Part shown: piece after piece, positions 1-36,444 of the stretch
Layout: every line of letters begins with the position of its first letter
Numbering within the stretch: position 1 is the first letter of the stretch
DNA from: Candidatus Campbellbacteria bacterium
GTDB lineage: Bacteria; Patescibacteriota; Minisyncoccia; Phycocordibacterales; JAXHMZ01
Assembly: GCA_034521025.1 (NCBI GenBank)
Contig: JAXHMZ010000005.1
Location: forward strand, 90,352 to 126,795
DNA length: 36,444 nucleotides
Direction: 5' to 3'
Made by a program: the position numbers and the translations under genes
The notes under the pieces: generated by a model
What the model was told of the DNA's origin: nothing
Seen by the model: the letters and a program-made list of their open reading frames with translations, nothing else
Database searches by the model: none

Positions 1-494
1 ACGTCCTCAAGACGTGACTCATATATTGGGTCGGTTATATCAAACGGCTCCGCGTTCTCGCCCCTTGGCTCTTGCGCAATAGAAAGAGATACGTCATAGG
101 TAAAACTTTCTACCTTTTGCGAGTTTTCTATAAAATCAGCAAGAAAGCCCTCAATGTCGTTTGGGGCGTTGTACCTCATACCCAAGACCGGTCCAAGTAC
201 AAAGAACAAGATCACGCCTACCAAAACAACACCACCTCCTATGAGAACAGAGGTGGGAATACCACGAGAATTATTAGGTTGTTTTCCGTCGCCGCTTCCC
301 ACAGCAGAAGAATGCGATCGTGTGGGCACTTCTTCAGTACTTTCTTGCGACTGCTCTGATATAACATCAAAAGCTTCATCCACGTCTTCTTTGGACCAGC
401 CGCCCTGGCTCATAAGTACTGACTCGATTTCCTGCCTTGAGGCGCCCTCGTTTAGTCTGGTCTGTATAAAGGAAAGTAGCTCGTTTGTAACCAT
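1..494 (-). CDS. UBA-like module membrane protein, 3' end cut by window
   Basis: The gene starts with the ATG at 494-492 and runs off the left edge, so only about 164 N-terminal residues are visible. Residues 1-45 form a short helical module (FIQTRLNEGASRQEIESVL, then GGWSKEDVDEAFDVI) that resembles a UBA-like fold and recurs at the N-termini of the proteins starting at 16241 and 29629. A Ser/Asn-rich linker follows, then one transmembrane helix (about residues 80-102, ILFFVLGPVLG), and the start of an extracytoplasmic domain. The domain after the membrane helix is not identifiable from the visible part. Its role is unknown; the shared module is typical of small membrane proteins in Parcubacteria. 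Confidence 0.75.
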   Translation of the reverse strand, partial: MVTNELLSFIQTRLNEGASRQEIESVLMSQGGWSKEDVDEAFDVISEQSQESTEEVPTRSHSSAVGSGDGKQPNNSRGIPTSVLIGGGVVLVGVILFFVLGPVLGMRYNAPNDIEGFLADFIENSQKVESFTYDVSLSIAQEPRGENAEPFDITDPIYESRLED

Positions 495-575
495 AATTAA
501 CAAAATTACTTATATGCTACGCAGTTTAGCACAACATATCTTCCCTTTTGTACACAGTCACTTGTAATCACCAAG

Positions 576-848
576 CTATCCGACGATCAAAAACTCATCA
601 AAGCTTTCTTCGCCTGTGTATTCTCTTTCTTCAATATTCTCCACCTGTGCCATCCGAGGGCCCTCTTTGAGTAAAGACACAAAGCGATCGAGATTTTCTT
701 TCTTCCCTTGGGCCACGATCTCAACTGAGCCGTCGGTGAGATTTTTGGCAGTACCGGTGATGTTGAGCTCATCCGCTATCTCCTTTGCGAAGGACCGGAA
801 AAACACACCTTGAACTTGTCCGGTTATTCGAATATACCTTGTCTCCAT
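576..848 (-). CDS. acyP: Acylphosphatase
   Basis: A 90-residue protein of standard acylphosphatase length. It hydrolyses carboxyl-phosphate bonds in small acyl phosphates in the cytoplasm. The signature GQVQGVFFRSFAKEIA (about residues 10-25) holds the phosphate-binding loop and its Arg. GTAKNLTDGSVEIVAQG (about 32-48) holds the catalytic Asn and the conserved DGSVE strand. Bacterial homologues usually have G-W-V-x-N at the second motif; here it is GTAKN, a mild divergence. It lies downstream of the exported-protein locus on the same strand, 66 bases from the next gene, and probably has an unrelated housekeeping role. Confidence 0.93.
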   Translation of the reverse strand: METRYIRITGQVQGVFFRSFAKEIADELNITGTAKNLTDGSVEIVAQGKKENLDRFVSLLKEGPRMAQVENIEEREYTGEESFDEFLIVG

Positions 849-914
849 ATGCTCGTTTATATTAGCTAGAAATAAACGCGAGCGAGAAGAAGTTACCGTA
901 GCTTATCTTTCAAA

Positions 915-2033
915 CTAGAAGCGACTTCCGTGTTTCAGTCTACGGTCTTCAACTACGAACCAAATGATCCCTAGTATGATCGTGATTATCAGAGGGATAA
1001 TGACACAAGGCAGCGGGATAATAATAGCCAGTATAAGAGCGATAACGAGAAGCACATCTACGAAGATAATGCGGTTTTGTACACGCGCTCTGTCAGGCAA
1101 GCTAGGAGCGTCTCTCCAAGCGTCATATCCGATGGTCAATAGCGCGATTATGATAAGTATCAAAAGAAAGAGAGAGGCGCATTCTAGGAAGTCCGCGACT
1201 CCCTCAGGAAGGCCGAGAAAGGCAGCGGCTGCTTGTCGCGTCCCTTCTTCATCCGGCACTTCTCTTGTTTCTTCTTCCTCTTCCTCAACTTCGCCTTCTC
1301 CGGAAGCTTCACCGTCCCCTGTTTCGATCAAAGCCAGATTGTTACGGCTTCCTCCTCCTGGAAGTGGTGGGTTGTCTCCCCCTTGGCCGAATTCACTACC
1401 GGGAGGCGTTTCGTCTTCAGAGTCAGGATCTCGTTCGGGGTCTTCTTCATCGTCTCCGTTGTCTCCTCCGTCGTCGAAATCGTCAGAGAACTGAGAGCGT
1501 CTAGGTGGGTCGTCGGTTACTATTTCCTCACCGCCCCCTTCGTCGTCTCCATTGGAATCATCCATACAAACAACATCTCCGCTGGTCAAGCCAACACAAA
1601 CATCAAAATCAACGTGTCCGTTTTGATATTCATTTCCGGACTGCTCTTCAAACAAAGCAAAAAGATCAAACGAAGCGCTCTCTCCACCGGAAAGCTTTCC
1701 CAATGAAACGCGCCCGTCACTGAACCAGTCATTTATATTCTGTTCTTCTACGTCACTCCCCCCTGATTCAGATACAGAAATTACTATAGCGTCGCCCAAA
1801 TTATTAGACTGCGAGTTTTCCAGAAAGCGGATATATAGGTCTTGATCGGTTTTGGTATTATTTTTAGCCGTTATTTCGCCCGACGCTGTATCTCCGGGTA
1901 AGAAATTTCCGCCCTCACTAAAAAGAGGGTTCGGATCAAAGTCCACCGTCAACGGATTACCACTCTCGGCGTCCACGCCTGCCGGCACAAGTAAAAGCAA
2001 AAATATTGCGATGTATGTGATAAGTTTTTTCAT
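915..2033 (-). CDS. Exported TasA-like protein with acidic linker and C-terminal membrane anchor
   Basis: A 372-residue protein. Residues 1-22 are a signal peptide (MKKLITYIAIFLLLLVPAG). Residues 23-150 form a beta-rich domain beginning DFDPNPLFSEGGNFLPGD, which resembles the core strands of TasA/camelysin-type proteins. A long Asp/Glu/Gly/Pro-rich low-complexity linker follows (about 155-265). The C-terminus has a hydrophobic segment at about 283-303 and a longer one at about 320-360, ending in a basic VEDRRLKHGSRF tail. The product is probably anchored in the membrane with the N-terminal domain outside. It is the last gene of the SipW locus, two bases downstream of the TasA/lamin-tail gene, so it is probably co-transcribed and may anchor or cap the extracellular structure. 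I do not recognise a named family. Confidence 0.7.
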   Translation of the reverse strand: MKKLITYIAIFLLLLVPAGVDAESGNPLTVDFDPNPLFSEGGNFLPGDTASGEITAKNNTKTDQDLYIRFLENSQSNNLGDAIVISVSESGGSDVEEQNINDWFSDGRVSLGKLSGGESASFDLFALFEEQSGNEYQNGHVDFDVCVGLTSGDVVCMDDSNGDDEGGGEEIVTDDPPRRSQFSDDFDDGGDNGDDEEDPERDPDSEDETPPGSEFGQGGDNPPLPGGGSRNNLALIETGDGEASGEGEVEEEEEETREVPDEEGTRQAAAAFLGLPEGVADFLECASLFLLILIIIALLTIGYDAWRDAPSLPDRARVQNRIIFVDVLLVIALILAIIIPLPCVIIPLIITIILGIIWFVVEDRRLKHGSRF

Positions 2034-2035
2034 AA

Positions 2036-3681
2036 TTATTCGGTTCCTTCGCTATTATCATCCGATCCATCTTCACCGCCGGAATCTCCGGAGTTGTCGG
2101 TGTTATCGTCGTTTGAATCGTCTACGCTGTCTCCAGTGTCGCCTTTTAGGTCCTCGGTTGACTCCTCTTCTTCATCGCTTATTTTTACGTCCGTTTCGCT
2201 CTCTTCGCCCTCTGAGTCTTTAGCGTTCTCTTTTGTGGTTTTCTCTTCAACTTTGCCGTCACCGTCTTTTTCGTTATCTGCTTCCGTTTTTTCGGATTCT
2301 TCCTCGTTTTCCTTTTCGCTCTCTGGGCTCTCATCTTGCTCACCCTGACTATCTTCTTCCTCCACGTCCTGCTTATCCGCACTGTCACCATTCTCCTTCT
2401 CTTCTACCTTTTCCTTTTCGCCATCTTCGGTGGCCTGGTCATCCTGTTCTCCATTTTTATTTTCCTCGTCATCTCCGTCTTCCTCGTCTTTCTTACCGTC
2501 TCCCTTATCATCCTTTTCTTCATCGTCTTCCTGTTTTGCTTCCTCTTCTTCGTTATCCTTGGCCGGTTCCGCTTCATCGTCTTCCTGAGTATTCATCATC
2601 TGCGTCGCTGGATCAGACTCTGTCTCATCGGTTGTGTTGTCTGAATCGACTACGTTCGGAGCACCGGGAGTCGGGATCGGGTCAACCCAGTCCCCGGTCC
2701 CGTCGGGGATACGCGCGTCGGACTTGCCTTCGTTACTTGTAGTCTCACCCCCTGTCGGGTTTTCGTTATCCCCGCCACCGGTGTGGTTTGAGTCCGAGTC
2801 GCTGTCATTGGACTGATTTCCATACGAGTAGGAATCACGAACAGCGCCGCTCGCGTCATAGAGGGTTACGGTGTCGCCTGTGTTGTTGAGAATGCTTCCG
2901 GACATAAAGAGCACGAGCCATTCGGTACCGCTTCCGGGCGCGCCGATAGTAGTCTGACCATTCCACGTAGTAGCGCTTGAGATCGTCTGCGTATTGTTCG
3001 CCTCATCTTTTATATACCATCCGGTCAGATCTACCGGAGTGGCGCTGTTGTTGTAAATCTCGACCCATTCGCCTTGCACCCCGCCCTGGTCATCACTGCC
3101 TTCGGGGTTTGGGAGCACTTCATTAAGTACGATCGGTTCTACCGCATCCGGCGGTGTGCCGAAGTTTTCACCTAGGAGCGTAAACATATCAGTCTTGCTG
3201 TCATTATACGCTTCGCCGTAGGCATACCCGGCTGATTGGCATTATATGTAAACGCAATTGTACACTGGCCGTCATACTGTGCCTCATCATCAAGTACAGA
3301 GAAGTTGAAATTAAAGTCATCAAAATCACCGGAATCTAGAGGAAAGGATCCGGATTGAGTGAAACCAGCAAGACTGCCGTTATATATTTCACTGCCGTCT
3401 CGCGAGATAGTCACTTGCAGGTCCGAGCAAAAGTCGCCATTTGCTGAATCTTTGAAAAGCTGATACTCCAGATCCCTACTACCATCAGAAGAAACCGTGG
3501 TATCTCTATTATCAGCACCGCTAGAGTTCAGCGTGAGTCCCAGCTCAAGAGAGCTAGCTCGAAAGCTATTGTCCTGAGACGTCTCGGTGTCGCCGTAAAA
3601 GGCGTTGGTAGTAGAAACGCCCGTCAGCCCTACTAAGGCCACGGCTGTGAGTATTAAAATGTTGTATAAGGGTTTGTTCAT
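2036..3681 (-). CDS. SipW-cognate TasA-like + lamin-tail-domain surface protein (frameshifted)
   Basis: Two reading frames that almost certainly form one gene of about 548 residues. The upstream frame (3681-3172) starts with a signal peptide and NAFYGDTETSQDN, the SipW-cognate signature, followed by a TasA-like beta domain. At FTYNANQ the frame must shift. If one base is missing from the CCC at 3227-3229, the reading becomes NANQPGYAYGEAYNDSKTD and runs seamlessly into the second frame. That part holds a lamin-tail domain (IVLNEVLPNPEG, EWVEIYNNS, VDLTGWYIKD, GDTVTLYDASG) and then a tail of more than 200 residues of almost only Asp, Glu, Lys, Ser, Gly and Asn. It starts 11 bases after the signal peptidase gene, its likely processing enzyme. 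A true frameshift mutation cannot be excluded. Confidence 0.75.
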
Positions 3682-3692
3682 GCTATTTGTCT

Positions 3693-4232
3693 TTAATCGT
3701 CTCCTCCTCCGTCACTGTCTATATCTCCGTTCTTTGTTCTTTTAATCTGCTTTGACATTACAAAAACTTCAGAGATCGTAAGCAAGATGAGTGGTATGAC
3801 TACGAGAAGCATAAAGCCGGTGGTCGTTTGTACAAATCTGACAAGATATCCGGCGTAAGGCACATTTAGGAAAACTTCTCCTAGTATCTCTTCTTCTGTG
3901 ATAGTGCGGTGGTCTACGTCTTCGTTCGCGTCTCCTTTAGTCACGAACATTTCCTGGTCAGCCCTATTTATGGTATCGACGATCCTGTGCGTCGTGGGGA
4001 TAGAGCTCCTTTCCCTTCCGACGAACGTCACTATGTCGTCAACTTCGTAATCATCGCGCGGTATGGTCGTTACCACCGAACCGGCTTTTATCGTTGGCGA
4101 CATACTTCCGCTCTCTACTACGCGGAAGGTATAGCCATTCTCTATAGGAAGAGTTGAACCGAGAACAAAGATCGCTACAGCTCCCACTGCCGCAGTTACC
4201 ACCATGCCTGTTATTTTTAGAAAAGTACTCAT
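3693..4232 (-). CDS. sipW: Signal peptidase I, SipW / ER type
   Basis: A 179-residue membrane protease that removes signal peptides from exported proteins. It has an N-terminal transmembrane helix (about 8-28), the catalytic Ser in ESGSMSPTIKAGS, and a His in place of Lys in PTTHRIV, which marks the Ser-His dyad of the archaeal/ER/SipW branch. TKGDANEDVD is the conserved box near the active site, and a C-terminal transmembrane helix lies at about 137-160. The tail is Asp/Gly-rich. In Bacillus, SipW processes TasA and TapA; here the gene sits between genes with SipW-cognate leaders, so the substrate assignment is well supported by context. Gene symbol by analogy. Confidence 0.92.
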   Translation of the reverse strand: MSTFLKITGMVVTAAVGAVAIFVLGSTLPIENGYTFRVVESGSMSPTIKAGSVVTTIPRDDYEVDDIVTFVGRERSSIPTTHRIVDTINRADQEMFVTKGDANEDVDHRTITEEEILGEVFLNVPYAGYLVRFVQTTTGFMLLVVIPLILLTISEVFVMSKQIKRTKNGDIDSDGGGDD

Positions 4233-4303
4233 TCTCGCTTGTGTGTTGCGACCGTACCATACATTTCACTGTATCGTCCAGTCTGTTGAGCGTTTTTTCT
4301 AGC

Positions 4304-4353
4304 GCCCAACCCGTCGAGCACCATAATTGATGCTCGAAACGGTTGGAAACTAG
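4304..4353 (-). repeat. Intergenic hairpin repeat, copy 1
   Basis: A dyad with arms AACCCGTCGAGCA and TGCTCGAAACGGTT around an AT-rich loop, directly after the stop of the beta-helix gene. A near-identical copy lies at 6023-6076 after the von Willebrand A gene. There is no T-run after the stem on the minus strand, so it is not a classical terminator. A 3' mRNA stability or processing hairpin is likelier. Confidence 0.7.
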
Positions 4354-5969
4354 TTAACGACCTGACCTAGGGTGTAGGTGAAGTCTGATTCCAAGCTCTT
4401 GTTCTGGAACGAGTTGCCGGTCGTCGGACCGTCGAGCTGTACGTAGAAGTCAAGCTGTCCGGTCTCGCCCGCGTCAAGTCCCGGAGTCGCGTTCATGATC
4501 GGATCTGCCTCAAGATCGCGAAGATCAGCGAATCCGTTTCCGTTGTTGTCAGTTCCGTTGATGAAGCCAACAACTGGTCCTCCTGCGATTGGTGTGTAGT
4601 CGATTGTTCCGTTCGGTGTATAGACCTGATCAGACGGATCAAAGTCGCCCCACCAGTTGTTAGTGGCATCGATGGTAGTACTAAATCCACCGTCATTCGT
4701 CGGATGGACAGCAACGCCAAGCGGTGCAACTAGGTTGTTTTCATTCACGGCCACTAATGAGGCGCTTGAATTGCTTTCAAAGAAAACAGCAATCGCATCA
4801 CTGCCTCCTTTGTGATCAACGATATTATCAATGTCATTAAGAGTCACAGAAGCATTTGGAGTGTTGGTCTCAAGTCCAATAGCGTGCGACCACAACGCTT
4901 CTAGGTCTTTAATAGTATTGTTCTGAATAGATGGAGTGTCAACAACTCCACCACTGCCTACTCCGTAGTTTACAAGTACCCCGTATGCTCCACGACCACC
5001 ATTGCTATAAGTGTTCGTGGAAGCCTTTATGTCAGTAATAGAGTTGTTCTCAATTACAACTCCAGATAGTGTTCCGGATCCGGTAGAGTCACCAACAAAG
5101 ACTCCTTTGGCTGAACTTGATGGTGAATCAACAAGCGTAAGGTTACCTACATTCGTTATTGTATTGTTGGTAACCTGTGCAGAAGATGTCGTCTAAATAA
5201 ACATGCTTGCGCGGTAACCCGACAGTAAGTCTGAACCAATATCAGTAAAGACATTGTGGTCAACAACTCCGCCTGTTACACCGTCAAATACAACGCCGTA
5301 TCCGGCATCTGGATTTGTAATCTCAAATCCTTGAATTGTTACGTCGTTGCTATTCACATCGATTCGACCTTCAATCGTTGCCCTATTAGTTGAGTCCGGT
5401 GCATTTAATGCGGCTAGTGTAATGTCTTCATTAACCGTTAGGTCTTCATTGTACGTACCACCTCCGACACAGACAGTGTCGTCAGAAGATGATACGTTGT
5501 CGATACCATCTGTTTGAATCGATTCACTCGAAGTAACAGTCACATCACAGTTTGTCGGTGCTGTGTACTCACCAATGTTAGCACCCGCTCCACCTTCGAG
5601 AAGATTCTCGTCTTTCCAAGTGAGCTCTGTAATGCGCATCTGCGCTGCGATGTTGCTATCGTTTGTGGTGTGATCTACCGCCAAACCGATCGCCGCCGCG
5701 TCAGTTGATCCGTCGTTCTGTAGCTGTGCCGAGAAGTTGGCTGTGTCTCCTCCCGGAGAAAGATCACCATATCCGGGTGTCTCGCTCGGGCTGAACGAAT
5801 TCGACCAACCGCCACCGGCTTCATCTAGGTTCAACATAAGATCCAGATCTCCGGAATTGATGGTAACGCCGTTTGCTTCAGCATCGCTCGTAAAGAACGC
5901 CTGAGTCGCTCCGAAAGTCGCGACAGCGACGAGTGCGAGCACGCTTATTCCTGTAATTATTTTATTCAT
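4350..5969 (-). CDS. SipW-cognate beta-helix surface protein with in-frame TAG
   Basis: A signal peptide and TQAFFTSDAEANG (about residues 22-34) mark the SipW-cognate leader, followed by a TasA-like strand pattern (INSGDLDLMLNLDEAG). From about residue 130 on, the sequence is a right-handed parallel beta-helix of pectate-lyase-like repeats (NDVTIQGFEITN, GVVDHNVFTDIG, VTNNTITNVGN, IQNNTIKDLEA). After 258 residues the frame hits TAG at 5195-5193. Reading on in the same frame gives 98 further codons without a stop, with continuing beta-helix repeats, joining the open frame that ends at 4350. If the TAG is a base error or is read through, the product is about 539 residues. The end holds a NWWG motif common in such repeats. 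It is probably a surface polysaccharide-binding or structural protein. Confidence 0.72.
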
Positions 5970-6022
5970 ATTCTCTCTTGTTTATTTTTAATCCCACTTT
6001 TACTCATTCATTCTTTCCGGGC

Positions 6023-6076
6023 TAGCGCCCAACCCGTCGAGCACCATATACTGATGCTCGAAACGGTTAGACACTA
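6023..6076 (-). repeat. Intergenic hairpin repeat, copy 2
   Basis: Second copy of the dyad seen at 4304-4353, again abutting the stop codon of an exported-protein gene. The two copies differ mainly in the loop and the flank, with both arms conserved. This suggests a conserved 3' RNA element of the locus. Confidence 0.7.
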
Positions 6077-8014
6077 GTTCTGATCTAGTGTGTCGCCAGC
6101 TGGCTGTTCACAGGTCAAGAGTTCGTCGAACTGCGTTTCAAGCTCACTAAAGTTTGATGCAGAGAAGTATTCACTTGGACTATCAGCAATATTGCTCTCC
6201 AAGAAAATTTCATCTGCTCCACTTCCTACACCGATTGCATAGATTGTAGTACCAGCGCTCCTCGCGTTATCAGCTGCATTTCCTGCACTGCTGTCACTAT
6301 CTGGAGAACCGTCGGTAAGCACGATCATGAAGTCGGGAGCAGAACGGCTTCCGTCAAGCTCTGCTTGAGCGGTGTCAATTCCGCCGGTCATGTCTGTACC
6401 ACCACCACCGTTGACATTATCAATCGCAGTTTCGACTGCACTCAGATCATCAGTAAGTCCAGTTCGCAGATTAACCGAACCGCCGAACCCAACAACTCCT
6501 ACATGAGCTCCGCTAGAGGAGTTCATAAGAGTGTTAACAAAGTTCTTGGCGTCAGTTTTCATTGTTCCAAGATCGCCGCTCATACTTCCAGACCGATCTA
6601 GTACAAGCATCACGTCAACCTCGTCGGAACAAAGCGTTTCGTTTTCTCCTTCTCCGCCTCCGAAGTACTGGTCACAAGTGAATCCGTCGTTGTTGCGTGC
6701 CTGTACTGCGTGGAACTGAAGATCTGCAAGGAATGAGTCGGTCTGGGACTCGTTGCCCATGTTGCTTCCGTCACAGCTGATCGTATTCCCGCTCACTGTC
6801 ATTTCACCTGCGCACCATTCGATACCGAGGTAATCAGTCGTTCCTCCGACAAGTGCGTTTCCGTTTTCAGCAAACGCGATCTGGTCGAGCTCGTTTGCTG
6901 TCTGTGGAGAACCTACAAGCGGAGTTTCGACTGAATCATATTCTCCGTCTCCGTCCTCGTCGTGCCATGCAAAGAACATGAGGTTATCTCCGAGCTCTCC
7001 TTCTCCGTCACTGCCAGTGTCTACTTCACTTTCCGGCTCGGTGAGGCCATTTTCATTGTTCTCTTTGTTCTCAGTAGCGAGACACATATACGAATCATTG
7101 TCGTCTACGTGTAGTGAGATCAAGTTACTTCCTCTGTCTCCGGGCTTGATATCGCCGAAGTCAAAGAATCGTTCGTTCTCGAGATCCTTTGCTTCCCAGA
7201 GTTCACAGTGCCATAGGGCTTCTTCTGTGCCACATTCAACAGGGTGTACTCGTACATCATCAAGAAGTACACCTTCTGAGTCATTATCTCCTGCGCCTTC
7301 AAATGCAATTTCTGTATTTGCTCCGTCAGCAGTAAATTGGTACGTGTACTGCGTCCACTGAGGATCCGAATCTCCGGTCCCGTCAGATGTATAGCTAGAT
7401 GGAGCAATTTCTGTACCATCTACAAATACTTTGAGCTCATTCTGATTTACTCCTGTGGCTGGACGAGGTGCAAACATAAAGCGCAATTCGTATGTTTCAC
7501 CGTTAGTTGTCGATACGTCCTGTGAGATGCGCACTAGAGCGGGTTCGCCATCTAGTGGGTCGTTGGGACCAAACCAGTCTGAATCAAGCTCAGCGTATTG
7601 GTCTCCCTCCGAGGCATTCCATCCGTTCACACCGCCATGGTGTTCTACGAGCGAAGCTTCTGGCCGAGACTGGCCACCATAAGAGTTTGCTGAAGCATCA
7701 GCCCACTCGACGCTCCAAGCATTTACTACTCCGTCTTCAAAGATTTCCCAGCCTTCTTCTTCAGTCACTGGGTTTTCTTCAAAACTTCCGTTCGCGATAA
7801 GGTTGGTGTCTGTATTTGTGAGACACTCACCATTTGAACACTCTTCACCGTTATACGTCGCGCGGTTGTGGTCCACAGTCAGATCTATCGAGCCAGCAGC
7901 GAAGACGTTTCCTCCTGACACTTCCGTGTCGCTAAAGAAAGCCTGCGTTCCGGCAAAGCCAGCTACCGCGACAAGCGCGAGAACGGCTATACCGAGTACT
8001 ATTCGTTGCTTCAT
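6074..8014 (-). CDS. SipW-cognate surface protein with von Willebrand A domain
   Basis: A 646-residue exported protein. Residues 1-31 are the leader with TQAFFSDTEVSGGN. Residues of about 50-260 form a jelly-roll, carbohydrate-binding-like module (NLIANGSFEENP opening, EGVLLDDVRV closing), a pattern seen in galactose-binding-like domains. A TasA-like middle section follows (FFDFGDIKPGDRGSNLISLHVDDND). Residues of about 468-640 form a von Willebrand A domain with an intact metal-ion adhesion site: DRSGSMS, the Thr in GGGGTDMTGG, and the Asp in IVLTDGSPDSD. This type of domain binds ligands through a divalent cation, so an adhesin or fibre component is likely. Intact frame; its 3' end carries the hairpin repeat. 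Confidence 0.88.
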   Translation of the reverse strand: MKQRIVLGIAVLALVAVAGFAGTQAFFSDTEVSGGNVFAAGSIDLTVDHNRATYNGEECSNGECLTNTDTNLIANGSFEENPVTEEEGWEIFEDGVVNAWSVEWADASANSYGGQSRPEASLVEHHGGVNGWNASEGDQYAELDSDWFGPNDPLDGEPALVRISQDVSTTNGETYELRFMFAPRPATGVNQNELKVFVDGTEIAPSSYTSDGTGDSDPQWTQYTYQFTADGANTEIAFEGAGDNDSEGVLLDDVRVHPVECGTEEALWHCELWEAKDLENERFFDFGDIKPGDRGSNLISLHVDDNDSYMCLATENKENNENGLTEPESEVDTGSDGEGELGDNLMFFAWHDEDGDGEYDSVETPLVGSPQTANELDQIAFAENGNALVGGTTDYLGIEWCAGEMTVSGNTISCDGSNMGNESQTDSFLADLQFHAVQARNNDGFTCDQYFGGGEGENETLCSDEVDVMLVLDRSGSMSGDLGTMKTDAKNFVNTLMNSSSGAHVGVVGFGGSVNLRTGLTDDLSAVETAIDNVNGGGGTDMTGGIDTAQAELDGSRSAPDFMIVLTDGSPDSDSSAGNAADNARSAGTTIYAIGVGSGADEIFLESNIADSPSEYFSASNFSELETQFDELLTCEQPAGDTLDQN

Positions 8015-8102
8015 ATTTTTAATTACTTATCAATTAGTCTTCTAATCTCTCTTCTAATCTCTAACAATTCTGTCTTCTGAATCTTAGGCTAATACCCAAG
8101 CG

Positions 8103-8130
8103 ACAAAAGCCGATCTAAGTCGGCTTTTGT
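8103..8130 (-). terminator. Hairpin terminator after the TasA-like gene
   Basis: Stem ACAAAAGCCGA / TCGGCTTTTGT with loop TCTAAG between the TasA-like and von Willebrand A genes. On the minus strand the stem is followed by only a short T stretch within the arm, so it may be partial, allowing some read-through into the next gene. Confidence 0.55.
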
Positions 8131-8141
8131 TTGGTTGGATA

Positions 8142-9341
8142 TTAGTTAACGCTGATGTGTACAGCTGGATTTTCCTGACTAAAGCCAGATCCGACAGCAC
8201 TGAACTCAAACGTTCCGGTAAGTGTCCAGTCTTGGTTTAGGTTCAATCCCATAACGCTCAAGCTTGAAACGTTACCGTTTGCGGTAAAGTTGTCCGGCGA
8301 AAGCCCTGAGTAAATACTAAGTGCCAGATTTGATATTTCTGTCGTCACACCATTTGGTGCTTTTGCATTGATTCCAAGGTTGCTGAATGTGTCTGGACCA
8401 ACAGTGAACTGTGTAGTTTCTCCATCAACCTCCCAGGTTGCTTCGTTTTCACTTTCGTCATAAGTAAGTGTGAAATCGTATTCTGTTTCTGCGTCCCAGT
8501 TTGCTTCTGCTGTATCTTGTCCTGAGACAGAGGAATCATCGGTTCCAACCGCTAGCTCGAAGTTCTGGTTGTTGTTACGAGCTTTCGCGAACCAATCACT
8601 ACCACCAGACAAGTCTACAGTAGACCAATCATCTTCTTGAGTTACTGCTACATCTTGTTCGCCTTCGTTTAAGTCCTCACAACTGAAGTCCGGGTTGTTT
8701 CGTGTCTGTTCTGCGTAGAATGATACGTCAACTTCTACACTGTCGGTCTGCGCTACGTTCACATCTCCTGAGGTGTTAGGAACACAGTTGTCGCTTCCGT
8801 CATACTGACCGAAGCAGTAGTTGATTCCAAACGTCTCACTGCCTCCGCTGCTGAGGTCGCCGACTTCAAACCATTCACCGTAGGAAATGCCTGAATTGCC
8901 ACCAAAGCTCATAAAGTTCTGGAGTTCACCCAAGCCTGAGTCTGTGTTGTTCAAGCTTCCGGTTGTATCTCCGGCTTCTCGCTCAGGGTCAATACGACCG
9001 TTTTCTGCGTTTCCGGTATTTTCAACCATTGCGCACACATGTGCGTCGTTGGTGTCGTTCGTAAGCTCGTAGCTTACCTCACCATGATCAAGCGGTTTAA
9101 GATCTGCGAGTTCAAACGAGAATCCGTCATCGCTCGGTGTGAACTGCGGCTTTGGGCCATCATTTACTGTATCATCGTCGAGATAGTCGTCTGAGATGCC
9201 TGCGATCTCGATATCCACTGCTCCCGCGACGAATGCGTTACCCTGCGAGGTTTCAGTATCCGAGAAGAATGCCTGAGTTCCTGCAAATGTAGCCACTCCC
9301 GCGATAGCAATTACTGCTATGCTTAAAATAATTCTTTTCAT
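8142..9341 (-). CDS. TasA/camelysin-like SipW-cognate fibre protein
   Basis: A 399-residue exported protein. The leader MKRIILSIAVIAIAGVATF is followed by TQAFFSDTETSQGN, the clearest SipW-cognate signature in the window. The TasA-like domain has the strand pattern FVAGAVDIEIAG, FELADLKPLDHGEVSYEL, VCAMVENTGN and FYAEQTRNNPDFSCEDL. About 160 further residues at the C-terminus (DDWSTVDLSGGSDWFAKARN onward) form a second beta-rich domain that I cannot name; it looks like a lectin-like sandwich. First gene of the locus in transcription order. TasA homologues assemble into extracellular fibres, and that role is inferred here from family and context only. Confidence 0.85.
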   Translation of the reverse strand: MKRIILSIAVIAIAGVATFAGTQAFFSDTETSQGNAFVAGAVDIEIAGISDDYLDDDTVNDGPKPQFTPSDDGFSFELADLKPLDHGEVSYELTNDTNDAHVCAMVENTGNAENGRIDPEREAGDTTGSLNNTDSGLGELQNFMSFGGNSGISYGEWFEVGDLSSGGSETFGINYCFGQYDGSDNCVPNTSGDVNVAQTDSVEVDVSFYAEQTRNNPDFSCEDLNEGEQDVAVTQEDDWSTVDLSGGSDWFAKARNNNQNFELAVGTDDSSVSGQDTAEANWDAETEYDFTLTYDESENEATWEVDGETTQFTVGPDTFSNLGINAKAPNGVTTEISNLALSIYSGLSPDNFTANGNVSSLSVMGLNLNQDWTLTGTFEFSAVGSGFSQENPAVHISVN

Positions 9342-9794
9342 ACTATTTCTGTATTTTTGTTATAAACTCTTAATAATACTAATAAAACAAAGGTTCACAT
9401 CGACCGTATTTCACTACCGTCCAAAAAATGGATTTGTCAGCCTGCGAATCAAAACTAGATCCTTCGGTACGTCTTTTTCTACCCCTCTACACCTGATTAT
9501 TTAATATATGTAACTTGTATAGAGGGACAAAAAATGAAGGGTAGCGCCTTCTAACTCGCACATTAATTACAAAAATGAACGCCGTCAAGACTAGTGTACA
9601 TGCTAAAGAATAACAATAAATTTATGTCAAATGTCTAAAAATGTCCTTTAGGAGAGCGCTCAAATGAGCGGTAAAAAATAGTGTCTTTTATAAAAATAAA
9701 AAATGTCCTTTAGATGGTTAAAATTAATTTTAACCATCCGCCGGACAAAATTACCTTAATGAACTAACTTGTGGAAAGAACTCGGGTCTATTTT
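9342..9794. other. AT-rich intergenic region with palindromes, no gene seen
   Basis: No convincing coding frame on either strand. The region holds the upstream region of the TasA-like gene (minus), a 15-base direct repeat (AAAAATGTCCTTTAG at 9637-9651 and 9699-9713), a short GCGCTC/GAGCG dyad near 9656-9670, and the long palindrome at 9706-9745. Confidence 0.6.
9706..9745 (-). terminator. Long palindrome, probable terminator
   Basis: A perfect 26-base palindrome (9713-9738, half GATGGTTAAAATT) extended by GTCC/GGAC arms at 9706-9709 and 9742-9745. On the minus strand it is followed by ATTTTTTATTTTT, so it can terminate transcription of the small gene ending at 9795. The symmetric centre would also suit a DNA-binding dimer. 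Confidence 0.55.
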
Positions 9795-10350
9795 CTATTC
9801 AATTCTTCCTGAGTGTGTCTGCAGGCACAGACGCGCTTCGGGTTGAAGGGCTACCTTAGAGATCTTCACGCTGACGAATTTCGGAGGTCTTCCCCACTCT
9901 CGCTTCAGTTGTGAAGCCATAAAGACATGGGTTTCTTCTATCTCTTCGTCGAGCCAAAGCTTCTTTCCTCGCCATAGGAGGAACACCAGACCCTCGGTAA
10001 CTGTCGTGTTGTAGAAAGAAACGCTCATGCTCTCTTACGGCCTGTGGTCTCGCGAGCCAGAAGTTGTTGTTCTTCCAGCGTTGCTGGCTCCTCTTGAGCT
10101 CTTTTGCGAGGTTTAGCTTCCTTTCTTCTAGGCCGTTGACTTCAACTCCGATAACTTGAGCGAACCTGAACGGATGCAAACACCCGACACAAACGTATTC
10201 GTTGTCTTCTCCGGCGCCGTTTATAAGTTCCCGAAACGTATGATTGTCAGGATTGACGCCCAAATTGCTCAATAATCTCAACTGGTCTTGTACCACCTCT
10301 TGGTACACACTAGGAGAAGCCATATCAACTTTTGTTGTCAAATCGTTCAC
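9795..10350 (-). CDS. Hypothetical protein, apparently frameshifted
   Basis: The start is the GTG at 10350, chosen because AGGAG lies seven bases upstream. The first frame reads to about 10035 with a CVGC pair (EYVCVGCLHPF) and a helical KLNLAKELKRSQQRW segment. Beyond that it becomes Arg-rich and unconvincing to its stop at 9856. The alternative frame from 10028 to 9795 (TEGLVFLLWRGKKLWLDEE, then SQLKREWGRPPKFVSVKI) is much more protein-like. The simplest reading is one gene of about 185 residues with an indel near 10025-10037. Two overlapping genes are possible but the second lacks a well-placed ribosome site. Family not recognised. Confidence 0.5.
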
Positions 10351-10436
10351 CGAACTCTCCTCTCTTCACCTCTGTGGTGAATAGCTCTGTTAAGAGAGTA
10401 CATAGAAATTTGTATAGTGTCAAAAAAAGACACAGA

Positions 10437-10460
10437 AAAATAGCTTATTTGAGCTATTTT
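10437..10460 (-). terminator. AT-rich hairpin downstream of the candidate RNA
   Basis: Stem AAAATAGCT / AGCTATTTT with a six-base loop. It lies between the candidate RNA (10477-10709) and the gene starting at 10350, both minus strand. A second small dyad (GTGTC / GACAC around A-rich loop, 10418-10434) follows. Confidence 0.4.
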
Positions 10461-10476
10461 GTGGTTATATATAAAT

Positions 10477-10709
10477 AGAGACGGTATCGAGCGCGATACC
10501 GTCTCTGTGCTACACACGCAACCAAACTTCTCTCTTTAGCGAGAGTTTGGGCAACCAGGACCATTTTCCGTAGTTCTGTGCCAGATCTTACGAATCGATT
10601 TTTTGGTTAGGGAAAATGACCCAAAGTACAAATCTAGGCCACTCAGACCTCCAATCTATTCTTGTAGATACTCCACTCGCACCAGAGGCAAGCATATCAC
10701 CCCCTTCTA
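10477..10709 (-). ncRNA. Candidate structured RNA (or short mRNA) with own promoter and hairpin end
   Basis: A transcription unit without a convincing long frame. A strong promoter lies upstream on the minus strand. The segment contains a 12-base-pair helix with two G-U pairs between 10611-10622 and 10558-10569, a CCAAACT/AGTTTGG hairpin (10522-10550), and ends in a perfect 13-base-pair stem with tetraloop (10477-10506). An alternative is a 35-codon frame (10695-10588) after an AGGGGGTGAT-like ribosome site; if its TAA were read through it would continue in frame to 10510. I cannot match it to RNase P RNA, tmRNA, SRP RNA or 6S RNA by eye. Confidence 0.4.
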
Positions 10710-10715
10710 AGCAAT

Positions 10716-10745
10716 AGATTAGCAAAATTATTAAAAATTTGTCAA
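10716..10745 (-). promoter_or_regulatory. Sigma-70-type promoter for the candidate RNA
   Basis: On the minus strand TTGACA (10745-10740), an 18-base spacer, then TAATCT (10721-10716). It is the best promoter match seen in the window and supports a transcript starting near 10709. Confidence 0.6.
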
Positions 10746-10819
10746 CGCTTCCGCGCCGAGCCGTGTAGCTTGTAGAATTTTTTCTAATAGTTTAGTATAG
10801 TAGCGACCAGATAAGTATA

Positions 10820-11018
10820 AGGGGCGATTAGCTCAGTTGGACAAAACAGAATAAAAAGAGATAAGGGCGATTAGCTCAGTTGGATGAAAAGCAAACTGCT
10901 TTGCTTTTCATCCGGTTCTGCGAAGCAGAAACTTCCGTTGTTGAGCGAAGCGAGACAGGAAGTAGGAGGAAGAGTTTACTCTAGCAACTGAGCTAGTACA
11001 AACACTATTAGCGTTTGT
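10820..11018 (+). repeat. 5'-type tRNA-associated palindromic element at tRNA-Val
   Basis: Two truncated copies of the first 20 bases of tRNA-Val (10820-10840 and 10863-10883) precede the real gene. The second copy is followed by a perfect hairpin (GGATGAAAAGCAAA / TTTGCTTTTCATCC, loop CTGC), a TTCTGCGAAGCAGAA hairpin, a stem ACTTCC / GGAAGT containing GAGCGAAGCGA, a GAGTTTACTC dyad, and then TAGCAACTGAGCTAG (10982-10996), the reverse complement of the tRNA-Val D-arm start. A last hairpin (ACAAAC / GTTTGT, 10998-11018) follows. The core is almost identical to the element at 24049-24188 upstream of tRNA-Lys, except where it matches the tRNA. Confidence 0.85.
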
Positions 11019-11053
11019 AAGTCCGAAAAAAATTGTACAATATATAGAAATAG

Positions 11054-11126
11054 GGGCGATTAGCTCAGTTGGTAGAGCAGCTCGTTTACACCGAGAAGGT
11101 CGCAAGTTCAAGTCTTGCATCGCCCA
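11054..11126 (+). tRNA. tRNA-Val(TAC)
   Basis: A 73-base cloverleaf. The acceptor stem GGGCGAT pairs with ATCGCCC and the discriminator is A. The D-arm is GCTC..GAGC, the anticodon loop TTTACAC gives anticodon TAC (GUA codons), and the T-arm is GCAAG TTCAAGT CTTGC. CCA is not encoded. It is the third and only complete copy of its 5' end in this locus. Confidence 0.95.
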
Positions 11127-11143
11127 CAGAGAAATAAATACCA

Positions 11144-11172
11144 AAAAAACCGAGCACAAAGCTCGGTTTTTT
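11144..11172. terminator. Bidirectional terminator between tRNA-Val and the Arg-TCT element
   Basis: AAAAAACCGAGC / GCTCGGTTTTTT with loop ACAAA. It has A- and T-runs on both sides, so it can end the tRNA-Val transcript (plus) and the tRNA-Arg(TCT) plus element transcript (minus). Confidence 0.9.
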
Positions 11173-11178
11173 GTGTGT

Positions 11179-11366
11179 GGTGCTCCCGGGAGGATTTGGT
11201 CACAAGTAAATTTCCTGACGGAAATTTCTCGCGACCCCGCCTCGCGGTGTTCGCCTTTCCTCCGCTTCGCTTCGGAAAACTCACACATCGCTGCGGCTTT
11301 CGATTTCTACACGCAGGCCGAGCAGTCGGCCTGCTCGAAAGCACATCTTTCGCTTCGCTCATTCTG
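11179..11366 (-). repeat. 3'-type tRNA-associated palindromic element at tRNA-Arg(TCT)
   Basis: Read on the minus strand directly after the tRNA: a spacer with GAGCGAAGCGAAAG, then TGTGCTTTCG (complement of the acceptor end), a hairpin GCAGGCCGA / TCGGCCTGC with loop CTGC, then GTAGAAATCG (complement of the T-arm, one mismatch). A 108-base core follows (11306-11199), and the element ends in a degenerate tRNA 3' end (AATCCTCCCGGGAGCACC, 11196-11179). The core is nearly identical to 20245-20352 beside tRNA-Arg(GCG), with compensatory changes in the hairpin around GTCA. Confidence 0.85.
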
Positions 11367-11438
11367 TGCTTCCGGTAGGAATCGAACCTACATTAAGGGC
11401 TTAGAAGACCCCTGTTCTGTCCATTGAACTACGGAAGC
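11367..11438 (-). tRNA. tRNA-Arg(TCT)
   Basis: A 72-base cloverleaf. The acceptor stem GCTTCCG pairs with CGGAAGC and the discriminator is A. The anticodon loop CTTCTAA gives TCT (AGA codons), and the T-arm is GTAGG TTCGATT CCTAC. CCA is not encoded. The anticodon arm and variable region are duplicated 186 bases upstream (11573-11599). Confidence 0.95.
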
Positions 11439-11460
11439 AATATTATCTCTATTTGTTTTT

Positions 11461-11600
11461 CGATTCTACGGAATCGATCATTACATGATCAGTGCAGGTT
11501 GTCGACATTTTACTTCAGGATCTCGCAAAATGTCTGACGAACCTTCTCAAACAGTCCCCCGGACTGTTTTAGCCTACATTAAGGGCTTAGAAGACCCCTA
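11461..11600 (-). repeat. Hairpin cluster with a partial tRNA-Arg(TCT) copy
   Basis: Positions 11573-11599 repeat exactly 27 bases of the tRNA (anticodon arm, variable loop and start of the T-arm, tRNA positions 11387-11413). Between this fragment and the gene lie four dyads: AAACAGTCC / GGACTGTTT (with GG loop), GACATTTT / AAAATGTC, GATCAT / ATGATC and CGATTC / GAATCG. The arrangement of tRNA fragment plus hairpins upstream of the gene resembles the 5'-type elements, but the sequence is different. Confidence 0.7.
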
Positions 11601-11647
11601 AAAGCAGGCACAAAAACAATACCACAAGCTAGCTCGCGCTCAAACCC

Positions 11648-11977
11648 CTATCGTGCCTCTGGAGCCGGATCCGGAGACGATACCTTTTCTAGCAACTCTG
11701 CTTCTCTTTCGGAAAAATCTTTTAGAGTACTTTCTAGAAGTTCCATATCTATTGATTCCGTGATCTCAGAGTCGGCCTCCGGAATTTCAAAAAATCCACC
11801 CTCACTGATCCTGTAAAAAAGGAACCCGTGGAAACCAAGCAGGCAAATATTGAGAAAAATAAACAGCACAAAGATTATCTTCCAGTCACGCTCTGGATTA
11901 ATACCCTGCCTTTTGAGCTTTTGTACAGGCTTTTCTCCGGATGATTTTTTTGTCGAATTAAAGAAAGGCATTTTCAT
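11648..11977 (-). CDS. Small single-pass membrane protein in the pil operon
   Basis: A 109-residue protein with a basic cytoplasmic N-terminus (about 1-32), one transmembrane helix (IIFVLFIFLNICLLGFHGFLF, about 34-54) and an acidic, helical extracytoplasmic C-terminus (LLESTLKDFSEREAELLEKV). It follows the pilO-like gene by two bases and is the last gene of the block. Its position matches that of pilP in other bacteria, but no lipobox or PilP domain is visible, so I leave it unnamed. A pilus alignment-complex accessory role is inferred from context. Confidence 0.65.
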   Translation of the reverse strand: MKMPFFNSTKKSSGEKPVQKLKRQGINPERDWKIIFVLFIFLNICLLGFHGFLFYRISEGGFFEIPEADSEITESIDMELLESTLKDFSEREAELLEKVSSPDPAPEAR

Positions 11978-11979
11978 AA

Positions 11980-12621
11980 TTACTCTTTAACCCTTAAAAC
12001 TTTGGCTGTTAAAGTTAGTTCCCAGGTTTGACCGACCAAAGGCGGAGGCTCTATCTCGCCCTCGCCTTCCGGAGAAGGGGCAGCCTCTTGCCTCGCTGAT
12101 TCGCTCAACTTCAAGTGTACGTTAGATAGCTCTATCACATACGGCATCAGCTCCACAAAAGAAAGAAACTTGTATACAGACTGCCAAGAACCCTCTGCCG
12201 AAATGTCCATTTGCAACCACTCCAGATCATCGGAAGCCGGATGTTCCTCGGGCTTGGATTCTTTCCCTTCTTCGTCAGTAGACACTACCGGCTCCAGGGA
12301 AACGTGCTCATTTATACTGGCGATTTCCATAGATACACCCGCGTCACTTCCGATCGATTCCAGTTCTTCAAAGAATCTCACTAGATTTTCTTCAGAGATA
12401 ATGCGGCTCATCAACTCTTCCCTTTCTTCATCCGTTCTCTCGTATAGCGCTTGAATAGAAGCGCTTCTTTCTTGTTTTCCCAGCTCTTCTGACATTTGCT
12501 CCTTTATCTCTCTTGTTTTCTCGGAGGTATTGCGCACACCCAAGAACACGAACGTATACGCTGACGCGCCTATGATCGTGGCTATTATTACCATTATGAG
12601 AATGTTCCTGGAATAATGCAT
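11980..12621 (-). CDS. pilO: PilO-like type IV pilus inner-membrane protein
   Basis: A 213-residue protein with an N-terminal transmembrane helix (about 7-29), a coiled-coil segment (about 33-75, TREIKEQMSEELGKQERSAS) and a C-terminal alpha/beta domain with FFEELESIGSDAGVSMEIASI and WQSVYKFLSFVELMPYVIEL, the typical PilO ferredoxin-like pattern. PilO pairs with PilN to form the alignment complex linking the cytoplasmic ATPase to the pilus. An acidic insertion (about 112-130) and a Pro/Glu-rich stretch near the end are low complexity. Two bases separate it from pilN, so it is an operon member. Confidence 0.8.
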   Translation of the reverse strand: MHYSRNILIMVIIATIIGASAYTFVFLGVRNTSEKTREIKEQMSEELGKQERSASIQALYERTDEEREELMSRIISEENLVRFFEELESIGSDAGVSMEIASINEHVSLEPVVSTDEEGKESKPEEHPASDDLEWLQMDISAEGSWQSVYKFLSFVELMPYVIELSNVHLKLSESARQEAAPSPEGEGEIEPPPLVGQTWELTLTAKVLRVKE

Positions 12622-12623
12622 GG

Positions 12624-13157
12624 TTAAAATTCTCCGGATATTCTAATGCTGAATTCGATATTTGTAGTTTGAGCTAACTGCTCGGCTGGTACGTTCGTCG
12701 AGGTAAAATTCGGCTGTTGGTCCAAACCGTCCGAAAAAGCGATCAAATCAGACCTGGTTGGCGCAACTCCCGAGACAACAAAAACCGTCTCACCGCTGGA
12801 CCTTTCAAAAGAGAGTTTGTTTACCTCTACATTTTCGGGCTTGGCATCAAGCGCTTCGTCAATGATGCTGGTCGTGGGGTGCCTTTCGCTTTCTCTCTCG
12901 GATATAAAACTAAGCAAGGCCTCGGTACGCTCAAGCTCATTTAAGCTTTCTGTGTCTTCTGCTACCTCAGCTTGCAAAGACTCGAATTCGTTCTGGGCGA
13001 TCCTCTCAGATACCGAGGAGTAGAAATACGATGGCAGAAGCTCGGCGACTCCGAAAACTACTGTTATAAATACGAGGGTTAACGCAATAGCGACAGCCCG
13101 CAGGTAATACTCGTTACGTACAGACCGTTTCTCTTTTGCTGTTAAGAGGTTTGTCAT
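12624..13157 (-). CDS. pilN: PilN-like type IV pilus assembly protein
   Basis: A 177-residue protein with a short cytoplasmic N-terminus (NLLTAKEKRSVRNEYYLR, which contains the NLLP-like motif that binds PilM), a transmembrane helix (about 20-43), a coiled coil (about 55-85) and a C-terminal domain (PENVEVNKLSFERSSGETVFV, VSGVAPTRSDLIAFSDGL). Order pilM-pilN-pilO and the seven-base gap to pilM support the call. It recruits PilM to the inner membrane. Confidence 0.8.
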   Translation of the reverse strand: MTNLLTAKEKRSVRNEYYLRAVAIALTLVFITVVFGVAELLPSYFYSSVSERIAQNEFESLQAEVAEDTESLNELERTEALLSFISERESERHPTTSIIDEALDAKPENVEVNKLSFERSSGETVFVVSGVAPTRSDLIAFSDGLDQQPNFTSTNVPAEQLAQTTNIEFSIRISGEF

Positions 13158-13164
13158 AGTGGTT

Positions 13165-14280
13165 TTATTCCAGAGCTAGACCGATAGCCGCGGCGTAGCT
13201 CAGAGAATCCTCAAAGGTTATACTCGGCACATAGTGCTTGCGAAATGGAACGTTGGACCAGACGTTAGCGAGTGCCGCTTCTATCGAAAAATTATTCTGT
13301 ATATAGGCAGGAAGGCCCTTCATAAGAGCTCCGCCACCGCAAAGTATTACGGCATTTACTCTTTTGGCATGAACTCCTCTTTCATCAACCTGTGAGTGCC
13401 AATAACGAAGCACGTCATTGATCTGTTTGGCCAAAACGTCAAGTTTTTCTTCAGAGGCTTCACTTACTATTCGCGCTTCTTCGTTTTTCCCGGTTAATCC
13501 GCTAGCGTGTTTTCTTTCTTCGGCCTCCTCAAATGATAGGTTGAGTTTGTTCGCGATATGTTCTGTTAATTGGCTCCCTCCTACTTCGGACGTATACGTA
13601 TAACGAGTAACCCCTTCACTAACTATCGATATACCTGTGCGAGCCTTTCCCAGATCCATTATCATATACGTGTCTTTATCGCCCTCCGGCACAACGGCAC
13701 GCGTGATCGCTTCTGCTTCTATGGTTAGAGATATCGGACGTAATCCGGAACGTTTTAATAGTGATATATATGATTCTGAGTGTGTTCTACTGATAGCTGA
13801 AACACGAACGTCTTTATAGGTTTTGTTTTTCTTCTTGTAGGTACGATATATTTTATAGTCAAAAACAATTTCATCTTGAGAAAGCGGTACGTTTTCTTCG
13901 AGCTGCTCTTCTATTTTTTGCCTCATAGGCGTACCCCTTGATACTTCTACCGTAGTCGTAAAAAGGTACGCCTTTTGTTCCGGCAAAGAAGCCTTTACAA
14001 AAATAAAGCGATGTTCGCGTTGCATTTCTGCTACTACTCGCTGCAGGCGAGTAGGATCAAGCACTTCTCCGCCCTCGATTGTTTCTTTAGGTATATCCTT
14101 TGAGGCATAGAAGCCGACTTCATAGGCTCCTGCCGCTTCAAGTAACTCTATCGCTTTTATAGAGTCATCAGAGATGTCAAACCCAAGCGACGCCATGGCC
14201 AGAAAATCAGGTACGGGGAACGCCGAAAAGAAACCTCCTTCTGGCTCTGATAGGATTTGACGATTAAAGGTTCTATACAT
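13165..14280 (-). CDS. pilM: PilM, actin-like type IV pilus assembly protein
   Basis: An actin/FtsA-fold ATP-binding protein of about 371 residues that docks on PilN at the cytoplasmic face. The N-terminus has the phosphate-1 motif LGFDISDDSIKAIEL, later the phosphate-2 motif MIMDLGKARTGISI, and the adenosine motif ILCGGGALMKGL near residue 325. The segment FPVPDFLAMASLGFD matches the CPR-type PilM leader. I chose the ATG at 14280; an in-frame GTG at 14307 would add nine residues, and neither has a strong ribosome site. First gene of the pilMNO block. Confidence 0.9.
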   Translation of the reverse strand: MYRTFNRQILSEPEGGFFSAFPVPDFLAMASLGFDISDDSIKAIELLEAAGAYEVGFYASKDIPKETIEGGEVLDPTRLQRVVAEMQREHRFIFVKASLPEQKAYLFTTTVEVSRGTPMRQKIEEQLEENVPLSQDEIVFDYKIYRTYKKKNKTYKDVRVSAISRTHSESYISLLKRSGLRPISLTIEAEAITRAVVPEGDKDTYMIMDLGKARTGISIVSEGVTRYTYTSEVGGSQLTEHIANKLNLSFEEAEERKHASGLTGKNEEARIVSEASEEKLDVLAKQINDVLRYWHSQVDERGVHAKRVNAVILCGGGALMKGLPAYIQNNFSIEAALANVWSNVPFRKHYVPSITFEDSLSYAAAIGLALE

Positions 14281-14334
14281 TGCTATAAGTATATCGTGAG
14301 ACCGCACTCTCTACAAAGTAACGAGTGTGTACTG

Positions 14335-14664
14335 CTAACTTATCTTAGACCCAGCCGGCACACCGTCATTTGACGGCTCAAGAAGTGAGAAGTTTTCACC
14401 GGCTATAGCAAGTAACATACCCTGGCTCTCCACGCCTCTTATAACGCGGGGCTCTAGATTGAGTACGTACGGAAGTTTCTTCCCTACAATTTCTTCCGGC
14501 TCAAGATACTCCGCCAAACCGGAGACGATTTGCCGTTTCTCCTCCCCAAAATCAACTTCGCAATTTATCAGCTTATCGGTTCCTTCTACGCGCTCGGCGG
14601 ACTTTATCTCACCTATTCGTATATCAAGCTTCTCGAAATCGTCAAAAGTTATATTCTCTTTCAT
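14335..14664 (-). CDS. tRNA-binding OB-fold domain protein (CsaA / MetRS C-terminal type)
   Basis: A 109-residue protein that is a stand-alone EMAP/TRBD-type OB fold. The pattern FEKLDIRIGEIKSAERVEGTD, then RQIVSGLAEYLEPEEIVGK, VLNLEPRVIRGVESQGMLL matches the C-terminal domain of methionyl-tRNA synthetase and CsaA. It probably binds tRNA or structured RNA nonspecifically, either as a detached MetRS domain or as a chaperone-like protein. It overlaps ruvX by four bases (ATGA type), so the two are translationally coupled. Confidence 0.9.
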   Translation of the reverse strand: MKENITFDDFEKLDIRIGEIKSAERVEGTDKLINCEVDFGEEKRQIVSGLAEYLEPEEIVGKKLPYVLNLEPRVIRGVESQGMLLAIAGENFSLLEPSNDGVPAGSKIS

Positions 14665-15065
14665 ATATTTTTATTTTTATCTCTAGAAATATAGCTGTTA
14701 AGTATTATAGCAGCAGCTGAAGCGTCGATCAGTCTATTTTTTTCCAACTCTTCGCCTTGAAGCCGTTTTGCCTCCTCGGAAGTATACATTTCCGGCTCAA
14801 AGTCAACCGGCAGATCCAATTTTCGCCCTATCGTGTCCGCCAATCGGCGAATTTCCTGCATAATTGAATTCTCTTGGCCTTGTCTATCGTGCGATTCTCC
14901 TATTATGATCTTTTCCGCTCCACTACCTTCGATCAGTTCGGTCAACGCACCAAAAAAATGTCGGTCGTTAGCTAACACCGCTTTCGGAAATGCCATAGAA
15001 CCGCCGTCGTCCGTGATGGCAATGCCCACGTTTTTAGTGCCGTAGTCTATGCCGAGTAACTTCAT
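14661..15065 (-). CDS. ruvX: RuvX/YqgF family Holliday junction resolvase-like nuclease
   Basis: A 134-residue RNase H-fold protein. The opening MKLLGIDYGTKNVGIAITDD holds the first catalytic Asp, IIIGESHDRQGQENS the Glu region, and LIDASAAAIILNSY the last catalytic Asp. Family members act in 16S rRNA 5' maturation and possibly recombination. Length and motifs are standard. ruvA and ruvB lie elsewhere in the window (22870 and 32254); no ruvC is present here. Confidence 0.93.
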   Translation of the reverse strand: MKLLGIDYGTKNVGIAITDDGGSMAFPKAVLANDRHFFGALTELIEGSGAEKIIIGESHDRQGQENSIMQEIRRLADTIGRKLDLPVDFEPEMYTSEEAKRLQGEELEKNRLIDASAAAIILNSYISRDKNKNI

Positions 15066-15133
15066 AAAGGCATTCTACAATATTTCGGTTTATGCTCATA
15101 ACAAGCAACTCATTACTTGATGCGGTGGTGTGG

Positions 15134-15139
15134 TATACT
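15134..15139 (+). promoter_or_regulatory. -10 box giving a leaderless HNH-gene transcript
   Basis: TATACT lies seven bases before the GTG start at 15146, so transcription would begin at or next to the start codon. The -35 region is poor. Confidence 0.4.
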
Positions 15140-15145
15140 GGTTGA

Positions 15146-15583
15146 GTGACTGAGCAATACAAAAGAAAGCCGAACATAAAATGTATAGTCTGTGGTTATC
15201 CTGTTTATAGGAGACCTGGTGCAATACAAAAAAGCAAAGGGCGTGTTTTTTGTAGTACGGCTTGTTTTGGCTATGCATGCCGCAAAGAGCAACCGTGTGT
15301 TGTGTGTGGCTCCAAAATTCTAGCTGGTGCACACAAGAAAACCTGTAGCAGAGGTTGCGCAAACACACACCGAGCTGGCATTAAATATAAAATAAACCGC
15401 CCAAGAGATAAGGTACGACATCAAAAATCAATAAGAATTCGATTGATTGAACACAAAGGTGGAGTATGTGAACGGTGTAAACACAATAGAGTGGAAATTT
15501 TGCAGTCCACCACAAGAACAGAGATACAATTAGATGATTTAAGCTACTTGCCGATTGTCACGCGGAAGAACATTTGATAAACA
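15146..15583 (+). pseudogene. HNH endonuclease-like zinc-ribbon protein, 3' half frameshifted
   Basis: Starts with GTG at 15146. It has successive Cys pairs (CIVCGYPVYRRPG, FCSTACFG, PCVVCGSKI, TCSRGCAN) and then GGVCERCKHNRVEILQ. In intact relatives this is followed by VHHK... and a CHAEEH ending. Here the frame derails after EILQ. The next frame reads VHHKNRD, and after a further one-base shift LADCHAEEHL appears at 15558-15580. At least two indels (near 15502 and 15538-15556) therefore separate the pieces of the HNH site. Either the gene is decayed or the consensus is faulty. Free-standing HNH proteins of this type are often mobile. It is divergent from ruvX. Confidence 0.75.
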
Positions 15584-15620
15584 TTACACACAGTGCTAGA
15601 GTAAAAAACTAGCAATTAAT

Positions 15621-15697
15621 GGAGGTGCGGAGATGGTATTCCAGCGGTCTTGAAAACCGTCGCCCTCACGGGCTTGTGGGTTAGTCCACCCTCGCAG
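15621..15697 (+). tRNA. tRNA-Ser(TGA), degenerate or reduced
   Basis: A convincing anticodon arm (GCGGT CTTGAAA ACCGT, anticodon TGA) and a variable-arm hairpin (CCC TCAC GGG) indicate a serine tRNA. The D-arm is short (GGAG ATGGTA TTCC). The T-arm reads GTGG GTTAGT CCAC and lacks the TTCGA loop, and the acceptor pairs only imperfectly (TGCGGAG with CTCGCA). The total of about 77 bases is well below the usual bacterial length of about 90. It may be a pseudogene, a consensus error, or an unusual reduced tRNA. CTGCGAGG, the complement of its 3' end, occurs 55 bases downstream. Confidence 0.5.
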
Positions 15698-15800
15698 ATT
15701 GAAACACAGTCGAATAAACAAAAGGGCCCGCAATGTGCACACATTGCGGGCTGCGAGGCTAGAAGCCGGAGATACTTCAAGCCAAGTGAGAGACTTGGGA
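15690..15800 (+). repeat. 3'-type palindromic element at tRNA-Ser
   Basis: CCTCGCAG at the tRNA 3' end is followed by a spacer, a hairpin with arms GCCCGCAATGTG / CACATTGCGGGC overlapping in the middle (15728-15752), and CTGCGAGG (15750-15757), the exact reverse complement of the tRNA end. A CCAAGT / ACTTGG hairpin (15782-15799) follows. This is the same plan as the elements at Arg and Lys tRNAs, but the core sequence is unrelated. On the minus strand the hairpin is followed by CCCTTTTGTTT, so it could also act as a terminator. Confidence 0.6.
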
Positions 15801-16068
15801 CCAAAGGACTTTTTATTCGCTCGAAATTCGAATGTAACAGAGTTCGGAACCTAAAAAGCCATTAGAATTGATTCACGGCGCCCCAATAACTTTAAATTAG
15901 CTCCAAATTGATACGCTCGACTTCGAACCAAACTAGTGACTTTTGCCGACATGAAAAGCTACTGGAATTAGTCTATAAGGCGCCCCAATAGCTCCAAAAT
16001 AATTCCTTCCAGAAAGTAGCACGCGGTTATTTTTTGTCAACAAATATTTATAAATATAGACAATTGAA
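15801..16068. repeat. Diverged tandem duplication, no gene
   Basis: No coding frame is convincing. Positions about 15816-15905 and 15913-16005 are related: CGCTCGA, TTCGAA, AAAGC..GAATT and GGCGCCCCAATA occur in the same order and spacing in both. GGCGCCCCAATA is exact in both copies (15877-15888 and 15979-15990). Function unknown. Confidence 0.5.
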
Positions 16069-16100
16069 AACCCCATGGAGACCTAAATCTCCATGGGGTT
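16069..16100 (-). terminator. Terminator hairpin, first copy of a duplicated segment
   Basis: AACCCCATGGAGA / TCTCCATGGGGTT with loop CCTAAA. Together with the following 17 bases it is repeated at 17514-17563. The T-run lies on the minus-strand side, but no minus gene ends here, so this copy may be a relic of a duplication. Confidence 0.75.
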
Positions 16101-16240
16101 AATTTATAGCAATGTCGCGTATGAAACTTAGGTTTCAAAGAAGAAAACGACACAATGTAGTTCTTGAATTTTCCACAGTTCCGTGGTTCTATCACGCGAA
16201 AGCGTATATAATACAAGACATTAAAAATAAAGTTTTTACT

Positions 16241-17459
16241 ATGGCAACACCCGAAGTAGAACAATATATTAAAAATGAGCTCGCCCGCGGCACGAGCAGG
16301 TCTGAAATAGAAAGCAACTTGCTTCAAAATGGCTGGAATGACGATGAGGTCGCCCGTGGTTTCAGAGCAGTAGAGACAAGTGAACGGGACAAAGCGCATC
16401 AAGAAGAAGCTCCAAGTCCCTCTTTACCGCATTCAGGCCCAGACTCCGTCCCGGGAGAGAGCGTTTCGCCGGAACCAGGCACCCCTGGCGATTCGAGCGG
16501 ATTTCCCGGCCCATTCGCGCTCCTCAGGGAATCGTTTCGCTATGTCGCCGGAAGATTTTGGACTCTTGTAGGTATACTTCTCATTTTCTTCGTTATCGGC
16601 TTTATCGCGCAACTAGCCATACAGTTTTTCTATGGTATTTCTTTCGCCGTTCTGTTCGGTTTTGCGGGTGATTCTTCTGAAAATGTAGGTGGTGTGTTAA
16701 TGGCCATTGTGGCGCTTGTATCTGTTCTGGGGCTTGCCGCAAGCGTGTTTATTCGGTATTGGAGCACCGGCTCTTTCCTCGCTGGACTACAAAGCAGACA
16801 CCCCTCTATCGGAGACGCCATTAAACGCGGAGCAGGGTTGGCTTGGCCTCTTTTTGTCCTCGGTGTGTTTTCTGCGCTAGTCATTTTAGGAGCAAGTATA
16901 CCGTTTATAATTCCGGCGTTTCTCTTTCTAGTTTGGTTTTCCCTCGCGTACTATATCGCCGTTGAAGAAGACAAGCGTGGTTTCGCCGCTCTAGTCCGAA
17001 GCCGTGAGTATATGCGCGAACGTACATTCGGTGTCTTGGGGAGAACGCTCTTCTTGCTTTGCCCGCCCTTGTTGCCTTCATCCTTGGCGCCGTAACAATT
17101 CCTTTCTATTTTCAGACGGAGGAGGCTTGGACTCTGTAGCCGTCTTAATATTCGTTTTGCTAGCTTTGCTCGTTTCCCTAGCGCTTATTATCTTCTACAC
17201 CTTTGTCGTACCCGCGTATATGTACATTATCTACAAGCACCTAAAACGCTTAAATCCTAACCCGGAACCGGCTTCAGGGCTTCGCCGCTGGTCTATAGGG
17301 CTTTCGATTTGGAGCATAGTTGCTGTAGCTATTGGGTTTACTCTCGGCGCATCTCTCCTTCTCAGCGTCTTTAATCAGCCTAGAGAAATATTTGATATAG
17401 ATCCCACAGGACAAGGAACCGAAATACCGGAAAGTTTTCCCGAACCGGGAGATATATAG
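16241..17459 (+). CDS. UBA-like module plus polytopic membrane protein (two frameshifts)
   Basis: The start ATG at 16241 gives MATPEVEQYIKNELARGTSR, followed by the UBA-like module (EIESNLLQNGWNDDEVARGF) also found at 494 and 29629 on the minus strand. A Pro/Ser-rich linker and several transmembrane helices follow, with a YYIAVEEDKRGFAALVRSRE motif typical of membrane proteins with a repeated helical core (GlpM/DUF975-like). Near 17038 the frame breaks; one extra G in GGGG restores LGENALLALPALVAFILGAV. A second shift at the TTTT near 17113 leads to FSDGGGLDSVAVLIFVLLAL and the end at 17459. With both corrected the product is about 406 residues. A -10 box TATAAT lies at 16207-16212. Confidence 0.72.
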
Positions 17460-17511
17460 ATCTCACTTTCTTTTCTGAAACTGAGCTTCAGACTAACTTA
17501 ATTGTTAGCAA

Positions 17512-17563
17512 AAAGCCCCATGAAGACCTAAATCTCCATGGGGTTAATTTATAGCAATATCGC
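17512..17563 (-). terminator. Terminator of the 17566 gene, second copy of duplicated segment
   Basis: GCCCCATGAAGA / TCTCCATGGGGT with loop CCTAAA, one mismatch in the stem, followed on the minus strand by CTTTTTGC. It directly follows the stop at 17566. The segment TCTCCATGGGGTTAATTTAT and the next bases are shared with the copy at 16069. Confidence 0.8.
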
Positions 17564-17565
17564 GT

Positions 17566-18000
17566 TCAAGGAACTTTGGTTGCCACCTCGTCACCGCGAC
17601 TATCAACGAGTAGCTTGTGGGCCATAATGGCGATCATTTGAGCGACGTCAGGATTTCCGTTGATCTGGTTTACCACCAAGCCGGCATCATCATCAAGCTC
17701 TACCCAAAAACACTTCTCTGCCTTGTCGAGCATGCCGGCAGGAATATCATGCCAAGTACACATCTCTTCTGCGTCAAAGCATTCAAGTGAGCTCGAATCG
17801 GCGAGAAGATCCCACTCCTTGTCACTGAGTCTGACCAGATCAACACCGGTGCATTGTCTGGCGTATCGAGCGAAATTTTTTCGAAAATCCGCGTTGAACA
17901 CCAACGCTTCAGCAACCAATTTTGCCAACTTGTCGTGAGCGTCCCAAAATCTCTTGCTGGCACCCCTGATCGATCCTGCGTTCATTTCGGTCCACTTCAT
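17566..18000 (-). CDS. Hypothetical protein
   Basis: A 144-residue soluble protein that I do not recognise. GGGAGGA lies eight bases before the ATG at 18000, a strong ribosome site that fixes the start. The sequence is mixed helical (GASKRFWDAHDKLAKLVAEAL, then NFARYARQ) with a Trp/Cys-containing acidic middle (DAEEMCTWHDIPAGMLDKAEK) and VVNQINGNPDVAQMIAIMAH. No signal peptide or membrane helix. It ends in its own terminator, so it is a single-gene unit. The next gene (18197) is divergent and also has a strong ribosome site, which is unusual among its neighbours. Confidence 0.65.
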   Translation of the reverse strand: MKWTEMNAGSIRGASKRFWDAHDKLAKLVAEALVFNADFRKNFARYARQCTGVDLVRLSDKEWDLLADSSSLECFDAEEMCTWHDIPAGMLDKAEKCFWVELDDDAGLVVNQINGNPDVAQMIAIMAHKLLVDSRGDEVATKVP

Positions 18001-18196
18001 ATCCTGTCCTCCCTTTCGGAATCCACGCGACGTAGGTTCGGCTTAAAGGTTCAACCCCGCAATATTAGACCAAATAAATAGATTTATGTAAATATTTTTG
18101 TACTGCTATTATTTTTGACTCTGAAATATACTTATTCTACTATTGCCTTAGACTCACTTGAGTACTTGGCGATCACAGAGATAGGAGGACAGATAA

Positions 18197-18586
18197 ATGT
18201 TTCATAAACGTGCGTGTCAAAAAATTCTTGAGCGCTTACGTCTCGGCACTGAGCAATACGAATTCTTTATTGAACGTCTCTACGAAGAAGCTCACAAGGG
18301 GCAATTGTCTCTTTCTGAGCTGGGAGTCAAGGAAGGAGAGATCGAGCGCTTACGGCTCAAAGGTTGCATGCTAGTAGCGCGGAAGAATCTTGATCTAATC
18401 CGCAAGAGGATCCATAGCTACAAAAAGACCAGGCCTCAGAACGGAGAGACTAGGCTAGATAACTTTCCTCCCTACAAGGGAATCGTGGATCAGATATACA
18501 AGGAGGCTCAAAAAGGCAGGTTCTCCCTTTCTGACATAGGAACGAACGAGGAAGAACTGCTCAGCTTTTTACAACTAGAGAACTGA
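18197..18586 (+). CDS. Hypothetical protein with an internal repeat
   Basis: A 129-residue soluble, helical protein. The start is fixed by AGGAGG ten bases before the ATG. Two copies of a motif are seen: LYEEAHKGQLSLSELGVKEG (about 28-47) and IYKEAQKGRFSLSDIGTNEE (about 101-120), each about 25 residues with a shared K-G-x-x-S-L-S-[ED]-[LI]-G core. A basic segment lies between them (LIRKRIHSYKKTRPQNGE). The repeat suggests a two-lobed binding protein. It is divergent from 17566 and ends in two hairpins. No family recognised. Confidence 0.65.
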   Translation: MFHKRACQKILERLRLGTEQYEFFIERLYEEAHKGQLSLSELGVKEGEIERLRLKGCMLVARKNLDLIRKRIHSYKKTRPQNGETRLDNFPPYKGIVDQIYKEAQKGRFSLSDIGTNEEELLSFLQLEN

Positions 18587-18597
18587 TGCACAGTTAA

Positions 18598-18635
18598 GGG
18601 CGCGTCTATATAGTTAGAGCGCCTCTTTGTATTTT
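18598..18635 (+). terminator. Terminator of the 18197 gene
   Basis: GGCGC(G)TCTA / TAGAGCGCC stem with one bulged G, followed by TCTTTGTATTTTT, 12 bases after the stop. Confidence 0.7.
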
Positions 18636-18651
18636 TACTGTCTATAATAGA

Positions 18652-18689
18652 AAATAAATGCTTCAATCTATAGATTGAAGCATTTATTT
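18652..18689. terminator. Symmetric AT-rich terminator
   Basis: Perfect 17-base arms (AAATAAATGCTTCAATC and its complement) around TATA. It works in both orientations and insulates the 18197 gene from the next one. Confidence 0.75.
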
Positions 18690-18806
18690 GGGCTATTTTG
18701 AGCCATTTTACCGCTAAATATTAAATAACCGCTGAATTGGTGCTATAATGGCGAACGAGGGCGTAAAATTTACTTAGATTAGAAACGATAATTGAGATCT
18801 GAACGT

Positions 18807-19462
18807 ATGAATAAAAATTACTTGGTAATTGGTTTAATAATTCTCGCGCTTATAGTCATAGGAGTGATCGCGGCAAGGCCCGGTGAAGAGACTGACTTGA
18901 GCGAGAATGGAGAGAACGGAGACACACAAACTACAACAGAAGGGCCTTCACTGAAAGTGTCTGATCAATCTTTGGTTGGAAACGAGGTCGTAGTCGGCCC
19001 TATAGAAGCAACCGAGGAAAGCTTTGTGGTGGTCTATCGAGCTGATGAAGCAGGAGAACTTAACAACATCATTGGCAGTACTCGTGTATCTGCTGGCTCA
19101 ACAAGAAGCGTAGCAGTTTCTCTGGACGAAGAAATAGACAACAATGAAATGTTGGTAGCGGTATTGCACAGCGATACCGGCGTAGCGGGAGAATTCGAGT
19201 TCAGTCTAGGTGGCGGTACGGACGTAGATGCTCCAACTACAGTTGACGGCAGTCCTGTAGCGGCACCATTCACTGTTACAGTAGAGGAAAGCGCAGAAGA
19301 AACTGACAGCGCAAGAGAAACGAGAGTAGCGAGACAGAAGGCGAAGAAACTACAACAGACGAAGGATCTGAGGCAAACTTACAGAAGGAGGCGGCGCAGA
19401 AACAGATACGAGCACAGAGTAAGAGGTCATCTAGGGCCAGTAATAAAAGCGCGCGGATATGA
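18807..19462 (+). CDS. Membrane-anchored DUF7282-like protein, C-terminus frameshifted
   Basis: The ATG at 18807 gives MNKNYLVIGLIILALIVIGV, an N-terminal membrane anchor; a TTG at 18792 would add five residues without better support. An acidic Thr-rich linker follows, then a beta domain (SLKVSDQSLVGNEVVVGPI, FVVVYRADEAGELNNIIGST, MLVAVLHSDTGVAGEFEFS) resembling the DUF7282 type of archaeal and bacterial surface proteins. After FTVTVEESAEETDS the frame turns Arg-rich. The alternative frame (SSETEGEETTTDEGSEANLQ, then KEAAQKQIRAQSKRSS) keeps the acidic linker style and stops at 19460-19462, inside a terminator. An indel near 19300-19330 is therefore likely. Confidence 0.7.
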
Positions 19463-19484
19463 TCCACGCGCTTTTATTTTATAC
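19445..19484 (+). terminator. Terminator overlapping the stop of the DUF7282-like gene
   Basis: AAAAGCGCGCGGAT / ATCCACGCGCTTTT with an A-T rich tip, followed by ATTTTAT. Its overlap with the TGA at 19460 supports the corrected reading frame. Confidence 0.75.
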
Positions 19485-19510
19485 ATATTTCCCGTGGTAC
19501 AATGTTCTCA

Positions 19511-20056
19511 ATGGAAGAAGCACCTAGAGAAGAAGCAGAAGAAAGTAAAGCCAAAAAGCAAAACCCTGAGAACCCTCAGGGAGCCGCGGCGAGAAAAAAC
19601 CGTGTTTTTGAGTGGCAAGCTCCGGAAACCAACTCTCGCGAAAAAAACAGTGATTGGTATTTTGTGCTCTGGACCATAGCACTCGCGGGAGGCGCGGTCG
19701 CCATACTTTTTAACAACATCCTTTTCGGCCTTCTTATCATTATTTCCGCCTTTACCATCTCAATTTACGCCGCGCGAAAACCAAAGATAGTCACATTCAA
19801 CGTATCCAGAAAAGGTGTTAAAGCCGGAGACATTCTACTCCCCTTCTCGAACTTGTCTCATTTCTCTATCGCGGAAGGCGAAGGGTTGACCTATCTTTTA
19901 CTACAATCAAAAAAGGTATTTTCCCCACTCTATTCTTTTCCGATATCTCCTGAAGTGGACTTAGACGAGCTTAGTGATTTTCTAAATCAATTTTTAGAAG
20001 AAGGAAATTTAGAAGTACCTTTTCATCAGAAGATAATGGATAAAGTTGGCTTCTAG
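19511..20056 (+). CDS. Two-helix membrane protein with C-terminal beta domain
   Basis: About 181 residues from the ATG at 19511 (a second ATG at 19502 would add three). The N-terminus is highly charged (EEAPREEAEESKAKKQNPEN), followed by a FEWQAPE motif, two transmembrane helices (about 50-70 and 72-88) and a basic-strand domain (KIVTFNVSRKGVKAGDILLP, LPFSNLSHFSIAEGEG) that resembles a bacterial PH-like fold. Such proteins are common in Parcubacteria but uncharacterised. It stands just upstream of the tRNA-Arg(GCG) locus. Confidence 0.7.
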   Translation: MEEAPREEAEESKAKKQNPENPQGAAARKNRVFEWQAPETNSREKNSDWYFVLWTIALAGGAVAILFNNILFGLLIIISAFTISIYAARKPKIVTFNVSRKGVKAGDILLPFSNLSHFSIAEGEGLTYLLLQSKKVFSPLYSFPISPEVDLDELSDFLNQFLEEGNLEVPFHQKIMDKVGF

Positions 20057-20111
20057 CACCTCTCGTAACTGGAAATTTTAAGGCGATTTTGCTACAGTAG
20101 CTGATGTATTA

Positions 20112-20184
20112 CCTCTCGTCGTTCAACGGATAGGACGCGGGTTTGCGGAACCCGTAATGTAGGTTCGATTCCTACCGAGTAGGA
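20112..20184 (+). tRNA. tRNA-Arg(GCG) with one extra base in the acceptor stem
   Basis: D-arm GTTC..GGAC, anticodon arm CGGGT TTGCGGA ACCCG (anticodon GCG, CGC codons) and T-arm GTAGG TTCGATT CCTAC are all good. The 5' acceptor CCTCTCG expects CGAGAGG, but the gene reads CGAG-T-AGG, with an inserted T at 20180. Two downstream copies of the 3' end (20352-20369 and 20503-20519) carry the expected CGAGAGGA. Confidence 0.8.
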
Positions 20185-20567
20185 GACGTAACTGAGTGAA
20201 GTGGACTCTCGGAGGACGCAAAACTGTTCGGCGTTCGCGTTAGGAATCGAAAGCCGCAGCGATGTGCGAGTTTTCCGAAGCGAAGCGAAGGAAAGGCGAG
20301 CACCGCGAGGCGGGGTCGCGAAAATTTTCCGTCAGGAAAATTATTTGTGACCGATTCCTACCGAGAGGACACGCAACAGAGTGGAGTGGACTCTCGGAGA
20401 AAGCAAACAGTTTTGCTTTCGCTAGGAATCGAAAAGATTGAGCATATCGCACGAAGCGACAAGCGAGTACGATGCGAAATCTATACAGCTCCTGTAAGGA
20501 GAGATTCCTACCGAGAGGACACGAAGCGCAGCGAAGTGTGCTGAAGCTGTGCGTTATCCAATCGAAG
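20185..20567 (+). repeat. 3'-type tRNA-associated array at tRNA-Arg(GCG)
   Basis: Copies of the tRNA 3' end (GATTCCTACCGAG...) recur at intervals of 186 and 150 bases. Each is followed by a spacer ending in CTCTCGG (complement of the acceptor), a hairpin, and TAGGAATC (complement of the T-arm). Unit 1 then carries the 108-base core (20245-20352) shared with the Arg-TCT locus. Unit 2 has the GAAAGCAAA / TTTTGCTTTC hairpin and an AGATT..AATCT stem around a GAG..ATCGC..GCGAG..ACGAT core, then CTCC-TGTAA-GGAG. This core layout matches the array after tRNA-Lys. Confidence 0.88.
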
Positions 20568-20574
20568 ATCTGTT

Positions 20575-20806
20575 TTATAACGCTATCAATCGCCGCCCGG
20601 AAAGCAACACCATTCCTAAAATAAACAAAGTAGACACTATCAGTGTAGTGGCTCCAGTTATTACAAGAATTTTCTCTAGTACGCTCACAGACCTGGCTGT
20701 CTTTCCTCGAGCGAGCCTAGTGACTACGTACACAGCGACAACCAGGAGCAAGGCTGGGAATTAGGTATGCAAAAAGATCTAACCCACGATCTTCATCCAA
20801 TGACAT
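20575..20806 (-). pseudogene. Small two-helix membrane protein, frameshifted
   Basis: The ATG at 20806 reads MSLDEDRGLDLFAYLIPSL. Near 20745-20755 the frame must shift to continue as LLLVVAVYVVTRLARGK and KILVITGATTLIVSTLFILG, ending SGRRLIAL at the TAA 20577-20575. The corrected product has about 77 residues with two transmembrane helices. It lies against the end of the tRNA array. Family not recognised. Confidence 0.5.
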
Positions 20807-20970
20807 ACACAAAACGAGGAGGATATTCATCGCCAGGTAACCACCTAAGCCACTCTGGCAAACAAGGTGTCAAAATCGTGGCACTAGCCGGTGCAGGAAG
20901 AGCGATAAGAAGGTAGATAAACAATAGCTTGGTATACAAATAATTTTTCATGCTTAAAGTATACCTAGAA

Positions 20971-20997
20971 ACCCCACGGAGTCCTGTGGAGTTTTTT
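20971..20997 (-). terminator. Terminator after the decayed membrane-protein gene
   Basis: CTCCACAGGA / TCCGTGGGG on the minus strand, with a T-run on the plus side. The preceding AGTATACCTA and the stem are repeated at 22467-22504, so the 3' ends of the 21046 gene and of rpsT share a duplicated terminator. Confidence 0.75.
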
Positions 20998-21045
20998 CTT
21001 TATGCTCATGAAAACTAAGCCCGTCTGAACAGACAATACGGCGTA

Positions 21046-21677
21046 TTACCTGTTCACTTTGTTTTTGCCAATCTGATACTGTCGATATAAATATATCAGG
21101 AGAAGCATACCAATTTGCCATATTAAAAAGAGAGAAACTCCGCCATCAAATGACGGCAATGGGCCGAAATCGCCATATCCACATGGCTCCCATACGCTAT
21201 GCTGCCCAACAAACCTAGCGCTCCCCCAAAGAACGTGAGGTGGGTTACCGCACGCGACGTCAATGGAATAAAGGGTTTGATTGCAAGAAGAAGCAAGAAA
21301 GCACCAACCGAACCGGCCACAGAAGTTATCAGAAATGGCAGGAGAGACAAAGACAAAATCAGCACGATGCTCCACGCGATCATATAAGCTGTGGTAGATA
21401 CCACAACTGCCAACACCGCCTTGAAGAACGTCATATTGAGAGGTGCATACATACGCACTAGCACCAGGAATACGCCAACAAGCACAAGACCAGGAAAGCC
21501 AAGTGACTGCACGAGAGGCTCAAGCACTGGAACGGAAATGTGACGCGATACGATATCAAAAAATCTTCCTTGGCTCTCTTCTCTTATATACATTCCAATA
21601 CGTAGGAAACGCGCTCAGGAATGCAGAAATACTTCCCCCGAGCACAATGAACAATGTATTGCACGTATGTGTTGCAT
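21046..21677 (-). pseudogene. Polytopic membrane protein, paralogue 1, frameshifted
   Basis: The N-terminus (ATG at 21677, MQHIRAI) and LGGSISAFLSAFPTYWNV lie in different frames. The main frame runs from 21593 (YIREESQGRFFDIVSRHISV) through four hydrophobic segments to about 21170. The C-terminus (GYGDFGPLPSFDGGVSLFLI, then WQIGMLLLIYLYRQYQ) is in a third frame; one missing G near 21172 would join them. The corrected protein is about 210 residues with five or so transmembrane helices. It is paralogous to the next gene upstream (21710-22426). Both copies are damaged, so they may be true pseudogenes. Confidence 0.6.
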
Positions 21678-21709
21678 CAATTTAAATCTATTTTTAGAGA
21701 GGGACATAG

Positions 21710-22426
21710 TCACGATGTACTTTTTATTTTTCTTGCTTTAATTTCATTGCTGGTAAGGAGGGAGCTTTTTTGGTTTGCATAAAAATATATCAGGAGAAGC
21801 ATGCCAATTTGCCAAATAAGAAAGAGGTAAAAATGCGATAAAAACGAATGTGGATAAATCTGGCATTGTGCCTAGTACAGTATATTCAGCTTTCAGATGA
21901 CAGGCCAAATAGGAGCTAGACCCAGCAAATCCTAGTAGTCCGCCAAAAAAGATAAGTTTTGTTACCGTACTTGCGTGTATAAGGAATAAGCTTTTGTAGA
22001 GATATAGATATTAAGGCACAGCACCCACCACAGCCGGCCAGAAAGAACGAAGCCGGAAATGTGAACTATTGCAAAGCTCAATACGGCAACGACCCAGATT
22101 GCGGCTATGAAGTAACCAAGCTGTAGAGCTACCAGTAACACACTGAGTATCTTTAGCAAGGTCCTGCCTTTGCATGCGGAAGCATAAAAAAATAAATAGA
22201 ACTAATGCGATACCAAATACTAGCCCCGGGAGAGACATTGACCAAGATACTGCAATTGCAGTCTCTAACGGGGGCGCGGCTAGAAAAAAACTGTGAAGCG
22301 TGTTCGGAGAAAACCGGCGAATCAATCCTCTCTTATATACTGATTCCAAAAAGACGGAAAGGCGCTAAGAAAAGCAGATAGCGACCCTAAAAGAATTATA
22401 AGTATTACATTTGTTATGTGTCGCAT
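21710..22426 (-). pseudogene. Polytopic membrane protein, paralogue 2, frameshifted
   Basis: The ATG at 22426 gives MRHITNVILIILLGSLSAFL, then SAFPSFWNQYIRED, parallel to paralogue 1. It then shifts to 22349-22150 (LETAIAVSWSMSLPGLVFGI, ALVLFIFLCFRM), to 22159-21962 (MLKILSVLLVALQLGYFIAA), and again to TKLIFFGGLLGFAGSSSYLA and FLIWQIGMLLLIYFYANQ, stopping at 21710. LFLIWQIGMLLLIY is identical in both paralogues. At least three indels are needed. Function unknown. Confidence 0.6.
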
Positions 22427-22473
22427 TTATTTTTTTATTTAAAGAGTAAAGCTATACTTGCTTCAGTATACCT

Positions 22474-22504
22474 AAAAACTCCACAGATTCCTGTGGAGTT
22501 TTTT
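22474..22504 (-). terminator. rpsT terminator
   Basis: AAAAACTCCACAG / CTGTGGAGTTTTTT with loop ATTC, 22 bases after the rpsT stop. It has T-runs on both strands and is a near-copy of 20971-20997. Confidence 0.85.
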
Positions 22505-22526
22505 GTCTAAATATTTGAAGTTTTAT

Positions 22527-22793
22527 TTACGCTTTGGTCTTTTGAATAGATCTCACAATGCGGCTTTTCTTGCGCGCGGCGGTGTTGTCTTTTATAACAC
22601 CTCGCTTCGCCGCTTTATCAATAGCTTTATATGTATCGGCAAGCTTGGCTTCAGCCTCCTTTGCCTTGCCCGCTTCAATTAGTTTACGCATTTCTTTTTC
22701 CGCGTTTTTCATAGCACGCTTCCGGCGCTCGTTGAAAACACGCTTTCTTTCCGAAACGCGTATTGCTTTTTTTGCTCCTCTGGTGATTGGCAT
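22527..22793 (-). CDS. rpsT: 30S ribosomal protein S20
   Basis: An 88-residue basic helical protein. KKAIRVSERKRVFNERRKRA and TAARKKSRIVRSIQ are the usual rRNA-binding helices of S20. It assembles early on the 16S rRNA 5' domain. Single-gene unit with its own terminator. Confidence 0.97.
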   Translation of the reverse strand: MPITRGAKKAIRVSERKRVFNERRKRAMKNAEKEMRKLIEAGKAKEAEAKLADTYKAIDKAAKRGVIKDNTAARKKSRIVRSIQKTKA

Positions 22794-22869
22794 ACGCGGG
22801 TAATACTACAAATTTTTTTAAGAGAACGCAAGCGCTGGCAAGCATATTATGATGCTGTATGATATGGGT

Positions 22870-23439
22870 ATGATAAGAAGCATTAGAGGAGGTGTGATCT
22901 CTGTAAACGATAAGGAGGTTGTGGTGGAATCCGGAGGAATAGGATACAGAGTTTTTATTTCCTCCCATACGTTCAGCTCAATAGCCGAGAAAGAAAGCGT
23001 GAGTTTGTGGACTCACTTGGCGGTAAGAGAAAATTCTTTGGATCTATACGGATTTGCCGATAGCGAAGAGTTAGACTTTTTTGAACTTCTTTTAAATATT
23101 TCCGGCATTGGCCCCAAATCAGCTATGGGTATTTTGAATATCGCTTCCCTAAATGAGCTCAGACAGGCGATCCACGAAAACGATCCTGCGTACTTAACAA
23201 AAGTTTCCGGAATAGGAAAAAAGAACGCACAAAAAATAGTACTTGAACTCAAGGGCAAGATAGGAGAAGCGGAGGCAACTCCAAACGGCTCGCACAAAGA
23301 AGAAGCAGAAGCGATAGAGGCGCTGACAACCCTCGGATATTCAACTCAGGCTGCCCGCGAGATCTTGCGCGAAGTTCCGAAAGACATAACCGAAACCAGC
23401 GAAAGAGTTCGCGCGGCACTCAAAAAACTCGGTTCTTGA
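22870..23439 (+). CDS. ruvA: Holliday junction DNA helicase subunit RuvA
   Basis: About 189 residues. The start is set at the ATG 22870 because MIRSIRGGVISVNDKEVVVE matches the family N-terminus; ATGs at 22849, 22852 and 22864 are less likely. Domain I is the OB fold to about residue 64. Domain II has two helix-hairpin-helix motifs (LNISGIGPKSAMGIL, VSGIGKKNAQKIVLEL). Domain III is the small RuvB-binding domain (EAIEALTTLGYSTQAAREIL). It forms a tetramer on four-way junctions and loads RuvB, encoded at 32254. Confidence 0.96.
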   Translation: MIRSIRGGVISVNDKEVVVESGGIGYRVFISSHTFSSIAEKESVSLWTHLAVRENSLDLYGFADSEELDFFELLLNISGIGPKSAMGILNIASLNELRQAIHENDPAYLTKVSGIGKKNAQKIVLELKGKIGEAEATPNGSHKEEAEAIEALTTLGYSTQAAREILREVPKDITETSERVRAALKKLGS

Positions 23440-23445
23440 TCTACT

Positions 23446-23949
23446 CTATTGAGCCGAGAGCGCGTAAATAGCTATCGCGGCTGCGCTCGCGACGTTAAAC
23501 GATTCTTTTTTACCCCAAATCGGTATCTCTACTATCGTATCCGCCGCTTTTATGAACTTTTGGTCTACACCCTCGACTTCGTTTCCTACTACTAAAGCTA
23601 TGTTCTCTTTCTTTTGCTTAGAATAGCGAAGATCTCGTATATCAATTGCTCTTTTGTCTTGCTCCAGAACCAATAGCTCTTTCTCCTCTCTTCTAAGTGT
23701 TTCTATCACCTCCTGTGTCTTGCCAATTCGCCGCCAAGGAATTGAGTCTTCTGCTCCTAGCGACACTTTGCCGAAGTCGTTCCTCTTTCTTTCAAAGCGA
23801 TCCAGAGGTCCTGGTGTATATCCGGAGACGACTATCTCCCCCACACCAAACGCTTCAGCCGTACGAAAAATAGCACCTGTGTTAAGTACGCTTCTAATAT
23901 CGTGAAGAACAAGAGATACGTTAGAGAGAGGAGGCATTGTTGTTTTCAT
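23446..23949 (-). CDS. SpoU/TrmH-family RNA 2'-O-methyltransferase
   Basis: A 167-residue knotted methyltransferase that uses S-adenosylmethionine. Motif 1 is DIRSVLNTGAIFRTAEAFG with the catalytic Arg, motif 2 is IALVVGNEVEGVDQ, and motif 3 is IPIWGKKESFNVASAAAIA. No N-terminal L30-like domain, so it is of the short TrmL/TrmH kind; the substrate (tRNA or rRNA) cannot be told. Convergent with ruvA, six bases apart. Confidence 0.93.
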   Translation of the reverse strand: MKTTMPPLSNVSLVLHDIRSVLNTGAIFRTAEAFGVGEIVVSGYTPGPLDRFERKRNDFGKVSLGAEDSIPWRRIGKTQEVIETLRREEKELLVLEQDKRAIDIRDLRYSKQKKENIALVVGNEVEGVDQKFIKAADTIVEIPIWGKKESFNVASAAAIAIYALSAQ

Positions 23950-24006
23950 TGTTTATGATTGTAAAGAGTAAAAAACAAATTACAAGCGACCTTGCAGACG
24001 ATGAAC

Positions 24007-24034
24007 TTGCGTGCAGCGCAACAATTAGTATAGT
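24007..24034 (+). promoter_or_regulatory. Upstream copy of the tRNA-Lys promoter
   Basis: TTGCGT, 16 bases, TATAGT. The segment 24022-24057 is repeated with three changes at 24212-24247, so the promoter and the tRNA 5' end are duplicated about 190 bases apart. Confidence 0.6.
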
Positions 24035-24048
24035 AATAGAGACATAAA

Positions 24049-24188
24049 CGCCCCGTTGCTCTGCTGGATAAAACACAAACTGCTTTGTGTTTTATCCGGT
24101 TCTGCGAAGCAGAAACTTCTGTTGTTGAGCGTAGCGAAACAGGAAGTAGGAGGAAGAGTTTACTCTAGCAGCTGAGCGCAATAGGGGC
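24049..24188 (+). repeat. 5'-type tRNA-associated palindromic element at tRNA-Lys
   Basis: A truncated tRNA-Lys 5' end (CGCCCCGTTGCTCTGCTGG) leads into hairpin GGATAAAACACAAA / TTTGTGTTTTATCC (loop CTGC), then the TTCTGCGAAGCAGAA hairpin, ACTTCT / GGAAGT around GAGCGTAGCGA, GAGTTTACTC, and finally CAGCTGAGC...GGGGC (24168-24188), the complement of the tRNA-Lys 5' end. The core equals the element at tRNA-Val apart from a few bases. The first hairpin differs from that of Val on both arms in a compensating way. Confidence 0.88.
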
Positions 24189-24196
24189 TTATGGGT

Positions 24197-24224
24197 TTGC
24201 GCAGAATAGAGCAATTAGTATAGT
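24197..24224 (+). promoter_or_regulatory. Proximal tRNA-Lys promoter
   Basis: TTGCGC, 16 bases, TATAGT, with the start of transcription expected about eight bases before the tRNA. It is the second copy of the promoter at 24007-24034; both look functional. Confidence 0.65.
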
Positions 24225-24239
24225 AATAAAAACATAAAT

Positions 24240-24312
24240 GCCCCGTTAGCTCAGCTGGTAGAGCAGTTGCCTCTTAAGCAAACGGCCCTAGGTTCGAGTC
24301 CTAGACGGGGCA
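24240..24312 (+). tRNA. tRNA-Lys(CTT)
   Basis: A 73-base cloverleaf. The acceptor GCCCCGT pairs with ACGGGGC and the discriminator is A. The anticodon loop CTCTTAA gives CTT (AAG codons), and the T-arm is CTAGG TTCGAGT CCTAG. CCA is not encoded. Flanked by palindromic elements on both sides. Confidence 0.95.
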
Positions 24313-24618
24313 CCGAGAAAAGCGAGGTGACACGGAGAAAGCAAACGATTTTGCTTTCGACTAGGACGAGAAAAGGTCGAGTAGATCGCGCGGAGCTCTG
24401 CGAGCACGATTTGAGACCTGTACCGAATCTGTAAGATTCGAGTCCTAGACGGGGCACCGAGAAAAGCGAGGTGACCGGAGGCAACGATTTTGCTTCGACT
24501 AGGACGAGAAAAGGTCGAGTAGATCGCGCGGAGCTCTGCGAGCACGATTTGAGACCTGTACCGAATCTGTAAGATTCGAGTCCTAGACGGGGCACCGAGA
24601 AAAGCGAGGTGACACGGA
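24313..24618 (+). repeat. 3'-type tRNA-associated tandem array at tRNA-Lys
   Basis: The tRNA 3' end (TTCGAGTCCTAGACGGGGCA, from 24293) recurs at 24437 and 24575, spacings 144 and 138. Each unit has CACC / GGTG around GAGAAAAGCGA, a GAAAGCAAA / TTTTGCTTTC hairpin (shortened in unit 2), CTAGGAC (complement of the T-arm), a GGTC / GACC stem around a 30-base core, and GAATC-TGTAA-GATTC running into the next tRNA end. The two repeats are nearly identical outside the hairpin. Confidence 0.9.
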
Positions 24619-24651
24619 GAAAGCAAACGATTTTGCTTTCGGCTCTTTTTT
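24619..24651 (+). terminator. Terminator of the tRNA-Lys array
   Basis: The last copy of the GAAAGCAAA / TTTTGCTTTC hairpin is followed by GGCTCTTTTTT, so the element's own hairpin serves as the terminator of the tRNA transcript. Confidence 0.8.
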
Positions 24652-24691
24652 ATTTATATGCCAAACTCAGCTGGCGGTGTACACTGTGCAT

Positions 24692-25366
24692 ATGAGAGTG
24701 TTTCGGTTATTACGCCAAAGTCGACTTACCAAAAAGGAGCTGACAAGTGCTCTGTTTGTCGTTACCCTTTTTGCTTTAGCGCTTTTACTTTCTTACAAAT
24801 ACGGAGAACAAATAGAAAACCTGGTTTTTCTCGACGGACCCTTAGGAATGCTTTTGTATTTCTTGCTTTCTATAGCGAGCGTTGTGCTAGCGCCTATGGC
24901 GGTAATTCCGTTCATACCTCTTGCGGTAAAGATCTGGGGCAGTTTACCGGTAGCTCTTTTGTCTGTTTCCGGCTGGACAGCCGGAGCAATGATCGCCTAC
25001 TACCTCGCGCGTAAATACGGAAGACCGTTTGTAGCAAAATTCATTTCGATCAGCGCGGCCGAGGCAACCGCAAAAAAGATCGTTGGCAAGCGAACCTTCC
25101 TGCCTGTTCTCATTTCACGCGTCATTTTCCCGGCCGACGCCATGAGTTATGTTATAGGACTATTTGTTCCAATACGGTTTGTACCATATTCAGTTGCCAC
25201 GCTTATCGGGGTTTCTCCGATGGCTTTCGCGTTAGCTTTTGGCGTCTCTCTTCCTCTTATATATCAGGCGATTGCGATAGTTTTTGTTTTGGTATTTCTG
25301 CTAGCGGTCTTTTTCATAACCCGAGACTTAGGCCAAAAAAAAGACCCAATCAAAGAGAAAGAATGA
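24692..25366 (+). CDS. VTT-domain (DedA/TVP38-like) membrane protein
   Basis: About 224 residues from the ATG at 24692 (another ATG at 24677 has no better support). Transmembrane helices lie at about 20-38 and 55-90, followed by the VTT core: SGWTAGAMIAYYLARKYGRP, then FLPVLISRVIFPADAMSYVI with the conserved Arg and the G-x-x-x-x-x-F pattern (GLFVPIRFVPYSVATLIG), and two C-terminal helices. The family includes lipid scramblases and transporters; the substrate is unknown. It overlaps the holA-like gene by 17 bases, convergently. Confidence 0.85.
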   Translation: MRVFRLLRQSRLTKKELTSALFVVTLFALALLLSYKYGEQIENLVFLDGPLGMLLYFLLSIASVVLAPMAVIPFIPLAVKIWGSLPVALLSVSGWTAGAMIAYYLARKYGRPFVAKFISISAAEATAKKIVGKRTFLPVLISRVIFPADAMSYVIGLFVPIRFVPYSVATLIGVSPMAFALAFGVSLPLIYQAIAIVFVLVFLLAVFFITRDLGQKKDPIKEKE

Positions 25367-26057
25367 CCCGCTCTAATGTATGCTCAAGAGGTAAATTTTT
25401 TTCTCTGGCATCAACAAGAGCGCTAGTTAACTGGTGCAGTACATTTTCCGCCTCTTCTACAGAATAGTTTTTGCTTGCTGTTTTTGCCTTTGAGTAAGGA
25501 AATTGTTTTACACCAGCTTCTTCAGCTGAGTTGGTCTTCTGAGCTAGAACGATCATTTTCATTTGCCAAAACAGTATCCCGTGTATTTCTTCTAGTACAT
25601 ACCCCCTTTCTACTGCCTCGTTAAAAAGAACCCACAACCGCTTTTTGTCACGGCTAGCCAAAGCGTCCGCTAAAGAGAAGCTCGAGAATTCTTTTTGTGA
25701 TTTCTTTTGTTTTTTTTCTTCAAGAGTTTTTTCCGCGTTTTTGCGCAAAGTCTCATATGGTTTTTTGGGAAGTTCTTCTTCCAAAACAAAGAACACGTTT
25801 TCTGACTCTTGCATTCTATTAACGGCTTCTTTTTCGTGCCCCGAAAACGCTCCAGAAGAAAAAAGACCGTCCAGTTCGACAATATAGCGAGTTTCGAATA
25901 GTCCTCGACCCAGAGCCAACTCTTCGAGATCAAGTTCTGCGGAACTGTCGTCAAAAGACAAAAGAAGTGCATCTGGTCTCTTGGTCAAAAGAACATCCCG
26001 GATCTTTTTCAATTCAGGCTTAACAAAACTTCTTCTGCCATAAAAAAAATAAAGCAT
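25350..26057 (-). CDS. holA: DNA polymerase III delta subunit-like protein (HolA)
   Basis: About 235 residues. The start is the ATG at 26057, two bases after the polA stop; the family N-terminus is MLYFFYGRRSFVKPELKKI, the short strand and helix that open the AAA+ domain. The sequence then shows VELDGLFSSGAFSG, VFFVLEEELPKK and a C-terminal helical collar (WQMKMIVLAQKTN, AENVLHQLTSALVDARE). It lacks Walker motifs, as delta does. It is a subunit of the clamp loader. The call rests on pattern and on proximity to replication genes; divergence is high. Confidence 0.72.
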   Translation of the reverse strand: MLYFFYGRRSFVKPELKKIRDVLLTKRPDALLLSFDDSSAELDLEELALGRGLFETRYIVELDGLFSSGAFSGHEKEAVNRMQESENVFFVLEEELPKKPYETLRKNAEKTLEEKKQKKSQKEFSSFSLADALASRDKKRLWVLFNEAVERGYVLEEIHGILFWQMKMIVLAQKTNSAEEAGVKQFPYSKAKTASKNYSVEEAENVLHQLTSALVDAREKNLPLEHTLERVILSL

Positions 26058-26059
26058 AC

Positions 26060-28442
26060 CTAAATATTCTCCATTTCCATCCAATTCTCTCCGACCGCCG
26101 CCTCAACTCTTAGCGGTATTCCCGCGGTATCTTCTAGGGGAACAATGTTTTCCATAATATCAGCTATTTTTTTGGCACACTTTTCTACTTCACTTTCTTC
26201 TACTTCAAAAACCAATTCATCATGTATTTGCAAAACAAAATAACACTTCTTTGAAAGTCCCTGCTTGTTGATCCAGTTATCTATCTCCACCATCGCGAGC
26301 TTGATAATGTCCGATTGCGTACCTTGGATCGGAGCGTTCGTCGCCATTCTTTCGGCACTCGCTCGTATATATGGGATGCTGGAATTTATGTCTTCAAAGT
26401 AACGCTTCCTGCCAAAGAGAGTCTCGGTATAACCCTTTTGCCTGGCGGAAACTTTTGTCATTTCAAAGAAGTCACGAAGTCCGGAAAAGGTAGAAAAATA
26501 GTCATTTAAAAATTGTTGCGCCTCCGCGCGGGTAGTGCCCAAGTTTCTACGTATAGCATTTACTCCCATGCCGTAAAGAGTTCCGAAGTTTATGGTCTTT
26601 GCTTTTCCTCGCATTTCCTTATTCACCTCTTCTTCGGGAACGCCAAACACCTGCGCCGCCACTGCCCTATGAACGTCTCCGTCGTTTTTAAAAACTTCTA
26701 TCAATTTTTCATCACCAGAAAGAAAGGCGGCAACACGAAGCTCTATTTGGGAATAGTCTAAAGAAAGGAGCTTATGGCCCTTTTCGGCTATAAAGGCCCT
26801 CCTGATGTGGCGACCCTGCTCGGTCTTAATGGGTATGTTTTGTAGATTAGGATTTTGCGAAGCGAGTCGCCCAGTTGTTGTTCCGGCCTGCAAAAAAGTT
26901 GTGTGGAGGCGATTCTTTTCATCCACTAAAGTCGGCAAGACATCAATATACGTACTCAAAAGTTTCTGCAATTCTCTGTATGCGAAAATTTTTTCAATTA
27001 TGGGGTGCTTGTCGCGCAGTTTTTCAAGTTCGCTTTCTCGGGTTGAATACGAGCCGGAGGGGGTCTTCGAAATACCACTGGTTGAAACTTCAAGCTTTTC
27101 GAAAAGAATCTCTCCGAGCTGTTTTGGTGAATTTACGTTGAATTCAGTGCCTGCTATCTCGAATATCTCTTTTTCCAGAGCGTCTTTTTTTGTGTGATAG
27201 TCCTCTGACAGCTTTTTTAGTTCATCAACATCAAGCTTGATGCCATGCTCTTCCATTTTTTTAATAACCGACATCAGGGGCTTCTCGATCTTTGAAAAAA
27301 CCTTATAGAGATCGTGCTCCTTTAGCTCATTAAAGATCTTTTCTCGCGCCTCAACTAAAGAAGGATTGCCTGTATAGTTACGTATATCATCCACCGTTGG
27401 GTTGGTTTTAGTTGAATCGAGCAACCAAAGAGCTATAGCTGTTTCCTCTATTTCCTTTTCCGTAAGATCATTTTCTTCCTCGTCGGCATCCTCCTTTTCA
27501 TCTGTTTTGTTTTCCTCATAGTCGTCGCCATACACAGAGGCCTTTAGGCGGTTCCCTAGGGTGCGAAAATCCAAGATCAGAAAAAATTTGTTCGGCCTTG
27601 TTTATATCAATTTTTTCTTTCCAGCTAGCCTCGGGAACTTTGAAGTCAACTTCGGCGTCGCGGCGTATTTCGGCCAACATTTTAGAAAAGTAAGCTTCTT
27701 CCTTTTGGTCCCTCAACAGACCAACTATGCGAGCGGTTATTCCGGTCTTTTTTATAAAATCCTCCTCGTTTTTTTCCAAAGCATCATAGATCTCTTCTAA
27801 AGAACCGTAGGTGACTATTAAGCTAGTGGCGGTTTTTTCGCCAATACCACGAATGCCGGGAATATTATCAGAAGCGTCCCCCCGCAGCCCTTTGTAGTCA
27901 GCCAGAAGCTCTGGACCAAAACCAAAACGTTCGATCACGGCTTTCTCGTCATAGAGAACAGTGTCCTTTATACCTTTGCGCAGTGTGTATACCTTTACCC
28001 TATCGTCGTCTACCAACTGCAGAGTGTCCATATCGCCGGTAGCGATAATGATCTCTAACTCTGAGTCGGGACATTCGGCAATAATGGTTCCGAGAATATC
28101 ATCCGCCTCAAACCCTTCTTTTTCATAGATAGGAATAGAAAAAGCCTCAAAAATATCTTTGCTTCGTATTATCTGATCAACCAGGGCATCGTCGGTTTTT
28201 GTACGGGTTCCTTTGTATTCTTCGTAAGCAATTTTGCGAAAAGTCGGCTTGGGCACATCGTATGTGGCAACTATGTAATCCGGATTTAATTCGTTTATTA
28301 TTTTCAACAGCATAGTAACCAAACCAAAAAGAGCGCCGGTTGGCTCACCCGCGTTTGAAGAAAAGTCCGGCAGTGCGTGATACGCGCGATGCAACACAGC
28401 GTGCGTATCTAAAAGCACCAACCGTTTTTTTGTGTCTTTCAT
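26060..28442 (-). CDS. polA: DNA polymerase I (frameshifted)
   Basis: Two frames form one polA of about 792 residues. Residues 1-290 are the 5'-3' exonuclease domain (LVLLDTHAVLHRAYHALP, EGFEADDILGTI, GLRGDASDNIPGIRGIGEKT). At AAAA 27566-27569 one base too many shifts the frame; without it the reading is SDLGFRTLGNRLKASVYGDD. The middle domain is short and shows no intact D-x-E proofreading motif. The polymerase domain has motif A (SLDYSQIELRVAAFLSGDE), motif B (RGKAKTINFGTLYGMG) and motif C (LQIHDELVFEVEE). A 15-residue acidic insertion follows the junction. Confidence 0.93.
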
Positions 28443-28502
28443 TGCTCTATTGTAACAAAAAAAGACCTTTTTATTATCGTTACTATCGACCTGTCTTTTG
28501 AA

Positions 28503-29021
28503 TTAATTAATGCCGAGAATCGTCTTTACCTCTTTTCCAAAACACCAAACTCCGGGTTCGTAGTACCACTTATCGTTCATATGAGTATTCCCCTTTGAAT
28601 CATTCGCGGTATCCGCCGACTCCAAAGCATGAGCTTGGTTTCTGTTGTTGTTTTGATACTCAGTGGCAAAATTAGCACAGATATTAAAGTACCCGTCTTT
28701 ATACTGGCTATATTGATATGGCTCCTTTGTTTCAGGATCAACGATCGACCCTTCGAAAGATATTGAGTTATTTTTTAATTCATTTAGTGAGTTAGGTAGC
28801 CGTTGATGCTCTTGAGAGAAACTTTCGACCGCTCTGGTGATGGCTTTAATATCTTCTATTCTCTCTTGATCAAGTTCTCCAGCGTTGTTATATGAAGTCC
28901 CACGGTGAGGACTATGAGAGGAGGTGTTGGAGAGTGAGCCCATAGCTAGTATGCCCAGCAACACTACAGCGAGTACCGCGAACAAAGAAAAGAATTCGAA
29001 TCTGGTTAAATTAAAGTTCAT
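28503..29021 (-). CDS. Pilin-like / type II secretion-like exported protein
   Basis: A 172-residue protein with an N-terminal hydrophobic helix after a short leader (RFEFFSLFAVLAVVLLGILA) resembling the first helix of type IV pilins but without a clear prepilin peptidase G/E site. It is followed by the helical ERIEDIKAITRAVESFSQEH and LPNSLNELK pattern common in pseudopilins, and a Cys pair (NICAN, VWCFG) that may form a disulfide. It overlaps the DUF5671 gene by four bases. It may be a minor pilin for the system encoded at 11648-14280 and 30281. Confidence 0.65.
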   Translation of the reverse strand: MNFNLTRFEFFSLFAVLAVVLLGILAMGSLSNTSSHSPHRGTSYNNAGELDQERIEDIKAITRAVESFSQEHQRLPNSLNELKNNSISFEGSIVDPETKEPYQYSQYKDGYFNICANFATEYQNNNRNQAHALESADTANDSKGNTHMNDKWYYEPGVWCFGKEVKTILGIN

Positions 29022-29629
29022 GATTTGTTTTGCTCACCGAGCTTTATATCGTTGAAATAATAACCAAAAAGCGATACAGCTACAAATATAACTACTAAGA
29101 TCTTAAATATGGACGCCGTGATAAATTCTCCACCAGTTAATTCATAGACGAGACGAATCGCGCTTATCATAAAGATAAGAGTAGCCACAAAGAGAGTCAC
29201 ATACGTTAGTCCTTTGCGCGTATCCGTTAGATGGACGTCCTTGGGATCCTCTCCTACGGTTTTGCGAATAAGATGATTGGTAACAAGAAAAACAGGAAAG
29301 ACCACCACCAAAGAAGCAATTCCCCAGCGCAATCTCTCCATAACAGCTTGACCGATCTCAACACTAAAAACACTATCAATTACTCCAAAGGCGGTTGTAA
29401 TAAAAGCCCAAACGGTAATATAGACTGAAATGAACGACAAGAGATAAAGAAAATTGACTCGCGTTCCCTCTGATCTTTCAAGATCTCCATCAGGGTCGTT
29501 AGCTACTTGTATGAACGCCTGATCGATCACGTCGTCACGCCAGCCAGCTGCTCGAAGATTGTTGGCTATCTCTTCGTCGCTCTTCCCGTCTCTTGAGGAA
29601 GATCTAATATAGTTTTGTATATTGCCCAT
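29018..29629 (-). CDS. UBA-like module plus DUF5671 membrane protein
   Basis: A 203-residue protein. Residues 1-42 are the UBA-like module (IQNYIRSSSRDGKSDEEIAN, AAGWRDDVIDQAF), the third copy in this window. Residues of about 57-195 form a DUF5671 domain with four transmembrane helices (FLYLLSFISVYITVWAFITT, WGIASLVVVFPVFLVTNHLI, GLTYVTLFVATLIFMISAI, IFKILVVIFVAVSLFGYYF). DUF5671 proteins are frequent in Parcubacteria and uncharacterised. Translationally coupled with the pilin-like gene. Confidence 0.88.
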   Translation of the reverse strand: MGNIQNYIRSSSRDGKSDEEIANNLRAAGWRDDVIDQAFIQVANDPDGDLERSEGTRVNFLYLLSFISVYITVWAFITTAFGVIDSVFSVEIGQAVMERLRWGIASLVVVFPVFLVTNHLIRKTVGEDPKDVHLTDTRKGLTYVTLFVATLIFMISAIRLVYELTGGEFITASIFKILVVIFVAVSLFGYYFNDIKLGEQNKS

Positions 29630-29718
29630 AATAAAAGTGCTGTTTAAAAGTTATAAGCGGACAGATCAGATCACACACAAATTATACCAACGAAAAATAA
29701 GAAATGCTTTGCTGTTTA

Positions 29719-30174
29719 TCAACAGAGCTTTTCTTTGTGTTCAAAAAGGATCTCTCTTTCGTTCTCTCCGCCGATCTGTAGGAATTGCAGAAAGATCGAT
29801 TCTTTTGCGACAATGGGCGCCACTCTCTCCGGCCACTCAAGAACCACAATGGTATTAGGGTTTTTCAATATTTCGTGCCAACCGAGCAGCTCTAGGTCAG
29901 ATAGAGAACCTAGCCGATAGGCATCTATGTGAACAAGGTTGTGAAAGTACTCGTGCTCTGTCGAGTATTCCTTTTGTATAACAAACGTAGGACTAACTAC
30001 ACGATCCTTTACTCCCAAAGTTCGCGCTAAAGCTTGCGCAAAAGTCGTTTTCCCCGCTCCCAGCCCACCTGAAAGCAAAAGTATTGTCGCTTCTTCTTTG
30101 GGTCGTTCATAGGAAAGACAGTCAAGCACGTGTTTTGCTGCTTTTCCCATTTCTTCTGTTGAACGGATGATCAT
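29719..30174 (-). CDS. tsaE: tRNA threonylcarbamoyladenosine biosynthesis ATPase TsaE
   Basis: A 151-residue P-loop ATPase. Walker A is LSGGLGAGKTTFAQAL, a VSPTFVIQKEY switch region follows, then VHIDAYRLGSLSDLELLGWH and the Walker B-like IVVLEWPER. TsaE works with TsaB, TsaC and TsaD to make t6A at position 37 of ANN-decoding tRNAs, which include the Lys(CTT) and Arg(TCT) tRNAs of this window. Those partners are not here. Confidence 0.95.
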   Translation of the reverse strand: MIIRSTEEMGKAAKHVLDCLSYERPKEEATILLLSGGLGAGKTTFAQALARTLGVKDRVVSPTFVIQKEYSTEHEYFHNLVHIDAYRLGSLSDLELLGWHEILKNPNTIVVLEWPERVAPIVAKESIFLQFLQIGGENEREILFEHKEKLC

Positions 30175-30242
30175 AATGGAATAGTAGCAAGCTCGGAGTA
30201 AAATATAAGATAATAATAAGACTTAAATAAAAACACGTCTAG

Positions 30243-30270
30243 TTGAACACAGCGAATTTCGTGATACTAT
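30243..30270 (+). promoter_or_regulatory. pilB promoter, near-leaderless
   Basis: TTGAAC, 16 bases, TACTAT, ending ten bases before the ATG at 30281. The leader would be only three to six bases, with no room for a ribosome site. Confidence 0.5.
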
Positions 30271-30280
30271 CAAATTACTT

Positions 30281-31948
30281 ATGGTCCGTTTTGATGAAGA
30301 AAAACAAGAGGAAAATCTTAAAATACTCCGATCCAAAGAGGAAGAAGATCTAGCCAAAATTCTTTCTGAAAAATACGGGCTCAAATACGCCAACTTGCTT
30401 AAACAACCGGTGGACGCCGAAGCCGTACGTCTCATAGAAGAAGAAAAAGCGCTTGAAGCCAAGGCGGTAGCGTTTGCCAAGTCCGGCAAACATCTAGGTG
30501 TTGCGGTTACTGATCCAAATAAACCAGAAACAGAAACGGTCATAGAGAAACTCAAAAAGAAGGGTTACGAAGTTGAAGTCTTTATTGTCTCAAAACCCAG
30601 CTTGGAACACGCCTTTGAAATTTATAAAGAAATTTCTTCTTCAACGAAGACGCGCGCGGGAGTGTTGGAAATATCTGAAAAAAACATCGAGAATTATCTG
30701 GAAAAGGTTGAAACTCTCGAGGACGCGAGGGCGGCAGTCAAAGAAGCCCTGGACTCTGATTCGCAGTATTACGTGACTATGGTTATCGAAGCGATCATTG
30801 CCTCCGCTCTAGCAACCGATGCCTCGGACATACACTTAGAACCAGAAGAAGATGTTTCCAGATTACGGTTTCGCCTAGATGGAATCCTCTCTGACGTTTT
30901 GGATATAGACAACAAAACGCACAAGCAACTCCTCTCTCGCTTAAAACTTCTCTCGGGAGTAAAACTCAATATAAAAAAATCAGCCCAAGACGGACGGTTT
31001 ACTATTTCCCTCAAAGACAAAGAAATAGAAGTTCGTGTTTCGATGGTTCCGGGAGAAAATGACGAATCCGTAGTTTTGCGAGTCTTGGACCCCGGGACTA
31101 TTCAATCTTCGCTCGAAAAGTTGGGGATGCATCCGACCATCGTTGACGTAATGAAGCGCGAAATTTCCAGACCGAACGGCATGGTTCTGAATACGGGACC
31201 GACCGGCTCCGGTAAAACAACAACTCTCTACACATTCCTAAAAATTGTAAACCAACCGGAAGTCAAGATCATAACCATAGAAAATCCGATAGAGTACCAC
31301 CTTGACGGCATTGTTCAAACTCAGACCTCAAAGAAAGGCCTGTCTTTTGCCTCCGGTTTGCGCTCACTTATGCGTCAAGACCCCGACATAATACTTGTCG
31401 GCGAAATACGAGATAGCGAAACCGCAAAGATCGCAATTCAGGCCGCGCAGACCGGACACTTGGTTTTCAGCACTCTGCACACGAACACCGCCGCCGGAAC
31501 CTTTCCGCGTCTGATCGACTTAGAGGCCAACCAGAGAACTATAGGCTCGGCGGTAAATGTATCTATGGCACAGCGCCTAGTTCGCACCCTCTGTCCTCAT
31601 TGTCGAGAAGAGAGCGAAATGAGCGCTGAAGAAAAAGAATACGTGGAGAAGATACTTGCCGATCTGCCGGAAAACGTGGAACGTCCCAAAGAGTACAAAG
31701 TATATAGCCCCGTCGGATGTGAGCAATGTAACGATCGAGGATATGTGGGAAGGACCGGTATCTTTGATGTAATTTTGCTTACAAAAGAATTAGAAGAACT
31801 CTTTCACAAAGTAGAGAGCCCTAGTGAACGCGATGTTTTGACAGTTTCCGAGAAGCAAGGAATACTTAATATGAAGCAGGACGCGATTTTGAAAATTGTC
31901 AGCGGCACTACTTCCTTCGCGGAAGTTAAGCGCGTGATCGATCTTTAA
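30281..31948 (+). CDS. pilB: Type IV pilus assembly ATPase PilB (GspE family)
   Basis: A 555-residue hexameric secretion ATPase that powers pilus extension. The N-terminal MshEN-like domain (about 1-120) is followed by the N2 domain (DASDIHLEPEEDVSRLRFRL). The C-terminal ATPase has Walker A NTGPTGSGKTTTLYTFL, the Asp box TIENPIEYHLDG, Walker B RQDPDIILVGEIRDSETA and the His box GHLVFSTLHTNTA. A tetracysteine zinc site (TLCPHCREE, GCEQCNDRGYVG) is present. It is separated from pilMNO by 16 kb. Confidence 0.95.
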   Translation: MVRFDEEKQEENLKILRSKEEEDLAKILSEKYGLKYANLLKQPVDAEAVRLIEEEKALEAKAVAFAKSGKHLGVAVTDPNKPETETVIEKLKKKGYEVEVFIVSKPSLEHAFEIYKEISSSTKTRAGVLEISEKNIENYLEKVETLEDARAAVKEALDSDSQYYVTMVIEAIIASALATDASDIHLEPEEDVSRLRFRLDGILSDVLDIDNKTHKQLLSRLKLLSGVKLNIKKSAQDGRFTISLKDKEIEVRVSMVPGENDESVVLRVLDPGTIQSSLEKLGMHPTIVDVMKREISRPNGMVLNTGPTGSGKTTTLYTFLKIVNQPEVKIITIENPIEYHLDGIVQTQTSKKGLSFASGLRSLMRQDPDIILVGEIRDSETAKIAIQAAQTGHLVFSTLHTNTAAGTFPRLIDLEANQRTIGSAVNVSMAQRLVRTLCPHCREESEMSAEEKEYVEKILADLPENVERPKEYKVYSPVGCEQCNDRGYVGRTGIFDVILLTKELEELFHKVESPSERDVLTVSEKQGILNMKQDAILKIVSGTTSFAEVKRVIDL

Positions 31949-32145
31949 CAAAAAACCACCGCCAAGCGGTGGAAAAAATCAGAGCAAAGGTCTCTAGGCA
32001 ACACGTTTGGCCATAGACCAAACGCTAAGCGCAGCTTGTAAGTAACGAACCAGTAAAGCGCAAAACAAGTTGCGAAACCAGTTGGCCCTCCAATGCTACG
32101 CCATTACAACCGCAAAGATGCAATTGCCTAGAGACCTCTGTTCTG
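31949..32145 (-). ncRNA. Candidate structured RNA between pilB and ruvB
   Basis: A perfect 14-base-pair helix (AGGTCTCTAGGCAA at 31988-32001 with TTGCCTAGAGACCT at 32124-32137), extended by imperfect CAGAGCA / TGTTCTG pairing, encloses about 122 bases. On the minus strand the interior folds into AATG..CATT, TTGG..CCAA, GCAACTTGT / ACAAGCTGC and CGTTTGG / CCAAACG hairpins. A terminator with its T-run on the minus strand (31956-31972) follows, which fixes the likely strand. TTGACA lies just upstream (32155-32150) but no good -10 box is seen. No coding frame. Not recognised as a known RNA by eye. Confidence 0.55.
31956..31972. terminator. Terminator shared by pilB and the candidate RNA
   Basis: CCACCGC / GCGGTGG with loop CAA. 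The T-run (TTTTTTG) follows on the minus strand; on the plus strand the hairpin lies eight bases after the pilB stop but is followed by A's. Confidence 0.8.
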
Positions 32146-32253
32146 AGTTTGTCAAAAACCAAGCAGAGACAAAAAAGCATAAAGAAATGACTACATTTCT
32201 ATTGAACCTCGTATCTGCTCAATATGCGGCAAATGTAGCATAGAATTAAAACT

Positions 32254-33264
32254 ATGTCAAGTACTGAAGAACAAAATAGCCCCAATAAACACCTTGATTA
32301 CAAACTTCGTCCCGATACTTGGGATGAGTATGTTGGTCAATCGTCCATCAAAGACAATCTTTCGATACTGCTTCGAGCGGCTCGCGAGCGCGAGCACCCT
32401 TCTGAGCACGTACTTTTCTATGGTCCTCCCGGTCTCGGAAAGACCACTTTAGCGCATTTGATAGCTCGTGAGATGAACGCCCAGATGAAAATAACTTCCG
32501 GGCCGGCGATTGAAAAGGTGGGTGACCTTGCTTCGATTTTGACCAACCTCAGTTCGGGGGATATTTTGTTCATTGATGAGGTTCATCGCTTGTCCAAATC
32601 AGTCGAGGAGGTCCTCTACCCCGCTATGGAATCAGGATCCCTTGATATAATAATAGGAAAGGGACCGAGCGCGCGCACCATACAGCTAGATTTACCTCCC
32701 TTCACCCTTATCGCCGCAACAACAAAGATAGCTAGCATATCAGCTCCCTTGCGTTCACGATTCTCCGGCGGTGTCTTTCGCTTGGAATTTTATACTGAAG
32801 AGGAAATAAAAGAAATACTTGAGCGCTCCGCGCGAATTTTGGAGATCAAAGCCGAAGAAGAAGGTTTGGTTGAAATAGCCAAGCGCGCCCGCTTTACGCC
32901 TCGCACAGCCAACTATCTTCTCAAGCGAGCGAGGGACTTAGCGCAGATATCAAAGACCGCTTTGTCCAAAGACACTGTAGAGAAATCACTTGCTTTACTT
33001 GAAATAGACGAGCTGGGACTTACAAGCGCCGATCGCGCGGTACTTGCTACTATCATTGAAAAATTCGGAGGAGGGCCGGTCGGATTAAATACCATCGCGG
33101 CGTCTAATTCAGAAGAGCAATCTACGATCGAGGAAGTTCATGAGCCCTATCTTCTGCAGATCGGGCTTATCGAGCGTACTCCACGCGGACGCACGGTAAC
33201 CGCTCGCGCCTATGAGCATATGGGATTTGACGTCCCGGACGATATTCAAAGTAAATTATTATAA
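32254..33264 (+). CDS. ruvB: Holliday junction DNA helicase RuvB
   Basis: A 336-residue AAA+ motor. The N-terminus has LRPDTWDEYVGQSSIKDNL. Walker A is YGPPGLGKTTLAHLIA, Walker B GDILFIDEVHRL, sensor 1 TLIAATTK, and the arginine-finger/sensor region APLRSRFSGGVFRLEFY. The C-terminal winged helix has FGGGPVGLNTIAA and GLIERTPRGRTVTARAYEH. It drives branch migration with RuvA (22870). Intact frame and standard length. A -10-like TAGAAT lies 15 bases before the start. Confidence 0.97.
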   Translation: MSSTEEQNSPNKHLDYKLRPDTWDEYVGQSSIKDNLSILLRAAREREHPSEHVLFYGPPGLGKTTLAHLIAREMNAQMKITSGPAIEKVGDLASILTNLSSGDILFIDEVHRLSKSVEEVLYPAMESGSLDIIIGKGPSARTIQLDLPPFTLIAATTKIASISAPLRSRFSGGVFRLEFYTEEEIKEILERSARILEIKAEEEGLVEIAKRARFTPRTANYLLKRARDLAQISKTALSKDTVEKSLALLEIDELGLTSADRAVLATIIEKFGGGPVGLNTIAASNSEEQSTIEEVHEPYLLQIGLIERTPRGRTVTARAYEHMGFDVPDDIQSKLL

Positions 33265-33268
33265 TAAA

Positions 33269-33294
33269 AAGGACGACCTGGTCGGGTCGTCCTT
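33269..33294. terminator. ruvB / lipoprotein convergent terminator
   Basis: AAGGACGACC / GGTCGTCCTT stem five bases after the ruvB stop and 18 bases before the end of the convergent lipoprotein gene. Confidence 0.8.
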
Positions 33295-33311
33295 GGCTGA
33301 CGTTTGTTGTG

Positions 33312-33851
33312 TTAGCCACAGAAATTGAACACTTCGATGGCTCTGCTATTGAGGATCTCTCGTCCGGACTCCGTATCAAGCTCAAGGTACAGTCTTGTGT
33401 ATCCTATGATCTCCGGATCTTTGGGAAGAACAACAATGGACTGCAAGTTTGATCTGCTCTCAGACGCTTCTCCGCTTACTTCTTGAGACAGAGCACCTCT
33501 CAAAGGAGCGATCTCTGAGCGCAGAGAAAATGAGCCGGAGATCCGTCCTTCCTCGTTCTCTCTTGTGCTTGGCGAGAAAGAACTAATGCTTTTGCGCCTA
33601 CCGGAATCTTCTCCGAGTAAGTAAACTTCAACCCTGTCGATACTGCCAAAGTACGCAATATCGTACTCAAACCTGGTGGTACGATCGTCGCACACGATAG
33701 ACTCGCCGCGATAGGAGTAGTCGGTAACGTACGACGCCTCTCTAAGCACAAAACCAGAGAAACCGCCGTCAACCGAAACAGAAACTTCGCAAGCCGAGAT
33801 CACGAGAACGGCGAGAGAAGCCAAGAGCAAGAAGAGCTTTTTCTTCATCAC
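33312..33851 (-). CDS. Small lipoprotein
   Basis: A 179-residue exported protein. A basic MMKKK start, hydrophobic core and the lipobox LVISAC (Cys at about 21) mark it as a signal peptidase II substrate. The mature part is beta-rich with a Cys (ESIVCDDRTTRFEYD) that could pair with one near the end (VFNFCG). No known domain. AGGAAGG lies 10 bases before the ATG. Function unknown. Confidence 0.75.
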   Translation of the reverse strand: MMKKKLFLLLASLAVLVISACEVSVSVDGGFSGFVLREASYVTDYSYRGESIVCDDRTTRFEYDIAYFGSIDRVEVYLLGEDSGRRKSISSFSPSTRENEEGRISGSFSLRSEIAPLRGALSQEVSGEASESRSNLQSIVVLPKDPEIIGYTRLYLELDTESGREILNSRAIEVFNFCG

Positions 33852-33939
33852 ACAACCTTCCTTTCAAGGTACTGGATTAATCTCATCAAATCATAAGTAT
33901 CGACTTTTGTCAATAACAATGAGTTCGGCGCGGTTGAGT

Positions 33940-33980
33940 GTTACAAAGCAGTCAACCTGCCAGGTTGACTGCTTTGTAAC
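33940..33980. repeat. 41-base near-perfect palindrome
   Basis: Twenty-base arms (GTTACAAAGCAGTCAACCTG and its exact complement) around a single C. It lies downstream of the surface-protein gene, next to its terminator, and upstream of the lipoprotein gene. It could be a second terminator hairpin, an operator, or a cruciform site. Confidence 0.8.
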
Positions 33981-34006
33981 AAAACCCCGATCGAGGTAGG
34001 GGTTTT
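33981..34006 (-). terminator. Terminator of the thrombospondin-3-type protein gene
   Basis: AAAACCCC / GGGGTTTT with a ten-base loop, followed by TGTTAC on the minus strand, 25 bases after the proposed stop at 34031. Confidence 0.75.
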
Positions 34007-34030
34007 GTGGATCGGTGCTTGTGCGGTACT

Positions 34031-35892
34031 TTACTTGAATTCCTCGAACCCCGGCGACACGTTGGCCAGTGAGCAGTGGCGGAGGCCTCTTCACTACTGT
34101 CCCCTCCGGTACAGGTAAGAGTAAATTCAGTGGTTTCGGTGATCTCGGTTACTTCAAAGGAGCTGTGTTCGGTAGGAACGTTTTGAGGGAAGCCGGCTAG
34201 GCCACTACTTGCTTCCATTCTACAACTGGTAGCGTCTTCAGTGCTCCAGCTAAGATCAGAGACTCCGTCGGTGTTGTCTCCGCGTTCCGGTGAGTAGCGT
34301 CGTACCCATTCCGGATCAGCGGTAAAAGAGTTGATCTCCGGTGGTCGGTATTCAACCGTTCGACTGCGAGAGAGTGAGATTCTGTCTCCGTATCGTGTAA
34401 CGTCGACAGAGGCAGTGACAGGGCCACCGGAGGTATATACACACTTGAAGGCGTTACTACTCACCCCAGAAGTAATCGCAGATACGCCGGTTTGGTCGCA
34501 GTCAGGATTTTCTCGAGTACCCATGTCGGGTAAGAAGTAGTATGTCGTTTCCTCTCCTACGTATGCTGGCCCGGATACATTTAGGGAGTATGGGCCTAGA
34601 AAGTTGGCTTGGATGCTTTTATCTGAGGACATCAACACGTTACACGAACCACCAGAACAAGATCCGGACCAATGATCAAATAGATGGCTTCTGGAGGTGT
34701 CTGGAGTTACAAAGAGGTCCACACTAGAGTCTTTATCAAACAAGGCAGACTCACTTCCACAGAATACTCCGCAGTTAATTCTGGGGGGTGTACTTGTAAC
34801 TGTTCCGCGCGGTGTGTATTTATCAACACTAAGAGTTCTTTTAGCCACACTAACGTTTACTGTGGCCGTAGGAGTTCTTGTAAGTGTATCGCGGCTTACT
34901 TCTATACTGGCTGTTTTGTCGTCAGCCGAACTGTATGAACAACTGAAAGTATTATCGTTCTCACCGGACCATCTGCCTCTGATTCCATCCGAACCACAGC
35001 TAGGACTACTGTAAACGTTGGTTCCAGTATCGGTTCCCGTAGCGCTAGCCGTGAATGTAAATGTATCGTCCGTGGTTCCTGAAGAGCGATCAGCGGACAG
35101 GTTAGCGTTGAGAGTGGGGTCGGGCACTGATTCATATTGGGCAGTAACGTATTGGGTGGTTTGGCGCGCATATGCCTCACATATCTGGGCGCCATTATCG
35201 ATGGTAAATTCGTTCCTGCATCCACTCCAACCATAGAAACTGGCTCCATTGTTATGTGTATCACTTGCTTCTAGATATCTTCGAACAGAAGAACTTGAAT
35301 TCCTTATTCGACGAGTCGTTATGTATGTTCCAGACTTGGACCAGTTTACTGTCGAATCGTAGCCACATTGATAGGTAAACCACCCATTGTAGGTACAATA
35401 AATGGGTTCATAGGTAACAGACCGAGACCACCGCGTTATTTCTGCCCCCGGAGCGCCGAAGCTATCTATGATACTACGTATATACAGAATGGAAGGTGGA
35501 TCAGGTTCTGGCTCAGGTTCTGGTTCCGGTTCCGGTTCTGGATCAGGGTCACTGTCACACGCATCGCCTACGCCGTCGCCATCGGCGTCCTCCTGACTCA
35601 CATTCTTAACCGTAGGACAGTTGTCCATATCGTCGAGAATGCCGTCGTTGTCAGAATCAGGCTCACACTTATCGCCTACGCCGTCACCGTCAGAATCAAT
35701 CTGACTCGGGTTCTTAACCGTGGGACAGTTATCGATATCATCAGCCACACCGTCGTTATCCGTATCGGTACTCTGAGCCAAGACTGTCACAGAAGATACA
35801 GCTGTCTGCAGTAAGAAAATCAGGGAAATAATTCCCGAGACAAGCAATGCATATTTTAAATACTTTGCTTGTCTGTTCCATTTATAAGTCAT
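34031..35892 (-). CDS. Surface protein with thrombospondin type 3 repeats (C-terminal frameshift)
   Basis: About 620 residues. A signal peptide (about 1-40) is followed by calcium-binding thrombospondin type 3 repeats ([39 protein letters not shown]), a Glu-Pro stalk (about 131-146), beta domains with Cys-Trp patterns, and a bacterial B-repeat-like segment ([39 protein letters not shown]). The uncorrected frame runs to 33952 with an unlikely Arg-rich end. A one-base shift near 34078 gives [11 protein letters not shown] and a stop at 34033-34031, just before a terminator, which I favour. Probably an adhesin or cell-surface anchor. Confidence 0.8.
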
Positions 35893-36083
35893 AAAACTAG
35901 TGCTATATATAAATTACAATTATTTTTGACTGTATATTTATCTGGTGTATTAGGGTTTGCGCAATAAACCCCATAAACGATGTAGAGAGTCCTTTCTATT
36001 CGTCACTTTTAATTGTATGACATAAATATAGTATCGTGGGAAAAAGTTTTCCACAGCCCCACCCGTATCTCGAAAATACAAAT
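35893..36083. other. Intergenic region, no gene seen
   Basis: AT-rich sequence upstream of the surface-protein gene at 35892; it should hold that gene's promoter on the minus strand, but no clear -35/-10 pair stands out. Confidence 0.5.
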
Positions 36084-36114
36084 CCCCTACTTTGCGCTAT
36101 CGCAAAGTAGGGGG
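36084..36114. terminator. Terminator of the 36140 gene
   Basis: CCCCTACTTTGCG / CGCAAAGTAGGGG with loop CTAT, followed on the minus strand by ATTTGTATTTT, 26 bases after the stop at 36140. Confidence 0.85.
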
Positions 36115-36139
36115 AGTTAGAATTTAAGAAGGACTCGCC

Positions 36140-36444
36140 TCAAAAAGTCTCTTCTTGTGCCGGATTAGACACTTCTGGATGGTTGTCAGTACCGTTGGAT
36201 ATACCATCGTTGTCGGTATCGATGGCGCACACGTTGCCAACACCATCACCGTCCTCGTCGAGTTGCTTGGGATTTTTAACTTCTGGACAGTTGTCGATGG
36301 CATTGGGTACACCGTCGTTGTCGGCATCGATCACACTGCCGTTGTCAGCACCGTTTACACAAGCATCGCTGACAACGCCGTCTTCTTCCTGCGACAGATT
36401 AGATGCCTCTTGGCAGTTGTCAACGGCCTCGGGCACGCTATGGT
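36140..36444 (-). CDS. Thrombospondin type 3 repeat protein, 5' end cut by window
   Basis: The frame is open to the right edge, so only the last 101 residues are visible. Four degenerate calcium-binding repeats are seen ([73 protein letters not shown]). It ends directly after the last repeat, so the repeats are at the C-terminus, unlike the gene at 34031 where they are N-terminal. Probably another cell-surface protein of the same region. Confidence 0.8.

What the first reader, a model, noticed from the sequence alone, without database searches (positions are those of the whole stretch)
10820..24651. A family of palindromic elements built from and customised to adjacent tRNA genes
All five tRNA loci (Val, Arg-TCT, Ser, Arg-GCG, Lys) carry the same plan: a truncated copy of the tRNA's own end, one or more strong hairpins, then the reverse complement of that tRNA end. 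Elements at different tRNAs share cores (5'-type: Val and Lys; 3'-type: Arg-TCT and Arg-GCG; array units: Arg-GCG and Lys), while the arms match only the local tRNA. Motifs with GCGAAGC recur at most copies; the DNA heptamer d(GCGAAGC) is known to form an unusually stable mini-hairpin, which would suit a single-stranded DNA intermediate as in REP/IS200-type elements. I know of no described family with tRNA-complementary arms. Alternatives are RNA devices controlling tRNA processing, or expansions by template switching.
Basis: partly seen in the sequence, partly recalled or inferred. Interest (0 to 1): 0.93.

Follow-up and report, generated by a model that had tools for sequence, protein, structure and literature searches.

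The report
Palindromic elements copying tRNA gene ends
In one order of ultra-small bacteria, many tRNA genes are followed or preceded by small folded DNA units that end in an exact copy of that tRNA's own end, which looks like an undescribed family of tRNA-anchored, probably mobile, palindromic elements whose enzyme is unknown.

Summary
Four of the five named tRNAs exist here (no tRNA-Ser was found). In the host genome 15 of 33 tRNAs have a downstream copy of the tRNA's 3' end. Over 78 loci the copy is positions 57-73, 96-100% identical at each position, with a sharp edge at N73. The copy is the 3' arm of a branched palindrome: RC(73-66), hairpin H, RC(65-57), core, then 57-73. The core covaries strongly (24 of 24 pairs compensated in 126 sequences). 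It occurs in 34 of 60 families of the order (Paceibacteria; Nomura-, Kaiser-, Zambryski-, Taylorbacteria) and only in that order among 192 genomes sampled across the phylum. All 31 host-genome cores lie beside tRNAs, in tRNA orientation. Local tRNAs match and other tRNAs do not (63/147 versus 13/1470). The window's 5'-type is a second unit that inserts after G19 of tRNA D-loops, and once inside another unit. Congeners differ in occupancy. Best reading: DNA-level, tRNA-loop-targeted foldback elements, perhaps recombining as folded attC-like sites. No dedicated recombinase was found: Xer is ubiquitous, Cas1 absent, Y1 absent from this genome. An RNA role is not excluded.

The parts
10822..10840 (+). 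outer truncated copy of tRNA-Val nt 1-19
   Evidence: exact 19-nt match at -232
10865..10883 (+). second truncated copy of tRNA-Val nt 1-19, 5' arm of the type-D unit
   Evidence: exact 19-nt match at -189
10882..10970 (+). type-D unit (hairpin with AAACTGCTTT-type loop, two further hairpins, TAGGAGGA end)
   Evidence: R2 106.1 bits; DNA fold z -6.84
10979..10995 (+). reverse complement of the tRNA-Val D-arm
   Evidence: (I13)
11054..11126 (+). tRNA-Val (TAC)
   Evidence: Rfam/ARAGORN
11180..11309 (-). type-A unit on the 3' side of tRNA-Arg-TCT
   Evidence: 90% identical (inverted) to 20241-20370 (I1)
11367..11438 (-). tRNA-Arg (TCT)
11469..11557 (-). type-C core on the 5' side of tRNA-Arg-TCT, following a copy of tRNA nt 26-52
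   Evidence: R1 23.3 bits, E 1.1e-4
11573..11599 (-). copy of tRNA-Arg-TCT nt 26-52
   Evidence: exact 27 nt
20112..20183 (+). tRNA-Arg (GCG); its own acceptor 3' strand has an extra T
   Evidence: 47 bits
20241..20251 (+). RC of the T-arm (nt 53-63), unit 1
20252..20352 (+). type-A core, unit 1
20353..20369 (+). direct copy of nt 57-73 (acceptor strand intact), end of unit 1
20423..20433 (+). RC of the T-arm, unit 2
20425..20509 (+). type-B core, unit 2
   Evidence: R1 97.5 bits
20503..20519 (+). second direct copy of nt 57-73
24022..24065 (+). displaced copy of the tRNA-Lys leader plus 5' end
   Evidence: 92% over 36 nt with 24212-24247 (D12)
24066..24154 (+). type-D unit
   Evidence: R2 104.7 bits
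24163..24177 (+). RC of the tRNA-Lys D-arm
24240..24312 (+). tRNA-Lys (CTT)
24331..24358 (+). hairpin H, unit 1
24364..24446 (+). type-B core, unit 1, including RC(T-arm)
   Evidence: R1 99.1 bits
24440..24456 (+). direct copy of tRNA-Lys nt 57-73
   Evidence: 20-nt exact match, nt 54-73
24502..24584 (+). type-B core, unit 2
   Evidence: R1 99.1 bits
24578..24594 (+). second direct copy of tRNA-Lys nt 57-73
24595..24641 (+). third trailer and hairpin H (partial unit)
   Evidence: D1, D7

Best explanation
These are small non-coding foldback (palindromic) DNA elements that use tRNA genes as landing sites. The 3'-type unit folds into RC(73-66), hairpin H, RC(65-57), core and 57-73, so its stem is a double-stranded copy of the local tRNA's nt 57-73. 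The direct copy marks the old tRNA end displaced behind the unit, and the tRNA stays intact. The 5'-type (type D) unit inserts after G19 in the D-loop of a tRNA copy. Most likely the units move or recombine as folded single-stranded DNA: the stem supplies the duplex attachment site that must match the tRNA, as in integron attC sites, and an enzyme acts in trans. Shown: anatomy, exact copy, order-wide family, local matching, changing occupancy, a nested insertion, DNA-like pairing. Inferred: the folded-ssDNA step, the trans-acting enzyme, the direction of displacement.
For: Copy is nt 57-73 in 78 loci with sharp edges. Local tRNA versus other tRNAs 63/147 versus 13/1470. RC(66-73) enriched: 32/124 at >=7/8 versus 5.9 expected. 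34/60 families, named members. 24/24 pairs compensated; G.T:A.C mismatches 44:27 against 96:4 in tRNA stems. Congeners G013/G061 differ in occupancy; the Arg-TCT site is orthologous (score 141 against 22 shuffled) and empty in G061. Type-D unit inserted inside a type-A unit (Ser-GCT versus Ser-CGA in G061). Host contig C2 lacks the Phe unit that C1 has. Phe in C1 carries the Lys-CTT end. tmRNAs are used too. Gene-bearing intervals between tRNA-Ser and its displaced end. Type D in 21/60 families, mostly in tRNA D-loops.
Against: No candidate enzyme: Xer is usually single-copy with or without units, Y1 is absent from the host, and Cas1 occurs in only 4 of 60 genomes, none with units. Only two gene-bearing arrays were seen. 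One core was conserved between congeners at Glu-TTC although the direct copy was lost, so some units persist vertically. No circular intermediate, read or expression data. A customised stem is not explained by simple transposition; it needs target copying or gene conversion. The strand signal is not fully symmetric (G.T slightly exceeds A.C).
Confidence: 0.5

Rival explanations
1. RNA device: the unit is transcribed with the tRNA and its RC arm and distal T-arm copy compete for the tRNA's T-arm, controlling folding, 3' processing or termination.
For: Strong conserved secondary structure, fixed orientation relative to the tRNA, copy ends exactly at N73, tmRNA included.
Against: G.T pairs are rare (about 2%) and A.C mismatches are nearly as frequent, unlike tRNA stems. 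At least 21 of 74 units lie behind a terminator-like hairpin. Occupancy differs between congeners and about half of tRNAs lack units.
Confidence: 0.15
2. Template-switch or tandem-duplication scars: tRNA hairpins provoke inverted and direct duplications of tRNA ends, and quasi-palindrome correction keeps the arms perfect.
For: All stems are near-perfect Watson-Crick palindromes (H stems 1029 WC of 1079 cells); tRNA fragments of several sizes occur (nt 26-52, 1-36, 22-73).
Against: The same cores recur at unrelated tRNAs and in 34 families; constant 57-73 boundary; discrete insertion of a type-D unit.
Confidence: 0.13
3. Ordinary attL/attR scars of tRNA-targeting integrative elements or gene-bearing islands using a tyrosine recombinase, without any folded site.
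For: 3'-end direct repeats at tRNAs and tmRNA are classical for integrases (general knowledge); gene cargo behind two tRNA-Ser genes.
Against: No integrase gene in the units; usually one housekeeping Xer-type gene per genome; the RC arms, the conserved core and the D-loop units are unexplained.
Confidence: 0.12
4. REP/IS200-type elements mobilised by a RAYT/Y1 transposase acting on single-stranded hairpins.
For: Weak association of Y1 presence with unit presence across 60 genomes (27/34 versus 12/26, Fisher p 0.013).
Against: Host genome has none; 20 Y1 loci carry different palindromes and no R1 core; only one type-D unit near a Y1 fragment.
Confidence: 0.07

Closest known systems
Integron attC sites and cassette arrays (e.g. 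PMC2727003, PMC3053210)
   Same: Imperfect palindromes that fold as single strands; outer stem mimics a duplex recombination site; arrays of units after one fixed site; a few gene-bearing units.
   Different: No intI or cassette platform; the stem sequence is the local tRNA's nt 57-73, different at every locus; many sites per genome; most units have no gene.
REP / BIME / REPIN with RAYT (PMC3116915, PMC8266576, PMC3733652)
   Same: Short non-coding palindromic DNA units in many copies, possibly mobilised in trans.
   Different: Stems customised to the neighbouring tRNA, multi-branch units of roughly 110-180 nt, no Y1 transposase in the host genome.
MITEs
   Same: Non-autonomous, inverted repeats; G041 relatives have a fixed 20-bp terminal repeat.
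   Different: tRNA-type units have no fixed terminal repeat; their arms are the local tRNA sequence.
tRNA-targeting integrative elements (tyrosine integrases)
   Same: Direct repeat of the tRNA 3' end beyond the insert.
   Different: Units about 140 nt, no integrase gene, internal RC arm and conserved core, D-loop counterpart.
Casposons
   Same: Target tRNA 3' ends and leave short direct repeats (general knowledge).
   Different: Cas1 is missing in the host and in every unit-bearing genome searched.

Membership tests
Integron / attC | imperfect palindrome with complementary ends and inner hairpins | tested here: met
   folds and covariation
Integron / attC | dedicated integron integrase beside the array | tested here: not met
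   Xer-type PF00589 genes, usually one per genome, with or without units; the two in the host (C5:162970, C3:19380) are not in the window
Integron / attC | recombination on one folded strand | not testable with these tools
   needs experiment
REP/RAYT | Y1 (RAYT) transposase in the genome | tested here: not met
   host genome 0 hits, 31 cores
REP/RAYT | transposase gene flanked by the same palindromes | tested here: not met
   20 Y1 loci: no R1 core; their own palindromes differ
MITE | fixed terminal inverted repeat shared by all copies | tested here: not met
   arms follow the local tRNA; met only for non-tRNA relatives in G041
MITE | non-coding, multi-copy, insertion polymorphism | tested here: met
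tRNA-targeting integrative element | direct repeat of the tRNA 3' end | tested here: met
tRNA-targeting integrative element | integrase gene in the element | tested here: not met
   units of about 140 nt without genes
Casposon | Cas1-family integrase | tested here: not met
   PF01867 in 4/60 genomes, none with units
Known structured RNA (Rfam) | match to a curated family | tested here: not met
   no unit in the window matched at E <= 1 apart from the tRNAs and one sub-threshold match on a tRNA antisense strand

The most novel reading that the evidence does not exclude
A tRNA-anchored, integron-like recombination system in Paceibacteria: each tRNA (and tmRNA) gene serves as its own attachment site, and cassettes carry folded single-strand sites whose stem is a duplex copy of that tRNA's nt 57-73, re-templated to each new tRNA, with D-loop units as a second target class.
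Probability: 0.25. Interest if true: 0.95.

Novelty: new variant of a known kind. Interest (0 to 1): 0.82.

Why it matters
If right, tRNA genes in a whole order of reduced-genome bacteria are the home of an undescribed element family that rewrites its arms to match each host tRNA. It would make testable how elements can use essential tRNA loops without destroying them, how reduced genomes still move DNA without recognisable transposases, and whether folded single-strand recombination exists beyond integrons. It also warns annotators: tRNA fragments and repeated tRNA ends in these genomes are not assembly errors.

Tried and rejected
Viral carriers: two core patterns and one type-D pattern gave no true hit in viral contigs; the single match lies inside a viral reading frame and has no R1 support. 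Phage and plasmid collections: no match. Tyrosine recombinase: present nearly everywhere, no correlation. Cas1: absent from unit-bearing genomes. Y1/RAYT: weak correlation only, different palindromes. Retrocopy of mature tRNA: only 10 of 74 distal copies are followed by CCA, so copying from CCA-tailed tRNA is unlikely. Assembly artefact: units occur in dozens of independent genomes, including two whose contigs are 693-705 kb long (RAAC4_OD1_1, GWD2_36_14). Literature: no description found in five completed searches of the open library on this subject; one search returned only REP/RAYT and unrelated work; queries 42 and 75 failed on syntax.
Full report
WHAT IS THERE. The window is part of a 686-kb, 5-contig genome (C5:90352-126795) of the order to which named carriers of the same core belong (Candidatus Nomura-, Kaiser-, Zambryski- and Taylorbacteria and other Paceibacterota). 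The window holds four tRNAs, not five: Val-TAC, Arg-TCT, Arg-GCG and Lys-CTT. No tRNA-Ser was found.

Around each tRNA lie truncated copies of its own ends, hairpins and reverse-complement (RC) arms.

GENOME-WIDE PATTERN. I took all 33 tRNAs of the genome with flanks and compared each with its own surroundings. Fifteen have a downstream copy of their 3' end; five or six have an upstream copy of nt 1-19. A covariance model of the array core (R1) finds 31 places in the genome. All lie beside tRNAs in the tRNA's orientation, 30 downstream and one on the 5' side of Arg-TCT. A model of the 5'-type unit (R2) finds five, all upstream of tRNAs.

WHAT IS COPIED. Over 78 tRNA or tmRNA genes of this and related genomes, the distal copy matches the local gene at 96-100% at every position from 57 to 73. 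Identity falls to about 0.6 by position 75 and to 0.45-0.6 just upstream of 54. The 54-56 triplet appears to belong to the unit: it pairs in the last hairpin (GAATC-TGTAA-GATTC and variants). The median distance from N73 to the copy is 137 nt. The last 22 nt of the tRNA are found at >=19/22 in its own downstream 700 nt in 63 of 147 cases, against 13 of 1470 for other tRNAs (p about 1e-58). These relatives were fetched because they hold a core, so the rate is not a genome-wide rate; the own-versus-other contrast is not affected.

ARCHITECTURE. Between the tRNA and the copy the order is: trailer, RC of 73-66, hairpin H, RC of 65-57, core, copy of 57-73. RC(57-65) matches at >=8/9 in 47 of 124 units against about 5 expected. 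RC(66-73) matches at >=7/8 in 32 of 124 against 5.9 expected (p about 5e-14). So the whole unit is a branched palindrome whose outer stem is the tRNA's T-arm and acceptor 3' strand; the acceptor part is often imperfect. Folding of a Lys unit as DNA or RNA gives this structure (z about -3.1). The Val 5' unit gives z -6.8.

STRUCTURE IS CONSERVED, AND LOOKS LIKE DNA. In 126 distinct cores, 95.8% of cells are paired, all 24 pairs show compensatory change, and slid or shuffled controls collapse (the alignment was fitted to the model, which favours it). In helices P2-P4 there are 2198 Watson-Crick cells, 44 G.T and 27 A.C. tRNA acceptor and T stems of the same genomes have 96 G.T and 4 A.C (Fisher p 2e-8). 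Hairpin H stems are nearly perfect (1029 WC, 13 G.T, 2 A.C). An RNA under selection should tolerate G.T and not A.C. The weaker skew here fits selection or correction at the DNA level. It is not proof: a G.T excess remains.

DISTRIBUTION. R1 is found in 34 of 60 genomes, one per family of the order, and in only 3 of 192 genomes drawn across the phylum, all in the same order (stricter filters). Two tmRNA genes carry clear copies, and a third, in RAAC4_OD1_1, has a core right behind it. R2 is found in 21 of 60.

MOVEMENT. (1) Congeners G013 and G061 have copies at 17 of 44 and 8 of 25 tRNAs, and same-anticodon tRNAs often differ. At Arg-TCT the downstream genes are orthologous (score 141, shuffled maximum 22), with a unit in one and none in the other, though the tRNA ends also differ. 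(2) In G061 the Ser-GCT and Ser-CGA units are the same, except that Ser-GCT has a type-D unit inserted inside it. (3) Host contigs C1 and C2 share a roughly 78% identical segment in which the Phe gene has a unit in C1 and none in C2. The C1 unit ends in the 3' end of Lys-CTT, not Phe, as if it came from the Lys locus. (4) At three host tRNAs a type-C core sits inside a type-B core at the same point. (5) Behind two tRNA-Ser genes in other families, genes lie between the tRNA and its displaced end: a short-chain dehydrogenase in G035; a Zn-ribbon protein and a DUF6671 protein in G040. (6) Some units decay or persist: the Glu-TTC core is conserved in both congeners while the copy is lost in one.

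TYPE D AND THE TWO LOOPS. Type D lies after G18-G19 of tRNA D-loops: in a second tRNA-Ile copy in G026, in a second tRNA-Thr copy in G013 and G061, and before Leu, Ser, Glu and Gln genes. In about a third of the 20 places inspected it sits in other units or plain intergenic DNA. So the two classes use the two loops: after G19 (D) and before 57 (T). These are the two halves of the tRNA elbow; that remark rests on general knowledge of tRNA structure and is only suggestive.

RELATIVES AWAY FROM tRNAs. In G041 an R1-like apex occurs in at least four palindromes (L259-L262), away from tRNAs. In the two where both ends were matched, the terminal repeat is a perfect 20 bp (AGAGCCTATCTCCAATCTAA...TTAGATTGGAGATAGGCTCT). 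The apex is therefore a module of a wider foldback family, and the tRNA type is its customised form.

MECHANISM. The best reading is a DNA foldback element that lands in tRNA loops and leaves the tRNA intact, with the old end displaced behind it. The stem being a duplex copy of the tRNA's own 57-73 suggests recombination of a folded strand with the tRNA site, as integron attC sites recombine with a duplex partner (compare PMC2727003, PMC3053210, abstracts only). This would explain why arms match the local tRNA, why arrays have 57-73 between units, and why a few units hold genes. It does not explain how arms change when a unit reaches a new tRNA; target copying or gene conversion must be assumed.

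ENZYME. None was found. PF00589 is present, usually once, in 58 of 60 genomes regardless of units. PF01867 is in 4, none with units. PF01797 is in 39, weakly associated (p 0.013), but absent from the host at the cut-off used and flanked by other palindromes where examined.

VERDICT. A real, order-wide and apparently undescribed element family; mechanism open. Confidence in DNA-level tRNA-anchored mobile foldback elements is 0.5, and in the integron-like special case 0.25.

Noticed in passing
window 16067-16120 and 17512-17565: 54-nt repeat (94%) with terminator-like hairpins flanking ORFs 16112-17095 and 17004-17459 (D6).
   Followed up: no
window 18652-18689: Perfect 19-bp palindrome; a similar hairpin follows the displaced copy of tRNA-Thr-TGT on contig C4.
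   Followed up: no
window 20112-20183: tRNA-Arg-GCG has an extra T in its acceptor 3' strand (CGAGTAGG) while both distal copies keep the intact strand (CGAGAGG) that pairs with its 5' end.
   Followed up: partly
L259-L262 (G041): MITE-like palindromes with a 20-bp terminal repeat and an R1-like apex, away from tRNAs.
   Followed up: partly
L191 1-14001 minus strand (G035): Array behind tRNA-Ser with full antisense copies of the tRNA 3' end, repeated promoter-like segments and foreign-looking genes.
   Followed up: partly
L362-L381: RAYT-like Y1 genes in Paceibacteria flanked by their own short palindromes, e.g. TTGGACATCGGATGTCCAACA and ACTTGGAGGTTGAACCTCCAAGT.
   Followed up: partly
L122 1573-2119 (RAAC4_OD1_1); L135; L173: tmRNA genes also carry the unit at their tRNA-like 3' end.
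   Followed up: partly
host contig C2 versus C1:71069-75378: 10-kb contig about 78% identical to a C1 segment (Arg-CCT and Phe tRNAs duplicated); a paralogous segment or a second strain.
   Followed up: partly
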